The position numbers and the translations under genes were made by a program. Positions 1 to 64,000 of a stretch of 64,000 nt of DNA are shown here, one piece after another (the first letter of the stretch is position 1; each line of letters opens with the position of its first letter). The stretch is from Pseudomonadota bacterium (lineage in GTDB: Bacteria > Myxococcota_A > UBA796 > SXON01), in the NCBI GenBank assembly GCA_005778355.1, contig SXON01000119.1, forward strand, positions 1 to 64,000, given 5' to 3'. Under the pieces are notes generated by a model. It made no database searches and had not been told where the DNA came from. It saw nothing but the letters and a program-made list of their open reading frames with translations.

Positions 1-107
1 AATTCTTGTTTTTCCTACTCGATTCCCCGAGCGCACGGGCGCCCCCGTGGTTCTCAACCACATCGTAGCCGCAAAAGCTTACCAACTGACGGATATTTTC
101 AAACCGC
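1..107. other. Low-GC edge segment that replaces the 3' end of the MTA phosphorylase gene
   Basis: This stretch is clearly poorer in G and C than the rest of the window. The MTA phosphorylase homology stops at about position 107, directly after the codons for its conserved MEGPAFST block. The plus strand is open from base 2 to the stop at about 140 and ends in residues such as VLNHIVAAKAYQLTDIFK, which I do not recognise. It may be the end of an inserted mobile element or an assembly join at a contig end. The sequence alone does not decide. Confidence 0.4.
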
Positions 108-605
108 CTTGGTGGAGAAGGCCGGCCCCTCCATGCACACGTAGGTGCCACCGTCGTGAACCGTGGCGCCGGCCTCGCGCGCGGCGCTGAGCAGGATCCT
201 CCTCAGCTCGCCGCAGACCGGGTCGCCAAAGGCGACGTGGGCCACGACGCCCTCTTCGAAGAAGGTGGCCTTGCGCTGGTTGGTCTTGTCGATGAACTGG
301 TCGATCACCACCACGTGTCCGGGGACGATCTCGGCCTTGAGCGAGCCCACCGCGCTCACCGAGATGCACCACTCCACGCCGAGCGTCTTGAGCGCAAAGA
401 TGTTCGCGCGGTAGTTGACCTCGCTCGGGTTGAAGCGATGACCCCGCCCGTGGCGCGGGAGGAAGGCCATGTCGATGCCGCCCAGGCTGCCGAGGATCAC
501 CGCGTCGGACGGATCGCCGAAGGGGGTGGAGATGCGCTCCTCGCGCACGTTCTCCAACCCCTCCATCGCGTAAACCCCACTGCCGCCGATGACACCGATC
601 CGCAT
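99..605 (-). CDS. mtnP: 5'-methylthioadenosine phosphorylase, truncated at the C-terminus
   Basis: The enzyme cleaves 5'-methylthioadenosine with phosphate to adenine and methylthioribose-1-phosphate in the cytoplasmic methionine salvage pathway. The 168-residue product begins with the purine-phosphorylase nucleotide/phosphate motif GVIGGSGVY, carries PRHGRGHRFNPSEVNYRAN and SAVGSL, and reaches the conserved MEGPAFST block. There it meets a stop after KAV. Family members are about 260-290 residues, so roughly the last 100-120 residues, including part of the purine pocket, are missing. The ATG at 605 has a good ribosome binding site (AAGAGGAG). The break coincides with a sudden drop in GC content. 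The product is probably inactive, unless the break is an assembly artefact. Confidence 0.85.
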   Translation of the reverse strand: MRIGVIGGSGVYAMEGLENVREERISTPFGDPSDAVILGSLGGIDMAFLPRHGRGHRFNPSEVNYRANIFALKTLGVEWCISVSAVGSLKAEIVPGHVVVIDQFIDKTNQRKATFFEEGVVAHVAFGDPVCGELRRILLSAAREAGATVHDGGTYVCMEGPAFSTKAV

Positions 606-664
606 GGACGCTCCTCTTGACGCTGAAAGTCGCCGTGCGAGCTATCCCCGTGAGAGGGCGCGGA

Positions 665-1306
665 CTACCACCAGGCCGGCTTTTCCGCCCACGTCGGCTC
701 GCCCCACGAGAGCTCGCCGCTCTCCCGCAAAGAACCAAGCACATCGGCCACGTTCTCGTCCCCGGTCCAGTCGATGAAGGCCAAGGTCTCGTCGTCCGGG
801 TCGGCGTGGGTGCTCCCGCCGAGCTGGGCCGCGACCGAGGCCGCCGCGCCGTCGGTCGCGAGCTGAACGTGCACGCTACCGCCGAGATGGTCGTCGCCCT
901 GCTCCATCCACTCGAAGCCGGCGTCGACCCCGTCGTAGTGGCTCACGAAGAGATCGCCGGGCTCGCCCGAGAAGGTGGACGAGGTGAACGTGCCGCTTCC
1001 ATCCGGGGTGTTCTCGCAATCGTCCCAGGTGATGGTGGCCGCATACTGCTGCCCCTCGGTGAGCGGCAGCGCCGCCCAGAGGCCGCCGTCGAAGCCACTG
1101 AGCACACCGGTTGTCGCGAGTGCATTACCGCTCGACGCATCGACGAGGTCGAGCTGCATCGAACAAGTGCTCTTGAAAGCGTCGGCGTAGGTGGCGCCGG
1201 CCACCGCGGCGTAGGCCGGGGCGAGCGGGATCTCCACGGGACCGGTGTCGCCCGAGTCCTTGGCCTCCTCGGCCGGTGGACACGCGAGGAAGAGAACGAT
1301 CAGCAT
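665..1306 (-). CDS. Lipoprotein with DSGDTG linker, paralogue of the next upstream gene
   Basis: I recognise no enzymatic family. The 213-residue product opens with a short lipoprotein signal (MLIVLFLAC, Cys at residue 9), followed by an acidic DSGDTG linker, so it should be anchored in the outer or inner membrane. It ends in GEPTWAEKPAWW. The gene directly upstream (start at 2018) codes for a protein with the same plan: lipobox, DTSVDDSGDTG linker, STC(S/E)xxLxL block, a FSGE(P/E)G(D/T)LFV motif and a WLAEPDWW tail. The two genes are 4 bp apart and lie in one transcription unit, so they look like a tandem duplication. Confidence 0.75.
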   Translation of the reverse strand: MLIVLFLACPPAEEAKDSGDTGPVEIPLAPAYAAVAGATYADAFKSTCSMQLDLVDASSGNALATTGVLSGFDGGLWAALPLTEGQQYAATITWDDCENTPDGSGTFTSSTFSGEPGDLFVSHYDGVDAGFEWMEQGDDHLGGSVHVQLATDGAAASVAAQLGGSTHADPDDETLAFIDWTGDENVADVLGSLRESGELSWGEPTWAEKPAWW

Positions 1307-1310
1307 TGGA

Positions 1311-2018
1311 CTACCACCAGTCGGGTTCGGCGAGCCAAGTAGGGGTGCCCGACACGTACTCGTCGTCGAGGCGCTGGGTGAAGGTGGAGAGCACCTCGCC
1401 GACGTTCAGCTCGGTTTCCCACGCGAGGAAGTAGATGTTCCCCGAGGCGTCGGTAGACTGGAGCGTGGCGGCGAGCCCGAGCTCCGTCGCGAGGGCCTGC
1501 ACGTTGGCGTCGGGCGTGCTGTTGGCCACGGTGACGGTGGCCTCGCCGCCCTTGAAGTCGCCGCCCTCGGTGCCCTGGGCCAACGCGTCGTAGCCCACGT
1601 TGACGCCGGTGTACCAGAGCACGAAAAGCGTGCCTTCCTCTCCCGAGAAGGAGCCGGACTCATAGGTCTTGTCGTCGCCCGCGTTGCAGCCGGTCTCGGC
1701 GAAGTACGCGGTGTAGAGCGTGCCGCCGGTGAGGCCCACGCCCGCCCAGTCGCGACCCTTGGCCTGCAAGGCGAGCGTGGCGGCCACCGTGCCGTCGGTC
1801 TTGTTGGTGAGCGTGAGGTCGAGCTCACACGTGCTGTCGAGGCTGCCGGGGGTGGTGGCGGCCACCATCACCACGTAGGGGTCGCCGAGCACGATGTCGG
1901 GGGGCTTCACCGAGCCGGTGTCGCCGCTGTCGTCGACCGAGGTGTCGACGGTGATCGACGTGTCCTTGCCGTCGTTACCGGTACACGCGAGGAGGATGAG
2001 CCACATGGCGCCAAGCAT
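1311..2018 (-). CDS. Lipoprotein with DSGDTG linker, tandem paralogue
   Basis: This gene codes for a secreted lipoprotein of about 235 residues and unknown function. I chose the ATG at 2018 because it directly precedes the signal peptide (MLGAMWLILLACTGND). The longer open frame runs back through GC-rich DNA to 2165 with no plausible protein features. After the lipobox Cys come DTSITVDTSVDDSGDTG and a globular domain with two conserved Cys that resembles the downstream paralogue. The C-terminus (GTPTWLAEPDWW) matches the WAEKPAWW end of that protein. The conserved Trp-rich tail suggests a fold-closing strand or a recognition tail. Confidence 0.75.
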   Translation of the reverse strand: MLGAMWLILLACTGNDGKDTSITVDTSVDDSGDTGSVKPPDIVLGDPYVVMVAATTPGSLDSTCELDLTLTNKTDGTVAATLALQAKGRDWAGVGLTGGTLYTAYFAETGCNAGDDKTYESGSFSGEEGTLFVLWYTGVNVGYDALAQGTEGGDFKGGEATVTVANSTPDANVQALATELGLAATLQSTDASGNIYFLAWETELNVGEVLSTFTQRLDDEYVSGTPTWLAEPDWW

Positions 2019-2132
2019 AGCGCGGGCCGCAGGCGCAGGGGTGGGGGAGAGGGCCACGGCGGACGTGCTACTTGCACGGCCGCCGCCGGAGGCCGGAAAG
2101 CCGGGCTTGGAGGCCGAAGGGGATGGCCCGGT

Positions 2133-2157
2133 AGGGGGCGGGCTCGCCCCGCCCCCT
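2133..2157 (-). terminator. Perfect 10-bp GC hairpin downstream of rlmN
   Basis: AGGGGGCGGG and CCCGCCCCCT form a perfect 10-bp stem around the loop CTCGC, 12 bases beyond the rlmN stop codon. It lacks a clear U-tract on the minus strand, so it may act as a pause, as an mRNA 3'-end stabiliser or with Rho. Confidence 0.5.
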
Positions 2158-2168
2158 CGAAGCAAGAT

Positions 2169-3308
2169 CTATGGGTCGGGGAGGAAGCTCGCGTCGTAGC
2201 CCTCGCCCTCGCGGCGGATCCGCACCACGGCTACCTTCTCGCCCGGCGTGACATCGCTCCGCTCGGGCGCCTTGCCGAGTTGCCCGCAAGCGGCGGAGAT
2301 GTCGCGACCCCGAGTCACGCGCACGCTGGCCTGGATGCCGTGGTGCACGAGGTAATGCTGGAACTGCCTCACCCGCGCGTCGCCCGGGCGACGGATCTCG
2401 CGGTCGGGGTTCTCGTTGTAGGGGATGAGGTTGACCTTCGACTTGATGCCGCGCATCAGCTTGGCGAGGCGCGCCGCGTCGTCCATCGAGTCGTTGAAGC
2501 CGGCCATCATCACGTACTCGAAGGTGATGCGCTTCATGTTGGGCAAGGGCAGGTCGCGACAGGCATCCAGCAAGGCCATCATCGAGTATTTGCGGGTGAT
2601 CGGCATCACCTGTCGGCGTTGTTCCTCGGTGGTGGCGTTGAGCGAGACCGCGAGGTTGACCGGCAAGGCGTCGGCCAGCTTCTGCATCTGCGGGATGAGA
2701 CCGACTGTCGACACCGTGATCTTGCGATGCGAGAAGTTGAGCGCCTGCTCGTCGAGGTAGATGCGGAGTGCTGGGATGAGATTATCGACGTTGTGGAGGG
2801 GCTCGCCCATCCCCATCATCACCACGTTGCTGATGCGGAACTGGGCCTCGAGCGCTTGCCGCACCTGGAGGGGCTGGTTCGCGATCTCCGAGGGCCTCAG
2901 GTTGCGACGGAGGCCGAGGTCGCCCGTGAGGCAGAAGGAGCAGGCCATGGCGCAGCCCACCTGCGTGCTCACGCAGAGGGTCATGCGCTCGTCGTCGGGG
3001 ATGAGCACCGACTCGATGCGATGGCCGTCTTCCGTTTGCCAGAGGAACTTGTGGGTGCCGTCGATCGACTTCTGCACGGCCAGCGTCGTGAGCCATGGGA
3101 TGTAGAATCGCTCGCCGAGCAAGGCACGGACCGGCTTGGCGACGTTGGTCATCTCGTCGAACGACGTGACACCGCGTTGCCACAGCCACTTGTACACCTG
3201 GAGCGCGCGGAAACGCTCGGAGCCCATGCCCTGCAACGCCGCCTCGATCTCGGGCAGCTCGAGGCTCTTGATGTCGATGCGGCCGTCGGGACCGGTGAAG
3301 TGTGGCAT
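2169..3308 (-). CDS. rlmN: Dual-specificity 23S rRNA A2503 / tRNA A37 C2-methyltransferase RlmN
   Basis: This is a radical SAM enzyme that methylates C2 of adenosine 2503 in 23S rRNA and of A37 in some tRNAs. The 379-residue length is normal for the family. The cluster-binding CxxxCxxC is at residues 119, 123 and 126 (GCAMACSFC). The second catalytic Cys lies in the C-terminal ISAACGQLG block, at about residue 341. MMGMGEPLHN and the SAM-site SLNATTEEQR are also present. It starts with ATG at 3308 and is followed by a GC-rich hairpin. Its neighbours are functionally unrelated, so its position near the acyl-chain genes is probably incidental. Confidence 0.96.
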   Translation of the reverse strand: MPHFTGPDGRIDIKSLELPEIEAALQGMGSERFRALQVYKWLWQRGVTSFDEMTNVAKPVRALLGERFYIPWLTTLAVQKSIDGTHKFLWQTEDGHRIESVLIPDDERMTLCVSTQVGCAMACSFCLTGDLGLRRNLRPSEIANQPLQVRQALEAQFRISNVVMMGMGEPLHNVDNLIPALRIYLDEQALNFSHRKITVSTVGLIPQMQKLADALPVNLAVSLNATTEEQRRQVMPITRKYSMMALLDACRDLPLPNMKRITFEYVMMAGFNDSMDDAARLAKLMRGIKSKVNLIPYNENPDREIRRPGDARVRQFQHYLVHHGIQASVRVTRGRDISAACGQLGKAPERSDVTPGEKVAVVRIRREGEGYDASFLPDP

Positions 3309-3347
3309 CCTGCACGGGGGCTAACACTCCCTGGGCCGCGCGCGGCG

Positions 3348-4172
3348 CTACAACGTTATCCCATGGTTCTCCGCCGTTTCTCCGAAGGCGCGCACCGTGG
3401 CGGCGGTCAGGGTGCGTCCCTGGGCCCAGGGTGTCTGCCGACCCGACAACACCGCGACCAGCGGCTCGAGCAAGCAGGCGTACACGTGCCCATGGCCGTA
3501 GCCGGCCACCACGTGGAAGAGGTGCCCCCAGAGGTCGCGACGGTAGCCCGGTGGCAGGGGCAACTTCTCGCCGGGAACCACGCTGACTCCCGGGGCGCTG
3601 CCCGAGAGCGTGGCCGGGAGCGCCACGTCGACGAGCGTGGTGCCGGGCGCGATGGCTGAGGGGTCGACGGTGCCCCCGGTGGTGTTGGCGCCCACCACCA
3701 CCGGGAAACGTCGCAAGTCGGGCGGATCGGCCGTGGCGCCGAGGAGCTCGATGAGCGCGCGGCCCACGCTCCCCTTGGCGCCGACCACCGCCACGTCGCG
3801 TCCATCGCGCACGCGCTCCACCGTCTTCCACGCCGCCCACGCCGTGGCCGCGTTGCCCGTCGTCACCGGGACGCCGGTGTTTTCCTGGAGCGCCGTGCCC
3901 CGACCGGCCACCACGGAGAGCACGCTGCCGAGCCCCACCACGTCGACCGGCTGGATCACCTGGACCGCGCGGGTCATCGAGCGAAGCGCCTGCTCCTGGT
4001 CGGCGAGCAGTTGCGACGGCAACATCGGCACGCCGACGATCACCCCCTCCACGTCACGGTAGCCGACGCGGGCGATCACCGAGACGTCGTCGGGATCCGT
4101 CCCGTCGCGACGCCCCAGCAATAGGCCCGGCCGCCCCGTCCGCAACGCGTACACCTGGCGCGCCAGCGGCAC
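3348..4172 (-). CDS. AAR-like long-chain acyl-ACP/acyl-CoA reductase (aldehyde-forming)
   Basis: It resembles cyanobacterial acyl-ACP reductase (AAR), which reduces a fatty acyl-ACP thioester to the aldehyde with NAD(P)H. From memory of that family, three landmarks match. A LGS/TTGN stretch at residues 81-107 corresponds to the acyl-binding loop. A Rossmann motif VAVVGAKGSVG lies at 127-137. A Cys in HVYACLLEP at about 233 sits where AAR has its acyl-accepting Cys. It lies directly downstream of an acyl carrier protein, which fits an ACP-bound substrate. The only usable start is GTG at 4172. The in-frame codons upstream of it (RRFAFVVHPLV) look like the true N-terminus but lack a start codon before the ACP stop. 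The family is probable and the substrate is inferred. Confidence 0.55.
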   Translation of the reverse strand: MPLARQVYALRTGRPGLLLGRRDGTDPDDVSVIARVGYRDVEGVIVGVPMLPSQLLADQEQALRSMTRAVQVIQPVDVVGLGSVLSVVAGRGTALQENTGVPVTTGNAATAWAAWKTVERVRDGRDVAVVGAKGSVGRALIELLGATADPPDLRRFPVVVGANTTGGTVDPSAIAPGTTLVDVALPATLSGSAPGVSVVPGEKLPLPPGYRRDLWGHLFHVVAGYGHGHVYACLLEPLVAVLSGRQTPWAQGRTLTAATVRAFGETAENHGITL

Positions 4173-4212
4173 CAGCGGGTGGACGACGAATGCGAAGCGC
4201 CGCGTCGTGACG

Positions 4213-4644
4213 CTACCCGGCGGCTTTCTGCGCCATGAGCCCGGCGGAGATGTTGTAGAAGGTGCCCACGCGCCAGAGCATGGCCACTTCCGACACCTTC
4301 AGGCCCTCGCGGAACTCCACCGGCGGCACCTCGGGCATCATCTCGGCGAGCTTGCCGAGCGCGATGGCGGTGAGCACGCCGTTGACCTCGTACTGCTCGC
4401 CCTCGGCGAGGCCCTGGCGGCTGTTGGCCTCCATGCCGCCACGCGGGATGCGGATGTCGAAGGCGCGCTCGAGGCGGAAGGCGATGTCGAGCAGGTCGAG
4501 GCTCTCGGCGCCGAGGTCGGCGAGGACCTTCTTGTCGAACTCCACCTCGTCGGCGTCGAGCCCGAGGGCGTCGGCGAAGCAGGCCTGCACCTTCGCGAAG
4601 ATGGTGGGGTCGGCGTCGTCCACGCTTCCAACGGGCTTGAACAT
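4213..4644 (-). CDS. Acyl carrier protein with a C-terminal extension
   Basis: This is a 143-residue acyl carrier protein. The phosphopantetheine Ser is residue 48 in DLGAESLDLLDIAFRLE. The ATG at 4644 was chosen because the ACP fold begins just after it (IFAKVQACFADALGLD). Ordinary AcpP is about 78 residues. Here another 65 follow, containing REGLKVSEVAMLWRVGTFYNI, which resembles the tail of ACPs dedicated to specialised lipid pathways rather than AcpP. It sits between a ketosynthase-like gene and the AAR-like reductase. It is likely the carrier for the acyl chains built by the ketosynthases at 10-16 kb. Confidence 0.85.
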   Translation of the reverse strand: MFKPVGSVDDADPTIFAKVQACFADALGLDADEVEFDKKVLADLGAESLDLLDIAFRLERAFDIRIPRGGMEANSRQGLAEGEQYEVNGVLTAIALGKLAEMMPEVPPVEFREGLKVSEVAMLWRVGTFYNISAGLMAQKAAG

Positions 4645-4706
4645 GCGGTCCTCGGCGGCCGCCCCTTCTACCTGATGGTCGGCGGCGCTGTCACGCAAAG
4701 GGTTGG

Positions 4707-5450
4707 TCAGCCGTCCACGGGGCGAAAGCGCACGCCGCCCGCCTCGACCGGCCCCGGCAGGCCGAGCGCCAGCGCCGCGGGGACCGAGACCGCGCCCAGC
4801 TCCCCGACGTGGGTGACCGCGCCCGCCTCGCGGGGAACGCCCGCGGTGGCCAGCCAGGGGCCGGGCTCGGTGGAAAACACGAAGAAGACGGCCCCCTCGC
4901 CGCAGGGGCGATCGAAGATGCTCTCGGCGCCGCGGAGCGCGTCGGCACCCCCGCCGATGGCGAGGTCGCACCGACCCTCGGCCACCGCGTGGATCGCCGC
5001 CGCCACCGCCACCGCGCCGCCGAGGCGCCCGTCGCACCAGTTGCCGTTGTCGCCGCGCAGATCGTGGTTGGCGCTGGCGTAGCCGAGCACGTTGTTGGAG
5101 AGGCCCTTCACCAGCCAGAGGGGCGGCACCAGGGGCACGCCACGCTCGGCGAAGGCGAGCAAGTCAGGCACCGGACCGGCCGCTTCGAGCGCCGGCGTGA
5201 GGTCGCTGGCCTCGCCCTGCTGCGGCGAGGCCCCCACGAACAAGCCGCGTCGCTCGGGCGGGACCGACGACCAGGCCGGGTAGCCCTCGAGCGCCTTCTG
5301 CACGCAGGCCACGCCGAGTTGCACGGCCCGGGTCATGGTCTTGAGCGACTTCCGGGGGATGCCGGCCGCCACCGGGTCGAAGCCCGGTACCTCGCCCCCG
5401 GCGACGACGGGGAGCAGGGCGGCATAGGCGTTAAGGTGGACGGGTCGCAC
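4707..5450 (-). CDS. Short ketosynthase-like protein without the active-site Cys (chain-length-factor-like)
   Basis: The 247-residue product keeps the N-terminal half of the thiolase/ketosynthase fold: KTMTRAVQLGVACVQKAL, LFVGASP, and LGYASANHDLRGDNGNW followed by GGAVAVAAAIHAVAEGRCDLAIGGGADAL. In active KAS enzymes the nucleophile lies 20 residues before the Asp of the last motif. Here that position falls in CDGRLGG and is not Cys. The catalytic NAHGT and GHxxAAAG histidine motifs of the C-terminal half are missing altogether. It could partner an active ketosynthase, as chain-length factors do, though those are full length. The gene runs into the ACP gene 62 bp downstream. Confidence 0.65.
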   Translation of the reverse strand: MRPVHLNAYAALLPVVAGGEVPGFDPVAAGIPRKSLKTMTRAVQLGVACVQKALEGYPAWSSVPPERRGLFVGASPQQGEASDLTPALEAAGPVPDLLAFAERGVPLVPPLWLVKGLSNNVLGYASANHDLRGDNGNWCDGRLGGAVAVAAAIHAVAEGRCDLAIGGGADALRGAESIFDRPCGEGAVFFVFSTEPGPWLATAGVPREAGAVTHVGELGAVSVPAALALGLPGPVEAGGVRFRPVDG

Positions 5451-5464
5451 GGGCGCGTGTTTAT

Positions 5465-5486
5465 CACCGGCGGGATGTGGCCGGTG
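5465..5486. terminator. 7-bp hairpin between the Cys-rich lipoprotein and the ketosynthase-like gene
   Basis: CACCGGC and GCCGGTG pair around an 8-base loop. Read on the minus strand the stem is followed by ATAAA, so it could end transcription of the gene at 5525-5830 before the ketosynthase-like gene starts. There is no U-tract and the support is weak. Confidence 0.3.
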
Positions 5487-5524
5487 CGACGAGGGCCCGG
5501 CGCATCCTGGGTTGGGTCAGGGTT

Positions 5525-5830
5525 CTATCGATTGGCGCAGTAGCCCGACAGCTTGCACGCCACCGGACGGTCGCCGCCCAACCAAGCGGGGCAATCGAAC
5601 TCGGTCTCGCAGGGAATGCTGCACTCGTGGTACGAGATCTCCTCGGTGGGCCACCGGTAGTCATCTCTGTAAGCACACACAAATGGCTCATCGCATCGAT
5701 AGGGAGCACCCGAGTCGGCGTCCTCTCCGCATCGGCGCCCCCACTCATCGGGGTACGGCGTGCAAGCGGTCGCTAGCAGCGTCCAGAGCGCCCAGCGCGG
5801 CCCCAATCGTGCCTGCCGGTGCAGCCTCAT
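5525..5830 (-). CDS. Small Cys-rich lipoprotein or secreted protein
   Basis: The function is unknown. The 101-residue product has a basic N-terminus, a hydrophobic stretch (WALWTLLATAC) with a lipobox-like Cys, and a domain with eight further Cys (RRCGED, YRCDEPFVC, HECSIPCETEFDC, ACKLSGYC). That pattern suggests a disulfide-rich fold exported to the periplasm or surface. The ATG at 5830 overlaps the stop of the HExxH protein by 4 bases (ATGA), so the two are translationally coupled and may act together, for example as a protease and a small partner or inhibitor. That pairing is inference. Confidence 0.7.
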   Translation of the reverse strand: MRLHRQARLGPRWALWTLLATACTPYPDEWGRRCGEDADSGAPYRCDEPFVCAYRDDYRWPTEEISYHECSIPCETEFDCPAWLGGDRPVACKLSGYCANR

Positions 5831-7086
5831 GCACAATTGTCCGGCTGCTCACAGTACACGCCGACTCCGTCGGCGAGCGCTCGCCACACCTCGCTCCTCG
5901 CGTCAGCGCACGAATTCTCGCTCTGGTCCCACGATGACAGCCGCTCCTGCTGGCAGCACATGCGATCAGAAAATCCCCAGTAGCGCGCGTACCTATATCT
6001 GAAATATGCTGATACCAAATGGATTATCGGATCCCAAAGGGCCCCACAACTGTGCAACATCTCGTGAATGAGCAAGCCGGCCACCTCCGCCGTGGGGCAA
6101 TGCCAGTCGCCGACACTGGCATCGTTCGATTCGTCTTCGCGGTACGCGATGGTCTGCCGCAGGTACTCCCAGTCTATGGTCAGGAAGCCCGTCCACGGGA
6201 CCGTGCTCGCGGCTTCGGCGTCACGCAGCGTCGCCTCGGCGATCCACATCGGACCCGCCGTACCCTGCCCCATCATTCGGCTGAACATGCAGCCGGAGAG
6301 CTGTTGATCCCAGGCGGACGCGTGGTACCGGAAGTAGTCGTAGACGTAGCCCAGGTATTTGTTCAGCTTGTCATACGCGTCGTTGATCAGCTCGACGTCG
6401 GCTGCCTCGAGGGAGATGTCGCCCGTGTCCTCATCGGTCGCATCGTGACACCAGTGTTTCTCTGCCACCAACCACCAGCACCCGGTGGCCTCGCTCGCGA
6501 TGGTGGTCGTGGACCCGTTGCCGAAGCCTGACGGGGTCGTCTGGAACGCACCGAGCAACATCGCCGGCGGTCCCGCGGCGAGAGGTCCTGACACCGCGCC
6601 CAACTCCGCGAGCAGCGCCGCCGCAAAGTTGGACCGGCCGAATGCGGCATGGTCGGGTCCAGTCGCGCCGGGCGCCACCCACTCGCCACGCACGGAGCCC
6701 GTCCACCAGCCCGCGCCAGCGGCCCGGAGCGGTGCGCCCAGGACCCGGCGACTCGGCGCCTCCACCGGGGACGCCCCGATGTCCTCGCGTCCAAGCCACG
6801 AGGCGATGCCCGTGTTCGAGCAACCGCAGCCGCAGTCGGCCGCCTCGTGCGCAGGCCCGAGCCCCGCGGCACTGGCCGCCGCCTTGCTCCAAGAGGCCTC
6901 GTCGAAGCCCAGTCGCTCGTGCCACTCGCCGGGGCCGGCGCGCGGGCGTTCCCGGCGCGGGACGCCGCCTACCGGTGACCGGGGGACCCACGCCGCTCGC
7001 GGACCCTCCCCCGCACCAAGGCGCGGGGCGGCACCGCGACCTGGGGTGCCGGGAGGCGCACCCGAGCAGGGTCGCGGCGCCTCCAA
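5827..7086 (-). CDS. HExxH putative zinc metallopeptidase
   Basis: The 419-residue product carries a gluzincin/metzincin-type zinc site, LLIHEMLHSCG, at about residues 339-349, with Glu as the expected general base. The third metal ligand is not obvious: the spacing is HExxHxxG, but the metzincin His/Asp position holds Trp, with Asp one residue later. There are many Cys, including CGCGC near residue 85, which suggests an extracellular protein. The N-terminal 80 residues are basic and Pro/Arg-rich, with no classic signal peptide. The TTG start at 7086 is well supported, because GGAGGAG lies seven bases upstream within the end of the preceding gene. It is the middle gene of a three-gene unit. 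Confidence 0.65.
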   Translation of the reverse strand: MEAPRPCSGAPPGTPGRGAAPRLGAGEGPRAAWVPRSPVGGVPRRERPRAGPGEWHERLGFDEASWSKAAASAAGLGPAHEAADCGCGCSNTGIASWLGREDIGASPVEAPSRRVLGAPLRAAGAGWWTGSVRGEWVAPGATGPDHAAFGRSNFAAALLAELGAVSGPLAAGPPAMLLGAFQTTPSGFGNGSTTTIASEATGCWWLVAEKHWCHDATDEDTGDISLEAADVELINDAYDKLNKYLGYVYDYFRYHASAWDQQLSGCMFSRMMGQGTAGPMWIAEATLRDAEAASTVPWTGFLTIDWEYLRQTIAYREDESNDASVGDWHCPTAEVAGLLIHEMLHSCGALWDPIIHLVSAYFRYRYARYWGFSDRMCCQQERLSSWDQSENSCADARSEVWRALADGVGVYCEQPDNCA

Positions 7087-7087
7087 G

Positions 7088-7480
7088 CTAGCACTCCTCC
7101 ACGTCGACCAGGCCGCCGACGCGGGCGAAGTTCAGGTTGCTGCTGCTGGTGTTCTTCACCAGCCACACCCAGCGCACCAGTTGCTTACCCTTGGTTTCAG
7201 GACTGATGTCGGTGAAGTCGGCCGGGAACTGCATGCCCGTGGTCGTGCGGTAGGCGGTGATGGCGGGCGAGGCTGGCGTGGTGACATTGTCCTCGACGTT
7301 GGCCACAAAGAAGCCCACGGCGATCTCGATATCCCCGAACTTGGTCCCCACCTCGAAGGTGCCGCGGGCGCGAGCGGCCTCGCTCGCCGTCATCCACGGC
7401 GAGGCGGGCAGCGCGGTGACGGTGGTGGCCGCCGACCACACGGTGGTCCACGGTAGCGACGTGCGTTTGACTTTGGCCAT
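7088..7480 (-). CDS. Hypothetical protein, first gene of a three-gene unit
   Basis: The 130-residue product (MAKVKRTSLPWTTVWS to GGLVDVEEC) has no signal peptide or recognised family. Its alternating short strands, with motifs such as GTFEVGTKFGDIEIAVGFFVANVED and VRWVWLVKNTS, look like a small beta-sandwich. The ATG at 7480 has a strong ribosome binding site (GGGGAG, about 8 bases upstream) and fits better than the ATG at 7606, which directly follows a run of 14 cytosines on this strand. Its last codons hold the ribosome binding site of the HExxH gene, which starts 1 base after its stop. Confidence 0.65.
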   Translation of the reverse strand: MAKVKRTSLPWTTVWSAATTVTALPASPWMTASEAARARGTFEVGTKFGDIEIAVGFFVANVEDNVTTPASPAITAYRTTTGMQFPADFTDISPETKGKQLVRWVWLVKNTSSSNLNFARVGGLVDVEEC

Positions 7481-7588
7481 GAGTTTTTCTCCCCGGAGAT
7501 CGAGAGGTGTGACACGTCGCCTCGCGCCCAGAGGAGCGCTTGCCGTCCCAGTACCGGTGGCGGCCACGACACCAAGACCGTACACGCT

Positions 7589-7642
7589 GTCGCGACGGGA
7601 AGCCATAGGGGGGGGGGGGGGTATTTTGACAGTTTCTTGACA
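7589..7642. promoter_or_regulatory. Divergent intergenic region with a 14-G run and two TTGACA boxes
   Basis: Between the divergent genes at 7480 and 7695 lies an uninterrupted run of 14 G (7608-7621). It is followed by TTGACA at 7626-7631 and again at 7637-7642, 11 bases apart. A homopolymer this long slips easily during replication, so it could vary spacing in a promoter. The TTGACA boxes could be alternative -35 elements for the plus-strand gene. No matching -10 box is clear. Confidence 0.4.
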
Positions 7643-7694
7643 ATTCCAGACCAGCGCGGCGGCGACCGTCCCCCGGGGCTAGACTCCCTCCGCC

Positions 7695-9122
7695 ATGCTC
7701 CTCCTCCTCCTCGCCTGCGACGGCGGCGACACCGGGACCGAACCCGACTACCTCGACACCGCCGACACCGGCGACACGGCCGACAGCGGCGACACCGGCG
7801 CGAGCGCGGGCGGCCCGCTCTCCGGGGCCGACCTCGTGATCAACGGCGAGGCCAGCTCCGCCACCGGCTTCGGTCTCGCCTTTGCACCCGGCGCCTCGGG
7901 CACCGACGAGGCCTGGGTGACCGCCTACTTCACCAGCCGCGCCTGTCGCTTCTCCGGGCAGACCGGCACCCTGTCGGTGCTCGACGCGCCCCTGTGTGTC
8001 ACCAACACCGGCAGCGGCGAGTACATGGGCGCCAGCATCGCGGTGAGCGGCCAGCAGGTGGCGCTCGGCGCGGTGGGCGGCCGCGAGGCGGGCGCCTACG
8101 CCGGGAAAGCCTACGTGTTCGACGTGACCGGCCAGAGCGGCGACGTGACCGCGAGCGAGGCCATCGCCGTGATCTACGCCGAGGTGGCTGGCGACTACCT
8201 CGGCAACGCCGCCGCCTACGTGGGCGACCCCGGCGGCGACGGCCACGACGACTTGCTCCTCGGCGCCCCCGCCAACGACGACTACGGCCCCGGCGCCGGC
8301 CGCGCGTACCTGTTTACCGGCGGCTTCGGCGCGGCGGAGCTGCGGGCGAATGATGCTGACACACGCTTCTACGGGCAGAGCAACGAGAGCGGGGTGCGTC
8401 ACGGGGCGCCGGAGGCGGGCGACGGCGTGGGCTCGGTGCTCAACAGCGCCGGCGATATCAATGGCGACGGACTGGGCGACCTCGTGCTCGGGGTCAACGG
8501 GGCCGACGAGGGCGGGGCCGACGCGGGCCTGGCGGCGGTGTTCTTCGGTCCCGCGCCCACCGGTGACGTGTCGATTCGCGACGCCGACCTGCTCTACGTG
8601 GGCGAGGCCGACGGCGAGTACGCGGGCGACTTTGCCGACGGCCTCGGCGACCTCGACGGCGACGGCTACGACGAGCTCCTCGTGTCGGGCGACATGGCGC
8701 TCGCCGGCAAGGCCTGGCTGTTCCACGGGCCGGGGACCAGCGGCGCGGTGAGCACCGCGACCACCATCCTCGCGGGGGAGAGCAACGACGACCAGTTCGG
8801 CGCCTCGCTCGCCGGCGCGGGCGACCACGACGGCGACGGCACGCCCGACGTGGTGGTGGGGGCCTACGGCTCCGACCGCAGCGGCCTCGACGCAGGGGTG
8901 GCCTACGTCTTTTACGCCCCGCTCGGCACCGGCACGGTGTCGTCCAGCAGCGCAACCGCCGTCTGGACCGGGCTGGTCGAGGGCGACGGCGCCGGGCGGG
9001 CGGTCGAGGGCGGCGGCGATTACGACGGCGACGGCCGGGCCGACCTGCTGGTGGGCGCCCCCTACGCCGACGTGGACGACCTCGCCTTCTCCGGCCAGGC
9101 TTTCCTGGTCCTCGGCCAGTAA
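7695..9122 (+). CDS. FG-GAP beta-propeller lipoprotein
   Basis: The 475-residue product begins MLLLLLACDGGDTG, a minimal lipoprotein signal, followed by a GDT-rich linker (DTADTGDTADSGDTG). The rest is an integrin-alpha-like beta-propeller. Calcium-binding FG-GAP loops recur, for example DINGDGLGDLVLG, DLDGDGYDELLV, DHDGDGTPDVVVG and DYDGDGRADLLVG, each followed by GxAxxF strands. Such proteins sit on the cell surface and bind proteins or polysaccharides, or only scaffold; no catalytic domain is seen. The 3' end overlaps the convergent gene on the minus strand by about 60 bases. Confidence 0.88.
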   Translation: MLLLLLACDGGDTGTEPDYLDTADTGDTADSGDTGASAGGPLSGADLVINGEASSATGFGLAFAPGASGTDEAWVTAYFTSRACRFSGQTGTLSVLDAPLCVTNTGSGEYMGASIAVSGQQVALGAVGGREAGAYAGKAYVFDVTGQSGDVTASEAIAVIYAEVAGDYLGNAAAYVGDPGGDGHDDLLLGAPANDDYGPGAGRAYLFTGGFGAAELRANDADTRFYGQSNESGVRHGAPEAGDGVGSVLNSAGDINGDGLGDLVLGVNGADEGGADAGLAAVFFGPAPTGDVSIRDADLLYVGEADGEYAGDFADGLGDLDGDGYDELLVSGDMALAGKAWLFHGPGTSGAVSTATTILAGESNDDQFGASLAGAGDHDGDGTPDVVVGAYGSDRSGLDAGVAYVFYAPLGTGTVSSSSATAVWTGLVEGDGAGRAVEGGGDYDGDGRADLLVGAPYADVDDLAFSGQAFLVLGQ

Positions 9123-10261
9123 GCAAGCACAAGCAAGAACGCGGCGCTGCCGTCCTCGCAGCCGCAGTCATCACTCGGCGGCTCGGCCGGCTGGCCGCTG
9201 TCGGCCTCGACGTCGCACTGCCCGCCACCGTAGGCGCCCGCGCTCACCCAGGCGTCGACGTAGGCATCGCAGGCGGCCTCGGCACACTCGGCGGGGAGCG
9301 CCTCCTCGATGCAGGATCGAGGCGTGAAGTTCTCAGCGTCCAGCGTGACCGCCACGTCGAACCCGTCGGCGAGGTGGTCGCCGCACGTGTAGGACGTGCC
9401 GCCGAGGTCGAGTCCGCAGCGTACAGCCGGGAAGTCGGTACTCCGCTCCTCGAAGCTCCGGCCGCCGTCTGTCGACTTCCAAGTCCTCGCACCGTAGTAA
9501 CTGCCGAGCAGCACCGTCTGTCCCTGGTCGCGCACCAGCACGCCGGGCGCGGCGTCGGTGTAGTAGCCCGTCTCGAAGGTGGCCTCGAAGCTCCGTCCAC
9601 CGTCGGTGCTGCGGAGGAAGGCGGGGATGGCGGCGTCGGTCCTCGGCTTGGTCCAGAGGTAGATGGTGTTGCCGCTCGCCCAGACCAGGCGCGGGTCGGT
9701 GTCGCCCAGCGGCCAACTGTAGCGAGTTTCCCAGTTGAGTCCATCCGTCGTGGCGTAGAGTTCGGCGGCGAGGCCCTCGGTGTGCACCAGGGTGACATAA
9801 AGCGTGTCACTATCGACGAACGCGGTCTTCGGGAAGTATCCCTGGCCGTAGAGCGGGGTCGCGACACAATCGAAGGCGTCACACGTGAATACCCCACCGA
9901 CACCGTCACCCACCCAGAGCGCAACCGCCTTGTCTTGCCAGCGCTCGGCGCGCAGCACGAAGCCACCGTCGAGCCCCGTGTAGGGGGTCGCGACGCAGTT
10001 CCCGTCGATCATCACCATGCCCTCGCGGGTGCCGAGGATCGCGGTGCCATCATCCCAGGCCTGGACATCGTACACGGCCTCGGTGCCGATGGCCTCCTCG
10101 CAGATCCACGACCACGACTCGCCGGCGTCGCCCGAGTGGAGCACCCCCCAGCCCTCGCTGAGCATCCACAGCTCAGACGGAGATTCCAATCGGCCTCGCA
10201 CCAGCGTGGCGCCGAACTCGCCCGAGTGGGCGAATGCAAGGGCCACCGCCCCTAGGAACAC
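9062..10261 (-). CDS. BNR/Asp-box beta-propeller surface protein with a MYXO-CTERM-like tail
   Basis: This is a secreted beta-propeller. The GTG at 10261 starts a short signal peptide (VFLGAVALAFAHS) and overlaps the end of the ketosynthase gene by 10 bases. Asp-box motifs recur: SGDAGESW, STDGGRSFEA and STDGGRSFEE, typical of sialidase- and sortilin-like propellers. No sialidase Arg triad can be assigned. Near the end comes DDCGCEDGSAAFLLVLA and basic residues, the layout of the MYXO-CTERM sorting tail (Cys, hydrophobic span, Arg). An extra 12 residues follow that tail and run antisense into the FG-GAP gene, which is unusual. Its place between ketosynthase genes may be incidental. Confidence 0.7.
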   Translation of the reverse strand: MFLGAVALAFAHSGEFGATLVRGRLESPSELWMLSEGWGVLHSGDAGESWSWICEEAIGTEAVYDVQAWDDGTAILGTREGMVMIDGNCVATPYTGLDGGFVLRAERWQDKAVALWVGDGVGGVFTCDAFDCVATPLYGQGYFPKTAFVDSDTLYVTLVHTEGLAAELYATTDGLNWETRYSWPLGDTDPRLVWASGNTIYLWTKPRTDAAIPAFLRSTDGGRSFEATFETGYYTDAAPGVLVRDQGQTVLLGSYYGARTWKSTDGGRSFEERSTDFPAVRCGLDLGGTSYTCGDHLADGFDVAVTLDAENFTPRSCIEEALPAECAEAACDAYVDAWVSAGAYGGGQCDVEADSGQPAEPPSDDCGCEDGSAAFLLVLAYWPRTRKAWPEKARSSTSA

Positions 10262-11400
10262 CCGAGCACCAGGGCACAGTTCTGGCCGCCGAAGCCGAAG
10301 CTGTTCGACACCAAGATCCGCGGCGCGTGGTCGAGGTCCTGGGCCAAGACTGGACAACGCAAGGCGGGGTCTACGGTCTCGAGCCCGACCGTGCCGAACG
10401 TCTTCCCCTCCCCCATCATCCGCACGCACCAGGCCAGCTCCACGGCGCCAGCGGCGGCGATGGTGTGGCCGAGCGCGCCCTTGAAGGAGGACACCGGCAC
10501 CTCGCCGAGCACCTCGTGGATCGCGAGCGACTCGGCGATGTCGCCCACCGGCGTGCCCGTTCCGTGCGCGTTGACATACTCCACGTCGGCGGCGGTGATC
10601 CCCGCGTCGCGCAGGGCCCGTCGCATCGCGAGCGCTGCGCCACGTCCCTCGGGGTGGGGCGCGGTGACGTTGTGCGCGTCGACCGAGGTCCCAGCGCCGA
10701 GCAGGCGTGCGAGGATCGGCGCCCGGCGAGCGCGGGCGTCGGCTTCGCGCTCGATTTGCACGATGGCGGCGCCCTCGCCAATGAGGAAGCCGTCGCGAGC
10801 GCGGTCGAAGGGCCGACCCCGCGTGGATGACAGCGCCCCCAGGACCACGAAGGACAGGTAGCCGATGGGGTGCAACATCGAATCGTGGCCACCAGCATAG
10901 GCCACGTCGACGTCGCCCCGCGCCACCGCGCGCGCGGCGGCGCCGATGGACTGCGCGGCGGCGGCGCAGGCCGAGAAGTTGGTCTCGGCACGGATCGCGC
11001 CCAGCCGGGCGGCGAGCACCCGGGTGACACGGTCGGGCTCGTGGCGTCGGGGCGCCGCGCGCGTGGGATCGAGATCGGCCGCGAGGGCAGCGCGATCGAA
11101 ACGACCGTCACGCAGGTAGGGGTAAAGGTCGATGGCCAGCTCGGCCGGCGTGAGCGAGGAGAGGCCGGTGCCGAGGAACAGTCCAACGCGCGCGCCCTCG
11201 GGTCGCGACAGCTGCGCGAGGGCCGCGCTAGCCAGGCTGCCCTTGCGGTCGTCGGGAAAGTCCGGGTCGTCCTCGATGCCCTGCACTCGCGCCACTGCCG
11301 GAACTCCGAGAACCAAGCCGTCGGCGTCGGGTTGGCCGTGGTACCGGTCAGGCCGCCCGGCAGAAACGACCGCGGTGGCTGTGATGGCGACGGGCGTCAC
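10252..11400 (-). CDS. Beta-ketoacyl-ACP synthase (active type)
   Basis: This is a condensing enzyme that extends an acyl chain with malonyl-ACP. All catalytic residues are visible: Cys145 in NFSACAAAAQ, His279 in NAHGTGTPVGD, Lys307 and His312 in SFKGALGHTIAAAG, with the C-terminal NSFGFGGQNCALVL glycine loop. The 382 residues are shorter than FabF (about 410) because the N-terminal half is compact. The start is GTG at 11400. It lies 3 bases downstream of a receptor kinase gene and is therefore probably cotranscribed with it. Together with the second ketosynthase, a dehydratase and the ACP it forms a partial type II fatty-acid-like set. The product is unknown. Confidence 0.9.
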   Translation of the reverse strand: MTPVAITATAVVSAGRPDRYHGQPDADGLVLGVPAVARVQGIEDDPDFPDDRKGSLASAALAQLSRPEGARVGLFLGTGLSSLTPAELAIDLYPYLRDGRFDRAALAADLDPTRAAPRRHEPDRVTRVLAARLGAIRAETNFSACAAAAQSIGAAARAVARGDVDVAYAGGHDSMLHPIGYLSFVVLGALSSTRGRPFDRARDGFLIGEGAAIVQIEREADARARRAPILARLLGAGTSVDAHNVTAPHPEGRGAALAMRRALRDAGITAADVEYVNAHGTGTPVGDIAESLAIHEVLGEVPVSSFKGALGHTIAAAGAVELAWCVRMMGEGKTFGTVGLETVDPALRCPVLAQDLDHAPRILVSNSFGFGGQNCALVLGCS

Positions 11401-11403
11401 GAC

Positions 11404-14097
11404 TCAGTGTACGCAGGCTTTCGCGTCGCCCGCGAAGCAGGTGTACGTGCCCGCCGAGGGCGACGCCACCTCCGCGATCACCCGGCTCCGGTCCTTCTTG
11501 ACCAGTTTCACGACACAGGGCCCCGACACGGGGCCAGCCACCACCACCGACCCCGCGCCGGTGGTGTCTTTCCCACCACAGGAAGCGGTGACCTTCAGCG
11601 TGTCGGCCGCGGCGGACACGAAGGTGACGTCGTCGGGACCTGCGGCGGGCGCGGGGGCCACCGCGGGTGCCGTGGCGGGCGCAGCGGCCGGGGCCGATGC
11701 CACCGGGGGGGCCGAGGGGGCCTCGCGGGCGGTGTACCAGGTGTACCCGAGGACCATCGCCGCGATCAGCAAGCCTCCGAGCACCCCGACGACGGCGGCG
11801 CCGCCCAGGATCAACATCATCGAGGAGCTCTTCGGGTCCTCGGGCGGCGGGTCCTCGGTCACGGATCGAGGCTCGGGGGGCCGTGCCGGGCGTGCAGGAG
11901 CGGCGTTGGCAGACGCGGGTACGGGTGCGGGTGCGGCCGGCCGGGGGCTGGAAGGGCGGGCCGACGCCGACTTCACCGGGGCCGGCTTCACTGCGGGGAC
12001 CGACGCCTTAGCGGCCGGGGCGGGCGCCGACGCGGCAGCCGGCTTCGCCGGGGCGGGCGCGGGCTCGAAGTCGGCGTCGGGAACCATGGTGGCCGACGAG
12101 GGCGGCATCGTGCCGACCGGGGCCATGGTTTCCACAGGCGGGGGCGCCGAGACGGGCAGCACCGTCGTGGGCGCGCCCTCCGGGTCGCCATCATCGAGCG
12201 GCACCATCGTCATGCTCGCGCTCGCCAGGCCGCTCGGCGGGGCCTCGGGAACGAAGGTGAACGCGGCCGGTGGTGGCGGGTCGACCGGTGGCGGCGCGGG
12301 CACCTCGGCCGAGGGCGATGCGTCGAGATCCAGCGCCTCGGCCGGCCCCACCGCCACCTCGGCCGAGATGGGATCGAGTCCCGAGTAGCCGCCCGGAGCC
12401 GAGATGATGGGAAGCGGCTCCGGCAAACTCGGCACCGCCGCCGCCTCGACGGGCGACGCTGCAGCGCCGCCCGGGACCGTCCGCTCCCGCGACGCCGACA
12501 CGGCGAGCGCGCGGGGCATGGGTGCCGAGATACCACCGGTTCCCGGCGGTGGCGCTAGGAAGGGCATCTCCTCGGAGGAGAGGTCGTCGACCGGGGGCGG
12601 CGCCGCGGCGATCATGGGCGAGATGCCCGGTGACTTGCCCCGGGTGCTCTCGGGCGAGGTGGAGGTGCGCACCGGGATCGGTTCCGCGACCGGGGCCTTG
12701 GCCACCACCGCGATGTTCGAAGGCAAGGCCCCGATTCGCGTCGGCTCGTCGTCGTAGCCGTCGACCAGCGCGGGGTCGAGCGCCTGGGCCGTCGCGAGAG
12801 ACGGGCCGAACGAGGGCGCCAGGACCGGCGGCGCCTCGGACACCGCCATCTCGGCCAGAGCCGCCTTCCGCAACGCATCCCAGCGGGCGTCGTCTCGGGG
12901 CACCTCGGCCACCATGCCCTCCGCTGGCGCGCTTCCGGTGGCGAGGGAGAGCGCCGGCGCCGAGCTCGACGCCGATGAACCGGAGGTCTGAAGGACGCTC
13001 GCGCCCGATGACGGGGCCGGCGGTGCGTCGCCACCGCCGACGGCCCCGCCCGAGCGGTCGACCATCTCGCCCGAGCCGAAGAGCGTGCTGTCTTCGGGCA
13101 GGACCTTCTCGGTGAGCGGATTCGGCTCCCGGGGAGCACGGGACTGCGCCGCGACGAGCGGCTTCACCACCTGCTCCGCGAACTCCGCGAGAGCGGGCCC
13201 GGGCATCTGGCGAGCGAGCTGGCGGGCGCGGAGCACCAACGATTCCGCCGAAGGCCTATTATCAGCGTTATAGGCACACATATCGCGAATGAACTTCGCG
13301 AGGTCGCCACTCTGGGGGTTCGGCAGGGGGCAACGTGCTGCCAGGTAGGACAGCCGGTCCTCCAGGAACGCGGCGTGCTTCTCGCCACGCCCCTTCGCCT
13401 TGCCCAGGCGCTCACCCGCGAGGAACTCGAACAGGGTGGCCCCGAGCGAGTACACGTCCGCTCGATCCGTTTCCGGCTCGAAGAAGAGCCGCTCTGGGGG
13501 CATGTACTCGACGGAACCGAAGTTCAATTCCTGGGTGTGGCTCTCGCGATTCTCAAATTCACCTCGAGCCACGCCGAAGTCGAGCACTTTGACGGTGCCG
13601 GACTCGTCGACCATGATGTTCGATGGTTTGATGTCGCGGTGAATGACCCGCAGCGGCTTCTCACCCTCGTAGGGCGGGCGGTTGTAGGCGGCATCGAGGG
13701 CGCTGGACACGAAGGACACGATCTCCAGCGCCGCGTAGGGCGGGATGCGATCGCCCCGGTCAGAGAGATCTTGCACGACCGACTTGAGGTCGACCGCCTC
13801 CAGGTACTCCATGATGACAGCGGCACGGCCGTCGATGCTGGTGAGGTCGATGACGTCGACGATGTTGCGATGACGCAGCCACCCGAGCAGTCGCGCCTCG
13901 TCGCGCATGCGCTGGGCGATCTCCTTGTTCTCCGACCAGCGACGATGAAGTAGCTTGATCGCCACCAGTCGCGAGAAACCGTCGGCGTGCATCACCTTGG
14001 CCAGGAAAACGCTTCCGAAGCCGCCCGAGGCGATCTCGCGGAGGAACTGGAATCGACGGGCGCTCTCGCGGCTGGCCATCGCCGCGGCGACTATCAC
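11404..14097 (-). CDS. Transmembrane Ser/Thr protein kinase
   Basis: This is a Hanks-type receptor kinase. The kinase domain covers about residues 15-290: glycine loop IASGGFGSV, Lys48 in VAIKLL, HRDIKPSN at 153-160, DFG at 173-175, and MPPE in the activation segment. A long Ala/Pro/Ser-rich linker follows (about 330-750). One membrane span (MMLILGGAAVVGVLGGLL, near 765-790) leads to a periplasmic tail of about 100 residues with three Cys (TASCGGKD, GPCVVKL, TCFAGDAKAC). The tail may be a small disulfide-bonded sensor domain. The ATG at 14079 is an alternative start and fits the family better. It sits between ketosynthase genes, so it may control their pathway. Confidence 0.92.
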   Translation of the reverse strand: MIVAAAMASRESARRFQFLREIASGGFGSVFLAKVMHADGFSRLVAIKLLHRRWSENKEIAQRMRDEARLLGWLRHRNIVDVIDLTSIDGRAAVIMEYLEAVDLKSVVQDLSDRGDRIPPYAALEIVSFVSSALDAAYNRPPYEGEKPLRVIHRDIKPSNIMVDESGTVKVLDFGVARGEFENRESHTQELNFGSVEYMPPERLFFEPETDRADVYSLGATLFEFLAGERLGKAKGRGEKHAAFLEDRLSYLAARCPLPNPQSGDLAKFIRDMCAYNADNRPSAESLVLRARQLARQMPGPALAEFAEQVVKPLVAAQSRAPREPNPLTEKVLPEDSTLFGSGEMVDRSGGAVGGGDAPPAPSSGASVLQTSGSSASSSAPALSLATGSAPAEGMVAEVPRDDARWDALRKAALAEMAVSEAPPVLAPSFGPSLATAQALDPALVDGYDDEPTRIGALPSNIAVVAKAPVAEPIPVRTSTSPESTRGKSPGISPMIAAAPPPVDDLSSEEMPFLAPPPGTGGISAPMPRALAVSASRERTVPGGAAASPVEAAAVPSLPEPLPIISAPGGYSGLDPISAEVAVGPAEALDLDASPSAEVPAPPPVDPPPPAAFTFVPEAPPSGLASASMTMVPLDDGDPEGAPTTVLPVSAPPPVETMAPVGTMPPSSATMVPDADFEPAPAPAKPAAASAPAPAAKASVPAVKPAPVKSASARPSSPRPAAPAPVPASANAAPARPARPPEPRSVTEDPPPEDPKSSSMMLILGGAAVVGVLGGLLIAAMVLGYTWYTAREAPSAPPVASAPAAAPATAPAVAPAPAAGPDDVTFVSAAADTLKVTASCGGKDTTGAGSVVVAGPVSGPCVVKLVKKDRSRVIAEVASPSAGTYTCFAGDAKACVH

Positions 14098-14107
14098 GGC
14101 TGGGCCA

Positions 14108-14755
14108 CTAGTCGCCCGGCAAGAGGCCCGTAAACGCAGTCACGGGGCCGAGGTCGCCGAGCCCAAGGGTGCGCGCGGCCGGCAGCTTCATCGGCGCCGC
14201 GAGGAGGGCAAAGACCGCGCCCTCGCCCGGAGGTCCGGACAGGCCCAGTCGCAGCCTGTCGCGCGCGCTCGCGAGGTCGACCGCCGAGTAGGCGGCGCCC
14301 ACCAGCACCGCATCGGCCCGCCCTTCGCGCAGCATGTTGCAGGCCTCCTCGAAGGCGTATCGCCCGGCCTCCTCACCCCCCGCAAAAACAGCGTTCTCCC
14401 CGCGAATACCGTGGGCGATGGCCACGTGGGCGAGCACCATGTTGGGGAGGGTGCGCAGGGGCAGGAGCGGCGGGTAAAGTGCCCGCCCCTCGCCGCCGAG
14501 GGCCTCGCGGTCGAGCTCACCGTCGCGACACATCGCCGAGAGCGAGGCCTCGGCGTCGCCCTCGTCGGGCGGCTCCCGACCCACGGCCACGACGATACCG
14601 AGCGACTCGGGGTCGCCCGAGAACGCCATCATGGCGAGGCCAGCGGCCGGCAACGCCAGCTGGGCCGCCCGCGGCAAGAGGCGGGCGTCTTTCTTGCGCT
14701 TCAGCCAGGGACCAAGGTCGGGCCCATCTACAGTCCCCGCCCATGTATCACTCAT
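14108..14755 (-). CDS. Short ketosynthase-like protein, second chain-length-factor-like paralogue
   Basis: The 215-residue product resembles the N-terminal half of a ketosynthase: LPRAAQLALPAAGLAM, GIVVAVGREPP, LPNMVLAHVAIAHGIRGEN, and AFEEACNMLREGRADAVLVGAAYS. By spacing, the active-site Cys position is Glu or Gly (FAGGEE), and the His-containing C-terminal half is missing. It is similar in size and plan to the protein encoded at 4707-5450. It sits just downstream of a full ketosynthase, the usual place for a chain-length factor. The ATG at 14755 was chosen because upstream codons overlap the ketosynthase gene in another frame. Confidence 0.6.
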   Translation of the reverse strand: MSDTWAGTVDGPDLGPWLKRKKDARLLPRAAQLALPAAGLAMMAFSGDPESLGIVVAVGREPPDEGDAEASLSAMCRDGELDREALGGEGRALYPPLLPLRTLPNMVLAHVAIAHGIRGENAVFAGGEEAGRYAFEEACNMLREGRADAVLVGAAYSAVDLASARDRLRLGLSGPPGEGAVFALLAAPMKLPAARTLGLGDLGPVTAFTGLLPGD

Positions 14756-14770
14756 GTATCGCAGTGTATC
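14744..14770. repeat. Three TGTATC direct repeats at helical spacing
   Basis: TGTATC occurs at 14744, 14755 and 14765, so the copies are 11 and 10 bases apart and lie on one face of the helix. They span the start codon and leader of the short ketosynthase-like gene. A related pair (GATACA, three bases, GATACA) lies inside the glycosyltransferase coding region near 19327. This could be a regulator site. It could also be chance in the second case, where it codes for residues CIACIN. Confidence 0.35.
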
Positions 14771-14817
14771 ACTGTGCCGAAGTGCACTCGGAAGCACGTG
14801 TCCGAGCGAGAGGAGCA

Positions 14818-15984
14818 CTAGGCCTTTCCGAAGACGAGTGACCCATTGCTGCCCCCGAAACCGAAGGCGTTGGTCAGCGCATGTCTCAGTGATACATGTG
14901 TCGCGACACGAACTAAATTGACATCGCAGGCCGGGTCGGGATCGTCCAGGTTCCTCGAGCCGGGCATCACCCCATCGCGCAGCGCCAGCACGCACAGGAT
15001 CGCCTCCACCGCCCCACAGGCGGCCACGAGGTGCCCCATCATCCCCTTGGTGCTCGACACGGGCACGTTGCCCAGCACACGGCGGATGGCCGTCGACTCC
15101 GACGCGTCGTTTTGCTGGGTGGACGTGCCGTGCGCGTTGACGTAGCCGATGTCCTCGGCCCGGAGTCCCGCGTCGGCCAGCGCCATGGCCATCGCGTCGG
15201 CCGCGCCCCGGCCATCCGGTGGGCTGTCGGTGATCCGCCAGGCATTGCAGGAACAACCCCAGCCCTCGGCCACGGCGAGCACGGGGGCGCCGCGCCGCGA
15301 GGCCGTGCTCTCACGCTCGAGCACGAGGAAGCCCGCGCCCTCGCCGAGCACGAACCCGTCGCGATGCCGGTCGAAGGGCCGCGAGGCTCGCTCCGGCGCG
15401 TCGTTTCGGGTGGACAGGGCACCGAGCTTGGCGAAACCGACCACCATGAGGGGGTCGGAGAGGGCATCGACGCCGCCGCAGACCATCGCGTCGGCCTCGC
15501 CTCGCCGAATGCGCAGCATCGCCTCGCCGATCGCCTGTGACGACGAGGTGCAGGCGGTCGAGACGGTGCTTCGCGGTCCCCGGGCGCCCGTGCGTGCCTC
15601 GGCCTGACGGGTGGGCGCATCGGGTGCGAGTGCGAGGATCTCTGCCTCGGAAGGAGGGTCTTTACGCCATAGCCAGTCCCAGGGTGGGCGGCAGGCCTCG
15701 CTGCCCAGGCAGGTGCCCAGGCGGGTGGGCTCGTAGGCGCCGTCGAGCTGGGACTGGGCGAGCGCCTCCTCGAGCGCCAGCTCAACCAGCCGGGCCTTGA
15801 GCTCGGGGCCATCACCGCCGACGGGCGCCTCGGCGGCGAAACGTACCGGAAAACCTGACGGGTCGAACCGACGGATGGGGCCGATGCCGTTTCGCGCCTC
15901 GAGTACGCCCGCCCAGGAGCGCGTGGTGTCCACACCGAGAGGCGTCACCATGCCGATACCGGTGACGACGATTCGCTCAGTCAC
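14818..15984 (-). CDS. Beta-ketoacyl-ACP synthase II (FabF-type)
   Basis: This is a full-length ketosynthase (388 residues). It begins VTERIVVTGIGMVTPLG from the GTG at 15984, which overlaps the dehydratase stop by 8 bases. The catalytic Cys145 is in TVSTACTSSSQ, with His285 in NAHGTSTQ, Lys313 and His318 in STKGMMGHLVAACG, and the FGFGGSNGSLVF glycine loop at the end. The tight overlap with the FabZ-like gene shows they are cotranslated. In a normal genome fabF sits with acpP and fabG. Here the ACP is 10 kb away and no ketoreductase is seen, so this is likely a specialised copy that borrows FabG from primary metabolism. Confidence 0.92.
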   Translation of the reverse strand: MTERIVVTGIGMVTPLGVDTTRSWAGVLEARNGIGPIRRFDPSGFPVRFAAEAPVGGDGPELKARLVELALEEALAQSQLDGAYEPTRLGTCLGSEACRPPWDWLWRKDPPSEAEILALAPDAPTRQAEARTGARGPRSTVSTACTSSSQAIGEAMLRIRRGEADAMVCGGVDALSDPLMVVGFAKLGALSTRNDAPERASRPFDRHRDGFVLGEGAGFLVLERESTASRRGAPVLAVAEGWGCSCNAWRITDSPPDGRGAADAMAMALADAGLRAEDIGYVNAHGTSTQQNDASESTAIRRVLGNVPVSSTKGMMGHLVAACGAVEAILCVLALRDGVMPGSRNLDDPDPACDVNLVRVATHVSLRHALTNAFGFGGSNGSLVFGKA

Positions 15985-16459
15985 CTGGGTATCCCGCCCA
16001 CAGCCGCCGCAGCTCGGCGCGCTCGAGGCGCTCCAGGGTGTCGGCCTCGTCGGTCGAGGCGAGCGGCACGGCGTTGAACACGAAGGTCTGCTCGGCCTGG
16101 GCCACCCGGCGGCCGCCGACCCACGCGCAGACATCGACGATAGCGCTCTCGTCGCGGAGCGCCACCAGGCGTGCCTCGAGTCGCACTTCCTCGCCGGGCC
16201 TGACGAACTTGCGAAACTTCACCCCCTGCATCATCGAGAGGATGGGGAAGGGCCAGTCGCCGCGGTTGAGACGCACCGAGTAGCCGATGAGCTTGCCCGC
16301 GAGCTGGGCCATCGCCTCCTGCAATAAAACGCCAGGAACCACCGGAAAACCCGGGAAGTGGTCGATGAAGAACTCGGCGTCCGGGGAGAAAGAAACCCGG
16401 CCCGCCGCGAAGCGATCGCGATCGAGTTCGTCGATGGCATCCACGAGGCGCCAGCGCAT
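15977..16459 (-). CDS. 3-hydroxyacyl-ACP dehydratase, FabZ-like hotdog enzyme
   Basis: This enzyme dehydrates 3-hydroxyacyl-ACP to trans-2-enoyl-ACP. The 160-residue product from the ATG at 16459 has the hotdog signature FFIDHFPGFPVVPGVLLQEAMAQLAG, with catalytic His34 and Glu48. The later MMQGVKFRKFVRPGEEVRLEA is also typical of FabZ. A longer frame to 16573 exists but would overlap the divergent gene, whose start is at 16508, so the shorter start is preferred. It is the first gene of the unit dehydratase - ketosynthase - ketosynthase-like - kinase - ketosynthase, with overlaps or short gaps throughout. Confidence 0.88.
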   Translation of the reverse strand: MRWRLVDAIDELDRDRFAAGRVSFSPDAEFFIDHFPGFPVVPGVLLQEAMAQLAGKLIGYSVRLNRGDWPFPILSMMQGVKFRKFVRPGEEVRLEARLVALRDESAIVDVCAWVGGRRVAQAEQTFVFNAVPLASTDEADTLERLERAELRRLWAGYPGD

Positions 16460-16507
16460 GAGGGCGGAGCTATCTAACCTCAGGTAGGCTAGGGACAGGT
16501 CAAGACC
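16460..16507. promoter_or_regulatory. Divergent promoter region of the dehydratase operon
   Basis: This 48-base gap separates the FabZ-like gene (minus) from the FGE-domain gene (plus). It includes CTATCTAACCT and AGGTAGGCTAGG, an imperfect inverted arrangement of AGGT-type half-sites. It must hold the promoters of both units, but I cannot assign -35 and -10 boxes with certainty. Confidence 0.3.
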
Positions 16508-17194
16508 GTGTCCGTCGTCCATTCGAGCGCCATCTCCGTCCGCCACGCGATCGCCCGCGCGCTCGCCACGCACAACCGTTCACCGGCCGACGCCACCTGG
16601 CGAGTGCTGTCGGCACGCTCCGCGGTGGATGCCCGTGGACGTGTCACCCGGGCCGACGTGACGGTTCGGGTGGAGGATCCCGTCGTAGACCTGGCCGACA
16701 GCCGTGCGCGCGGCCTCGTCAACCCGACCGGACAACACCCGCTCATGGCGCTGGTGCCGGGCCGCGCCGACGTCCTGCTCGACGTGCTCCCCGTGAGCTT
16801 CGACCGCTGGCTACGCGTCAAACCCGGCACCCTCCCCCAGGATCTCGACCCGTGGGTGGCCCGCACCGGGATCGAGCACGCCGAGGCGGCCGCCTGGGCT
16901 CGCGCCGCCGGAAAACGCCTCCCCACCGTGGCCGAGCTCCGGGCCGCCTGGGGCACCGGTCGATACCCCTGGGGGGAGCAAGCCGACCCCGCGCTGGGTG
17001 TCGCCGCGCCCCTCCGCTACGGGGAGGTGCCGGAGGTGGCGTTGCTCCCGCCGAACAAGCACGGTTTCTTCGACCTCGGCTGTGCGATCTGGCAATGGAC
17101 CGACGACGGGCAGCTCCTCGGGGGCGAGCCTGGCCTCGTCGCCGGCGGCCCCGTCGCCGCCCCCTGCGGCCTGCGGTGCGCACAGGAGCTATAG
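16508..17194 (+). CDS. FGE-sulfatase (SUMF1) domain protein
   Basis: The 228-residue product has an unrecognised N-terminal half and, from about residue 90, a formylglycine-generating-enzyme-like fold. The signature stretches are SFDRWLRVKPGTLPQDLDPWVARTGIEHAEAAAWARAAGKRLPTVAELRAAWGTG, then YPWGEQ and NKHGFFDLGCAIWQWTDDG. These match the W..A..YC.W.G.RLPTEAEWE..G / N..GL.DM.GNV.EW pattern of the family in degenerate form. The catalytic Cys pair of true FGE is not evident, so it is probably one of the many non-sulfatase relatives. The GTG start at 16508 and its short downstream gap suggest cotranscription with the next lipoprotein. Confidence 0.7.
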   Translation: MSVVHSSAISVRHAIARALATHNRSPADATWRVLSARSAVDARGRVTRADVTVRVEDPVVDLADSRARGLVNPTGQHPLMALVPGRADVLLDVLPVSFDRWLRVKPGTLPQDLDPWVARTGIEHAEAAAWARAAGKRLPTVAELRAAWGTGRYPWGEQADPALGVAAPLRYGEVPEVALLPPNKHGFFDLGCAIWQWTDDGQLLGGEPGLVAGGPVAAPCGLRCAQEL

Positions 17195-17212
17195 TAGCGA
17201 CGCGGAGCGCCC

Positions 17213-18403
17213 TTGCCGATCCTCCTTGCCCTCGTCGCCTGTTTCACGCCTGGTGTCGATCCTCTCACCATCGAGAAGATCAGCTTCCAGAACGAGTACA
17301 CCGAGCGCGACGATCTCGTGCTGCAGCCCTTTCACTACGAGGGCCTCACCTGCCCGGACGGCGAACCCGCAACCTTCTACGCTGTCTACGCCGAGGATCT
17401 CGACGCCTCCGTGGCCGCGCCCATCGTGATCTTCTTCCACGCCGGCGTCTTCGACTACGTGGAGAGCCGCGCCGACGGGTCCGTTCCCGCCTTCGACTCG
17501 GCCGAGGCTATCTTCTACTCGGGCGAGAACCGTTTTTCTTCCGACTGGGCCGCCGACAGGGTGTTCGAGACGCTGGGCCTCCTCGACGAGAGCATCGACC
17601 CGACCGAGACCAACCTCGGCATCCTCCCCGCCAAGCTGGCCGATGCCGGCGCGTTCACCATGTACCCGGCCAACTGCTGGGCCGACCTCTGGCACAACGA
17701 GACCGGCGCCCGCAACAACAACTGGGAGGCCGACGGCGGCGTGCACCGCGACGGTCGTTACCTCGCCTGGGTCATGACGGCGATCGCCAACCCCGATCCC
17801 GACATCGCGACCGATAAACGCACGGAGCTCGGCCTCGACGCACTTCCGATTTCGCTCGATGCCTCCGGCGTGTACATCGTGGGCCTGGGCGAGGGCGGCC
17901 GAGCCGCCGCCGAGCTGCGCGCCCGCGACTTGCTCAACGACGTGCCCAACCAGGACGCGGCGGTGATCAAGGGCATGGTGGTAGACAGCCACATGGACAA
18001 CCTCTGGCGCATCACGACGCACGACGAGCTTTTCAAGGAGATCAACGACGGGCTGGCACGGATCTACCCAGATCACGACGACGACGACGGCGACGGCCTC
18101 GTGTATGGCGACATCCGCAGCGACGACGTCAACCCCAACCAGCGCGACGACATCGAGGGGACCATCTACTTCTACAGCCTCAACAATGCGCTGAACAACG
18201 AGGGGCTGAGCTACCCGCTGGGCGTGTGGTACTCCTCGGCCGACCCGCTGGTGCCCCAGGACACCAACGTCGACCTGCTCTACCAGTACGAGAGCCACGC
18301 CGACTTCATGAGCGTCTACGACTACGGCGAGGCGCTCCACACGGTGCTCAATCGCGACGAGACGCAGGCTGACGAGGCGGTGAGGTTGTTGCTCGGCCGC
18401 TAG
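17213..18403 (+). CDS. Lipoprotein with a hydrolase-like fold lacking the nucleophile
   Basis: The 396-residue product starts at TTG 17213 with a signal peptide and lipobox (LLALVAC). APIVIFFHAGVFDYV resembles the oxyanion region of alpha/beta hydrolases, and YIVGLGEGGRAAAELRARD has the place and shape of the nucleophile elbow, but the Ser of GxSxG is Gly. GEALHTVLNRDE near the end could hold the structural equivalent of the catalytic His. DHDDDDGDGLVYGD looks like an acidic metal loop. It is probably an exported non-catalytic relative of an esterase or peptidase. The function is unknown. Confidence 0.6.
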   Translation: MPILLALVACFTPGVDPLTIEKISFQNEYTERDDLVLQPFHYEGLTCPDGEPATFYAVYAEDLDASVAAPIVIFFHAGVFDYVESRADGSVPAFDSAEAIFYSGENRFSSDWAADRVFETLGLLDESIDPTETNLGILPAKLADAGAFTMYPANCWADLWHNETGARNNNWEADGGVHRDGRYLAWVMTAIANPDPDIATDKRTELGLDALPISLDASGVYIVGLGEGGRAAAELRARDLLNDVPNQDAAVIKGMVVDSHMDNLWRITTHDELFKEINDGLARIYPDHDDDDGDGLVYGDIRSDDVNPNQRDDIEGTIYFYSLNNALNNEGLSYPLGVWYSSADPLVPQDTNVDLLYQYESHADFMSVYDYGEALHTVLNRDETQADEAVRLLLGR

Positions 18404-19521
18404 TATACGCGGCCCTTCCACGTCCTCGTCCCCGCCCGCGTCCGACGCACGCTGTCGAGCAAGAGGCCAAGGAGCATGAACGCCCCGACCGGCTGCAAGA
18501 GGCCGTAGCGTAGGTCTTGCTCGAAGAGGCGGTCCATGTAGGCACGCACCGCATGGATGAGCGCCAGGAGCGTGAGCGAAGTCACGACCAGCCCCAGGTT
18601 CAACGTCGCGAGCGCGTAGGCGGCAATGGCGTAGGGGGAGAGGAACTCGAAACACACCATCCCCACCACGATGGCCACGACGTCGAGCCGGTAGCGCATG
18701 CCCGGGAAAAGGTTCTTGGTCCAGCCGTGCCAGAGCTCACCGAGCCCCGTGTACATGCGACAGCTGAAGAGCTCCCGCATGAACAGGCATCGGGCGCGCA
18801 GCCCGCTGCCGGTGAAGGCGAGGGCGAGGCCGATGTCGTCGAGGATGTCGTCTTTCACTGCCTCGTGGCCGCCTACGCTCGCATAGGCCTCGCGACGCAC
18901 GAGGATGAGCTGCCCGTTGGCGATGGCCTTGTCGGGGCGCTCGGGGTCGTTCACGACGGCGAGGTCGTTCCCCGCGATGATGAGCCCGCCCACCGAGGGC
19001 TGGATCACCTTCTCCCAGAAGCTGCCCATGAGTAATTTGCCAAATCCTGAGACCAGGTCGCACTGCTCGCGCAGGGCGTAGCTGTGGACACGCGCCAGCG
19101 CCCCCGGGTGCAGCCGCACGTCCGCGTCGATGAACACGATCCAGTCGGCATCGACGTGGTCCACTGCGCGGCGCAAGGCCCAGGGCTTGCCCTTCCAGCC
19201 CGGCGGTAGCGGCGCATCGCCCCCCTCGACGACCCGCGCGCCGGCGACGCGCGCCAATTCGCCCGTTCCGTCGCGACTACCGTCGTCGAAGACGAGCACG
19301 TCGAGCGTCGGGTGCGTAGAGGCATTGATACACGCGATACATTCAGCGATGTTCCTTGCTTCATCACGAGCGGGAACGACGACCGCGAGGCGCGGAAGGC
19401 TCAGCTCCACGGGGGCGTCCGTCCCGAGGCGGTAGCGCGTGTCCGCGCGTCCTTTTCGCACGCGCGCAAACACGCCGAGCCAGAAGAGGGCGATGCCGAG
19501 TACAGCGAGCTGGAGGGCCAT
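18400..19521 (-). CDS. Family 2 glycosyltransferase, membrane-bound (CrtQ-like)
   Basis: The 373-residue product has one N-terminal membrane segment, a GT-A catalytic domain and a cluster of hydrophobic spans at the C-terminus (about 255-345). Motifs are VVVPARDEARNIAECI, VFDDGSRDGT, VFIDADVRLHPGAL (the DxD that holds the metal and UDP-sugar) and a WHGWTKNLF that replaces the usual QxxRW. The layout matches enzymes that glycosylate carotenoid acids or hopanoids, hence CrtQ-like. Its stop codon lies 3' of the FGE operon; its ATG overlaps the stop of the GH3 gene by one base (TGATG), which couples them. A role in decorating the lipid made by the nearby ketosynthases is inferred. Confidence 0.85.
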   Translation of the reverse strand: MALQLAVLGIALFWLGVFARVRKGRADTRYRLGTDAPVELSLPRLAVVVPARDEARNIAECIACINASTHPTLDVLVFDDGSRDGTGELARVAGARVVEGGDAPLPPGWKGKPWALRRAVDHVDADWIVFIDADVRLHPGALARVHSYALREQCDLVSGFGKLLMGSFWEKVIQPSVGGLIIAGNDLAVVNDPERPDKAIANGQLILVRREAYASVGGHEAVKDDILDDIGLALAFTGSGLRARCLFMRELFSCRMYTGLGELWHGWTKNLFPGMRYRLDVVAIVVGMVCFEFLSPYAIAAYALATLNLGLVVTSLTLLALIHAVRAYMDRLFEQDLRYGLLQPVGAFMLLGLLLDSVRRTRAGTRTWKGRVY

Positions 19522-21017
19522 CAGGGGGCACCGAAGTTAATCAGCTCGTCCCAGCGCTCGGGCGAGAGGATGACCGGGTCTTTCACCTGTGCCTCGGGCG
19601 CCCCTTCCGCCACGCGACGGGCTCGCCAGCCCGCGAATGCGGCGTCGCCGAGGCGCGACAGCATCGGCGCCGCCAGCCGACCGGTGGCGCGGCGGTCGTC
19701 ATACTCCAGGTTCTCCGCCCGTAGCGCACGGTCGAGAACGTCCGGTGTCACCTCCGTGGGCCCGACATAGGCCACCCGCAGCCAGGGGACCTCGGCCCAG
19801 TGCAGCGAGGCCGAGAGGGCGGAGAGCCCGAGCGCCGTGGCCGCGGCCAAGAGCTGCGCCTCCGTCACCCGCTCGCCCACGGCAGAGAGCTCGTTGCCGG
19901 CACGGCGCACGAAAACCAGCCGCGGCGCCCGTCCCACGAAGCCGGTCACGCGCACGATGTCGCCCAGATCGTAGCGGTACAGGCCCGCCTCCGTGCTCGC
20001 GACGAGGCGATACTCGCGACCGGCCTCTAGCTCCCAGGCCCAGCGGGGCTGGCCGTCGTCGCCCACGAACTCAAGGAGATGCCCGTCCAGGAAGGCCACC
20101 GGGTCGCCGTCGTCGACGGGGGTGGCGAAGAAGCCCTCGGAGGCGGTGACCCCGGCCTCGCGGATCGGGACGTCCATGCCCAGCGCCGCCGGGACGCGCG
20201 CCACGAAGAACGCGGCGGGGCCCCCCTTCCAGGTGTTCACGCGTCGCAGGTTCCAGGGCAAACGGGGCTCGTCGGCCAGGCGCCGCCGCGCGAGACCGTG
20301 CTGTCCGAGTCGCGACATCGTACCATCGGCGAGGTCGCGCTGCAACTCGGCCCAGTCTTCGCGCATTCGTCGCATGTAGAGGAGAATGGAGGAGGGGTTG
20401 GCCGCCGTCCAGCTACGGACGTCGGCGGCCAGCGCGTGACGGAGAACGGCGTACTGTCTTGTTTGAACATCCTCGATCCCGTACACCTCGTAGGGGACCG
20501 GGGCTCGCCGGCGCACCCACCAGGGCTGGGCGAGAAACATGCGACCGGTGTTGCTCCCTACCGGGAGGCCCCCGGCTGTCGTCGTCGTGACGGCAGGTGA
20601 CACGATGGACAAGGCCGAGCCGCTGGCGAGCTTCTCGTCGTCGCGGAGGAGCCCGAGCACCCACAGCCGCTGGGCCGCCGCGACGCTCTCGGCCCAGGGG
20701 CCGGTAACGGGCAGGCGCTTCGGCGCCCCCGAGGTGCCGGAGGTCTGCACCATCTGGGTGACTCGGTGGCGAGTGAGCACCCTGGGTTCGTTGCCTTCCA
20801 CCCGGTCGAGCCAGGGCTTCAGCGCCGCGTGGGGGCGCAGGGGGACGGCGGTCCGGTACTGTTCGAGGGTCATCCCGGGGGCGAGCCCGTGCGCCCGCCC
20901 GAAGTCGCTGCCCTCGGCTCCGGCGAGGAGGACGGCGAGGCGAGCCCGCTGCGCCGCCTCGGGCGCCCCGAACCCCGCCTCGAAACGCTCGACGAGCCCG
21001 CGGTTCAACCAGCGCAT
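19521..21017 (-). CDS. GH3-family acyl-adenylating / acyl-amido synthetase
   Basis: This is a GH3-like (auxin-responsive promoter family) enzyme of the ANL superfamily. In plants these adenylate a carboxylic acid and join it to an amino acid. The ATP phosphate loop MVQTSGTSGAPKRLPVT is clear near residue 90. VTASEGFFATPVD and GLYRYDLGDIVRVTGF (motif near 325, with the Asp that binds ribose) follow, then the mobile C-terminal domain. ATG at 21017 gives 498 residues; a GTG at 21056 is an alternative. Bacterial members occur in lipid and pigment clusters, but their substrates are mostly unknown. Coupling to the glycosyltransferase supports a shared pathway. Confidence 0.85.
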   Translation of the reverse strand: MRWLNRGLVERFEAGFGAPEAAQRARLAVLLAGAEGSDFGRAHGLAPGMTLEQYRTAVPLRPHAALKPWLDRVEGNEPRVLTRHRVTQMVQTSGTSGAPKRLPVTGPWAESVAAAQRLWVLGLLRDDEKLASGSALSIVSPAVTTTTAGGLPVGSNTGRMFLAQPWWVRRRAPVPYEVYGIEDVQTRQYAVLRHALAADVRSWTAANPSSILLYMRRMREDWAELQRDLADGTMSRLGQHGLARRRLADEPRLPWNLRRVNTWKGGPAAFFVARVPAALGMDVPIREAGVTASEGFFATPVDDGDPVAFLDGHLLEFVGDDGQPRWAWELEAGREYRLVASTEAGLYRYDLGDIVRVTGFVGRAPRLVFVRRAGNELSAVGERVTEAQLLAAATALGLSALSASLHWAEVPWLRVAYVGPTEVTPDVLDRALRAENLEYDDRRATGRLAAPMLSRLGDAAFAGWRARRVAEGAPEAQVKDPVILSPERWDELINFGAP

Positions 21018-21141
21018 CACCGCGTAGGGGGGATGGCCGCCGGGGGGGAAAATCACGGGGCCGCCCGTATCGCGAGACCGTCGATTCGCCGTGGCGCCAT
21101 CCGCCTCCCGCCGTTAGTTTTCGCGACCTTTTGGGTTTGGG

Positions 21142-23301
21142 ATGAAGACGGGCGACTCCGTCCGAGATGGGCAAGGAAATGCCTACCAGGTCGGCAACCT
21201 CCTGGGCTCCGGCCTGTGGGGAAAGAGCTTCCTTGTCCGCCGCGAGTCGAACGACCAGCTTTTCGTCCTGAAGGTGCCCCTGGCCCCGGGCGACCTCCGC
21301 GCCGACGCCCCCGCGCCCGAGAGCTTCTTCGCCGCGGCCCGCGAGTGCCTGATGGAGCAAGCGCGGCTCTACGAGCAGGGCCAGGTGCCGTGCCTACCCA
21401 AGCTCGAGGCGCGGTTCACCACGCCCGATGGGCAACCGGCCTTGTTGTTGCCACGCATGGCCGACAGCCTCGAGCGCCGCCTGCGCGAGGGGATGCCTGT
21501 GAGCGCCGTGGTCGACGTGCTCGTCGCCGTGGCCCGGCAAGTTCGCCAGCTGGCGCAGAATCCTGCGGTGGGCTCCGGCGTGCACGGCAACCTCCGGCCG
21601 AGCAACATCCTGTTCAACGAGCGGGGCGATGTCGTGCTCTCCGACGTGGCCACGTCGGCTGTCCGACGCAACATCGCCGCGTTGGCGCAGGCCGCCGTCG
21701 CGCTCGGACCTCTGGGCGGAGCACCCGTTGCAGACTCTCCCGCGGCGCACTTCCCGCCAGAGATCGCGGCCGGCCATGAAAACAACTGGGCCCCCGTGGT
21801 CGACACCTGGGCGCTGGCCGCAATCCTGTGGCGTGGCGTGATGGCGGGCGAGGCCGAGTTCCCGCGCCGCGGGCTCGACAAACACCTCGTCGGCGCGCTG
21901 AAGGACAAGGCCATCGACCGCATGAAGGCGGAAGACAGCAATCCGCGCTTCCACGGGCGCCTCTCGGAGCGCGTGGGGGTGTTGTTGTCTCGCTCGCTAT
22001 CGCTCGAGACCAGCCCGTCGCCGCCCTACCGCTTCGCCCGCCTCGACGAGTTCGCGCAGCGACTCGACGAGATCGCTGCCTTGATCCGCCCGCAAGTCAC
22101 GCAGGTGGGCAAGGTGATGCACGACCGTCCCGCAAGCAAGCCCTGGTTTGACACCGACGAGGTGGTCGCATTCTCCTGCACGGTGGGCGCCAGCGTCGGC
22201 GTGGAGGGCAACGAGGAGATCGGCGTCGGCATCGCAGTCTTCGACGCGGGCACCGACGAGCGCCTGAAGAACCTGGAACTGGGCTACACCAGCGACAAAC
22301 ACCCCACCGGTCGTTACCGCTTCGCGTTCAAGGTTGGCGGCCAGGCCGGGGCCAGCTTGGTCCCGGGTCGCTACCGGGTGCGGGTGGCCTTCGCCATCCG
22401 CGACAGCGGCCAGCCCCCGGCAACCGCTGAAACCGAGATCGAGGTGCGCGCTGCGCCCGGCTGGGTCCCGCCCCCGGAGCCGCCGCGCGAGGCGGCGCTG
22501 GCCTTCACGCGCGAAACGACGGGCCTCACGACACCACGCACAACGACCGGATTCTCCGATCCGTCGCCAACCCCCGTCGCGACCCCGACCCCGATCACCC
22601 CAACGGTCGCGACGCCGACGTCAGCCTCCGTGGCGCCCCCGGCGCCGAGCGCGCAGCCCGTCGTCGCGCCGGCGCCGCCTCCTCGATCCTCCGCGCCGCG
22701 TCCCCAGCCGCTCGGTCCGGTGGGCGCGCCGCCGCTGGCGAGCCGCGCCGCCGCTCTCGACACCATCCCTGGCCTGCTCGGCTCGCGCCCCGGCTCGATG
22801 CCGCCGCGCATGGCCGAGCCCTTCCGCGGCGGCAACACTCGTGAGCTCCCGGTCGATCCGGAGCCCACCCCGGCGTTCATCGCGCGGCCCATCTTGCCCG
22901 AGGGCAGCGAGGCACCCGCTGCGCTCGCGGCCCAACCCGGCCGCCCGGTAGCCTCGCCGATCGCCTCGCCGGGCACCTCGCCTCTGCCCGCACCGGTGGC
23001 CCCGCCCTACGCCGCCACTGTGGCGAGCCCTGACGATCCTCCAGCCAAGCTGCCCAAGAACTGGTCGATGGAGCCCATCCCCAGGGGCAACCCGTCCGGC
23101 GACGACCGCCCCTCCACCCCCGGCGTCGACGCGCCGGGCCACGACCGGAGCGACGACCTCGACGACGACCTCGACGCCGAACCGGGCCCCATCGACCGCC
23201 TCCTCGCCTCGGTGAAAGGCGATCCCTACGTGCTGATCATGTCGGGAATCGGCGTCACCTTCGCCATCCTGCTCGTTGCCTACCTCGCCCTGCGGAGCTG
23301 A
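21142..23301 (+). CDS. Membrane-anchored Ser/Thr pseudokinase
   Basis: The 719-residue product has a kinase fold at about residues 12-310, but the catalytic residues are altered. The ATP-binding Lys44 is kept (FVLKVPLAPG). The HRD triplet is HGN (148-150, in HGNLRPSN), so the catalytic base Asp is Asn, and DFG is DVA (168-170). It probably binds rather than phosphorylates. A beta-rich domain follows (about 330-440), then a long Pro/Ala/Ser/Thr linker and one C-terminal membrane span (YVLIMSGIGVTFAILLVAYLALRS). It ends 1 base before the aminopeptidase start. Confidence 0.85.
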   Translation: MKTGDSVRDGQGNAYQVGNLLGSGLWGKSFLVRRESNDQLFVLKVPLAPGDLRADAPAPESFFAAARECLMEQARLYEQGQVPCLPKLEARFTTPDGQPALLLPRMADSLERRLREGMPVSAVVDVLVAVARQVRQLAQNPAVGSGVHGNLRPSNILFNERGDVVLSDVATSAVRRNIAALAQAAVALGPLGGAPVADSPAAHFPPEIAAGHENNWAPVVDTWALAAILWRGVMAGEAEFPRRGLDKHLVGALKDKAIDRMKAEDSNPRFHGRLSERVGVLLSRSLSLETSPSPPYRFARLDEFAQRLDEIAALIRPQVTQVGKVMHDRPASKPWFDTDEVVAFSCTVGASVGVEGNEEIGVGIAVFDAGTDERLKNLELGYTSDKHPTGRYRFAFKVGGQAGASLVPGRYRVRVAFAIRDSGQPPATAETEIEVRAAPGWVPPPEPPREAALAFTRETTGLTTPRTTTGFSDPSPTPVATPTPITPTVATPTSASVAPPAPSAQPVVAPAPPPRSSAPRPQPLGPVGAPPLASRAAALDTIPGLLGSRPGSMPPRMAEPFRGGNTRELPVDPEPTPAFIARPILPEGSEAPAALAAQPGRPVASPIASPGTSPLPAPVAPPYAATVASPDDPPAKLPKNWSMEPIPRGNPSGDDRPSTPGVDAPGHDRSDDLDDDLDAEPGPIDRLLASVKGDPYVLIMSGIGVTFAILLVAYLALRS

Positions 23302-23302
23302 A

Positions 23303-24754
23303 ATGTCCATCGTCTTCGTGAACAGCCCGGTGGCCGCCGTGGCCGCCGACATCCTGGTGCTTGTCGTCCCGCAGGGCAAGCTCGCGCTCGCCCTCGCCGA
23401 CATCGACGGTCCCAGTCAATTCGCAGGCACGCTCGCCGCCGCCTGCGCCGATGAGAACTTCGACGGGCGTGTGAACGGGAGCTTCCTCGTGCCGTCCCTC
23501 GGCCGCGTGGCTGCGAAGCGGCTCCTGCTGGTCGGCTGCGGCGCCGGCACCGCGAACGATCTCCGCGCGGCCTCGGGCGTGGCGGGCTTCCAGTCCCGCA
23601 ACAAGAGCGCCAAGTCGGTGGCCCTCTTCTTCCCCTGCTCGCCGCTTGCCGGGCGCGAGATCTCGCTGTGCATCGAGGCCTTCTCCGAGGGCAACTACCG
23701 GTTCGACAAGTACAAACCCGAGGCCCAGCGCAAGGCCGCTTGTCGCACGCTCAGCCTCGTCGGGGTCGCGGAGGACGCCGCAGCGGTGAGCCACGCCGAG
23801 GCGCTGGTGGCGGGGCAAACGCTAGCCCGGGACCTCGTGAACGAGCCGGCCGCCGAGGTGTACCCCGAGAGCATCGCCAAGGTGGCGGAGGGCCTCGCGG
23901 GTGAGCGCATCAGCGTGAAGGTGTGGGACGAGACCAAGATTCGCGACGCGGGCATGGGCGGCATCTCGGGCGTGGGCCAGGGCTCCGACCGTCCCCCGAG
24001 GTTCGTGCACATGAGCTACACCCCGGTCGGCCCGGCCACGCGACACATCGCGCTGGTAGGCAAGGGCGTCACCTTCGACTCGGGCGGCCTCTCCCTCAAG
24101 CCGAGCGACGGCATGATGACGATGCGTTGTGACATGGCCGGCGCGGCGGCGGTGATCGGCACGATGAAGGCGGTGTCGATGCTCAACCCGAGTGTCAAGA
24201 TCGATGCCATCTTCGGCGCCGTGGAGAACATGCCGAGCGGAAAGAGCTACAAACTCGGGGACATCCTCAAGATGTACAGCGGCAAACGCGTGGAAATCCA
24301 CAACACCGACGCCGAGGGACGCCTCGTCCTCGCCGATTGCCTAGCCTACGCGAGCCAACTCAACCCCGACGTGGTGGTCGATCTCGCCACCCTGACCGGC
24401 GCCGCAGTGGTGGCGCTCGGCGAGTGGTACACCGCGCTCTACAGCCGGGAAGACAGCCTCAGCGCCGAGCTCCTCGCGGCGGCGGGCGAGAGCGGCGAGG
24501 CCGCCTGGCGCATGCCCCTCCCCGACCTCTACCGCGACAAGATCAAGGCGGAGTGGGGCGAGACGAAGAACACCGGCGGGCGCAACGGCGGCAGCATCAC
24601 CGCCGCGCTCTTCCTCAGCGATTTCGTCACCACCAAGAAGTGGGCGCACCTCGACATCGCGGGCCCGGCCTTCCTCGACAGCACGCTCATGCACTACTGC
24701 CCCGGCGGCACCGGCACCATGGTTCGCTCGCTCTGCCGCTGGATCGGCCCCTAG
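23303..24754 (+). CDS. pepA: Leucyl aminopeptidase (M17, PepA-like)
   Basis: This is a cytoplasmic dinuclear zinc/manganese exopeptidase that removes N-terminal residues in peptide turnover. The 483-residue product carries the metal-binding Lys/Asp stretch GKGVTFDSGGLSLKPSDGMMTMRCDMAGAAAV and the family signature NTDAEGRL at about residue 334. AHLDIAGPAF is near the C-terminus. The ATG at 23303 follows the pseudokinase stop after 1 base, so a possible start further upstream is unlikely. In some bacteria PepA also binds DNA at recombination sites; nothing here shows that. Confidence 0.95.
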   Translation: MSIVFVNSPVAAVAADILVLVVPQGKLALALADIDGPSQFAGTLAAACADENFDGRVNGSFLVPSLGRVAAKRLLLVGCGAGTANDLRAASGVAGFQSRNKSAKSVALFFPCSPLAGREISLCIEAFSEGNYRFDKYKPEAQRKAACRTLSLVGVAEDAAAVSHAEALVAGQTLARDLVNEPAAEVYPESIAKVAEGLAGERISVKVWDETKIRDAGMGGISGVGQGSDRPPRFVHMSYTPVGPATRHIALVGKGVTFDSGGLSLKPSDGMMTMRCDMAGAAAVIGTMKAVSMLNPSVKIDAIFGAVENMPSGKSYKLGDILKMYSGKRVEIHNTDAEGRLVLADCLAYASQLNPDVVVDLATLTGAAVVALGEWYTALYSREDSLSAELLAAAGESGEAAWRMPLPDLYRDKIKAEWGETKNTGGRNGGSITAALFLSDFVTTKKWAHLDIAGPAFLDSTLMHYCPGGTGTMVRSLCRWIGP

Positions 24755-25512
24755 ACCAGCAGGAAGCTACGAATCCAAGGGATCGCCTCGACCGGCTCCA
24801 CCGGCCGGGGCGAGTGATCGGTCTCGACGAAAACCACCTTCGCGGCGGGGTGCCGCTCGTGGAAGAGGTTCACGTTGGCGGGTTCGTTGTCGAAGTACGA
24901 CACAACCTCGCCGCGTGCGGCGATGGCCTCGAGCGCGCTCTCCTTGAACGCGGTGTCGTCCATCTCGAAAGTGGGCTTGGTGATGAGCACCGCCGACACG
25001 TCGTCGTAGGGGAAGCCGAAGCGACGCAGCGCCTCCTCGGTGCCCGCCCGCATCTTGATGTCGCGACCGGTCAGGTAAATGACAATCGCGCCGGCATCGG
25101 CGCAGGCTCGGCAGAAGCTCACCGCGCCCGGCATCGCGTGGTCGTAGAGCACGTACTCGGTGGTGAAGAAGTGGCTCGCCCACCACTGCCGCACCTCGGG
25201 CTCGTGAGCAGCGATGAATGCCTCGGCCAGACCCGCGTTTCGCATCGAGTTGGCGAGGGACCAGTCCTTGAAGTGCTCCACCTCCACTCGGTAGAGCGCG
25301 TCGAAACCGCGTCGCGACGCGAGCTCCCGGAAGATGTGGACCTGACGGGGACGCGTGTCGAAAACGCAGCCGTCGAGGTCGAATCCCACCACGGGCGTGC
25401 CACCGCGCGCCACGCAGGCGCGGATGGTGGCGAGCACGTCGGCTAGCACCGCCGACGACTCGGGGGTGGCCGACATGGGTGAGTACCCGCGCGCACGTCG
25501 CAAGCCGCTCAA
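24751..25512 (-). CDS. HAD-superfamily hydrolase
   Basis: This is a phosphatase-like enzyme of the haloacid dehalogenase superfamily (253 residues). Motif I is GFDLDGCVFDT, with the nucleophile Asp and the general acid Asp two residues on. Motif II is YLTGRD, motif III is a Lys in ITKPTF, and motif IV is YFDNEPANV. The cap between motifs I and II contains several aromatic residues (EVRQWWASHFF). The substrate is unknown. The start overlaps the stop of the TPR gene by 4 bases (ATGA), so they are coupled; an ATG at 25476 is an alternative. The 3' end overlaps the convergent aminopeptidase stop by 4 bases. Confidence 0.88.
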   Translation of the reverse strand: MSGLRRARGYSPMSATPESSAVLADVLATIRACVARGGTPVVGFDLDGCVFDTRPRQVHIFRELASRRGFDALYRVEVEHFKDWSLANSMRNAGLAEAFIAAHEPEVRQWWASHFFTTEYVLYDHAMPGAVSFCRACADAGAIVIYLTGRDIKMRAGTEEALRRFGFPYDDVSAVLITKPTFEMDDTAFKESALEAIAARGEVVSYFDNEPANVNLFHERHPAAKVVFVETDHSPRPVEPVEAIPWIRSFLLV

Positions 25513-26768
25513 GGCGCCACCTCCTCGAGCACCGCGCGCAGCGTGTCGGCGGCCTCGGAGTTGAGCGCTTCTAACCTCGATAGTGCGGCCCGCATGAGCG
25601 CAACGCCCTCCGGCACGTTGCCACCGGCGACCAGCACCTGGCCGAGCATGCCCTGGCTCACCGCCGCCTCGTGGGGCAGGCCGAGCACCTCCTGGATCTC
25701 GTTGGCGGTGCGGAAGGACTCGGCCGCCTCGCCGAGCTCGCCGAGCCCCGCCTGGCGGGTGGCGAGCATGAAGTAGGCGCCAGCAACCGCCTCGCGGTCG
25801 CCCACGCGCCCTGCCGCGTCGACCAGCTCGCGCGCCGCTGCCGTGGCCTCGGCGGGCTGCTGGAAGTGGTCGGCGGTCTCTGCCAATGTCTGCAGCATCG
25901 CGATCTCACCGAGGACATTGCCGGTTTCCCGCAAGGTCCGCACCGCGTAGCGCAGGTGGCTGAGGGCCTCCTGTCCCTCGCCGAGCGCCATCTCCACACC
26001 CGCGAGTTCACGCAGGACGTTGGCCTTGCCCTCGTGGTCCTTCAAGAGCTCGCGCCCCACGAGCGCCTCCTCGAGCGCCCGCCGGGCGGCCGGGTGTTCG
26101 CCCGCCGCCGCGTGCACCACGCCGCACTGGTGCAGCGCGTCGATCTCCGCCACGCGGTTCTTGGCGGCGCGACCCATCTGCAGCCCCTGGCGCGCCTGGT
26201 CGAGCGCCCGGTCGGCGTTGCCGCGGACCAGCCAGATGTTGCTGTAAATCAGGTGCAGCGCCGAGCGTGCGCGGGCCATGGTCCCGGGGTCGAGCAGGTA
26301 GAGGGCCTCGTTCACCGCCACCTCGGCGCCGCCGTCGTCGCCGCTCTGCAGGAGGATCTGCGCTAGCTGGTGGAGCGCGTGGGCGTGCCCCTCCTTGTCG
26401 GTACCGCGCGCGGCGGCCTGGGCCTGGGCCTCGGCGGAGCGCCGGGCCTCGTCGATCCGCCCCATCCGCAAGCAGAGCTCCATGCGCTCCTGCCAGAGCG
26501 AGGAGAGCCCCTCGGTGTCGCCCGTGCTCTCCCTCAGCGGGATCGCGGCATCAACGTGGGCGAGCGAGTCGTCGGGACGACCCGCTGCCAGCGAGGTGAT
26601 CGCCAGCACCTGGTGCGCGGCGGCGGTGCCGGTGCGGTCGCCCGCCGTGCCGAACGCGTCGAGGGCAACGCTCCCGCGCGCGTGGGCGGTGTCCATGTCG
26701 CCGGATTGAAGGGCGCGGAGCGCATCGTGCAGCGCGCGCGCGCCAGGGCCAGCGTCGGGGGTGGGCAT
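25509..26768 (-). CDS. Tetratricopeptide repeat protein
   Basis: The 419-residue all-helical protein is built from about ten TPR-like helical pairs. Typical stretches include ALRALQSGDMDTAHARGSVALDAFG, ALDQARQGLQMGRAAKNRVAEIDALHQCG and ALSHLRYAVRTLRETGNVLGEIAMLQTLA. There is no signal peptide or membrane span, so it should be a cytoplasmic scaffold. The repeats resemble the C-terminal parts of MalT/AfsR-type regulators without any effector domain. It is coupled to the HAD hydrolase. Only a shared role in a complex can be inferred. Confidence 0.85.
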   Translation of the reverse strand: MPTPDAGPGARALHDALRALQSGDMDTAHARGSVALDAFGTAGDRTGTAAAHQVLAITSLAAGRPDDSLAHVDAAIPLRESTGDTEGLSSLWQERMELCLRMGRIDEARRSAEAQAQAAARGTDKEGHAHALHQLAQILLQSGDDGGAEVAVNEALYLLDPGTMARARSALHLIYSNIWLVRGNADRALDQARQGLQMGRAAKNRVAEIDALHQCGVVHAAAGEHPAARRALEEALVGRELLKDHEGKANVLRELAGVEMALGEGQEALSHLRYAVRTLRETGNVLGEIAMLQTLAETADHFQQPAEATAAARELVDAAGRVGDREAVAGAYFMLATRQAGLGELGEAAESFRTANEIQEVLGLPHEAAVSQGMLGQVLVAGGNVPEGVALMRAALSRLEALNSEAADTLRAVLEEVAP

Positions 26769-26809
26769 CACCGTCTCCAGGAAGCGGCGAGCGTTAACCT
26801 CCCGGCCCC

Positions 26810-27343
26810 ATGCCCCCTCACCTCAATACCGCCCGCCTAGAGCGGGAGCTGGCCCAGCTCACCGTTCCGCGCGACACCGGTCGCGTGGTGAGAGTGGTCC
26901 AGCGGTTGCCGGGCGAACGCCGCGCCTGTCCCGAGGTGGTACACCTCGACGTTGAAGGCGGCACGCTGGGCGACCGCTGGGCGCTGGGCAGCCTGCCCAA
27001 GTTCGCCGCCCAGGTGACCGCCATGCGCGCCGACGTGGCGCGGCTCTTGCGGCAGGACGAGGACTACGAGATCCTGGGCGACAACCTCTTCATCGAACTC
27101 GATACCAGTCGCGACAACCTCCCGGCAGGCACCCGCCTGCGGGTGGGCAGCGCGCGCGTCGAGGTCACGAACAAGCCCCACCGGGGCTGTTCGAAGTTCG
27201 AGGTGCGCGTGGGTCGCGACGCGTGGGCGCTCACGATGCGCGCGGACTGGGAGCCGAGACAGCTCCGAGGGGTACACCTTCGCGTGGTGCAGAGCGGCGA
27301 CGTGCGGGTGGGCGACAGTATTGTTGTCGAGTCGCGACCGTGA
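26810..27343 (+). CDS. MOSC domain protein
   Basis: The 177-residue product has the beta-barrel fold of the molybdenum cofactor sulfurase C-terminal (MOSC) domain. It carries GGTLGDRWALG, LGDNLFIELD, and TNKPHRGCSKFEVRVG with the conserved Cys at about 127, and it ends VHLRVVQSGDVRVGDSIVV. MOSC proteins bind molybdopterin or carry sulfur to metal cofactors. It is the first gene of a plus-strand operon, and its stop overlaps the GTG start of the GTP cyclohydrolase gene by 4 bases. The link of a pterin-cofactor domain to a pterin-forming enzyme is suggestive. Confidence 0.88.
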   Translation: MPPHLNTARLERELAQLTVPRDTGRVVRVVQRLPGERRACPEVVHLDVEGGTLGDRWALGSLPKFAAQVTAMRADVARLLRQDEDYEILGDNLFIELDTSRDNLPAGTRLRVGSARVEVTNKPHRGCSKFEVRVGRDAWALTMRADWEPRQLRGVHLRVVQSGDVRVGDSIVVESRP

Positions 27344-27837
27344 AGCGCAAGGGACTGGAGGCACTGCTCGGCGAGCTTGGCTTCCTCGACGACCCCGAGT
27401 GCAGCGACACCGCCGCGCGCTTCGCGGAGGTCCTCCGCGAGTACGCGCCCAAGGGAGCGCCGCCAAAGCTCGACACCTTCGTGGCGCCCGGTCGCGACCG
27501 TGTCATGTTTCGGGATCTGCCGTTCCACAGCCTCTGCGCGCACCATCTCCTCCCGTTCCACGGCACCGCCGACGTGGCCTACCTTCCTGGAGCCTGGGGA
27601 CGGATCGCCGGCCTTGGCGGCGTGGCCCGCGCGCTCAAACACCTGTCGCGGCAGCCTCAACTGCAGGAGCGCCTTGGCGCGCAGCTCGCCGACTACCTGC
27701 ACGCCGAGCTGGGCGGCCCGGTGGCGGTGCGCTTGCGCGCCCGGCAGATGTGCATGGAGATGCGCGGCGCCGAGAGCGCAGGCACGATCGAGACGCTCGC
27801 CCTGCGCGGCGACGCGAGCGAGGGGCTGTTCGGTTGA
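27340..27837 (+). CDS. folE: GTP cyclohydrolase I, compact form
   Basis: GTP cyclohydrolase I turns GTP into 7,8-dihydroneopterin triphosphate, the first step of folate and tetrahydropterin synthesis. The 165-residue protein keeps the zinc ligands: Cys66 and His69 in SLCAHHLLPFHG and Cys138 in ARQMCMEMRGAES. GLGGVARALKHLSRQPQLQERL matches the family's GLSKI..V...A.R.QVQE. It lacks the long N-terminal helices of E. coli FolE (222 residues). The GTG at 27340 lies in the sequence GTGA that ends the MOSC gene. Given its context it may serve a special pterin route rather than folate. Confidence 0.88.
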   Translation: MKRKGLEALLGELGFLDDPECSDTAARFAEVLREYAPKGAPPKLDTFVAPGRDRVMFRDLPFHSLCAHHLLPFHGTADVAYLPGAWGRIAGLGGVARALKHLSRQPQLQERLGAQLADYLHAELGGPVAVRLRARQMCMEMRGAESAGTIETLALRGDASEGLFG

Positions 27838-28508
27838 TGGTGGCGCGGGGGCTCGGCTGGTCGCCCGGTGGGAGCCCGGTGATCGCGGCCTTCGACCTCG
27901 ACCTCCCCCGTGGCCAGCTCAGCGCCATCGTCGGCCGCTCTGGCTGCGGCAAGTCTTCACTCTTGCGCTTGCTGGCCGGCGTGAGGGTGCCCGACCAGGG
28001 CGTGGTGAGCGGCGTCCCGTCGCGACGGGGGTTCGTCTTCCAGGACCCGGCGCTCCTACCGTGGCGGAGCCTCCGAGAGAACGTGGCGCTTCCGGGACAG
28101 CTCGGGCTCGATACCGAGTCCATCCACGGGGTCATCGCCCGGGTCGGCCTCGCCGAGCACGCCGAGAAGCTGCCCGGGGAACTCTCGGGCGGGCAGCGCA
28201 TGCGGGCGTCGCTCGCGCGCGCACTAGTGTCGCGACCGGATGTGCTCTTCCTCGACGAACCCTTCGCGGCGCTCGACGGTGTCACCCGGCGGGATCTCGC
28301 GGCGATCATCGCGTCGCTCTTGCCCGAGGTGACGGTGGTGATGGTCACCCACGATCTCGCCGACGCGGCCCGGCTCGCCGATCGTGTGGTCGTGGTCGAT
28401 GGTCCACCGCTGCGCGTGGTGCTGGATCTGCCGCTGCCCGCCCCGCGCCCCCGGGGGCCGGCGGCGGTGGCCGAGGTGGTGGCGCGCGTCGAGGCGGTCG
28501 CGTCGTGA
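27837..28508 (+). CDS. ABC transporter ATPase (SsuB/TauB/ThiZ type)
   Basis: The 223-residue ATP-binding subunit has Walker A GRSGCGKSS (33-41), the Q-loop FQDPALLPWRSLRENV typical of nitrate/sulfonate/taurine-type importers, the signature LSGGQRMRASLARAL, Walker B DVLFLDEP and the switch THD. Its ATG uses the last base of the folE stop (TGATG), and its own stop overlaps the permease start. The family imports small anions and thiamine or pyrimidine precursors. The short C-terminus shows no regulatory domain. Confidence 0.92.
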   Translation: MVARGLGWSPGGSPVIAAFDLDLPRGQLSAIVGRSGCGKSSLLRLLAGVRVPDQGVVSGVPSRRGFVFQDPALLPWRSLRENVALPGQLGLDTESIHGVIARVGLAEHAEKLPGELSGGQRMRASLARALVSRPDVLFLDEPFAALDGVTRRDLAAIIASLLPEVTVVMVTHDLADAARLADRVVVVDGPPLRVVLDLPLPAPRPRGPAAVAEVVARVEAVAS

Positions 28509-29242
28509 GATACACAATGCTCGCGCTCCTTGGCGGGCTCGGTACCTGGTGGGGACTCGCGGTCTGGGTCGGCCCACTCCTCCTCCCCTCCCCGCCCGAG
28601 GTGCTCGCCGCCAGCGTGCAGCAGTCCGGGCGCCTCGTCGAGGCTGCCACGTATACATCGCTCGCGACACTCTTGGCGCTTTGCATGGCAACTCTGCTCG
28701 GTGTCGCGACGGCGGTTCTCTCCTGGTGGAGCCCCGCGGCGGGTCGTGCGCTCTTGCCCTACACGGTCCTGGTGCAGGTGGTGCCCATCGTCGCCATCGC
28801 GCCATTGCTCGTCGTGTGGCTCGGCTACGGCACCGGCGTGGCGACCGTCACCGGGGCTATCGCCGCTTTCTTCCCAGTGTACTCCGCCTGCGCCACGGGC
28901 CTGCGCGCGCCGTCGCAAGACCTCGTCGACCTCTTCGCGCTGTACCGCGCCTCGCGATCAGCGGAGCTCTGGCGCCTGCGCCTGCCGGCCGCGCTGCCCG
29001 TGCTGCTCTCCGGCCTACGCACGGCGGCCGGGCTCGCCGTCATCGGCGCCATCGTCGGCGAGTTCGTTGGGAGCAACGGCTTCCCGGTATCGCTCGGCTA
29101 CCTCGTGGTGTACGCCGCGCGCTCGGCGAACCTCGGGCTCTGCTTCGCGGCCATCTTCGCGGCGGCGGCGCTGGCGCTCATCCTGCACGCACTGATTGGC
29201 GTGGCCGAGAGGCACGCGGTGGGCCGCTGGTACGGGCGTTAG
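28505..29242 (+). CDS. ABC transporter permease (SsuC/TauC/ThiX type)
   Basis: This is a 245-residue inner-membrane permease with about six hydrophobic spans. The conserved cytoplasmic coupling loop is LWRLRLPAALPVLLSGLRTAAGLAVIGAIVGEF. It starts at GTG 28505 in a GTGA overlap with the ATPase gene. No substrate-binding protein gene lies next to it; the operon continues with a CoA-transferase 9 bases on. The binding protein must be encoded elsewhere or be absent. The substrate cannot be told from the sequence; a pterin or thiamine-like precursor is one guess from the neighbours. Confidence 0.92.
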   Translation: MRYTMLALLGGLGTWWGLAVWVGPLLLPSPPEVLAASVQQSGRLVEAATYTSLATLLALCMATLLGVATAVLSWWSPAAGRALLPYTVLVQVVPIVAIAPLLVVWLGYGTGVATVTGAIAAFFPVYSACATGLRAPSQDLVDLFALYRASRSAELWRLRLPAALPVLLSGLRTAAGLAVIGAIVGEFVGSNGFPVSLGYLVVYAARSANLGLCFAAIFAAAALALILHALIGVAERHAVGRWYGR

Positions 29243-29251
29243 GCGCTGCTC

Positions 29252-30382
29252 ATGTACCGGGTGGTCGACTTCACGCGGGTGCTGGCGGGGCCATGGGCCA
29301 CGCAGGTGCTCGGCGATCAGGGCTTCGACGTGGTGAAAATTGAGGCGCTCGACGGCGACGAGACGCGGCGTTTCCTGCCGCTAGTCAACGGACAGAGCGT
29401 GTACTTCGCGTGCACCAATCGTAACAAGCGCAGCATTGCCCTCGACCTGAAGCACCCCGAGGGACGAGCCCTCGCCGCACAACTTGTCGCGACGGCAGAT
29501 GTGGTAGTCGAGAACTTCCGGCCCGGGGTGATGGAGCGGCTGGGCCTCGGCTACGACGCGGTCGCGACCGACAAGACCGTCTGGGTGACCATCTCCGCGC
29601 TCGGTCCCGGCAACGACCTGGCCGGCTACGACCTGGTCTTGCAGAGCGTCGGGGGCATCGCCACCCTCACCGGTCATCCCCCGCGCAAGGCGGGCCCCTC
29701 GATCGCCGACCTCGCCAGCGCGATGACCGCGGTCCAAGCCGTGTTGTTCGCCTTGCTCGAGCGCGGTGCCACCGGCCGCGGCAAGCGGGTGGACGTGCGC
29801 ATGCTCGACGTGCAGCACGCGCTGCTCGCCTACTACGCCTCGGCCTGGCAGAACGCGGGACAGCTCCCCCCGGAGCCGAGCAACGCCCATCCCTCGATTG
29901 CCCCGTACAACCTGTACCGTTGTCGCGACGGCTGGCTGGCCATCTGCTGCGCCAACGAGGGGCTGTGGCAGAAGCTGCGCCACGCGCTGCAGCTCGAGTC
30001 GCGACCGGAGTGGGCCGACATCCACGCCCGCGTGGCCCATCGCGACGCGCTCGACGCGGCGATCACCGACAAGCTGATGGCCGACAGCGTGGAGCACTGG
30101 GCGTCGCGGCTGGGCGCGGCCGGCGTGCCAGTGGGCAGAGCCAATACCGTTCCCGAGAGCCTCGCCATGCCGGAGGCACGGCAATTCCAGCTCGGCGGCT
30201 GGACCTTCCCGGTGCCGCCGTTGCCCATGGTCGCGCACAGGCCACCGCCGTCGCTCGGGGAGCACACGGGGGAGATCCTGGGTGAGCTTGGGTTTTCCGT
30301 GGAGGAGATCGCGGGGATGGTCGCGAGCGGCGTCGTACACGGTGCCGGTACACGGTGCCGGAGGTTAAGAGTTAAGAGATAA
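29252..30382 (+). CDS. Family III CoA-transferase (CaiB/BaiF)
   Basis: This enzyme moves coenzyme A between carboxylic acids through an enzyme-bound aspartyl anhydride. The 376-residue product begins YRVVDFTRVLAGPWATQVLGDQGFDVVKIE and has NRNKRSIALDLKHPEGR and ADVVVENFRPGVMERLGLGYD. The catalytic Asp is expected in SIADLASAMTAVQAVLFALLERGATGRGKRVDV. The last 10 residues (GTRCRRLRVKR) are unlike the family. They are encoded by a duplicated 13-bp unit and by the left end of an inverted-repeat element, so the original 3' end has probably been altered. Confidence 0.92.
   Translation: MYRVVDFTRVLAGPWATQVLGDQGFDVVKIEALDGDETRRFLPLVNGQSVYFACTNRNKRSIALDLKHPEGRALAAQLVATADVVVENFRPGVMERLGLGYDAVATDKTVWVTISALGPGNDLAGYDLVLQSVGGIATLTGHPPRKAGPSIADLASAMTAVQAVLFALLERGATGRGKRVDVRMLDVQHALLAYYASAWQNAGQLPPEPSNAHPSIAPYNLYRCRDGWLAICCANEGLWQKLRHALQLESRPEWADIHARVAHRDALDAAITDKLMADSVEHWASRLGAAGVPVGRANTVPESLAMPEARQFQLGGWTFPVPPLPMVAHRPPPSLGEHTGEILGELGFSVEEIAGMVASGVVHGAGTRCRRLRVKR
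30335..30360. repeat. Tandem 13-bp duplication at the end of the CoA-transferase gene
   Basis: GTACACGGTGCCG occurs twice in a row (30335-30347 and 30348-30360) with no mismatch. The second copy runs into the left terminal repeat of the adjacent element. It may be a scar of the insertion event. Confidence 0.6.
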
Positions 30383-30400
30383 CTATTGACGCGTCAATAC
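30357..30400 (+). repeat. Left terminal inverted repeat
   Basis: It pairs with 30835-30878. Within it GTTAAGA occurs twice in tandem, followed by the perfect 16-bp palindrome TATTGACGCGTCAATA at 30384-30399. Confidence 0.65.
30386..30397. promoter_or_regulatory. TTGACNCGTCAA palindrome, copy 1
   Basis: TTGACGCGTCAA is a perfect palindrome inside the left repeat of the element, 4 bases after the CoA-transferase stop. It matches copies at 30838, 36572 and, with one mismatch, 33299. Confidence 0.5.
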
Positions 30401-30660
30401 ATTACTCGAAGCAACTGCCGGGCAACGAGGTCTTCGAGCCAAATGGGAACGCCCTGGTGTCCCGTCGTCAGCGACTACGACTCGAATCGCCCGCATCGTA
30501 AGTACAGGTCAATCGAGTCGACACGTGGAACCCGGGCTCGACGACGCAGGTGGACCCGACGGCCATCGATCCACGGGCAAAGCTGAACTTTCAGAACCTC
30601 CATCCCTGAGTCCGCATCGCGTTGGCGCGGCAAGTGTCGGCCCAGCCGTCTTGCGCTCAC
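30394..30660 (-). pseudogene. Decayed reading frame inside the inverted-repeat element
   Basis: A minus-strand frame reads MEVLKVQLCPWIDGRRVHLRR from 30603 to FES, meets a TAG at 30475-30477, and continues in the same frame as SLTTGHQGVPIWLEDLVARQ and LLRVMY to a TGA at 30394. The two halves read as one sensible small protein broken by a nonsense codon. I do not recognise the family. The terminal TGA lies in the TTGACGCGTCAA palindrome of the left repeat. Confidence 0.3.
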
Positions 30661-30834
30661 GACGATTCCGATTCAGCCAGTGATGGCTTGCGACGTCCGC
30701 CGGTGGCGAGGGCGCGCGGCCGATTCCCGCCGCCCGCCTCCACCGCCAGCGACGCCCTGGCACCTGTCGAAGGGCGCGCTGGCGGCACGTCGCTGGACGC
30801 TGCCCGACGGCTCGTCGCCGTCGAGACGGACCCG

Positions 30835-30878
30835 CAATTGACTCGTCAAGAGCCAAGTCTTAACCCTTAACCTCCGGC
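30835..30878 (-). repeat. Right terminal inverted repeat
   Basis: This is the reverse complement of the left repeat with nine differences. It includes TTGACTCGTCAA at 30838-30849 and the tandem TTAACCC/TTAACC near its outer end. Confidence 0.65.
30838..30849. promoter_or_regulatory. TTGACNCGTCAA palindrome, copy 2
   Basis: TTGACTCGTCAA lies inside the right repeat of the element, facing the copy in the left repeat. Both copies are placed at the inner side of their repeats. Confidence 0.45.
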
Positions 30879-30928
30879 TCCTTCGGGGCGAAAACGAGCG
30901 CTCCCCCGTGACCCCACCCACCCGAAAG

Positions 30929-32317
30929 CTACGGAATCGAAATCGTATAGTTCTCGTCGAGCATCACGTTGGGCCATGGCCCGCTGTAGGTGCCGTCGTA
31001 GCAGGCGTTCTCGAAGTCCGAGCTGACGCAAACTTCCTTGTTGAGATCTTGGCTCTCGCCCGTGCCCCAGTGCAGCGTCGTCGCCTGGATCTTGCCCTCG
31101 GTGGCGTTCTGGTCGACCGCGACGAGCCGGAGCACGTCGCCCGCCATCGCCTCGAAGGTGATGGGCGCCAGGTTGTCTTGGGTGTCATTGTCGTCGTTGA
31201 ACAACGTGGCGCCGTTGAGCTCGATGAGCAGGTCGTCGTCGACGCCAAAGTAGTCGTAGATGGTGTTGCCGCCGGAGATCGTGTACTGCACCGGTTCCTC
31301 GTGGTCCCACACGGTCACGGTCACGTGGTCTTCCCCGGCACAGCCTTCGCTGTCGAAGCAGCGCAGCTCGAGGTCGATGGTGCCGACGGGCAGCTTCGAC
31401 GCGGTGGCCACGTCGCCCTCGCCGAAGACGGTGGCGTCGGACACCTTGTCGTTGTCGGCGAACCACGCGCAGACGAGGTTGGTGGGGTCCTCGTCGGCGT
31501 CGTACACCACGCCGGTCATGGTGATGTTGCGATCATCCATGAGGTACTCGCCCACGTCGGGCTCGGTGATCTCCACGACGGGGCACTCGTTCTCCGTCGG
31601 GTCGTCCACCGTGTTGCCCTTGAGCGACACCGCCGCCGTGGGCTCTTCCGGATCGTTCGAGGTGAACCAGAGCTCGCCGGACCACTCGTTGGCGTCGGGC
31701 GGGGTGAAGGTGACGGAAACGGTGAAAGCCATGCCATTGCGCAAGGAGTAGGGCGTCGTCCAGTCCTCGGGCATCTCGGCGTCGTAGGCCTCGTCCTCGT
31801 TGCCGGCGTAGACCGCGTTGGTGATGCGTAGACTGCCTGAGCAACCCGCGCGCACCTGGAACTCCTTCGTGACACTCTCGCCCGGCGTGACGGCGCCGAA
31901 GTAGAGCAACTCAGGATCGATGTCGATGCAGGGCTTGGTGCCGGTGCCGCCCACTGTCACCGGGAAACGTTCCTTGCCAGGCTGATTGTTCAGCAGCGTG
32001 AGCGTGCCCCAGTCCTGCTCTTCGATGTCCGGGGTGTGCCGGATCACGAGATCACCGGTCTCGCCCGACGAGAGTTCGGTCGGGAAAGAAACCACCTCGA
32101 GGTCGGGCGAAGAGCCCGTTTCCCACTCGGCCGACGTGATCTTGAGCGTGCCGAGCCCGTCGTTGCGCACCGTGGCGGTGACCTCGGTGTACTCCTTGAG
32201 CACGGTCTCGCCGATGTCGATCGTGGAAGGTTCCACGACGATCTCGGGCTGGGCGACGTTCAGCTCGTTGTCGGGGTTGCAGCCGAGCAGGAGGAGGAGG
32301 GGGGCGAGGGTGCGCAC
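30929..32317 (-). CDS. Ig-like choice-of-anchor lipoprotein
   Basis: This is a 462-residue surface lipoprotein. The GTG at 32317 gives VRTLAPLLLLLGC, a proper lipoprotein signal, while longer frames overlap the divergent gene. Two or three Ig-like domains of the ASPM-SPD-2-Hydin/choice-of-anchor type follow: EPSTIDIGETVLKEYTEVTATVRNDGLGTLKI, then LLYFGAVTPGESVTKEFQVRAGCSGSLRI. A third Ig-like part has VVEITEPDVGEYLMDDRNITMTGVVYDADEDP. The C-terminal 130 residues form a Cys-containing domain. It is likely structural or adhesive and I see no active site. Confidence 0.8.
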   Translation of the reverse strand: MRTLAPLLLLLGCNPDNELNVAQPEIVVEPSTIDIGETVLKEYTEVTATVRNDGLGTLKITSAEWETGSSPDLEVVSFPTELSSGETGDLVIRHTPDIEEQDWGTLTLLNNQPGKERFPVTVGGTGTKPCIDIDPELLYFGAVTPGESVTKEFQVRAGCSGSLRITNAVYAGNEDEAYDAEMPEDWTTPYSLRNGMAFTVSVTFTPPDANEWSGELWFTSNDPEEPTAAVSLKGNTVDDPTENECPVVEITEPDVGEYLMDDRNITMTGVVYDADEDPTNLVCAWFADNDKVSDATVFGEGDVATASKLPVGTIDLELRCFDSEGCAGEDHVTVTVWDHEEPVQYTISGGNTIYDYFGVDDDLLIELNGATLFNDDNDTQDNLAPITFEAMAGDVLRLVAVDQNATEGKIQATTLHWGTGESQDLNKEVCVSSDFENACYDGTYSGPWPNVMLDENYTISIP

Positions 32318-32344
32318 GGTGGCCGCGGTATATACGAGGCTCGC

Positions 32345-33271
32345 GTGCAGGAGCAAGCCCCAATCACCCTTTCCGCCCTTCGCGCCGAGCTCTGGACACG
32401 CGTACAGACTGATGCGAACGAGCTGGCGCTGGCCGCACAAGCGCTCTTCGGACGGGTGCCCGAGGCCGAGGACTGGCCGGAGTTGCTCGACTTCGTGGCC
32501 TGCGAGTGGGTGGCTGCCAACGGGCGCGTCGCGCACGAGGGACTCGATCTCCCGGGCTGGATCGACGGGGTGCGGACCGCCCTGTGGACCGTCGACGGCT
32601 GGGAAGGACAGCTGGTCCTCCTCCGCGATTGCGCCACCGACGAGGAGATCGCAGTACGGGCGCCAGGCGCCGAGGGCGACCTCCCGCGGCGTACCGTGCT
32701 GCGCGCCCGCGTGGTGCCCTGGCAGGGCGAGACTGTCTTCTTCGGCGAGCCCGGGCTTTTCGGCCAGCACGGGGTGATCGGCCGGATGCAGCTGCTCTCT
32801 GCCTGGCGTGACTCCCCGGAGCCCACCACCTTCGCACGCCAGCGCGAGCTCCGCCGCGCCTTCGCGCTCCAGCGCGACCAGCAGTCCGCCTTCGTGGCCC
32901 ACTTCGGCGGCGACTTCGTGCGGGCCCCGGACCTAGGACCCCGACTCGGCAACTTCCTGCACCACTACCTCTTCGAGCGCCCAAGCACCCGCTTCGGGGG
33001 CCTCACGCCTGCCGTCGCCGCTCGATCCCGAATCGGTCGCGACCCAAACCGCGTGGAGCTGCGGCTCGTCGATGAGCTGGCCCAGTCGCCCGACGCGGCC
33101 GCCCTGTTCGACGACATGGATGGCTTCGCGGTCTTGCTCCACGCGTCCACTCGCGACGACGCACGCTCTCAGCTCACGACGATGCGCGACGCATCGACAC
33201 GCGCCTCCCCGTCTTGCCTCCCCTGCTTCGAGGAGGAGGACGCTACGGAACCAGCGTTCCGAACTCCCTAG
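32345..33271 (+). CDS. Hypothetical cytoplasmic protein
   Basis: The 308-residue product from the GTG at 32345 has no recognised family, signal peptide or membrane span. It is mixed alpha/beta, with SALRAELWTRVQTDANELALAAQALFG at the N-terminus, LFGQHGVIGRMQLLSAW in the middle and a Cys pair (SCLPCFEEED) near the end that might bind metal. The frame extends upstream to 32036, but that part overlaps the lipoprotein gene on the other strand and its residue use looks antisense. The start is therefore uncertain. Confidence 0.6.
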   Translation: MQEQAPITLSALRAELWTRVQTDANELALAAQALFGRVPEAEDWPELLDFVACEWVAANGRVAHEGLDLPGWIDGVRTALWTVDGWEGQLVLLRDCATDEEIAVRAPGAEGDLPRRTVLRARVVPWQGETVFFGEPGLFGQHGVIGRMQLLSAWRDSPEPTTFARQRELRRAFALQRDQQSAFVAHFGGDFVRAPDLGPRLGNFLHHYLFERPSTRFGGLTPAVAARSRIGRDPNRVELRLVDELAQSPDAAALFDDMDGFAVLLHASTRDDARSQLTTMRDASTRASPSCLPCFEEEDATEPAFRTP

Positions 33272-33298
33272 GCTTGCGGCAATGCGCGGGCCGTTGTA

Positions 33299-33310
33299 TT
33301 GACCCGTCAT
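33299..33310. promoter_or_regulatory. TTGACNCGTCAA-like site over a start codon
   Basis: TTGACCCGTCAT differs by one base from the motif at 30386, 30838 and 36572. Its last two bases are the AT of the ATG that starts the gene at 33309, so a bound protein would block translation initiation or early transcription. Confidence 0.4.
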
Positions 33311-34565
33311 GGCGAAGAGCAACGCCAGCGTTTCAGACACGACCGACCGCCTGGTGGTGCGCAGCACGGTGACCGTGCGCTCTCAGAGCGGCATGGGCGC
33401 TGGCTCGCTCCTGTGGATCCAGGGCGCGCGCGTGCTCGTCGAGGTGGACCACGAGCTGTTCGAGGGCAGCCAGATCGACGTGAAGGTTGACCTCTCACCG
33501 GTGCCGGGCACCGCGCTGCTCACCGCGCGCGTGGCGCGGAGCGCCCCGGCCGCCACGCGAGAAATGGCCCGTTACTTGCTCGAGCTCATCGAGGTGGCCA
33601 AGGACGATCGCCAGCGCTGGGGCACGTGGCTCGCCGCCAAGGTGTCTGGCGGCACGCTGAGCAACCTCAGCGACGTCAAGGAGCGAGGAGCGGGCCTCGA
33701 TGGCGGATATGTCCAACAGGCGGAACGGGAACGCCGGGCGGCGGTCGAGCGGCTGAGCCGCGGCACCGGTTCAGTCAGCGGCGGCTCGGGCCCGCGCAGC
33801 ACCCCCTCGGGCAGCCCGCCCACCCCGAGCGTGGCTTCGGGCGGGGGCACGGCACCGCGCTCAGGCTCCGACAGCTGGACCAACAGCGACATCCGCGAGG
33901 TGGGGTCGGGACGCGCCGCGATGCGGGAGGCGTTGAAAGCCGCCATCAAGCGCACCTTCGACGACACCCCCGTCCCCGAGTTCGAGGGCCTGCGCACCAC
34001 GCCCACGGGCACCACCTTCAGCCACCGCGTCACCATCCCACCCTCGCAAAAACCGCTGATGGAGGGGATGCGACCCGCCCGTCGCGACAGCCTGCCTCCG
34101 GAGCCGATGCCCGCGCGCGCGGTGCCCAACGCCACCCTCCCGCCCATCCGCACGCCCGTCCTGCAGACGGCCAAGCCGGTGGCCACGCGCCTGCAACCCG
34201 CCACGCCCACCGACGCGCAGCTCGACGATCGTCGCTGGACCCTCTCCGAGTTCCGCGGCAACAGCTACCTCGACGTGGTGTGGCACAGCGACGACGCATT
34301 CGCCTTCGACGCCTTCGGCCAGGTGCTCGCCTGCGCGCTCACGCTCTACACGCGTGAAAAGCCGCTTCCCAGCCGACCGCCGATCTTCATGGTGCTGCGT
34401 CACGCCACGATGGTGGTGCAGTGCGAGGCGGCGGTGCTCGAGCACGCCACCGACCGCGCAACCTACCGGCTCCAACTCAACGCCGGGCAGATCGCGGAGA
34501 TCCGGCGCTGCGCCAAGCCGGGCTCGGTGGCCAACGGCGCGACCGACCCGCGACGCCGTCGTTAG
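33309..34565 (+). CDS. PilZ-like domain protein with a second C-terminal domain
   Basis: The 418-residue product has three parts. Residues 10-105 look like a PilZ-type beta-barrel (VTVRSQSGMGAGSLLWIQGARVLVEV, then IDVKVDLSPVPGTALLTARVARSAP), though the c-di-GMP-binding RxxxR and DxSxxG residues are not clear. A low-complexity Ser/Gly/Pro linker of about 190 residues follows. The last 100 residues are a folded domain starting RRWTLSEFRGNSYLDVVWHSDDAFAFDAFG. There is no signal peptide. The start is ATG 33309, inside a palindromic site that recurs elsewhere in the window. Confidence 0.55.
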   Translation: MAKSNASVSDTTDRLVVRSTVTVRSQSGMGAGSLLWIQGARVLVEVDHELFEGSQIDVKVDLSPVPGTALLTARVARSAPAATREMARYLLELIEVAKDDRQRWGTWLAAKVSGGTLSNLSDVKERGAGLDGGYVQQAERERRAAVERLSRGTGSVSGGSGPRSTPSGSPPTPSVASGGGTAPRSGSDSWTNSDIREVGSGRAAMREALKAAIKRTFDDTPVPEFEGLRTTPTGTTFSHRVTIPPSQKPLMEGMRPARRDSLPPEPMPARAVPNATLPPIRTPVLQTAKPVATRLQPATPTDAQLDDRRWTLSEFRGNSYLDVVWHSDDAFAFDAFGQVLACALTLYTREKPLPSRPPIFMVLRHATMVVQCEAAVLEHATDRATYRLQLNAGQIAEIRRCAKPGSVANGATDPRRRR

Positions 34566-34576
34566 ACACGGGGCCG

Positions 34577-35779
34577 TTAGGGCACGACAAAACTTCGTAG
34601 CAGGCGGCGAAGATCGGGCTGCGGGCCGACATGGTTGACGCCCGACTGCGGGGCGCCACTGGCCATGATCGCCGCGCGCAGCTCGACGGGGGACAGCGGG
34701 GTGCCCCGAGTGGCGATGGCCACGCTTTGCACCACGGCGCAGGCGGCCGCCACCTGGGCGCTCGCGCCGCTTGTGCCACCAAAAACGGCGGTATATGCCT
34801 GCCGTTCGTCGCCGCCAGGGAAGTAGAGGTCGGTGTAGGGCGAACCCCCAGCGCTCACGATGTCGGTGTTCCATGCCTGCACGTGCACGCCCTCGCCATA
34901 GTCGCTCCCGGCCCACGCGCGAGGCTCGCCGTAGGTGGGCGGAAAGCCGCCACCCACGAGGATGGCGCCGATGTCGATCGCGAAGACGCCAGCGTAGGTT
35001 GGGTCGTCGAGGTCCACACCCCCGTTCGCGGCGGGCACCACCACGACGATGCCCGCAAGGGTGGCCTCGCTGATGGCCGCTCGCGCGCCCTCGTCCCAAG
35101 TGACGGGGAGGAACTCCTCACCCGGGCCGTACACCTGTTGCTCCACCAGGATCACGTCGCCCGCCGACAAGACCGACGACGCCTCGTAGATCGCGCGCGC
35201 CAGGTCGTACTCGAGCACGCCGTCGACCTCGAAGTCGGGGTGCACCACGAGCGCAGTGGCCCCTGCGGCCCCGCCGGTGACGCCGTAGTCATTGGCCAGC
35301 CCCGAGGTGATGCCCAGCACCCCGCTCCCGTGGAAGGCGTAGACGGCCTCGGGCTCCCCCGCCAGGGCTTCGCCCACCGCGAGGTCTTCGTGGGTTTCGA
35401 GCCAGTCGTACTCGATGTCGACCAAGGTGACATTGGCCCCGTCGGCGCCGGGGTAGTCCAGGGCCTCGTCGAAGCCCAGCCCATCCGGGAAGTTCCACCA
35501 CCATAGTTGCTCGAAGAGGGGCGTCTCGGGGGCGATGTCGCCCGGCGGCGGCGCGGGACGCAGCGCCAGCGCCGCAGACTCCACCTGTCCCCCGGCCAGT
35601 AGGCGTCGCCCCAGTTCGCCGTCGCCATCGAGCACCCAATGTCGCGACAGAGAACCGGTCGCACCCGGAAACCGCGGTCTCGCCCCGGGAGGGGGCGAGT
35701 CGGCCACGACGTGCAGCCGGTCTGCCTCGCGGTCGACCCCCGCGACCAGCGCCGCCTCCTCCGCGGGATCGAGGGTCAC
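34577..35779 (-). CDS. Subtilisin-like serine protease (S8)
   Basis: The 400-residue product has the S8 catalytic triad in order: Asp in NVTLVDIEYDW (about 119), His in YAFHGSGVLGI (about 149) and Ser in FGGTSGASAQVAAACA (about 336). The usual HGTHVAG and GTSMAxP motifs are altered to HGSGVLG and GTSGASAQ, so it is a divergent member. AANGG holds the oxyanion-hole Asn. The GTG at 35779 overlaps the Nudix stop by 4 bases (GTGA); the longer frame would lie inside the Nudix gene. There is no obvious signal peptide, so it may be cytoplasmic or exported by another route. Confidence 0.85.
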   Translation of the reverse strand: MTLDPAEEAALVAGVDREADRLHVVADSPPPGARPRFPGATGSLSRHWVLDGDGELGRRLLAGGQVESAALALRPAPPPGDIAPETPLFEQLWWWNFPDGLGFDEALDYPGADGANVTLVDIEYDWLETHEDLAVGEALAGEPEAVYAFHGSGVLGITSGLANDYGVTGGAAGATALVVHPDFEVDGVLEYDLARAIYEASSVLSAGDVILVEQQVYGPGEEFLPVTWDEGARAAISEATLAGIVVVVPAANGGVDLDDPTYAGVFAIDIGAILVGGGFPPTYGEPRAWAGSDYGEGVHVQAWNTDIVSAGGSPYTDLYFPGGDERQAYTAVFGGTSGASAQVAAACAVVQSVAIATRGTPLSPVELRAAIMASGAPQSGVNHVGPQPDLRRLLRSFVVP

Positions 35780-36492
35780 GTCTTGGCCCACCAGCGCCCG
35801 GCGGCGAAGAGGTAGCGGTGGGGCGGCTCCACGCGGTCCAAGGACGGGTGCTCCGGGTCGCCCGGGAGCAAGACGTAGAGGGTGCCCTCGTCGTCTTGCA
35901 TGAAACGCGGGCAGATCGGCGGCGTGTGTCGCGACGCGCACATGATGTCATCCACACTTGCGTACCGCTCGAGCTCCATCAGCGTGCGCACCGTGGGAGG
36001 CGACAGCGGCAGGTCCCCACGCGCCGACCGGGCCAGGGCGTCACCGGGCGAGAACCATGCACCGTCCACGGCCTCCTGCTGGTCGACGGCCGGCTCTTGC
36101 CCCTCCGGCAGTCGCGACACGAAGAACCAGGTGTCGTAGCGCCGCGGCTCCACCTCGGGGGTGATCCAGTGCGCCCACGGTCGCATCGCGTGGAGCGCGA
36201 GGACACCGTCACGACGCAGGTCGATGGCGGCTTCCTCGCAAAGCTCGCGTGCCGCCGCCGTCCAGAAGGCCACGTCGACCTCGCCGGGATCGCCCTCGAC
36301 GCGGGCCTGACGGTCGGCGTCGTCTACCCGTCCACCAGGAAACACCCACGCGGAGGCCATGAAACCCACGCTGCGGCTGCGTTCCATCAGCCACGCCTCC
36401 GGGCCGCGGTCGCCCTGGCGGAGGAGGATGACGGTGGCCGCCGGACGGGTGGGCGCCACGACGGCCGGAGCGGGAAAGGGGAAGGTGGGCAT
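35776..36492 (-). CDS. Nudix hydrolase
   Basis: The 238-residue enzyme cleaves nucleoside diphosphates linked to another group. The Nudix box is split by an insert: FPGGRVDDADRQARVEGDP, then AARELCEEAAIDL, where REL-EE binds the metal. The insert and the N-terminal ATVILLRQGDRGPEAWLMERS resemble the NUDT7/NUDT19 CoA-diphosphatase group, which suggests CoA or acyl-CoA as substrate. It is coupled to the subtilase gene by a 4-base overlap, an unusual pairing. ATG 36492 is the start. Confidence 0.85.
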   Translation of the reverse strand: MPTFPFPAPAVVAPTRPAATVILLRQGDRGPEAWLMERSRSVGFMASAWVFPGGRVDDADRQARVEGDPGEVDVAFWTAAARELCEEAAIDLRRDGVLALHAMRPWAHWITPEVEPRRYDTWFFVSRLPEGQEPAVDQQEAVDGAWFSPGDALARSARGDLPLSPPTVRTLMELERYASVDDIMCASRHTPPICPRFMQDDEGTLYVLLPGDPEHPSLDRVEPPHRYLFAAGRWWAKT

Positions 36493-36565
36493 GCGGCGGC
36501 GCAGCCTAGCTTACCCTCGCCTTGCCTCGCGAGTCTGCGGCGTGGCCAGCGGCGTCGCCGACGGC

Positions 36566-36583
36566 TATACTTTGACACGTCAA
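36566..36583 (+). promoter_or_regulatory. TATACT -10 box abutting a TTGACACGTCAA operator-like palindrome
   Basis: TATACT at 36566-36571 is followed at once by TTGACACGTCAA (36572-36583), 11 bases before the ATG at 36595. If TATACT is a -10 element, transcription would start inside the palindrome, the usual place for a repressor operator. Confidence 0.45.
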
Positions 36584-36594
36584 GAGGTACGCTC

Positions 36595-39500
36595 ATGTTC
36601 CTCCTCCTCTCCATCACCCGGGCCTTCGCCTGGCCTGCCGACGATGCCACGTGGGCAACGCTCACCATTGGCGGCGCCGAATTCGAGGACGTCTACGACG
36701 ACCACGATCGGCTCGGCGTGGGCGTGCCCGACGGCGTCGACTGCGTCGGCGACATCGCGGTGTACGCCGCCCCGGCGCTCTACTGGTGGACCAACGGCGA
36801 CGATGTCTTCCTGCGCGTGCGCGTAGACGACTCGCCCTGGATCACCAAGGACGAGGAGCTGCACCCGGCCTCCTGGAACTTCCTCTTCGAGACCGACGGC
36901 GATCCGACCACCTACGAGTACCTGGCGGCCGTGACCGGCCCCACCACCACGGTGCAGCTCTGGCACAACGGCGCGGGGCTTGCCGGGGCCGACGCGCCCC
37001 CCACCGACTACCTCGACAGCTGGCTCAACACCGTCCCCGAGGAGTACGCGCGCAGCAACCGCGCGACCTCCGCGATTCACACGCTCGATGACTGGTTCGT
37101 CGACGTGCGCGTGCCGGTGGAGGCCCTGTCCACGGCCGAGTTCATCGGCGACACCTTCCGCGTGGCCTTCGTGAGCGGCTACGGCGGCGCCGCCGGCGGC
37201 AACATCGACCTGTGCGGCGTCGACGACAGCGTGGCCCTCGGCGACCTGGAGAGCGCCTGGAGCGACGAGATCGGCATCGACCAGGACGACGACGGCCTGA
37301 CCGACCTCGACGAGGAGAACCGCGGCACCGATCCGACCGACGCCGACAGCGACGACGACGGCCTCGCCGACGGCGAGGAGGTCGACACGTATGGCACCGA
37401 GCCGCTCGACTGCGACACCGACGACGACGGGCTCGGCGACGGCCTCGAGGCGGGGCGCACCGAGGCGGGCGACGACACCGACCTCTCCGCGGGGTGTTTC
37501 GAGGTGGACAGCGACCCCGAGAGCACCACCGACCCCGCCGTGGCCGACACCGACACCGGCGGTCTCGCCGATGGCGCCGAGGATCGCGATGGCGACGGCG
37601 CCCAGGACGACTGGGAGACGGATCCGAACGACCCGACCGACGACGTCGATGCCGACGGCGACGGCATCGCCGACGCCATCGAGGACGAGTGCGAGGGCAC
37701 GGGCGACAGCACCGACCACGACGGCGACGGCGTGCCCGACGCCGAGGAGGGCCTCGACGACAGCGACGGCGACGGCATCCCCGACTTCTGCGAGGAGGAC
37801 GACGACGCCGACGGCATCCCCACCGTGGACGAGGGCACCGACGACAGCGACGACGACGGCATCCCCGACAACGAAGACACCGATAGCGACAACGACGGCA
37901 ACCCCGACTCGCCCGACGACCAGGGCGACAGCGACTGCGATGGCATCGCCGACTACCAGGACACCGACGACCAGGATGGTGACTGCGCCGACGCCGATGG
38001 CGACGGCGTGACCAACGCCGACGAGCGCGCCTGCGGTTCCGACCCGGAGAACCCCGACACCGACGGGGACGGCCTCTCCGACTACGAAGATTCTTGCGAC
38101 GACGACGAGGACTGCGACCAGCTCCCCGACCGTCTCGACGACGAGACTGATCCCGATGGCTGCGACAGCGCGGGCCCGGGCGACACCGCCGACACCGGCA
38201 ACGACTGCGTGGGCGACGCAATCCTCTGCGGTGGCCACTACACCGGCGGCTCCTGCAACCAGGGCGGCGCCGCGGCCGGGGTGCTCGCGGTGGGCCTCGC
38301 GGCGCTGGGGCTACGGCGCCGTCGTCATGCGCCTGCGGCTCTGGTCCTCCTCGCCCTGCCCGTGGCCGCTCGTGCCGAGGAGCCCTCCATCAACGCCCAA
38401 CGTTTTACCCCCGCCTTCGACAGCCAGAGCTTCCTCGGCGTGAACGACAGCGAGATCGGCCCCGGCGGCGCCGGTGGCGGCATCGTCTTCAACTACGCCG
38501 ACAACCCGGTGGAGTACCGCTACGACGACAGCGACGTTGCGCTCGCCGTCGTCGACTACGCGGCCAGCTTCGACCTCGGCGTGACCTACGCCTGGAAGCC
38601 CCTCGCCTTCGCGGTGGACATCCCGCTGCACGTGGTGGACGGCGAGAGCTTCGATGGCCAGTTCACGCTGGGCGACGTGCGCATCGGCGCGCGCGGCGAG
38701 CTCTTGTCGCGACGCAAAACCGGCCTCGGACTCGGCCTCTACGGCGGCGTGCGCCTGCCCACGGGCAACGAGTCGGCCTGGGTGGGCGCGGCCTCGCCCG
38801 AGGGCGAAGGTGGCCTCGCGCTGGCGGTGGGCAAGAACTGGGTGGCCAGCGCCAACGTGGGCGTTCGCGGCGCCTCCGCCGTGGAGCTGCTCCCCGACCT
38901 CGAGTGGGGCACGCGCCTTACCTGGGGCGCCGGCCTCTCCGTGCCCATCGTTGACCGGCTCAGCGCCGTGGCCGAGGTCGACGGCGAGAGTTCACTCGCC
39001 ACGCTCGATGCCATCGGCGCCAGCCCCGCGGAGTGGCGCCTCGGCGGCCGCTACGGCTTCGGTCGGAATCTCGTGGCGAGCGCCGCCTTCGGCACCGGCA
39101 TGACCGAGGGCGTGGGCGCGCCCGCCTGGCGCGTGATCGCCGGCCTCGGCTGGGTGCCGGCCGCCCCGCCGGTGACCGCCGCCCCGGTGGCGCCGCCGGC
39201 CCCGCCGCCGCAGCAGAACGTGGTGGACGTGGCCCCCCAGGGCGGCACGATCATCGTGTCGGTGCAAAACGGCGCCGGACAGCCGGTCGCCGCGCTGGTC
39301 ACTCTCCTCGGCGAGGGTCGCAAGTTCACCACCGGTCCCGACGGCATCGGCACGGAGAAGGTGCCCGCGGGCACGGTGGAGCTCTCGGCGTGGGCCGAGG
39401 GTTACCGCCCGACGCGGGCCACGGTGGTGGTGGAGAAGGGCCAGAAGTCGCAGGTCTCGCTCACGCTCGAGCCTTCGCGCGTGGTGGTGCTCGCCGACCG

Positions 39501-39903
39501 GGTGGACATCCGCGACAAGATCTTCTTCGAGTTCGACAGCGCGGTGATCACCGCCGACAGCTTCCGCATCCTCGACGACCTCGCCGCCACGCTCGACAAC
39601 CACGTGGAGATCGAGCTGCTCGAGGTGCAGGGCCACACCGACGACCAGGGCGCCGAGGACTACAACCTCAAGCTCTCCCAGAGCCGCGCCGAGGCCGTCC
39701 GCGACTACCTGGTGAAGTCAGGCATCACGGGCGACCGGCTAGTCGCCCGGGGCTACGGCGAGTCCCAGCCCCTCCAGCCGGGCACCTCCGAGGAAGCCCG
39801 CGAGGTGAACCGCCGCGTGGCCTTCAAGATCCTGAAGGGGACTCGCTACCCCGAGGCCCCGCCGGCCGAGCGGGAGCAAAAGGGGCCGAGGAAGCGGCCC
39901 TAG
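36595..39903 (+). CDS. Fused envelope protein: TSP3-repeat part with sorting tail plus OmpA-family barrel
   Basis: One 1102-residue frame reads like two joined proteins. The first starts MFLLLSITRAFAW (signal peptide), then a domain to about 220. Next comes a thrombospondin type 3-like calcium-binding region with many DxDxDGxxD loops (about 225-535), ending in CGGHYTGGSC, a hydrophobic span AGVLAVGLAALGL and RRRR, a MYXO-CTERM-like tail at about 545-577. Directly behind it lies a second signal-peptide-like stretch (HAPAALVLLALPVAARA). A beta-barrel domain follows, then a PEGA-like domain (VPAGTVELSAWAEGY), and a C-terminal OmpA peptidoglycan-binding domain (FFEFDSAVITADS; LSQSRAEAVRDYLV; NRRVAFKIL). 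Confidence 0.82.
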   Translation: MFLLLSITRAFAWPADDATWATLTIGGAEFEDVYDDHDRLGVGVPDGVDCVGDIAVYAAPALYWWTNGDDVFLRVRVDDSPWITKDEELHPASWNFLFETDGDPTTYEYLAAVTGPTTTVQLWHNGAGLAGADAPPTDYLDSWLNTVPEEYARSNRATSAIHTLDDWFVDVRVPVEALSTAEFIGDTFRVAFVSGYGGAAGGNIDLCGVDDSVALGDLESAWSDEIGIDQDDDGLTDLDEENRGTDPTDADSDDDGLADGEEVDTYGTEPLDCDTDDDGLGDGLEAGRTEAGDDTDLSAGCFEVDSDPESTTDPAVADTDTGGLADGAEDRDGDGAQDDWETDPNDPTDDVDADGDGIADAIEDECEGTGDSTDHDGDGVPDAEEGLDDSDGDGIPDFCEEDDDADGIPTVDEGTDDSDDDGIPDNEDTDSDNDGNPDSPDDQGDSDCDGIADYQDTDDQDGDCADADGDGVTNADERACGSDPENPDTDGDGLSDYEDSCDDDEDCDQLPDRLDDETDPDGCDSAGPGDTADTGNDCVGDAILCGGHYTGGSCNQGGAAAGVLAVGLAALGLRRRRHAPAALVLLALPVAARAEEPSINAQRFTPAFDSQSFLGVNDSEIGPGGAGGGIVFNYADNPVEYRYDDSDVALAVVDYAASFDLGVTYAWKPLAFAVDIPLHVVDGESFDGQFTLGDVRIGARGELLSRRKTGLGLGLYGGVRLPTGNESAWVGAASPEGEGGLALAVGKNWVASANVGVRGASAVELLPDLEWGTRLTWGAGLSVPIVDRLSAVAEVDGESSLATLDAIGASPAEWRLGGRYGFGRNLVASAAFGTGMTEGVGAPAWRVIAGLGWVPAAPPVTAAPVAPPAPPPQQNVVDVAPQGGTIIVSVQNGAGQPVAALVTLLGEGRKFTTGPDGIGTEKVPAGTVELSAWAEGYRPTRATVVVEKGQKSQVSLTLEPSRVVVLADRVDIRDKIFFEFDSAVITADSFRILDDLAATLDNHVEIELLEVQGHTDDQGAEDYNLKLSQSRAEAVRDYLVKSGITGDRLVARGYGESQPLQPGTSEEAREVNRRVAFKILKGTRYPEAPPAEREQKGPRKRP

Positions 39904-39918
39904 GCATAGACTGCGGCG

Positions 39919-41784
39919 ATGGACTCGGCGCCGCCGCGCTCACGCTTCCTGCTGCCGATTGCGCTCCTTGCCTGGTGCTGCCGTGCCGTGGCGCCCGATG
40001 AGCGGCTCGATGAGCCCTGCCAAGAAGCACGGTGCAGCGAGACGGGCGAGGCGGACACCGGCGGGGTGGACGACTGCGTGCCGACCGTCGAGGTGCCCTA
40101 CGACGGCGTCGACCAGGACTGCGACGGCCAAGACCTCAGGGACGTGGACGGCGACGGCTTCGAATCGACGAGCGCCGAGGGCGACGACTGCGACGACACC
40201 GATGCCAGCATCAACCCCGCAGCAAGCGAGATCTGCAACGAGCGGGACGACGACTGCGACGGGCTGGTCGACGGCGAAGACGAGCCCGTTGACGGCGCAT
40301 CGACGTGGTACGCCGACGCCGACGGCGACAGTTTCGGCAACGCCGAAGCGGCGGTCTCGACCTGCAGCGAGCCCGCTGGCCACGTGGCCGACGCCACCGA
40401 TTGCGACGACACCGACCCGAGCGTCCACCACTGCCGCTGCCTGATCGCCGCCCGCAGCCCCGACCGCTGGGCACTCGATGTCGCTCGCGACGCGGACGTG
40501 TGGCTGGAGGCGGACTTCGATGCGGCGACCGTACACGAGGACTCCTTCCTCGTGTACGGCGATGTTTCCGGCTTTCTACGAGGCACGGTGACGGTGGCCT
40601 CGGGCGCGGCCACGTTCGCCGCCGACGTCTCGGCGCACCCCGGCGAACGGCTGACGGCGGTGCTCACCGACGCGGTCCACTGCGCGAACGGCGACCCAGC
40701 CGGGCCCCTGGTCTGGACCTGGACCGCCGCAGTGGACGGCGGGAGCGGCGTGCTGGAGAGCGCCGGCGAGATCGCCACCGGGCTCGACTACAGCTACGGC
40801 ATCACGGCCCACGACTTCGACGGGGACGGGGACCTCGAGGTGGCCACGGCCGACGCGCAGGGCAACACCGTGAGCATCTTCGACGGACCGCCGGAGGCGC
40901 TCGCGCTCGTGCAGTCGATCACCATCGAGAACTACCCGAACTACCTCCAGGGCGCGGACGTCGATCGGGATGGCGACATCGACCTGGTGGTCTCGGCGCT
41001 GTGGGAGTTGCAGGTCCTCCTCAACGACGGCACGGGTTCGTTCGCCGATCCGCTCGTCTTCGCGGCGGCCGGGCACATCTTCTTCACCGGCGTGCGGGCC
41101 GCAGAACTGGATGGGGATGGAGACCTCGATGTCCTCCTGAGCGGGAGCGAGGGAGGGGATTCCCTGGTGGTCATGCTCAACGACGGGCTCGGGGGCTTCG
41201 CCGTTGCCGACGAGGTACCGTACAGCTCGATTTTTGGGAACCCGTACCCCTTCGATGTGGGTGACATCGACAATGACGACGACCTCGACGTGTTGTTGCC
41301 CCTCGAGTACGAGGCCCGGGTGAGCGTGGTGCTCAACGACGGCGCCGCGGACTTTGCGGAAGTTGCCAGCGTCACGGTGAGGAATCAGCCGAAAACCGTC
41401 GTGATGAACGACCTCGACGGCGACGGAGACGCCGACGCCGCCGTGCCCACGCTTTCCGGCGACGTCTACACGCTCGAAGGCGATGGGGCCGGCGGCTTCA
41501 CAACGTCGTCTTTGCCGCTGACGTACGTGCACGGCGCCTGCGGGGGCGATCTCGACGCCGACGGGGACATCGACGTGGCCGTGCCCACGTTCTACCAGTT
41601 CACCGTGCAGAGCCTCCTCAACGACGGGTCCGGCGCCTTTCACGTCGAGCAGACCTTCACCACCTCGCGTCCCGGGACCTCGGTCTTCTGCGCCGACCTC
41701 GACGGCAACGGTGCCGTCGACGTGCTGCTCGCGAGCGGTCTGACGGGCGACAGCTCAGTCACCGCGTACCTCAACACCCCCTGA
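39919..41784 (+). CDS. Secreted VCBS/FG-GAP protein with MopE-type metal-binding repeats
   Basis: The 621-residue product has a signal peptide (FLLPIALLAWCCRAVA). It then has repeats of the Cys/Asp motif known from copper-binding MopE and myxobacterial proteins: GVDQDCDGQD, GDDCDDTDASINPAASEICNERDDDCDG, then DCDDTDPSV. From about residue 290 a VCBS/FG-GAP beta-propeller follows, with DFDGDGDLEVATAD, DVDRDGDIDLVVS, ELDGDGDLDVLLSG, DIDNDDDLDVLL and DLDGDGDADAAV. It is likely a surface calcium-binding or adhesive protein. It lies 15 bp after the OmpA fusion gene. Confidence 0.88.
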   Translation: MDSAPPRSRFLLPIALLAWCCRAVAPDERLDEPCQEARCSETGEADTGGVDDCVPTVEVPYDGVDQDCDGQDLRDVDGDGFESTSAEGDDCDDTDASINPAASEICNERDDDCDGLVDGEDEPVDGASTWYADADGDSFGNAEAAVSTCSEPAGHVADATDCDDTDPSVHHCRCLIAARSPDRWALDVARDADVWLEADFDAATVHEDSFLVYGDVSGFLRGTVTVASGAATFAADVSAHPGERLTAVLTDAVHCANGDPAGPLVWTWTAAVDGGSGVLESAGEIATGLDYSYGITAHDFDGDGDLEVATADAQGNTVSIFDGPPEALALVQSITIENYPNYLQGADVDRDGDIDLVVSALWELQVLLNDGTGSFADPLVFAAAGHIFFTGVRAAELDGDGDLDVLLSGSEGGDSLVVMLNDGLGGFAVADEVPYSSIFGNPYPFDVGDIDNDDDLDVLLPLEYEARVSVVLNDGAADFAEVASVTVRNQPKTVVMNDLDGDGDADAAVPTLSGDVYTLEGDGAGGFTTSSLPLTYVHGACGGDLDADGDIDVAVPTFYQFTVQSLLNDGSGAFHVEQTFTTSRPGTSVFCADLDGNGAVDVLLASGLTGDSSVTAYLNTP

Positions 41785-42066
41785 GGCCAGGCCCCGTAGC
41801 GCTGCCCCGCCCGTCGCGCGTTCAAGGCCCCGGCCAGGCCCAAGAGCAGCGGGGATATTCCTCGTGATTGTCCGCCCAGTCCCAGTCGGGGTGGCGGGTG
41901 ACGTCCCTGGCGCGCCCCATCGCGGAGCGCAGCGCAGCCGATGGGGACGCCAGGGGCGGCAGGACCCGCTGCCGGAGGCAAAGTCACGGTTCCGGGCGGA
42001 CAGATCGCCTGAGAAACAGGGGACTCCCGCGTCGCGACCGAGGGGCTGGCCGGGGCCGTCCCGAGG
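41785..42066. other. Intergenic region between convergent genes
   Basis: This 282-base gap lies between the VCBS gene (plus) and the lipase-like gene (minus). It contains a long imperfect hairpin (41905-41955) and one GTCGCGAC site at 42031. I see no open frame with coding character and no RNA gene. Confidence 0.5.
41905..41955. terminator. Long imperfect hairpin between convergent genes
   Basis: CCCTGGCGCGCCCCATCG (41905-41922) pairs with CGATGGGGACGCCAGGG (41939-41955) with one bulge and one mismatch, around a 16-base loop. Its place between two gene ends fits a bidirectional terminator or a REP-like 3'-end structure. No U-tract follows on either strand. Confidence 0.5.
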
Positions 42067-42705
42067 CTAGAACCGCCCCGAGTCGAGAAACCCGACCACC
42101 CGGTCGAGCACCCTCGGCGCCATGATCGTCATGGTGTGCTGCACGTTCATCACGAGGAAGTCCTTCGCCCCGTCGTGTCGCGACTCGTCAACCCGCACGG
42201 TGCCGTCGTTGTCGTCGCCCAGCATCGGGTTGAGCCCCCGCGCGGTGCCGGTACCCCCGGTGAGGATGCCCACCTCGCCAGGTGGCAGAGGCCAGGGCTC
42301 GGGCACACCCGGGAGGATCTGTCCGAAGGGATCCCAGCCAAAGTGATGCACCGGCAGGGCGCGCCGGGCGTAGGCGGCGGCCACGGCGCCGCGATTGGGC
42401 GGGGAGACGAGCACGGCACGGGTGAGCGCCGGCAGATCGTGCTGCGCCCAGGCCACGCGGGCGAGCACGCCGCCGTAGGAGTGGGTGACGAGGTCGATCC
42501 GCGTGCCAGGGTGTCGCGATGCGAGGGCACGGACGGCGGTGGCGGCGAGGGCGGCGTTGTCTTCGATGGCGCGGAGGTGGTAGCCGAAGGTGGGCAGCGA
42601 CACGTCGGCGTAGCCAGCGGCGCGCAGGCGTCGCGACACCCACCACATGGCCGCCCCGGTGCGGAGGAAGCCGTGGAAGCAGACGGCAACACGCTTCTCC
42701 GTCAT
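42067..42705 (-). CDS. Alpha/beta-hydrolase, lipase/esterase-like
   Basis: The 212-residue hydrolase has the oxyanion HGFLRTGAAM after VAVCF, the nucleophile elbow DLVTHSYGGVLA (Ser in HSYGG, about 98), an Asp in GDDNDGTVRVD and the His in MNVQHTMTI (about 190). The size and the THSYGG elbow match PGAP1-like and triacylglycerol lipase relatives. There is no signal peptide, so it acts in the cytoplasm. Its start overlaps the stop of the pentapeptide-repeat gene by 4 bases (ATGA), which couples the two. The substrate is unknown. Confidence 0.85.
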   Translation of the reverse strand: MTEKRVAVCFHGFLRTGAAMWWVSRRLRAAGYADVSLPTFGYHLRAIEDNAALAATAVRALASRHPGTRIDLVTHSYGGVLARVAWAQHDLPALTRAVLVSPPNRGAVAAAYARRALPVHHFGWDPFGQILPGVPEPWPLPPGEVGILTGGTGTARGLNPMLGDDNDGTVRVDESRHDGAKDFLVMNVQHTMTIMAPRVLDRVVGFLDSGRF

Positions 42706-44447
42706 CCCCCGACCCGAGCCACCACGCGCGCCATCTCGCGCTCGAACTCCACCACGGCCAACGCCTCGTCGATCGTCACGCAGGCCACGCGCACCGGGCC
42801 CTCGCCCGAGACGAAGGCCAGGGCCTCCACGTCGTCGGCGTCGTCGCCGGTCAACAGGGGGAAGGGCTTGCCCAGATTGCCATCTCTAGGCAAGAACGCC
42901 GCCATCGCCATGGAGAGGTCGCGGTCGGCCACGGCCTCGCGCGTCCAGGCGACCCACCATCCGCCGTCGATGGCGCGCAGGTCGAGACAGCCCACGTGGT
43001 GACCCGTCTCCACGCGCATGGGCTCCTTGTCGAGACCGAGTCGCATCAGCCGGAACCCCTTCTCCTCGGGCTTCACCCACGCGATGCCCACCTCCTCGGT
43101 GCTCACCGGCCCAGCGGCGAAACGGCGCCCGGGAAAGTCAGTCGGCGCGGTCACGGCGCGACCAATCCCGTCGGGCTCGATCACCATGATGGTGCCCCCC
43201 TTGCTGTGCACCACGGGGTTCGCCCGATCGCAGAAGCCGCGAATGGTGCTGGCGGGGGCGCGCAGGCGCTCGGCCAGGCCCGTGGACGCCCACCGGTGGA
43301 CCGACAGCAAGCCGCGGCCAATGCCGTAGATGAAGAAGCCATCGCCGTCGGGGACGAAGTTGGGAAGGACGGCGGGCGTGTAGCCGAGGCGCGTCGTCTT
43401 CGGCGGACCCATCGCGCCCTCGGCGTTCGCCTCGAACACCACGAGATCCGTCCCGCCGGGCTTCTCCACCAGGAACACCACGAAGAAACCAGTGGACGAG
43501 GGTAAGAGCGCCCGGGCGCGCACCAGCGTGGCATCGACCGCGACCTGGTGGGCGGTGCCGTCCTCGTCGCGCACGCCCGGCTTCGCGCCCAGGCTGCGGA
43601 TCGCGAGGCGGAAAACCTCGTCTTCCTCGCCCTCGGCGTTGGGCCAGAGCACCGCGAGGTAGCCCAGGGCTTGCGCCACGGCGGGATCGTCCACGTGAAT
43701 ATCGACGGTCTCCGCCACGGCGGTCGGCGGGCGGATGCCGCCGTGAAGGTGGTCGGAGAGCTTCTCGTCGAGGACGGTGTCGGTGAGGTCGGCGCCGTCA
43801 AAAACCGTCGTGTGGTCGAACACGGCGCCGGTGAGGTCGGCGGCCGAGAGATCGGCGCCCTCGAGCTTGGTGCCGATGAGCCGCGCGGCGCGCAGCGTGG
43901 CCCCCCCGAGGCGAGCGGCGCCCAGCTCGGCGTCCTCGAGGTTGGCGGCGTCGAGGTTGGCGGCGCTCAGGTCGGTCTCGCGCATCAACGCGCCGAGCAA
44001 GTCGGCCTCCCGGAGATCGGCCCCGTTGAGCTTGGCCTCGCCGAGGTCGGCGTGATCGAGGTGAGCGCCGCGCAGGGTGGCCTCCCGCATCTTTGCGCCG
44101 TGCAGGCGAGCGCGGGTGAGCGTGGCGCCACCGAGGTCGGCCTCGCCGAGGTCGGCGCCACCCAGCTCGGCCTCCGTGAGGTCGGCGCCGCCGAGGTAAG
44201 CCTCGCGCAACTTCGCCTTGATGGCCACGGCGCGGCTGAGCTTGGCGCCGGTGAAATCCGCGCCAACAAGAGTCGCTTTGCTCAGGTTGGCGCCGCTGAG
44301 GTCGGTGCCAGAGAAGTCAGCCTTCTCGAGGTTGGCCCCCGAGAGGTCGACCCCGGCGAGCGAGAGGTTCGCGAGGTCGGCGGCGAACAGGTCGAGAGTG
44401 ACGCGCTGGCCGCGCTTCGCGTTGAATTCCGCGACGTTTTGTTCCAT
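42702..44447 (-). CDS. Pentapeptide-repeat protein with a C-terminal beta-rich domain
   Basis: The 581-residue product starts at ATG 44447 (MEQNVAEFNAKRGQR). The longer frame upstream would overlap the divergent gene and lacks the repeat. About 45 consecutive A(D/N)L-type pentapeptides follow (residues 20-235), forming a right-handed four-sided beta-helix. The remaining 340 residues hold no pentapeptide; repeated strands such as GFFVVFLVEKPGGTDLVVFEA, GDGFFIYGIGRGLLSVHRW and GGWWVAWTREAV suggest a beta-propeller. Pentapeptide proteins include DNA mimics that block gyrase as well as scaffolds; neither can be claimed. It is cotranscribed with the hydrolase gene. Confidence 0.85.
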   Translation of the reverse strand: MEQNVAEFNAKRGQRVTLDLFAADLANLSLAGVDLSGANLEKADFSGTDLSGANLSKATLVGADFTGAKLSRAVAIKAKLREAYLGGADLTEAELGGADLGEADLGGATLTRARLHGAKMREATLRGAHLDHADLGEAKLNGADLREADLLGALMRETDLSAANLDAANLEDAELGAARLGGATLRAARLIGTKLEGADLSAADLTGAVFDHTTVFDGADLTDTVLDEKLSDHLHGGIRPPTAVAETVDIHVDDPAVAQALGYLAVLWPNAEGEEDEVFRLAIRSLGAKPGVRDEDGTAHQVAVDATLVRARALLPSSTGFFVVFLVEKPGGTDLVVFEANAEGAMGPPKTTRLGYTPAVLPNFVPDGDGFFIYGIGRGLLSVHRWASTGLAERLRAPASTIRGFCDRANPVVHSKGGTIMVIEPDGIGRAVTAPTDFPGRRFAAGPVSTEEVGIAWVKPEEKGFRLMRLGLDKEPMRVETGHHVGCLDLRAIDGGWWVAWTREAVADRDLSMAMAAFLPRDGNLGKPFPLLTGDDADDVEALAFVSGEGPVRVACVTIDEALAVVEFEREMARVVARVGG

Positions 44448-44601
44448 CAGCAGGTCGAGCAGGGACAAGCAGCCTCCAACGAGTTGCGCGGCGGCGGCTG
44501 CGGTGACACCCTTGCGCGGTGTCGATTCCCGCCGGCTCGCCGTCGTGTGAACGCCCCCGGGCGGGCCGTCGTCTAATGGGCCGCGCACCCCGGAGCCACC
44601 C

Positions 44602-47600
44602 GTGAACGCGGGCCCGACACCTGAGAACCCGAGCATCGGCCCATGGCTGCCTCGCCACCTCGTCGAACGGCGTTCGGCGCTGCCTGATCCCGGCGCCGAG
44701 GAGATCTTCACCGGCACCCTGCTTCGCCTCGATATTCGCGATTTTTCGGGGCGCCCCGACAAGGTGCTCGGCGACTCCCACGCTCGCAAACGGGAGCGCG
44801 CCGCCGCAGAAGACCTCGCCGAGGTCGTGGAAGACGCCTTCCGACCCATCTTCTACGCGGTCGACCGCCACGGCGGCAGCATCGCGAGCCTCGAGGGTGA
44901 CGCCGTGCTCGCGCTCTTCCGTGGCCCCGGGCACCCGCTGCGTGCCCGGTCGGCGATGGACGATGTGCTCGCCGTCCGCCCCACCCTGCACGCCGCTGTC
45001 GCGACTGGAGAGATACACGCGCTCCAGCTCGCGGGCGGCGAGCAGCGCCACGAGCTGATCCACGGCCCCGCGCTGCTCGCACTGGAGCAACTAGAGGAAG
45101 ACAGCGCGGTGGTGGCCATCGGCAACGCCGACGACGGCCCGGCCTCCACGGGCTTCTGCACGCCCCCCGACGACGTGCTCCTTCGCTTCGTGCCCCCTCC
45201 CCTCCGCGGGCTAGCGCCCCCGGCGCCGGTGCACCGACGGGTGGTGGCGTGTTTTGTCGCGGCGCCCGTCGCCGACGCGCCCGCGCTCTACCGCGCGCTG
45301 GCGGAAGAATCGGAGACGCACGGCAACCTGCTCTTGAAGGTGCGCGCCGAGGGCGAGAACGTCGTGTGCCTCGTGCTCACCGGCGCCCCTGCGGCCCAGG
45401 AAGACGATTCGCTCCGCGCGCTCCAGCAGGCGGTCTCCGTACGCGACCGACTCGTGGACACCGAGAACGTGAAGCCCCGTCTCGCGCTGGTGGACGGGAC
45501 CGTGCTCGCGATGGTGCTCGGCGACGGCTCGCGCCTCGCCTGGGACGTGGTGGGCGACGCGGTGAACGTGGCCTATCGCCTGCTCGGCGAGGCCCGGCCC
45601 GGGGAGGTGCTCGCCGCCTCCAACCTCGTCGACGCGGTTCGGGAGGCCGTGGCGGGGCCCTCCCAGGCGGTGACGGTGCGCGGCAAGGCCCGGCCCATCG
45701 CGGTGCGCCGGGTGACGGGCATGAGCATCGTGCGGCGAGAAACGCCGGACCACATCTACCCGCGTCGCAAGGAACTGGCGCAGTTCGACGCCATGATCGA
45801 CGGGAACCGGCCACTGGCACTCGTGGCCGCAGCGGGCATGGGCAAACGTTACCTCTGGCAGGAGTGGTCGGCCCGCAACCCGAACTGGCGGGTCTTGCGG
45901 GCCACATGTCGCGACCACGGCGCGATTCGTCCCATGCAGCCCTTCGTGGGCCTGGTGCGTCGCCTCGGCGGCGACGCCCCCACGCGGGCGGCGCTGGTGG
46001 CAGCGCTCTCGTCACTCCCCGGCATGGACGACCGGGCAACCGCCGTGCTCGACGCCTTCGTCAACACCGGCGCTCCGCAGATCGGGGCGGTCAACGCTGC
46101 CCTGCGGCAACTGATCGGCGGGCTCGCCGTCAACGGCAACTGCCTGCTCGTCGTGGAGGACATCCAGTGGGCCGACGCCGACGTGCTTCAACTCGTGTCG
46201 CGACTGGTTGCCGACACGCCGAGGGCGCCACTCCGCGTGGCGCTCACCGCCCGCCCGAGAACCAACCTCCCCGCCGGCGTCGCGGTCGTCGAGCTGCTCC
46301 CCATCCCCGTCGAGGCGGCTCGCGGTCTGGTGCAGCAGCTCGCAGCCGACACCGTGCTGAGTCCCGTAGTGGTGGACCGCATCGTTCGCCGCGCCGCGGG
46401 ATCCCCGCGGGAGATCGTCGCCCTCGTCGACGCGGCCAGGCGAGGCGACGACGACCTCCCCGAGTCGCTCGAGACCTGGTACGCCGCGCGAATCGACGCC
46501 CTCGACCCCCCGGCGCGCGAGGTGCTGGAGCGGGCGGCCATCCTCGGTCGCACCGTGGACCGGGGGCTCTTGCGACGCCTGGCCGCCGACGTGCCCCGCG
46601 CCGAAGACGGGCTCCGCACCCTCTTCGACGCGCGCTTGCTGGTATCGGACGACAACGGCTCCCGCATCGCCTTCGACCGCGAGGCCACGCGCGAGATCGC
46701 CTACATGCGGATGACCTCGGCGCGCCGTCGCCAGTTGCACACGCGCGTGGGGCGGGTACTGCAGGCGCGCTCGAGCGCGGGCAGTCCCGTGGCGCCCGAG
46801 GTGCTCGCCTGGCACCTCGCGCGAAGTGACGCGCCGGCCGAGGCACTGGGTCCACTGGTGGAAGCGTCGCGACGTGCACTCGCGCACGGTCGTCCTCGCC
46901 TCGCCCTCTCCCACGCAGAACAAGCCGCGAGAATCGCCCGTAGTCACCGCCCCGAGGCCCTGCCCGAGGTGCAGCGCTCACTCGGCGACGCGATGCTGGC
47001 GCTCGGGCGGGGTGACCTTGCGCTCGAGGCCTTCAAGAGCATCGGCGACCCCGCGCTCACCGTGGAGGTGGCAGCCGCGCTCGCTGCCGCCGGTTTCGCC
47101 CGCGACGCGCTGCGCGCGGTGAACGACATGCCCGGGGCGATGGCCGCCGCTGTGCGCGCGCGCGCCCTCTCGCAACTGGGCGACCCACTCGCCAAACAAG
47201 CGCATGCCTCGGCCCTCGCGGCAGCGGGCACGCTGGAGGAGAAGGCCCGCGCCTTGCGCTTCTACGGGGCCGATCTCTCTCGCGACGATCACTTCCCCGA
47301 GGCAATCGAGGTGCTCGAGGAGGCGGTGCGGGCGGCGCAACGTGCCGGCGATCCCCTCGGCCGGGCCGACGCGATGGACTTGCTCGGGGGCGTGCTCGGC
47401 TTGCACGGCCAACTCGACCGCGCGCTCACCTCACACCGCTCGGCACTGGTGATCCGAGAGGTCCTCGGGCAACCCGACGGCATCGCCGCCACCTTGCGCC
47501 GACTGGGACGCGCCGAGTCACGCCGCGGCGAGGGCGGGCGGGCGCTGGGTCACCTGGTGGCGGCGCGCGCGCTGCTGCGCGACGCGGGGCTCGAGTCGCG

Positions 47601-47991
47601 ACTCGCGCGCATCGAGGTCGAGCTGGCCGAGGTGCGGTGGCGACGCGGCGAGCCCGATCACGCGCGCAAACACCTCGACGCGGCCCACGACCTCAACGGG
47701 CGGGCACTGGCCCGGCACGCGCTGCTCACCGCGCTCGTGGCGCCGGGCGACCAGGTGCTCGCGCTGGCCCGCAAGGCCGAGGCCGCGTGCGAGCGCGACC
47801 GCTGGCGCTCGGGGCACCTGCTCGCCAACGCCCTGGTGGCCTTCGTCGAGCAAGACGTCGCGATCATCGGCGCGGCCTTGGCCGACCTCGAGCAGATCGG
47901 GCACGCCGAGTTCGTGAAACTCTCCCGGGGCTGGCACGAGGCGTTGACCGGGACCGAGGTGACCGAGGAGATCGACCTCGGGACGATCTGA
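44602..47991 (+). CDS. Cyclase-like / AAA ATPase / TPR regulator
   Basis: The 1129-residue cytoplasmic protein has a four-part plan. There are two degenerate class III cyclase-like domains: first LLRLDIRDFSGRPD with GGSIASLEGDAVLALFRG (about 35-155), second ending DVVGDAVNVAYRLLGEARPGEVLAS (about 210-375). The metal Asp of the second is not obvious, so catalysis is doubtful. Next is a STAND-type ATPase with Walker A AAAGMGKRYLW (about 408-418; Lys is followed by Arg, not Ser/Thr) and Walker B LLVVEDIQWAD (about 515-525). A long TPR array fills the C-terminal 400 residues. It starts at GTG 44602. Confidence 0.88.
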   Translation: MNAGPTPENPSIGPWLPRHLVERRSALPDPGAEEIFTGTLLRLDIRDFSGRPDKVLGDSHARKRERAAAEDLAEVVEDAFRPIFYAVDRHGGSIASLEGDAVLALFRGPGHPLRARSAMDDVLAVRPTLHAAVATGEIHALQLAGGEQRHELIHGPALLALEQLEEDSAVVAIGNADDGPASTGFCTPPDDVLLRFVPPPLRGLAPPAPVHRRVVACFVAAPVADAPALYRALAEESETHGNLLLKVRAEGENVVCLVLTGAPAAQEDDSLRALQQAVSVRDRLVDTENVKPRLALVDGTVLAMVLGDGSRLAWDVVGDAVNVAYRLLGEARPGEVLAASNLVDAVREAVAGPSQAVTVRGKARPIAVRRVTGMSIVRRETPDHIYPRRKELAQFDAMIDGNRPLALVAAAGMGKRYLWQEWSARNPNWRVLRATCRDHGAIRPMQPFVGLVRRLGGDAPTRAALVAALSSLPGMDDRATAVLDAFVNTGAPQIGAVNAALRQLIGGLAVNGNCLLVVEDIQWADADVLQLVSRLVADTPRAPLRVALTARPRTNLPAGVAVVELLPIPVEAARGLVQQLAADTVLSPVVVDRIVRRAAGSPREIVALVDAARRGDDDLPESLETWYAARIDALDPPAREVLERAAILGRTVDRGLLRRLAADVPRAEDGLRTLFDARLLVSDDNGSRIAFDREATREIAYMRMTSARRRQLHTRVGRVLQARSSAGSPVAPEVLAWHLARSDAPAEALGPLVEASRRALAHGRPRLALSHAEQAARIARSHRPEALPEVQRSLGDAMLALGRGDLALEAFKSIGDPALTVEVAAALAAAGFARDALRAVNDMPGAMAAAVRARALSQLGDPLAKQAHASALAAAGTLEEKARALRFYGADLSRDDHFPEAIEVLEEAVRAAQRAGDPLGRADAMDLLGGVLGLHGQLDRALTSHRSALVIREVLGQPDGIAATLRRLGRAESRRGEGGRALGHLVAARALLRDAGLESRLARIEVELAEVRWRRGEPDHARKHLDAAHDLNGRALARHALLTALVAPGDQVLALARKAEAACERDRWRSGHLLANALVAFVEQDVAIIGAALADLEQIGHAEFVKLSRGWHEALTGTEVTEEIDLGTI

Positions 47992-49419
47992 CTACTCGTC
48001 GACCCAGCCCCCGTTCCAGGGCGGGTCGCTGTCGAACGGCGGCCGCACGGACCGCTCGGAGACAAGCTCGATGCGGATGGGCTCGCCGAGGTTGTCGAAT
48101 CCTGTGTCACTCACAACGCGCCCGGCGACCACACCCAGCGCCGAGGCGAGCCGATCAGCCCGCACCAGCCCCGAGAGCCCCTCGGCGGTCTCCCGCAGCC
48201 ACAGCGCCGCGGCACCGGTCGCTTCAACCGTCACCCGGAACTCGGTGCCGTGTAGTGTGATGTGTCGCGACAGGCGACCGGGCTGAAGCGGCACGCGCTC
48301 GGCGCCGCCCACGGCCGGCTTGCCCGCCACGCGGGTGCTCACCTCGCCGTAGGCGCACGGCGCGCAGGCCGGGTCAAGCAGCATGTCGCCCCCTTCCGCC
48401 GCGAGCGCGAGCACCAGATGATCGTAGCCGGTCAGCGTCATGGGGTCGGCGTCGTGACCACTGAGCAGCCAGGTGGCCACGACCTGCTGCTGCTGCAGTA
48501 ATCGCAACAAAACCAGTGCTCGCTCCACGCCCGAGCCCCATTCGCCCCTCCAGGCCCGGTTGAGCGGGCGCGGACGCAGCGGGTCGCTCCCCGGGTAGTC
48601 GGCGAGCAGCATCCGCCCGCGCACCAGCGCCCAGATCTTCTCGATGCGTTCGTCGATGTCGCCCACCCGCTTGAAGTCGGCGGGCAACGCGGGCTCGGGG
48701 AAGGACGCAGCCCGGAAACGCCAGTCGATACCCGCCACGTAGGTGGACACGTCGGGGATCACCCCCTGCCCGCCCGCCGCAGACACGCGCCAGCGGGCCA
48801 GCCCGCCCTCGGGCGCGTCGAAACGCAGCGCGGTCAGGGTGCGGGTGATCGTCACGCCCTCGCTCGCTGTGCCCACGAGGTTGGCGCCGGGGATCTCGAG
48901 GGTGAAGCTGCCAGGCGACAGGAGGCGACTCCCCTGTGCCGGGGCGCCACCCCAACGGCGCGTGGTGCGGCCGTCGGGGCCCAGCGTGGCGACCGTCTCC
49001 ACCGTTTCCCCGAGCTTCGGGTCGGCAAAGCTCCACGCGGGGTGGCGCTCATCGAGGCTCGTCGTCCATGTGACGTGTGTTTCCGCGGGCAGCGGGCGGG
49101 GGGCGGGCTCACCCAGGCTGACGATCAGCGCGTTGCCGGGCACGTCGACTTCGATGTCGGCCACGCTGCCCGGTCGCATCGCCGGCAAGGCCACGACGTG
49201 ATCGCCGTCGATCACGAACATGTCTTTCTTCGCGACACGTCGCCCGTCGAGCTGGGCCCGGAGCGCTGGCTGGCCGTCGACTCGCAGGTAAACCGCGCGG
49301 CAAGACAAGGGCTCGCTGACGGCTTCGAGGTGCAAGTGCGTGCCGGTGTCGGTGGGTGTCTGCACGAGGCGGCACGCCGCGCTGGCGACATGCACGGCGA
49401 GGAGCAGGGCGACGGTCAT
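47992..49419 (-). CDS. Exported transglutaminase-like protein lacking the catalytic Cys
   Basis: The 475-residue product has a signal peptide (MTVALLLAVHVASAAC). From about residue 255 it looks like a DUF3857-type transglutaminase core. In active members the Cys sits in a GDCKDKA-like motif; here the aligned stretch is EWGSGVERALVLLRLL (about 293), with no Cys. The later His (TGYDHLVLAL) and Asp (DMLLDPA) of the triad appear kept. It is therefore probably a non-catalytic peptide- or protein-binding relative. Its ATG touches a pair of palindromes in the divergent promoter region, so it is likely tightly regulated. Confidence 0.7.
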   Translation of the reverse strand: MTVALLLAVHVASAACRLVQTPTDTGTHLHLEAVSEPLSCRAVYLRVDGQPALRAQLDGRRVAKKDMFVIDGDHVVALPAMRPGSVADIEVDVPGNALIVSLGEPAPRPLPAETHVTWTTSLDERHPAWSFADPKLGETVETVATLGPDGRTTRRWGGAPAQGSRLLSPGSFTLEIPGANLVGTASEGVTITRTLTALRFDAPEGGLARWRVSAAGGQGVIPDVSTYVAGIDWRFRAASFPEPALPADFKRVGDIDERIEKIWALVRGRMLLADYPGSDPLRPRPLNRAWRGEWGSGVERALVLLRLLQQQQVVATWLLSGHDADPMTLTGYDHLVLALAAEGGDMLLDPACAPCAYGEVSTRVAGKPAVGGAERVPLQPGRLSRHITLHGTEFRVTVEATGAAALWLRETAEGLSGLVRADRLASALGVVAGRVVSDTGFDNLGEPIRIELVSERSVRPPFDSDPPWNGGWVDE

Positions 49420-49435
49420 CGACGGACGTCCGTCG
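49420..49435. promoter_or_regulatory. Perfect 16-bp palindrome, operator-like, copy A
   Basis: CGACGGACGTCCGTCG is a perfect palindrome that begins one base upstream of the ATG of the transglutaminase-like gene. Its centre is 21 bp from the centre of copy B, two helical turns. Confidence 0.7.
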
Positions 49436-49439
49436 AAAA

Positions 49440-49457
49440 GTGACGGACGTCCGTCAC
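49440..49457. promoter_or_regulatory. Perfect 18-bp palindrome, operator-like, copy B
   Basis: GTGACGGACGTCCGTCAC shares the core GACGGACGTCCGTC with copy A and is separated from it by AAAA. A dimeric regulator would bind the pair side by side on one helix face. It lies about 65 bp upstream of the start site expected for the sigma-54 promoter. Confidence 0.7.
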
Positions 49458-49487
49458 CGGAAACGAGCGGAACGTAGTTTCAACCGT

Positions 49488-49502
49488 TGGCACGAGAGTT
49501 GC
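49488..49502 (+). promoter_or_regulatory. Sigma-54 (RpoN) promoter, -24/-12
   Basis: TGGCACGAGAGTTGC matches the RpoN consensus TGGCACG-N4-TTGC exactly, with 10 bases between GG and GC. Transcription would start near 49514 and read into the gene at 49540. Activation would need an enhancer-binding protein; the palindrome pair upstream is a candidate site. Confidence 0.8.
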
Positions 49503-49539
49503 GCAGGGGCCGGGACGCCACATCGGCAGGAGCTATCCC

Positions 49540-50856
49540 ATGTCTCGTTTTCGCGACGATCGTCTCTCCACGCCCTTCGGGGCCCATCTCTGGCTCGACA
49601 TCTACTGGCCTGCGCTGTTCTACGACCCCGGATCCTGCGCCGATACCGGCCTCGCGCGACTGGACGAGTGGTTGCCCCGCAACCGTCGGAGTGATGGCCT
49701 TGCCATCGCCGCGCGGGCCTGGACGCGCCTGGGGCACCCGGCCGAGGCCCTGGCCTGCTTCGAGGAGGCCATGGAGCTTGGTGGCGACGAGGCCGAGGCG
49801 CTCGCCTGCTTCGTGCTCCCTGGCGGGATCGACCGCTGCGCCCGGCGGGCGGAGAGAGCACGGGGCCCCGGCGTGGCCGCCGACGCCTGGCTCGACGCGA
49901 CCGCCCTCCACCTCGAAGACGGCGATCTCGCCGCAGCGAGTGACAAGCTGACTCGTGCTCTGGTCACCTGCCCCGGCCACGCCGAGGCGGAGCACTTCGC
50001 CCGCCTGCTCGCCGAACCCGACGTGCTCGAAGCCTGGCGACGTCACGAGAAGGCACGGCCGGCGAGACGGCCCCGCAAGACCCTCGCCGCCCGCGATGTG
50101 AACAGTCTCCGCCCCTGCCGTCGTAATGGGTGGGTGGCCGAGCAACGGCTTCGACGCCGTTGTTACCTGGTCGAGGACGATATGGCTCTGCTGCCGGGCA
50201 CAGGCCTCGACCGCCTCCGGCAGGCCGGCTGGTACGACTACTTCCTCGGCACCGATGGCGACTTCGCCCGGCTGCTCCCGGCGCATCCTCTCCCGCCCGC
50301 CGAGATCGAGCTGCAACGACTCCTCGCCCGAGTGGACGAGGGTCGACCCGTGCTCGACGATGCCACACGTGCCTGGTTCGAGGCGCAGACCAGCGGGGAC
50401 CGGGAGCGCATCAACGATACCGCCCAGCTCGTGTGCGGGCTCGCCACCGCCGACGAGGCGCTGGTGGAGCTCGGCCTCGAGGCGGCGGCTTGGCTGCTAC
50501 GTCGAGCGCCCGAGTACGCGCCGCTCTGGCACGCCTACCTGGCCTGGCTGGGTCACCTCGCTGGCCACCCCGAAGCCTGCGATCACGCCCATCGGGTGCT
50601 CAAGCTGGCGGTGACCGACACGCTCTCTTGGCGACTGGCGGCGAGCACGCTCGTGGCCGAGGGCCGCCGTGCGGAGGCCGCGGTGTACCTGTCGCGACAT
50701 CGCGACGATCCTGTCCACGGCCACGCGGCGCGCCAGCTCGAGAGCCTCGTCGGCGAGCTGCCGCCATTTCGCGTGCACGTCTCGCCCCGCTTGCTGCCGC
50801 GGTTCTCGGCGCCGGTGGGCCGTCGCGAGACCGGCCCGAGCCTAGTGCTCGCCTAG
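49540..50856 (+). CDS. TPR-like helical protein behind a sigma-54 promoter
   Basis: The 438-residue all-helical protein has no signal peptide or membrane span. TPR-like units are visible near residues 55-80 (AARAWTRLGHPAEALACFEEAMELGG), 110-140 and 325-400 (ALWHAYLAWLGHLAGHPEACDHAHRVLKL). A middle region with CRRNGWVAEQRLRRRCYLVEDDMALLPGTG and YDYFLGTDGDFARLLPAHP is not TPR and is not recognised. It starts with ATG 49540, 38 bases after the sigma-54 -12 element. Its 3' end overlaps the convergent B3/B4 gene by 15 bases. Confidence 0.65.
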   Translation: MSRFRDDRLSTPFGAHLWLDIYWPALFYDPGSCADTGLARLDEWLPRNRRSDGLAIAARAWTRLGHPAEALACFEEAMELGGDEAEALACFVLPGGIDRCARRAERARGPGVAADAWLDATALHLEDGDLAAASDKLTRALVTCPGHAEAEHFARLLAEPDVLEAWRRHEKARPARRPRKTLAARDVNSLRPCRRNGWVAEQRLRRRCYLVEDDMALLPGTGLDRLRQAGWYDYFLGTDGDFARLLPAHPLPPAEIELQRLLARVDEGRPVLDDATRAWFEAQTSGDRERINDTAQLVCGLATADEALVELGLEAAAWLLRRAPEYAPLWHAYLAWLGHLAGHPEACDHAHRVLKLAVTDTLSWRLAASTLVAEGRRAEAAVYLSRHRDDPVHGHAARQLESLVGELPPFRVHVSPRLLPRFSAPVGRRETGPSLVLA

Positions 50857-51474
50857 CGCCTGGACAACGACCTCCGCGCCGAGCCGCTCGCAGAGCTCCG
50901 CGTACCAGCGGGCCGCCGCCTCGGCGCGCCCCGGTAGCGCACGCGTGCCCCACACCACCACGACCGCCTCGCGCGTGCTGGTGCTCGTTTTTGTGCGCTG
51001 CGCGTCTTTCACCGCGTTGGCGCACGGGCCCTGGGCGTCGGCCAGGCAGAGCAGACCGCCGACGTCGATCGACTGCCCGCTGGCGTTGAAGATGTAGCTG
51101 CTTCCCTGCGGAGCCACGACGACCGACAAGGCACCTTCGGCACGATCGCGGTCGATCACGCTGATCGGCAGGCCGCTGTGCAGCGACACCACGTTGCAGG
51201 CGTCGACGATCGTGTTGATGGGCGCGAGGGCGCCCTCCGCGGCCGCGCGCACGAGGTATTCGCTGGCTGGCTTGCTCCGACCCGTGGGCTTGAAGCCACC
51301 CCATCGCAAGAGGTCGCGCACGGCGGCGCGGATCTCGTCGCTCGACGACATCGGCGCCGGCGCGTCGATCCGGAGAGCTTCGACGAGCCATTCCGGAGAG
51401 TCGCCGAACCCACCGGCGAAGCGCGCGAGGAAGGCGTGGGCGTCGAGGAGCGGATGCTCGGGCAGGGCGATCAT
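50842..51474 (-). CDS. B3/B4 tRNA-binding domain protein (PheT-like editing domain)
   Basis: The 210-residue product is a free-standing B3/B4 domain, the editing domain of the phenylalanyl-tRNA synthetase beta chain. Family features are WGGFKPTGRSKPASEYLVRAAAEG, APINTIVDACNVVSLHSGLPISVIDRDR and the later GQSIDVGGLLCLADAQGPCANAVKDAQRTKTS. Free-standing members may clear mischarged tRNA or bind other RNA; their role is poorly known. The start is ATG 51474. The next gene upstream on this strand begins beyond 53440 and ends 19 bases before it, so they may be cotranscribed. Confidence 0.85.
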   Translation of the reverse strand: MIALPEHPLLDAHAFLARFAGGFGDSPEWLVEALRIDAPAPMSSSDEIRAAVRDLLRWGGFKPTGRSKPASEYLVRAAAEGALAPINTIVDACNVVSLHSGLPISVIDRDRAEGALSVVVAPQGSSYIFNASGQSIDVGGLLCLADAQGPCANAVKDAQRTKTSTSTREAVVVVWGTRALPGRAEAAARWYAELCERLGAEVVVQALGEH

Positions 51475-51493
51475 CGCCGCGACTTATTGTCCG

Positions 51494-53440
51494 CTACTGG
51501 AACGTGACGCCCTTCGAGGGCACGTTCTTCGGCCACCGGGTCGTGACGCAGGCGATGGCGCCCTCGAAGCGGGCACGCTCGAGCTTAGCCGTGGAAAAAT
51601 CGGCACCGCAGATATGCGCACCATCGAGCACGGCGCCGGTGAGGTCGCTCGCCGCGAACCGGGCGTCGCCGAGGTCGGCCTTTCGGAGGTCGGCGCGGCG
51701 CAGCAACGCGCCGGCGAACTCGCCGCCCTTGAGGTTGGCCTCGGACAAATCGGCGGCATCGAGGTTTGCAAGAGCGAAATCGACCTGCGGGGCCTGCAGC
51801 CGGTTGGCCTTCACCGCGGCGAGGTTCTGCTCGCGCAGGTCGGACCCCGGTGCCAGCTTGGCGCCCTGGAGTAGCGCGCCTGGGGACGCAACGACGGCCC
51901 CAAGCGCACCGGGCGACACGCTGGCCGGCCAGATCGTGCGCTGGTCGGCCACGCAGGAGTCGAGTCGGGCGCCCACCAGGTCGGCCTCGGATAGATCGGC
52001 CGCCAGGAGCAGACACTCGCTCAGCTTCGCGCCGGCGAGCTTCGCGCCCACGAGCTTGGCGCCGCGCAGGTCGGCCCCCGCCCACTCGGCGCCGCGCAGA
52101 TCGGCGCGCGTGAGATCGGCGCCCACGAGCGAGATCACCGAGCCCCGGCTCGCCCCCAGATCGGCGCCGCGCAAGTCGGCCCGCTGCAGGTTCGCGCCGT
52201 CGAGAAGTGCCTCGTGCGCGTTGCAGGGCGCGCAGGTGAGCTCCACCATGCGTGCCCGCGAGAAATCCACCCCCGTGAAGTTCGTCCCGTTGACCTTGGC
52301 GCCACCCAGATCGGCATCGACCAGGCTGGACTTTTCCAGGTTGGCATCGCGAACGCTCGCGCCCGCGAGGTTGATGCCGTCGAGGTTGGCAGCCATCACC
52401 TCAACCTCGTCGAGCGAGGCACCCGCCGACTGCGCCCCGGGACCGAAGGCGCCCGCCGGGATGCGACCCGCCACCCAGCGCGTGTCGTTGGAGAAGAGGG
52501 CACCGCGGAACTCGGCGCCGTCCGTCTCGGTCGACACGTCGGCACCGCGGAGGTCGGCGCCGCCGAGCCTCGCGCCTGCGAGCTTCGCGCCCGCGAGGTT
52601 GGCGCCTGTCAGTTTGGCGCCCGAGAGATCCGCGCGGCGCAGGTCGGCCCCCGCCAGCTTCGCGCCCTGGAGGTCGGCCTTGGCGAGGTTGCTCCCCGCG
52701 AGTTCGGCCCCACTCAGGTCGGCTCCACCCAGCTTCGCGCCCCCGAAGTCCTGCCCGGCCAGCGGGGCGCCCGCGAGGAGGTGGTACTCCAGCGCCAGCT
52801 TGGGCTGCTGCCGCCACGTCAAAACCCTCAGGCTGCGGAACTGCTCAGCCCCAAGCCCAATGATCGCGCCCACGCCCACGCCCAGCAGCGACCAGAAAAG
52901 GCGGGTGCGCCATCGACGCGTGCGCAACTGGTCGATCGCGCGGCCGGCCTCGGCGAGTTCGACCCCCAGCTTCTGCCTCACGAGCTCTGCCTCGGACGGT
53001 CCCTTCTTCTCTTCCTTCGGGGCGGGCGCCGCCGCTGCCGGTGAGATCGACTCGGGCAGCCGAGGCGGGATGTAGTCCTTCGAGAAAGCCTTGGGGTTCA
53101 AGGCCCGAAGTTGCTCGTCGGCCCGCTTGGCGTCTTCCGCGGCGCGCGGGATGTAGCGCGCGATGTGGACGTAGCCGTTGCGAAAGCGCGCGGGCACTTC
53201 GCTGTCGACGATGCGCAGCGTGACGTCGACCGTCATCCCCCGGTGGAAGTCGACACGCGCCAGGAGGTCGCGACCACCGGGCATGCGCTCGGGCGACCAG
53301 AAGAGCACTTCGCGGGCGTCCATCCACCATGCCTCGCCCATATTGAGCCCGTACTCGCCCTGAATGCTCAGCGGCAGCGTGACCTTCATCTTCGGCAGGT
53401 CGTTCACGGAGGCGGCGCGGGCGTACGACGAGACACTCAT
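51494..53440 (-). CDS. Membrane-anchored pentapeptide-repeat protein with a PilZ-like N-terminus
   Basis: The 648-residue product has three parts. Residues 15-105 resemble a PilZ-type barrel (KVTLPLSIQGEYGLNMGEAWWMDAREVLFWSPERMPGG, then LLARVDFHRGMTVDVTLRIV). A charged helical linker and one membrane span follow (RLFWSLLGVGVGAIIGLGAEQF, about 180-200). From about 220 to the end run pentapeptide repeats (A[DN]LxG type), interrupted by a few short loops with Cys pairs (LTCAPCNAHEA). With the helix facing the periplasm or cytoplasm, it could template a membrane-associated assembly. The ATG at 53440 is preferred to 53452. Confidence 0.8.
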   Translation of the reverse strand: MSVSSYARAASVNDLPKMKVTLPLSIQGEYGLNMGEAWWMDAREVLFWSPERMPGGRDLLARVDFHRGMTVDVTLRIVDSEVPARFRNGYVHIARYIPRAAEDAKRADEQLRALNPKAFSKDYIPPRLPESISPAAAAPAPKEEKKGPSEAELVRQKLGVELAEAGRAIDQLRTRRWRTRLFWSLLGVGVGAIIGLGAEQFRSLRVLTWRQQPKLALEYHLLAGAPLAGQDFGGAKLGGADLSGAELAGSNLAKADLQGAKLAGADLRRADLSGAKLTGANLAGAKLAGARLGGADLRGADVSTETDGAEFRGALFSNDTRWVAGRIPAGAFGPGAQSAGASLDEVEVMAANLDGINLAGASVRDANLEKSSLVDADLGGAKVNGTNFTGVDFSRARMVELTCAPCNAHEALLDGANLQRADLRGADLGASRGSVISLVGADLTRADLRGAEWAGADLRGAKLVGAKLAGAKLSECLLLAADLSEADLVGARLDSCVADQRTIWPASVSPGALGAVVASPGALLQGAKLAPGSDLREQNLAAVKANRLQAPQVDFALANLDAADLSEANLKGGEFAGALLRRADLRKADLGDARFAASDLTGAVLDGAHICGADFSTAKLERARFEGAIACVTTRWPKNVPSKGVTFQ

Positions 53441-53518
53441 GGCACGCTGCAACTAACCGCGCCGTCGCTCGGCGGTCTCGCCTACAGGCAAAAAACCACA
53501 GAAATGGCCGATTTTTCA

Positions 53519-53535
53519 TGCGACGCGGCGTCGCA
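53519..53535 (-). terminator. 7-bp GC hairpin after the response-regulator gene
   Basis: TGCGACG and CGTCGCA pair around a 3-base loop, 8 bases beyond the stop of the response regulator. The following minus-strand DNA has an A-run first and a run of six T about 30 bases on, so it is only a weak candidate for the end of the long 53.5-64 kb operon. Confidence 0.35.
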
Positions 53536-53542
53536 GCCGCCG

Positions 53543-54235
53543 CTATTCTTCGAAGCGGTAGCCGGTTCCGTGCACAGTGAGGATGTGTCGCGGGTCGGCG
53601 GGGCTGACTTCGATCTTCTTCCGGAGCTTGAGGATCTGGTTGTCGACCGTCCGGGTGGCCATTGTTGGCGAATAACCCCACACGTTCTGCAGTAGCTCCT
53701 CACGGGAGACGTCGTGACCCCGGTGGGCAATGAGGTACTGGAGTACGCCCGCCTCGTGGGTGGTCATGCGGTGCTCAACGCCCTCGCGCATCAGGATGCG
53801 CCGACGCAAATCCACCTCGTTCCGGCCGAAGCGGTACACCTCAGGGGCGCGCGGGGGCGCCGGGCGCGACCGAAGGCGGGCGCGAACCCTCGCGATCAGC
53901 TCGCGCAGCGAGAAGGGCTTCGGCACGTAGTCGTCGGCCCCCATCTCGAGGCCCAGCACCCGGTCGAGCTCAGCCGACTTCGCCGTGAGCAGGATCACGG
54001 GGAGCTCGGGATGCTCGCCCTTCACCTTGCGCAAGACGGAGAGGCCGTCCATCCCCGGGAGCATCCAGTCGAGCACCATCACGTCGGGGAGGTCGTCCTC
54101 GATGATCTCGAGCGCCTTCTCGCCGGTGTCGCAATGCACCACCGAGAAGCGCTCGTGTTCGAGCGCGCTGACGAGCCCCATGGCGAGGGTCTCGTCGTCT
54201 TCAACCACCAGCACACTTGCACCTGTCGATTCCAT
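53543..54235 (-). CDS. OmpR-family response regulator
   Basis: This is a 230-residue two-component regulator. The receiver domain carries the acidic pair VVEDDE (12-14), phospho-acceptor Asp56 in VMVLDWMLPG, Thr in LLTAKS and Lys106 in YVPKPFS. The C-terminal winged helix has MTTHEAGVLQYLIAHRGHDVSREELLQNVWGYSP and ends VHGTGYRFEE, typical of OmpR/PhoB. It lies 6 bases downstream of a histidine kinase gene and closes an operon that controls cell-wall synthesis genes. Targets cannot be read from the sequence. Confidence 0.96.
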   Translation of the reverse strand: MESTGASVLVVEDDETLAMGLVSALEHERFSVVHCDTGEKALEIIEDDLPDVMVLDWMLPGMDGLSVLRKVKGEHPELPVILLTAKSAELDRVLGLEMGADDYVPKPFSLRELIARVRARLRSRPAPPRAPEVYRFGRNEVDLRRRILMREGVEHRMTTHEAGVLQYLIAHRGHDVSREELLQNVWGYSPTMATRTVDNQILKLRKKIEVSPADPRHILTVHGTGYRFEE

Positions 54236-54241
54236 CGCTGC

Positions 54242-56233
54242 TCAATGCCTCCGTCGGATCCGCAGGACAAACTTCGCGCCGCCGTTGGTGCCTTCCAGGC
54301 ACTCCACCTTGCCGCCGTGCAGTTTTGCCGTCTCGGCCACGAAAGAAAGACCTAACCCATGACCACCCGCCTTGCCCCGGCCCGGGCCCTCGACGCGACG
54401 GAAGCGATCGAAGATGGACTTTCGATCGCCGACCGGGACACCGAGCCCGTCGTCTTCCACTTCCACGACGATCCAGCGACGATCCGCGTAGACGCGGAGC
54501 CAGGCCCGTCCCCCGCGCTCACTTTTGCGGTATTTGAGTGCGTTGTCGAGCAGGTTCGTCACGGCATCGCGCAGCAGCACCGGCATGGCCACCGCCTTCC
54601 CCACGGGCTCGGCCTGCACCGTGAGCGTGGCGCCCGCCTCGGAAAAGCGCGAGCTCCAGGCCACGGCGAGGTCTTGCACCAGCGCGTCGATGTCCACCGG
54701 CAGCGGGACATCGTCGCTCGGGCGCGTGGCCGCCCGGATGACCTCGTTCACCCGGGTGGTGAGTCGCTCCGCCTCGTCGACGATCCGGCGGGCGAAGGCG
54801 GCACGTTGCGCGTCGTCGCGGAAGGCGCCCATCTCGATCGTCTCGGCCATCACGCGAATCCCCGCGAGCGGCGTCTTGAGCTCGTGCGACACTCGGGCGA
54901 CGAAGTCCCGCTGGCGCTGGAGTAGCAGCTCCTGCTGCCGGTCATTCCGGATGAGGGCGAGCAAGGCTACGAAGCCCACGGCGATCGCAATGGCGAAGGG
55001 CAGGATTCGCGCGAAGAAAGCACGGCGGGTCTGGGTCTCGGTGGAGACCGCCGACAGGGTGATACCCGCCCGCAGGTGTCGCAACGCGTGGGGAAAGTCG
55101 ACCGTGACTGCGAGGTCGTCCGAGGAGCCCGCCACGACGCGGCCATCGGCGTCGCGAATGGACAGGAAGGGGCGGATGCTGGGGCTCGTGCGCTGGAGCA
55201 GCCACTTCAAGAGCGCCGCCTGGTCGACCTGAACGGCGCCCACGAGGTCGCCCACGCCCAGCCGCGACACCAGCACCAGCCACGGCGGGTCGGCGTAGGG
55301 ATCGACGAACACCCGCGGGGCTTCGCCGGGCACGGGCAGGTCGCGGGGATCGAAGGCAACCGTACGGAGTTCGCGCCAGGCCGCCAGGCGTCGCTCGGCG
55401 CGCGCCGCCGTCTCGTCGCCATCGCCCCCGATGGTGGGACCGCCGTAGGCGCGCAGGTCCGTCGCGAGCGGGAAATGGTAGAGGTCCGAGACCCGCTCCA
55501 GGAGGGGAGCGTCGAGGGCGCCGATCTCCTCGGCCAGCCCGGCGAGCCAGGCCTGGGCAATGTCGCCCCGCCCCAGCGCGTCGATCGCGCGAGCATGTTG
55601 AAGTCGCAGGATGACCAGCCGACGCACGTCGGATCCCTGCGCCGCCACCTGGGCGATCGGGCTCGACATGGTGCGGCCCAGCCGTCGGATGAGGCGATCC
55701 GCCGCCGCGGCCTGGTCGGCGTTGACGAGGAGCTCGGCGGCCTCCGACACCGCCAGGAGCGTGACCGCCGGGTCGCGACCTGCGCAGTTCGAGTACTCCT
55801 GCGCGAGCCGCACGGGGTCGCCCGGCTGCGCGGCGCTTAGCGTCGCCACCCGCTCCAGGCAGGGGTCGGCACGCAAGGCCACCAGATCTTCTTCAACCGC
55901 GCTCGCGGGGAAGCTCAGCTCGTCGCGCTCCCAGAGGTAGTAGGCGTCGAAGAAGTCGTCGTCCCGCCGGCGACGGGTTTCCAGCGAGGCCACGTCGTCG
56001 GCGGTGGCCAGCTCGGCGTACCAGGGCGCAGTGCGCTCCGCCAGGAGCGTTTCCCACTGGTCGACGAGCTGCGAAAGCCCCTCGCTCAGCGCGCGTCGCT
56101 CGCGCGCCTGGTAGGCCGCCTCGAAGGACAGGGCCTCGGAGAGCGCCACGCCGCTCATCACCGCGAGCACCACGATGATCCCGAGGTACACGCCCGGGCG
56201 CACATATCGACGGGGTGCAGCGGAGGAGGACAT
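54242..56233 (-). CDS. Sensor histidine kinase with a large periplasmic domain
   Basis: This is a 663-residue membrane kinase. There is one span near residues 12-32 (VYLGIIVVLAVMSGVAL), an extracytoplasmic domain of about 370 residues, and a second span near 412-432 (ILPFAIAIAVGFVALLALI). The HisKA motif is VARVSHELKTPLAG, with phospho-accepting His450. The ATPase has the N-box NLLDNALKY, EDDGLGVP and the G-box GGHGLGLSFVAETAKLHGG. The sensor domain is long and rich in helices, with two Cys (DPCLERV, YSNCAGRD). It starts on the base after the Ser/Thr kinase stop, so both kinases are made together. Confidence 0.95.
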   Translation of the reverse strand: MSSSAAPRRYVRPGVYLGIIVVLAVMSGVALSEALSFEAAYQARERRALSEGLSQLVDQWETLLAERTAPWYAELATADDVASLETRRRRDDDFFDAYYLWERDELSFPASAVEEDLVALRADPCLERVATLSAAQPGDPVRLAQEYSNCAGRDPAVTLLAVSEAAELLVNADQAAAADRLIRRLGRTMSSPIAQVAAQGSDVRRLVILRLQHARAIDALGRGDIAQAWLAGLAEEIGALDAPLLERVSDLYHFPLATDLRAYGGPTIGGDGDETAARAERRLAAWRELRTVAFDPRDLPVPGEAPRVFVDPYADPPWLVLVSRLGVGDLVGAVQVDQAALLKWLLQRTSPSIRPFLSIRDADGRVVAGSSDDLAVTVDFPHALRHLRAGITLSAVSTETQTRRAFFARILPFAIAIAVGFVALLALIRNDRQQELLLQRQRDFVARVSHELKTPLAGIRVMAETIEMGAFRDDAQRAAFARRIVDEAERLTTRVNEVIRAATRPSDDVPLPVDIDALVQDLAVAWSSRFSEAGATLTVQAEPVGKAVAMPVLLRDAVTNLLDNALKYRKSERGGRAWLRVYADRRWIVVEVEDDGLGVPVGDRKSIFDRFRRVEGPGRGKAGGHGLGLSFVAETAKLHGGKVECLEGTNGGAKFVLRIRRRH

Positions 56234-58297
56234 CTACTTCAGGCAGGCCGGGGGACGGCCCGAGAGCGCGTGGCCAAGCTCCGCCCAGGGGTGCGTGCTG
56301 TCGCCCAGAGCACTCTCCCCCAGGACCACGGCCGCCTCCGTCGTGCAGCGGCGGGCGGCGTGGCCGAGCGCCACGCACCACGGGGCGCCCGTGGCCTGCA
56401 GATTACCGCGGGATGACTTCAACTTCGCGTCGCGACAGTCCACCCCGGCGAAGGTGTACGCCTTCGAGAGCAACGCGCGCCGCTCGCCCGCGTCGGTCGG
56501 CAGCACCGCCAGCCTCGCATCCGCGTAGCGCAAGTAGGGCTCGACGCGCTGGCCGATGCCTGCGGCGACCATGCACTCTTCCACCAGCTCGGGGCCGTTC
56601 ACTGGGGCAAAGGCCACCCAGGACTGCAGTGCTTCATCGCAGACCGCCAACGCACGGTCGACCGTGCCATCCGCCTCGGCGTTGCCGATCTCGGCGTAGC
56701 GACCGGCGACCGAGCTCAGGGCGCGCACCGTTTGCCACGCCCCCTCGGCGCGCAGCCAGTGCCAGCTGTCGCCGGGCGGTACCGCCGCCCAGAAGGGGGC
56801 CAGCACCGCCACCGCGTGCTGGCAGTCGTCGATCTGTGGCACATCCGGGTCGCGACGTCGGCAGGCGCCGGCGTAGAGGGTGGCCTCCGCGAGCGCCGCC
56901 TCAGGCTGGCCCGAGCACAAGCTGTCCTGCACTGCGGCCCGGGCCTCGGCGAAGTCGGTGGGCGACCACTTGCCGCTCATCTGCCATTTCTGCGACCAGA
57001 CGATCGTGAGCGCTCGAAGCGCGCACGTACGCGGCGTGGCCGCCACCTCGTAGGCCTCCTGCGCGGCTCGTGCGAGCCGCTGGCGCTCGCTTTCACCATT
57101 GTGGCGCGGGTCGATCTTGTGGATCTTGAGCTGTTCCACGAGCGTGGCCGCCATGTCGTCGGCCTGGTCGCGACGCACCTGCTGGTAGGCAAACACGCCC
57201 GCCGCGATCGCGAGCATCGCGAGGCCGCCGAAGAAGAGCGCGACCTTCCCGAGGCCCAGCACGAAGCTGACGCAGCCGGGGGCGGCCCCGGGGGGCGGGC
57301 GCGGCAAGGGGGTGGGCGTCGGGGTCGGCGGTAGGCCCGGCGTGCTGGCGGGCCCGTCGGGCACCCGTTCGGTGTCGTCGCCGACCCGCTCCGTGCGCTC
57401 GTCGCGACCCGTGCCGTCGTCGAGGGCGCCGGGTTTACCCTGGGGCAGGGGCTCAGCGGGGACACTGTCCGCCAGCGCGTGCGCTGGGTCGATCGGGCGC
57501 TGCAGGTAGTCGACAAGCGACGTGCTCTCTCCCGCGAGGACGTCCAGTAGGCTTGCCGCCGTGGGCCGCGACAGAGGATCCCGTAGGCGACAGGCGGCGA
57601 GCGCCACGCGCCACTCCTCGGGCGTCGCGTCGCCGAAAAGCGCGCGAATGCAGCGCGCCGCCGCCCACATGTCGGAGGCGAGCCATGTTTCCCTCCGCTC
57701 GATTTGTTCCGGCGCGGCCCACGCGACGGTGCGATCACGATGGGGGACACCATTGTCCCCTCCGCCGACGTGCCGGAGGGTGTCGATGTCGATGAGGGCC
57801 AGACCGCCGTCGGGACGTCGCACGAGGTTGGCGAGCTTCAGATCGCCGTAGGCCACGCCCGCGCCATGCAGAAGCACCAGGAGATCGACGAGCGCCAGCG
57901 ACAGCTCGCGCGCCTCGGCCGGGCTCGGGATGCCGGGCAGCTCGTGCAAGGCCTCGCCTTCGACCCATCGCGTGCTCACGAAGACGTGGCCTTCGCGGGT
58001 GATCCCCCCGTCGATCGCCCGGGTCCACCGCGGGGGGGCGCCGGGGTCGCCAAGCACCCGGGCGGCGACAGCGTAGCCCTCGAGCGTCATGCCGATGTCG
58101 TCGCCGAGCGCCGTCACCGCACCCTTGCCGTCAACCACCAGCCGTCGCACGAAGCTGCCGTGATGGGCGGGCACCACGCCGGTCGTGATTACCCGGGTAA
58201 CGCAGCGGATGCCGTCGAGCCGCGTGACCAGCACCCGGCGATAACCCTTCTTCTCCTTGAGGACGCGCTCCTGCTCGTGGCCCGGGACCGTCGTCAT
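56234..58297 (-). CDS. Divergent transmembrane Ser/Thr kinase
   Basis: The 687-residue product has a kinase-like domain in residues 15-265. The catalytic loop reads AYGDLKLANL (Asp152; YGD instead of HRD), the metal motif is DID (170-172) instead of DFG, and APEQ marks the activation segment. I cannot see a glycine loop or the VAIK Lys, so the N-lobe is degenerate and activity is uncertain. A Pro-rich linker and one membrane span (SFVLGLGKVALFFGGLAMLAIAAGVFAYQ, near 345-375) lead to a 310-residue periplasmic helical domain with about 12 Cys. It overlaps the RodA-PBP gene by 4 bases. Confidence 0.85.
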   Translation of the reverse strand: MTTVPGHEQERVLKEKKGYRRVLVTRLDGIRCVTRVITTGVVPAHHGSFVRRLVVDGKGAVTALGDDIGMTLEGYAVAARVLGDPGAPPRWTRAIDGGITREGHVFVSTRWVEGEALHELPGIPSPAEARELSLALVDLLVLLHGAGVAYGDLKLANLVRRPDGGLALIDIDTLRHVGGGDNGVPHRDRTVAWAAPEQIERRETWLASDMWAAARCIRALFGDATPEEWRVALAACRLRDPLSRPTAASLLDVLAGESTSLVDYLQRPIDPAHALADSVPAEPLPQGKPGALDDGTGRDERTERVGDDTERVPDGPASTPGLPPTPTPTPLPRPPPGAAPGCVSFVLGLGKVALFFGGLAMLAIAAGVFAYQQVRRDQADDMAATLVEQLKIHKIDPRHNGESERQRLARAAQEAYEVAATPRTCALRALTIVWSQKWQMSGKWSPTDFAEARAAVQDSLCSGQPEAALAEATLYAGACRRRDPDVPQIDDCQHAVAVLAPFWAAVPPGDSWHWLRAEGAWQTVRALSSVAGRYAEIGNAEADGTVDRALAVCDEALQSWVAFAPVNGPELVEECMVAAGIGQRVEPYLRYADARLAVLPTDAGERRALLSKAYTFAGVDCRDAKLKSSRGNLQATGAPWCVALGHAARRCTTEAAVVLGESALGDSTHPWAELGHALSGRPPACLK

Positions 58298-61200
58298 TGA
58301 CTCCCCGCCGGCGGCGTCGGCGGAGGCAGATATCCCTCGCCCTGCAACGCCTTCACCGCGTCGATCACCAGCGGGCCCGCCGCGGAGGCGCCGAAGCCGC
58401 CGTGAGGCACCACGGCGGCGATCGCGTAGCGCTGGCCGCCCGCAGCGCAGTCAGCGAGCTCCTCGCCCTCCGCGATGGCCACGAGCCAGGAGTGCGGGGT
58501 GGTGGCCTTTCCCGGCTTGATGCCCCACGGCACCTCGGCCTTGGTGCCCGGGGCGTCGGCGGTGCCCGTCTTGGCGTAGAGCCGCACGCCCGGGACCTTG
58601 GCGAGACGCGCGGCCGTGCCACGGTCGACCACACCCTTCATGCCCGCGAGGATCGGCGCGGTGCTGGTGCCGGGGGGCAAGAGCGCCACGGCCGGGCAGG
58701 TGGCGCCGAGCTCCATGCTCGCGGGACAACGCAGGTAGTTCCCACCGTTCGCGACGGCCGCCACCAGCCGTGCCGCCTGCATGACCGACCAGCTGGCCGC
58801 GCCCTGCCCGAAGCCCGTTTGCGCCAGGCGACGGCTCCCCGCCTCGCCGATGCCCGTGTAGGGACCATCCTTCTCCGCGAGTAGCCCGGGGTTGCCAAAC
58901 TCCACGCCCTCCTCGCGCAGGCGCCGATAGGCGCTCGGGCCGAGCTTGAGCGCAAGCTGGCCGAAGTACACGTTGCTCGAACGCGTGATCGCCTCGACGA
59001 GGTCGACGTCGCCGCGCGCCCCGCCGTCGCCGAAGTCGTGGATGGGCTCCGACCAGCCCGGCAGCGTGTAGCTCGTGCGCCCCTCGGTGACGGTGTTGCA
59101 CGGGAACACGGGCGAGGCTTCCCCGGGACAGTCGCCGTCGAGCTCCGCGCTCACGACCCCCTCGCGAACCGCCACCAGCGCCGACAGCGTCTTGAAAACG
59201 CTGCCCGCCTGGTACACGCCGTGCGCGCCGGTCTTGTCGGACCACGGGCCGTAGACCCCCATGAACTTGGTCTCGTCGCTCGCGCGGAGCGGGCGCCAGG
59301 CGGTGCCTCCCGGGTCGAAGTCGGGCCATTGGGCCCGCGCCAGCACCTCGCCCGTCTGCGTATCGAGCACCACGATCGCCGCCGCGCCGATCTTGGTCTT
59401 GCTCGCGGCTTTCCTCGTGGCCGTCGCGACGAGCGCCTGGAGTTGCCCGTCGATCGACAGCCGCACGCTCCGGCTCTCCACGTCGTTGGCCAGCGTTGTG
59501 ATCGCTTGCACCCGGCCCTCCACCCCCATGCGGGCGATCGGCAAAAGCGCCGAGTAGTCCGGGTCGGCGAGGCGCACGCGAGCGGGCTCGCCAACACCGC
59601 CCCGCTCCCCAAGGCGAGCGGTGGCCCGCGCCGCCTGCTCGGAGTCGGCCAGGACGCCCCCCTCGGTGGCAAACACCACCTGTCGCGACTTTCCGACTAC
59701 GCCCACCCACGCGTGCTTGCCCTCTGCCATGTTGGGCCAGCCCCGCAGTCGCGTGTCGAGCATCTGCTCCACTTGCCACTTTGCTCGTGCCAAGTTGCTG
59801 TCGGCCGTGCCGAGCACGGTGCCGAGCTGGTCGCCCATCGGGTTGACGCGCGCACCCGCGGCCGGCGATGCGGCGAGCACCTCGCCCCCGCGATCGAGGA
59901 TCGAGCCCCGTCGCACCTTGCGGGCGAGCACGGTGAGGCGCGGGTCGTGCTTGATCACCGGGGTGCCATCGCCGAGCGTAGTGACGAGCCCGCGCAGGGT
60001 GGTGTCGTCGCGACCCACCATCGCGTGTACGAAGGTGGAGACCCACAACGCGATCACCAGGCCCACGACCCCCACGCGGAGCGCGTTGACGCCTCCACGC
60101 AGTTCGCGCAGCTCCTCGGTGTCGGCGCGAAAGTGGCCGTCGTCGCCAAGCCGCACCAGAAGCGCCACCACGCCTACCAGGGCAACGGAGCCGGTCTTGC
60201 CAAAGGACAAGAACGGCACGACCACGCCAGTGAGTGGGAACCAGCCGAGCGTGCCGCCGAGGATCACCGTGGCTTGCGCCGCGATGAGCAATCCGAGGGC
60301 GGCGGCCATCATCACGCGTTCAGGCGTGCGGTTGTGCGCGGCGATCCGCAGCCCGTCGAGCACGCAGATACCGAGCAGCACGAGGTAAGCGCCAGCGCCC
60401 GACAGGCCGAGCACCTCCACCAGATGCGCGTAGACGAGGTCGGTGTGACCCGCCGGCAAGGCGCCCGCGACGCCCGCGCCGACGCCGCTCCCGAACGGGC
60501 CGCCCGCCGCCAGCGCCCATCGCGCGAGCGCGAGCTGGTCGCCGTTGGGGCGGCCGTTGAGCCAGGGATCGCGCCACATGTCGACCCGCAGCGCGAGGCT
60601 CGCGGACGGCGCCGCGTCAGGGTGAATTCGGAAGTAGATCAGGATGACGGCAGAGAAGACAACTGCGGCCAGCACCCACGCCGGGCTCCGGGTGACGACG
60701 AAAACCAGGCCGAGGAAGACCAGGGCGAGGATCAGCGTGGGACCAAAGTCACGCACGGCGAGCAGCCCGAGCCAGGCCGCTGCCATCATCCCCAGGGCCA
60801 CCGCGAGGATGCGCAGCCGGGGTACGCGAAACCATCCGAAGAAGACGTCGCGATGCCAACGAAGCTTGAAGGCGCGCGCCCCGAGCGTGGCACCGACCGA
60901 CAGCACCACGCAGACCTTCACGATCTCGATGGGTTGAAATCCCCAGAGGTTGATCGTCTGTCCCGACGCCCCCGGGGCCGTGCCGAAGAGGCCGAGGGCC
61001 AGGAAGAGCAGCACCGCCGCGCCGAGCAGTACCCAGCGCCCCCGGGCGAGCCAGTCGCCCAGGTCGCGGCCCCCCACCTGCGCCGGCACCAGCGAGATCG
61101 CGGCCGCCACGGCGCCGGCGTAGAGCACCCCCGAGGCGAAGGCCGGTGCGGGCCAGTTGGCCGAGAGCGGCGACCCGTAGGCCACCTGGACGACGAAGCC

Positions 61201-61497
61201 GAGGCCGAGGGCTGCGTAGGCGGCCGGGAGCGAGAAGGGCGCGAGCACATGCAGCCCACCCGGCCGGAACCGGGCGATGGCGCGGGCGAGGGCCACCAGC
61301 GCACCGCCACCGACGAATTGCCATGCAGCGGAGCGAAAAGCGGCCTCGACGGGCAGCGCGAGGCCGGGGTCGGTGAGCTCCCCGCGCAGCGCCGCGGCGG
61401 CGAGGCTGGCATCGAGCGCGGCCGAGGCCAGCCAGGGCACCACCGCCATCGCGACGAGGATCAGCAAGGGCTCGAGGAAGGTGGCGACTCGGATCAT
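58294..61497 (-). CDS. RodA/FtsW-class B penicillin-binding protein fusion
   Basis: One 1067-residue chain carries both activities of peptidoglycan synthesis. The first 500 residues form a SEDS glycosyltransferase with about ten membrane spans. Its essential Asp is in LPAGHTDLVYAHLVEVLG (about 353), matching the HTD of RodA. After the last span comes RRGSILDRGGEVLA, the usual start of a class B PBP, then the transpeptidase motifs AGSVFKTLS (SxxK, about 763), RSSNVYF (SxN, about 837) and AKTGTAD (KTG, about 977). RodA and PBP2 normally are separate, interacting proteins. The start is ATG 61497, overlapping the phosphatase stop by 4 bases. Confidence 0.93.
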   Translation of the reverse strand: MIRVATFLEPLLILVAMAVVPWLASAALDASLAAAALRGELTDPGLALPVEAAFRSAAWQFVGGGALVALARAIARFRPGGLHVLAPFSLPAAYAALGLGFVVQVAYGSPLSANWPAPAFASGVLYAGAVAAAISLVPAQVGGRDLGDWLARGRWVLLGAAVLLFLALGLFGTAPGASGQTINLWGFQPIEIVKVCVVLSVGATLGARAFKLRWHRDVFFGWFRVPRLRILAVALGMMAAAWLGLLAVRDFGPTLILALVFLGLVFVVTRSPAWVLAAVVFSAVILIYFRIHPDAAPSASLALRVDMWRDPWLNGRPNGDQLALARWALAAGGPFGSGVGAGVAGALPAGHTDLVYAHLVEVLGLSGAGAYLVLLGICVLDGLRIAAHNRTPERVMMAAALGLLIAAQATVILGGTLGWFPLTGVVVPFLSFGKTGSVALVGVVALLVRLGDDGHFRADTEELRELRGGVNALRVGVVGLVIALWVSTFVHAMVGRDDTTLRGLVTTLGDGTPVIKHDPRLTVLARKVRRGSILDRGGEVLAASPAAGARVNPMGDQLGTVLGTADSNLARAKWQVEQMLDTRLRGWPNMAEGKHAWVGVVGKSRQVVFATEGGVLADSEQAARATARLGERGGVGEPARVRLADPDYSALLPIARMGVEGRVQAITTLANDVESRSVRLSIDGQLQALVATATRKAASKTKIGAAAIVVLDTQTGEVLARAQWPDFDPGGTAWRPLRASDETKFMGVYGPWSDKTGAHGVYQAGSVFKTLSALVAVREGVVSAELDGDCPGEASPVFPCNTVTEGRTSYTLPGWSEPIHDFGDGGARGDVDLVEAITRSSNVYFGQLALKLGPSAYRRLREEGVEFGNPGLLAEKDGPYTGIGEAGSRRLAQTGFGQGAASWSVMQAARLVAAVANGGNYLRCPASMELGATCPAVALLPPGTSTAPILAGMKGVVDRGTAARLAKVPGVRLYAKTGTADAPGTKAEVPWGIKPGKATTPHSWLVAIAEGEELADCAAGGQRYAIAAVVPHGGFGASAAGPLVIDAVKALQGEGYLPPPTPPAGSQ

Positions 61498-62747
61498 GGC
61501 GCGGTTCCGGTTCCGGGCGCGGGCTCGGCCTGCCCGGTACGCACCACGGTCCCCTCGCCTTCGACCACGAGCGCCTCGGGCGACGGGATCGAAAGGTGGT
61601 CGATCGTCACCCGGGTGCCAGCCGGGGCCACGACGCGGATGCGGCCTCGCTCCACGCGCACGTCGCGCAAGAGGAGCTCGGCACCGGACGCCAAGACCAC
61701 GGCGAGCTCGCGGTCCAAGTCAACCACCGCTCGCTCGAGGGTCACTGCCGCGAGCGGCTCCACGGTGATGGTCCAGTCGCTCCCGGTGAGCGCCTGGCCC
61801 CTCACGGCGAGGGCGCGCTCGGCAGCCACCAAGGTCTGCGTGCCCGGCCGCAACGCAAGGGGGGCCTCCGGGCCGATCGTGGCACTCGCATCAACGCGCG
61901 CGGGCACCTCCTGCCCAGCCGCGCCGCTCAACCATGCCCCGAGCTGCGAGACGTGGCCGCCGCCCGCAAGCACCCCGAGGCCCAGGGCGATGAGCAGCAC
62001 GCCGAGCGCCAGAGAGGTCCACGGCACCCGCATCTTCCGCTCCCGACGCGAGAATGGCGCCACGCGGACCGCCACGACGGTCACGTTGTCGGGCCCCCCC
62101 CGGGCGAGCGCCCGGCCCACGAGGCTCGTCGCAACCGCGTCAGCGTCCTTGGCGCCACGGAGCCGCACCAGCTCCTGCAAGAGCTCGTCTTGCGGGACCA
62201 CGTCGGTGAGACCATCCGAGCAGAGCACGAGAAGGTCGCCCGGCTCGATGGTGGCCTTCCCCGTCTCCACCCACTCACCCTGGGCGTCGCGACGCCCAAG
62301 ATCCCGGGCGACCTGTCGCTTGGTGTGGGCGGGCCCATCGGCCACGTGGTCGCGAGTGAGCAAACGTACGCCACCCTTGTGCACGAGGTAGGCGCGCGTG
62401 TCGCCCACGTGCGCGAGGCGCACGCTCTTGCCGTCGTCGTCGATCCGAACCGCAGTGGCCACCGCGCCCATGCCCTCCTTGGCGCGGTCGGCGTCGGCCT
62501 CGTCCAGGATGCGCTGGCGGGCCACCTGCATGGCCTGGGCCAGCACCGTCTCACCAGCGAGGCCGGGCGAGGGGGGCACTTCGGCAATCGCTCGCACCGC
62601 GATCGCCGCTGCCACTTCGCCGTGGGCCTCCCCGCCCATGCCATCGACCACTGCGAACAGACCCGCCTCAGGACGGCACACGAAGGCGTCCTCGTTGATC
62701 TCGCGGACCTTGCCGGCGTGAGTACGCGCGGCGGCATCGAGGGCCAT
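61494..62747 (-). CDS. PP2C-family Ser/Thr phosphatase, membrane-anchored (PstP-like)
   Basis: This is a 417-residue metal-dependent phosphatase that reverses Hanks-kinase phosphorylation. The catalytic domain (1-240) has REINEDAFV, VVDGMGGEAHG (two metal Asp/Gly motifs), LAHVGDTRAYLV, LCSDGLTDVV and GGPDNVTVVAV. One membrane span (TSLALGVLLIALGLGVLAG, near 247-267) is followed by an extracytoplasmic beta-rich tail of 150 residues. The domain order is that of actinobacterial PstP, and so is its place directly before rodA. It is coupled to the RodA-PBP gene by a 4-base overlap. Confidence 0.94.
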   Translation of the reverse strand: MALDAAARTHAGKVREINEDAFVCRPEAGLFAVVDGMGGEAHGEVAAAIAVRAIAEVPPSPGLAGETVLAQAMQVARQRILDEADADRAKEGMGAVATAVRIDDDGKSVRLAHVGDTRAYLVHKGGVRLLTRDHVADGPAHTKRQVARDLGRRDAQGEWVETGKATIEPGDLLVLCSDGLTDVVPQDELLQELVRLRGAKDADAVATSLVGRALARGGPDNVTVVAVRVAPFSRRERKMRVPWTSLALGVLLIALGLGVLAGGGHVSQLGAWLSGAAGQEVPARVDASATIGPEAPLALRPGTQTLVAAERALAVRGQALTGSDWTITVEPLAAVTLERAVVDLDRELAVVLASGAELLLRDVRVERGRIRVVAPAGTRVTIDHLSIPSPEALVVEGEGTVVRTGQAEPAPGTGTAP

Positions 62748-62790
62748 CAGCGCCCCCAGGCTTGCGACGGGGCGCGGCGAGGCGTGGGGA

Positions 62791-63624
62791 TCATCGGCTG
62801 AGCGTCCCGCGCCACTGGTCCTTGGTCAGCGCGAGCTCGACCGGGAGGGCGACGGTGACGGTCTCGCCCTCGGCGAGATCTCGCTCGCCCACCCGCACGG
62901 GGTTGGCGTTGGCTTCTCGCCCGATCTCCGCCTCGTTGCCCCGCAGCAGAATGGCCAGTTGGCGACGGCTGATCTTCTTGTTGTCGGTGGTACCCGGCAG
63001 GCCGAGCTGGTCGCTCGTCGCCGCACCAGTGTCGCGACCGAGCACGCAACGTCGACCCTCGGGGAGCCCGACGCTGCCGAGCTTGCTCGACAGTCGCGCA
63101 TAGTCGCGCTCGGTTTCTGGGCGCTCGGCGGGGCTCTCGTTCACGATCCGATCGCCACGCACGGTCACCTCGCCCTTGATCGGCGTGGCGCTCGCGACGT
63201 CGTCGAGGCGCTGACCCCAGATCACCGCCGCGCCCGGGGGCACCTCGCGGTTCTCGTCGGGCACCCAGCGCACCGCCACGGTCTTTCGGTGGGTCACGCC
63301 GCGGCGGATCAGCTCCTCGTGGAGGACGGGCAAGACCTGCGCTCGAATCTCGGCCTCCATGGGGGCGAGCCCCGCGAGATCGACCTCGGCGAGGAAGAAG
63401 GTGTAGTGATTCCAGAGCCAGGGCGCGCCGTTGACGTCGAGCGGACGACAGCGGTCCATCATCGCGACCAGGGCGCTCCGAATGGCGAACGGGTCGAGGA
63501 TCGACGTGGCAGGAACCGGAGTGAAGATGCCCCGCGCCTTCTCGAGCAAGCCGCTCGGTGACGGGCGAGGCACATTGGCGAAATCCACTTTGAACTTGTT
63601 GGGATCGCGGGTGGGCTCGATCAC
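62791..63624 (-). CDS. FhaA-like protein: DUF3662 plus FHA domain
   Basis: The 277-residue product starts at GTG 63624, which overlaps the stop of the preceding FHA gene by 4 bases. Its first half resembles DUF3662 of mycobacterial FhaA (LWNHYTFFLAEVDLAGLAPMEAEIRAQVLPVLHEEL, then VAVRWVPDENREVPPGAAVI). Its second half is an FHA-like fold for binding phosphothreonine, with GLPEGRRCVLGRDTGA, a Ser/Arg recognition loop KKISRRQLAILL, NANPVRVGE and LAEGETVTVAL. FhaA binds phosphorylated MviN and other wall-synthesis proteins. A similar role here is inferred from domain order and neighbours. Confidence 0.8.
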   Translation of the reverse strand: MIEPTRDPNKFKVDFANVPRPSPSGLLEKARGIFTPVPATSILDPFAIRSALVAMMDRCRPLDVNGAPWLWNHYTFFLAEVDLAGLAPMEAEIRAQVLPVLHEELIRRGVTHRKTVAVRWVPDENREVPPGAAVIWGQRLDDVASATPIKGEVTVRGDRIVNESPAERPETERDYARLSSKLGSVGLPEGRRCVLGRDTGAATSDQLGLPGTTDNKKISRRQLAILLRGNEAEIGREANANPVRVGERDLAEGETVTVALPVELALTKDQWRGTLSR

Positions 63625-64000
63625 TTGGCCTCCACCGGGACAGGGGTGCTGTTCTCGGGCGGGGCCTCGACGCGGAGCCGGATCGACGCGTCGTTGCCGT
63701 CGTGAAACTCGAGGAGGTCGCCCACGTGGAGGGGCACCCGGCCACTCGCGGTGAGTGCCGGGCGGCGCGGTGTGCCGTCGCGCGGGATGACGACCAGGAA
63801 CTCTCCCTGAGCGCGCGACTCCACCTCGAAGCCGCTGCCCGCTCGTCGCAAGACGGCGGCACCACGGGACAACCAGCCCGCGGTCTCGGCGAGGACGATG
63901 TCGTTGGGGAGGCGGTTGTCGCCATGCCAGCGCCCCCGACCCATGCGCCACTCGCGACGGCCGGGGCCCACGGGGAAGCGATCGCCGTGGCGATCGCCCC
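63621..64000 (-). CDS. FHA domain protein, cut by the window end
   Basis: The 3' part of a gene whose start lies beyond 64000. The visible 126 residues read RFPVGPGRREWRMGRG, then NRLPNDIVLAETAGWLSRGAAVLRRAGSGFEVE and LHVGDLLEFHDGNDASIRLRVEAP. That is a forkhead-associated fold with the conserved Gly-Arg, Ser-Arg and Asn-like positions, although SRGAA replaces the usual SRxH. The frame stays open to the window edge, so the ATG at 63971 is internal. Its stop overlaps the FhaA-like start. It takes the place of fhaA or fhaB in the actinobacterial order. Confidence 0.75.
   Translation of the reverse strand, partial: GDRHGDRFPVGPGRREWRMGRGRWHGDNRLPNDIVLAETAGWLSRGAAVLRRAGSGFEVESRAQGEFLVVIPRDGTPRRPALTASGRVPLHVGDLLEFHDGNDASIRLRVEAPPENSTPVPVEAK

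Follow-up and report, generated by a model that had tools for sequence, protein, structure and literature searches.

The highly iterated palindrome (HIP) HIP1 (GCGATCGC), first described in 1995 (PMC1939737), is an 8-bp cyanobacterial palindrome present in hundreds of copies per Mb; its one-off variants at the first and last positions are raised, and sites have been gained and lost among related genomes (Elhai 2015, PMC4390886). The density of the HIP class is given in the same account as ~500–2500 per Mb. Exceptional HIPs of single cyanobacteria are GGCGCC, rCCGGy and GCsGC, and in each of these genomes a methyltransferase with that word as its predicted target is reported; the relation between HIPs and methyltransferases was still termed a mystery in 2015, and the evidence largely follows cyanobacterial phylogeny (PMC4390886). 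Accumulation by drive has also been described for DNA uptake sequences (PMC1939737), and in Caulobacter the solitary methyltransferase ScmA, found with a Vsr-like protein, is associated with the word YGCCGGCR (PMC12907096). Among the titles and beginnings of abstracts listed by a literature search, there was no HIP from outside the cyanobacteria. In the papers searched, the only match to the string analysed here, GTCGCGAC, was a mouse melanoma study.

Abundance and distribution of GTCGCGAC

GTCGCGAC is an 8-bp palindrome with a TCGCGA core. It occurs 55 times in the window, that is, in the whole 64,000-base stretch of DNA analysed, and is its top-count 8-mer when the plus strand is counted. 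The exact matches lie at 1749-1756, 2301-2308, 2553-2560, 3534-3541, 4104-4111, 7589-7596, 9858-9865, 9987-9994, 11202-11209, 14522-14529, 14900-14907, 19270-19277, 20309-20316, 22576-22583, 22606-22613, 25060-25067 and 25311-25318; at 27108-27115, 27213-27220, 27331-27338, 27491-27498, 28019-28026, 28229-28236, 28703-28710, 29486-29493, 29561-29568, 29922-29929 and 29998-30005, which together form the densest cluster; and at 33036-33043, 34081-34088, 35641-35648, 35928-35935, 36111-36118, 38706-38713, 42031-42038, 42177-42184, 42630-42637, 44998-45005, 45908-45915, 46197-46204, 46866-46873, 47595-47602, 48264-48271, 50691-50698, 53267-53274, 55772-55779, 56429-56436, 56849-56856, 57167-57174, 57401-57408, 59423-59430, 59682-59689, 60007-60014, 62286-62293 and 63031-63038. 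At a GC content of 70.4%, base composition predicts 2.66 copies and an order-3 Markov model 9.0. The 49 sites in called genes are distributed over the three codon phases (22, 11 and 16) and over genes on both strands (28 minus, 21 plus), and six sites lie outside called genes. Spacing is Poisson-like (CV 0.88–1.13) and thus gives no sign of a need for even spacing, for example as a mismatch-repair signal per kb.

An earlier note on this DNA had listed 53 starts, all of them correct, and overlooked two (1749 and 27108). Its figures were ~69% GC and ~3 expected copies; its statement that the word is read in all frames and in genes on both strands is confirmed. The density peak of 10 sites that it described exists as a cluster of 11 (starts 27108-29998), but the scan P of 0.005 applies to a region picked post hoc, and the lack of sites in a 522-bp element is uninformative, since 0.45 sites are expected there at the window mean. 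The genome-wide count that it proposed gives 3410 copies of GTCGCGAC in the 6.6 Mb of the source genome (G000) vs 194 of the reversed word CAGCGCTG. The argument that codon use does not explain the excess holds as well: in 276 kb of coding DNA from 206 called genes of G000, 165 sites are observed, whereas 40 synonymous shuffles predict 21.8 +/- 5.1. Thirteen of the 15 control words stay at 0.8–1.7 times their shuffle expectation, including CGACGTCG (60 vs 41.6 expected, 3.5 sd above); the exceptions are GTCGCGAG, a one-mismatch form of GTCGCGAC (28 vs 9.9), and GGTCGACC (36 vs 18.6). Outside called genes, G000 has 20 sites in 28.0 kb, or 714 per Mb vs 610 per Mb overall, the corresponding values being 414 vs 547 in G014 and 396 vs 549 in G015. 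An order-6 Markov model expects 45.3 of the 55 window sites, but it is circular because its 7-mers come mostly from GTCGCGAC itself; as the codon-aware test is independent of these word-dominated 7-mers, we do not take the order-6 result as a refutation. A ratio near 1 under either kind of model had been named in the note as evidence against the motif, and while the order-6 figure fits that wording, the codon-aware ratio does not. The excess of GTCGCGAC is genome-wide and goes beyond codon use, as in the HIP class.

Eleven members of the genus were compared, two of them (G012 and G018) sampled thinly (13 and 35 kb). The excess, which the note had proposed to look for in relatives, is present in six species and lacking in three. 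It is ~8-fold in the three genomes closest by protein identity, hereafter the trio (G000; G014, 102 observed/12.6 shuffle-expected; G015, 116/14.7), and 3.6- to 4.7-fold in G013 (55/11.7), G019 (55/13.7) and G021 (71/19.5), these six being designated HIP+; the HIP- genomes G016 (4/3.2), G017 (7/6.5) and G020 (8/7.1) show none. Whole-genome densities, calculated with rounded genome sizes, are 516, 457 and 444 per Mb in G000, G014 and G015, 195, 291 and 278 per Mb in G013, G019 and G021, and 23–92 per Mb in the five remaining members, among which G012 (92) and G018 (64) are represented by whole-genome counts alone. Only G000 reaches the HIP density range, at its low end, with G014 and G015 just below. 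G000 also has the highest density among the counts listed across the phylum (377 genomes); in raw counts, 150–222 per Mb are reached by several genomes from other families, ten such densities having been calculated. In viral contigs, 22 stretches carry three GTCGCGAC near each other, as local clusters. The members of the trio being close relatives, their contrast with the other genomes may reflect one evolutionary event.

Conservation and turnover of sites

Third codon positions within GTCGCGAC are conserved above those in the 30-bp flanks in all three pairs of the trio, namely 61/70 vs 312/503 from G000 to G014 (p = 1e-5), 71/83 vs 389/593 from G000 to G015 (p = 1e-4) and 87/95 vs 546/681 from G014 to G015 (p = 0.003), a comparison at synonymous positions of the kind that the note had proposed. 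Whole sites are retained in 14/19, 19/31 and 28/36 cases in the three pairs. The corresponding figures are 57/179, 61/176 and 231/398 for the other palindromes of 8 bp, and 6/24, 6/25 and 25/46 for TCGCGA outside GTCGCGAC. In the trio, the bare core thus shows no conservation like that of the full word, indicating that it is the complete 8-bp word that is being maintained in these genomes. When palindromes of 6 and 8 bp and a few short words were scanned, GTCGCGAC was the best conserved motif of the trio (trinucleotide-matched z 6.9, with pairs counted in both directions). Within the word, the mean identity of CGCG (positions 3–6) exceeds that of the outer four positions in six out of six directed trio comparisons, codon position being uncontrolled. 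Third positions in the flanks of sites are less conserved than overall (0.57–0.66 vs 0.70–0.73, G000 against G014/G015); the sites lie in faster-evolving stretches, as expected if a drive fills whatever positions are free.

We tentatively favour the reading that GTCGCGAC is a highly iterated palindrome upheld by a drive coupled to modification or repair. A sequence-specific system of the cell would recognise GTCGCGAC as a short site, and recognised sites would accumulate and be guarded from loss wherever the protein code permits. If the recogniser were coupled to DNA modification or to mismatch or strand repair, heteroduplexes or near-misses would be resolved towards GTCGCGAC, a molecular drive as proposed for cyanobacterial HIPs, and this drive would act instead of selection on each site for a local function. 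We infer that the trio retains an active system, whereas G013, G019 and G021 have lost it or have it in weakened form. In G019 and G021, site turnover appears near neutral (12 aligned site pairs) and the transition product ATCGCGAC/GTCGCGAT is found 90 times vs 47 expected; for the trio, the observed/expected counts are 90/80, and for the HIP- genomes 39/44; GTCGCGAC in these two genomes looks as if it were fading.

Some simple forms of such a drive fit the data poorly. Lost sites carry transversions among their mismatches, so that T:G-only repair cannot explain everything. Ratios for near-cognates are 0.65 in the trio, 0.76 in G013, 0.81 in G019 and G021 and 0.65 in the HIP- genomes; a simple conversion of near-cognates to the cognate word predicts lower values in HIP+ than in HIP- genomes, and no such depletion is seen. 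First-position variants are raised compared with the HIP- genomes (A, 1.40/0.91; C, 0.70/0.57; T, 1.13/0.85). Raw counts of one-off variants peak at position 2, and some variants at positions 3–4 are raised too.

The main rival to drive is that GTCGCGAC is a selected binding site of a nucleoid, segregation or recombination protein, its copies being kept for chromosome organisation, which we consider possible but rather unlikely. The full 8-bp specificity of the conservation, with forms carrying one outer mismatch not conserved, would suit such a protein, as would the conserved synonymous positions and the occurrence of the word both within and outside called genes. By contrast, the Poisson-like spacing speaks against it, and the absence or apparent fading of the word in congeners is hard to reconcile with an essential site.

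Search for a cognate methyltransferase

The usual partner of a HIP is a methyltransferase that reads part of its word, and the earlier note had named a methylation target as a possibility for GTCGCGAC, next to a repair or nucleoid-protein target, either of which may still apply. We surveyed PF00145, PF01555, PF02086, PF07669 and PF02384 in the 11 genus genomes and clustered 101 hits; DNMT2-like loci, hits at unfetched loci (e.g. G020:C134 and G019:C13) and most rows below ~30 bits were left out of the clustering, and in one row (L053) the frame is shorter than its match. Among these 101 hits of five families, no cluster occurs in each of the six HIP+ genomes while being missing from the HIP- ones, which speaks against the favoured drive, and the suggestion of a methylation target finds no apparent counterpart in an enzyme that follows the word. 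Moreover, no methyltransferase of the survey has a predicted target matching GTCGCGAC, with specificities assigned by homology alone. A PF00145 protein of ~300 aa is found in the whole genus; it was rejected as the driver, being a DNMT2-like tRNA methyltransferase with 9hgm and 1g55 as its best solved relatives. G013, G019 and G021 have no PF00145 hit beyond this enzyme.

Three cytosine-5 methyltransferase families are each shared by G000, G014 and G015 and missing from the eight other genus genomes. Enzyme (a) (G000:C173:48968-50680) is followed by a MIG-like glycosylase (51229-51936); in G015 it is partnered by an MvaI/BcnI-family endonuclease. In a comparison of 71 genomes from the class, only the trio has the glycosylase at 85% identity or above and the enzyme at 71% or above, and a 53% relative of the enzyme occurs in G002, where the raw count of GTCGCGAC is 206 in 3.9 Mb. 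Relatives of enzyme (a) in Bacteroidota share a downstream gene cluster at 61 of 79 loci, one scanned member of which is an MvaI/BcnI-family endonuclease; these 79 loci (1.15 Mb) show no excess of GTCGCGAC (3 vs 2.2 expected). Enzyme (b) adjoins an Eco29kI-type endonuclease on contig C116 of G000 and is an orphan in G014 and G015, flanked by recN- and rlmL-like genes. Enzyme (c) (L003/L004/L005) is an orphan at G000:C195:29316-30215, G014:C335 and G015:C15; its relatives (57–68% identity) lie beside NgoMIV-, R.NGOI- or NaeI-type endonucleases in four of six records, those adjoining such endonucleases being plasmid-borne.

The partner endonucleases at the examined methyltransferase loci belong to the MvaI/BcnI, Eco29kI and DpnII families, whose targets we take to differ from GTCGCGAC. 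For (a), (b) and (c), the matching targets are presumably CCCGGG, CCGCGG and GCCGGC. In the trio, the ratio of CCCGGG is 1.59–1.72, that of CCGCGG 0.66–0.73 and that of GCCGGC 0.79–0.82, the last compared with 0.92–1.05 in six other well-sampled genus genomes; GCCGGC is also low in other genera (G007 and G011). Neither CCCGGG nor CCGCGG is conserved above background in the trio scan. Enzyme (a) with its glycosylase was dropped as the main driver on account of the MvaI/BcnI-family partner, the raised CCCGGG and the excess in G013, G019 and G021 in its absence, and enzyme (c) was rejected because the partners of its relatives point to GCCGGC, which is lowered in the trio. Judging from gene neighbourhoods and word frequencies, the three trio-only enzymes likely have other words as targets.

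It is accordingly improbable that GTCGCGAC is the target of one of the three. The presence of each family does match the genomes with conserved sites, and enzyme (a) and its glycosylase are confined to the trio at high identity within the class; however, partner endonucleases indicate other words for all three, the shifted frequencies of CCCGGG, CCGCGG and GCCGGC fit those words, and G013, G019 and G021 show the excess without any of these enzymes. Still less probable is a DNA uptake sequence, a word that would build up by biased recombination as competent cells import word-bearing DNA: a short word that is greatly overrepresented and whose sites turn over resembles such sequences, but those treated in PMC1939737 are not palindromic. 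That the excess is an artefact, whether of base composition, of codon use or of contamination in the assembly, can practically be discounted, for although the order-6 model expects 45 of the 55 window sites and the G000 assembly (85% complete) has 6.3% contamination, that model is circular for GTCGCGAC, synonymous shuffling contradicts such a reading, five further assemblies show the excess and sites are conserved between species.

Relation to described systems

It is conceivable, if somewhat doubtful, that GTCGCGAC is a HIP outside cyanobacteria that is kept by some other recogniser, without a methyltransferase reading it, and occurs in active, fading and absent states within one genus. If true, such a genus would amount to a natural experiment on how HIPs arise. 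An independent test is offered by this second HIP, unrelated to the first, because it is kept in some related species and apparently fading or absent in others. The candidate driver is any factor that the trio has in active form and the other species lack; the simplest link between HIPs and methyltransferases is already strained by GTCGCGAC.

The uptake sequences of Pasteurellaceae and Neisseriaceae are likewise short words in large excess with a plausible molecular drive, but, unlike GTCGCGAC, they are non-palindromic and linked to competence. The Caulobacter ScmA word is also a palindromic 8-bp word with thousands of sites per genome; unlike GTCGCGAC, it has a known methyltransferase. As with the exceptional HIPs of cyanobacteria, a different word takes the HIP role in particular species, although for GTCGCGAC no methyltransferase predicted for the word was found in the five families. 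HIP1 proper, GCGATCGC in a cyanobacterium, is not what G000 carries, and GCGATCGC shows no excess in its coding DNA (25 vs 23.6 expected). GTCGCGAC differs from HIP1, the core of which is CGATCG, in its TCGCGA core and non-cyanobacterial lineage, and, unlike in HIP1 genomes, the families searched yielded no methyltransferase that would read part of it. Like HIP1, however, it is an 8-bp palindrome present in hundreds of copies per Mb and gained and lost among relatives. The parallel with HIP1 drawn in the earlier note is supported by a genome-wide palindrome that occurs in all codon phases, keeps its third positions in close relatives and is patchy in the genus. Collectively, these data place GTCGCGAC beside cyanobacterial HIP1 as a HIP of different sequence and lineage.

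Abundance of GTCGCGAC and codon use

By exact count, the 8-bp palindrome GTCGCGAC occurs 55 times in the 64,000 nt of the window; the 53 starts listed in the earlier note are all right, and two more, at 1749 and 27108, had been overlooked. The chance expectation of about 3 also stands, base composition giving 2.66. An order-3 Markov model predicts 9.0 copies and an order-6 model 45.3, the latter figure being circular for this word because its 7-mers derive mostly from GTCGCGAC. Each one-mismatch neighbour has 1–11 copies in the window, and the whole host genome (G000, 6.60 Mb) contains 3410 copies of GTCGCGAC versus 194 of the reversed word. The proposed density peak is borne out insofar as 27108–30005 holds 11 sites in 2.9 kb (scan P 0.005), although the region was picked post hoc. 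The genes under this cluster are MOSC, BPD_transp_1 and CoA-transferase III.

When synonymous codons were shuffled inside each called gene (40 rounds), 276 kb of G000 coding DNA displayed 165 GTCGCGAC versus 21.8 ± 5.1 expected, distributed over codon phases as 77, 56 and 32. Outside called genes, G000 has 20 copies in 28.0 kb (714 per Mb versus 610 overall), and densities there are somewhat below the overall values in its closest relatives by protein identity, G014 (414 versus 547) and G015 (396 versus 549). Given the shuffle excess, the presence in all phases and the similar non-genic density in G000, the excess is made by neither protein sequence nor codon use, in agreement with the earlier claims that the word is read in every frame and that codon use is not its cause. 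Of 15 control words, 13 lie at 0.8–1.7 times the G000 expectation, including CGACGTCG (60/41.6), which is nevertheless 3.5 sd above it; the exceptions are GTCGCGAG (28/9.9) and GGTCGACC (36/18.6).

Distribution and maintenance within the genus

Among 11 genomes of one genus, GTCGCGAC densities per Mb are 516 (G000), 457 (G014), 444 (G015), 291 (G019), 278 (G021) and 195 (G013) in the upper six, and 92 (G012), 64 (G018), 51 (G017), 24 (G020) and 23 (G016) in the lower five. In 150–300 kb samples, GTCGCGAC is the top over-represented 8-bp palindrome in each of the upper six and shows no excess in G016, G017 and G020; the G012 (13 kb) and G018 (35 kb) samples are too small for excess or word-frequency calls. 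The codon-aware test puts observed/expected near 8 for the trio of G000, G014 and G015, at 3.6–4.7 for G013, G019 and G021, and at 1.1–1.3 for G016, G017 and G020. Two sampled genomes of other genera, G007 and G011, have 14/12.2 and 2/6.7 observed/expected. None denser than G000 was seen among 71 class and 377 phylum genomes, the highest density worked out outside the genus being 222 per Mb as a raw count not adjusted for composition.

ATCGCGAT, possibly a variant word, leads the over-represented 8-bp palindromes in the samples of G017 (16 versus 4.0); there, GTCGCGAC (7 copies) is under its Markov expectation of 22.1 yet level with the codon-aware 6.5. CCAGG/CCTGG is strongly avoided in the G020 samples (400/827), as if under restriction there, and mildly in those of G016 (486/585), with no avoidance in the other well-sampled genus genomes (0.96–1.16).

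Conservation at synonymous positions, which the earlier note had proposed as a check, is evident in all three trio pairs: identical third codon positions inside GTCGCGAC versus 30-bp flanks number 61/70 versus 312/503 for G000→G014 (Fisher p 1e-5), 71/83 versus 389/593 for G000→G015 (p 1e-4) and 87/95 versus 546/681 for G014→G015 (p 0.003). Whole sites are conserved in 14/19 (G000–G014), 19/31 (G000–G015) and 28/36 (G014–G015) cases, and all other 8-bp palindromes in 57/179, 61/176 and 231/398, respectively. A looser alignment-overlap rule brings 30 instead of 19 sites into the G000→G014 third-position comparison, and under it 21/34 G000–G014 site pairs are conserved. In the same order of pairs, the inner TCGCGA outside GTCGCGAC is conserved in just 6/24, 6/25 and 25/46 cases and words differing at a single outer base in 3/17, 3/16 and 9/21; thus all eight bases count for maintenance, which is on average greatest in the CGCG centre. 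A mild preference for T preceding and A following the word is also seen in the trio.

When 6- and 8-bp palindromes and a few short words were scanned, every pair being counted in both directions, GTCGCGAC proved the best conserved relative to trinucleotide-matched third positions in the trio (z 6.9), and CCCGGG and CCGCGG are conserved below expectation. GATC and GCATGC come next (z 4.9 and 4.6). In single comparisons, some non-palindromic 8-mers equal or outdo GTCGCGAC, which ranks 20/545 and 27/480 among words with at least 12 occurrences.

Between G019 and G021, 3/12 site pairs are conserved, and third positions inside GTCGCGAC (14/19 and 15/19) show no significant difference from flanks (p 0.32 and 0.14); G013 shares 0/16 site pairs with G019 or G021. 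The transition product ATCGCGAC/GTCGCGAT stands at 90/47 observed/expected in G019 and G021 together and at 34/26 in G013; the trio has 90/80 and the three genomes devoid of excess 39/44. On these small numbers, it looks as if the maintaining activity was lost in the G013, G019 and G021 lineages, where the word would be decaying; alternatively, a weaker activity may be accompanied by fast turnover.

Methyltransferases and candidate explanations

Clustering by identity of 101 hits to five methyltransferase families (PF00145, PF01555, PF02086, PF07669 and PF02384) in the 11 genus genomes yielded no cluster present in all six word-rich genomes yet absent from G016, G017 and G020. One D12 and one PF01555 cluster are near-universal (10/11 each). 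The PF00145 protein universal in the genus is DNMT2-like, and the PF00145 search gave nothing else in G013, G019 and G021. This putative tRNA methyltransferase (L065:6641–7522 and related loci; the G018 copy overruns the contig end) is found in 11/11 genomes, adjoined by PPIase and SDR genes wherever surroundings were compared.

We tentatively favour accumulation of GTCGCGAC by modification- or repair-coupled drive. Such drive would fill free positions, placing the word in fast-evolving stretches; third-position identity in the flanks is 0.57–0.66 versus 0.70–0.73 overall (G000 versus G014/G015). Changes at lost sites include transversions, and repair of T:G alone is therefore insufficient. 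Somewhat unlikely, though next in standing, is that GTCGCGAC is a selected protein-binding site; its spacing is Poisson-like (CV 0.88–1.13), which counts against a need for regular spacing.

That one of three m5C methyltransferase families drives the word is a live rival, since among the genus genomes they occur in exactly G000, G014 and G015, but we consider it improbable, as their partner endonucleases and the word frequencies fit other words. Family (a) (L063:8969–11940 on G000:C173, with its glycosylase; L066 on G014:C219; L070 on G015:C138) is followed by a MIG-like glycosylase gene and, in G015, adjoins an MvaI/BcnI-family endonuclease; 61/79 of its Bacteroidota relatives have a common downstream gene cluster, the one scanned member of which belongs to the MvaI/BcnI-type endonuclease family. 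From its gene content, the locus looks like a restriction system with its own T:G repair. Family (b) adjoins an Eco29kI endonuclease in G000; in G014 it is flanked by recN- and rlmL-like genes, with the same neighbours in G015. Family (c) (L003:1120–2427, + strand, G000:C195; L004, − strand, G014:C335; L005, − strand, G015:C15), 70–80% identical among the three genomes, is apparently solitary, the scanned neighbours including no endonuclease, and Caulobacter ScmA, a solitary methyltransferase (YGCCGGCR), would be a natural comparison. Its relatives at 57–68% identity, some on plasmids, adjoin an NgoMIV-, R.NGOI- or NaeI-type endonuclease in 4/6 records.

The words corresponding to the partner endonuclease families of (a), (b) and (c), for (c) those beside its relatives, are presumably CCCGGG, CCGCGG and GCCGGC, respectively. 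In the trio, CCCGGG is raised (1.59–1.72), CCGCGG is lowered (0.66–0.73, versus 0.84 in G013 and 0.96–1.14 in the other well-sampled genus genomes) and GCCGGC is lowered (0.79–0.82 versus 0.92–1.05 in the six well-sampled genomes of the genus outside the trio), being low in G007 and G011, of other genera, too. The specificities suggested by the partner families would fit these frequencies, and together they make the case against the three enzymes as drivers of GTCGCGAC. That GTCGCGAC is an uptake sequence seems more improbable still, and a small share of the probability falls to none of these four readings.

The family (a) glycosylase is short, has HhH and matches MIG (1kea) and MutY at 102 and 103 bits. 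Its Tyr at the MIG Tyr126 position is not decisive, because one MutY likewise has Tyr there, according to part of one report (PMC2714593). The glycosylase and the next gene are identical between G014 and G015 and the methyltransferases just 69.5% identical, as if the methyltransferase had been exchanged.

Comparison with cyanobacterial palindromes

In the open-access literature searched, no highly iterated palindrome (HIP) outside cyanobacteria was recognised, nor any mention of GTCGCGAC as a genome feature. Every HIP-bearing cyanobacterial genome reportedly has a methyltransferase matching some portion of its word, according to excerpts of one study (PMC4390886); for GTCGCGAC, this feature of the class is unconfirmed across five families in 11 genomes. 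GTCGCGAC is another word, not HIP1, yet the parallel in kind drawn earlier holds: it displays the main statistical feature of the HIP class and behaves alike.
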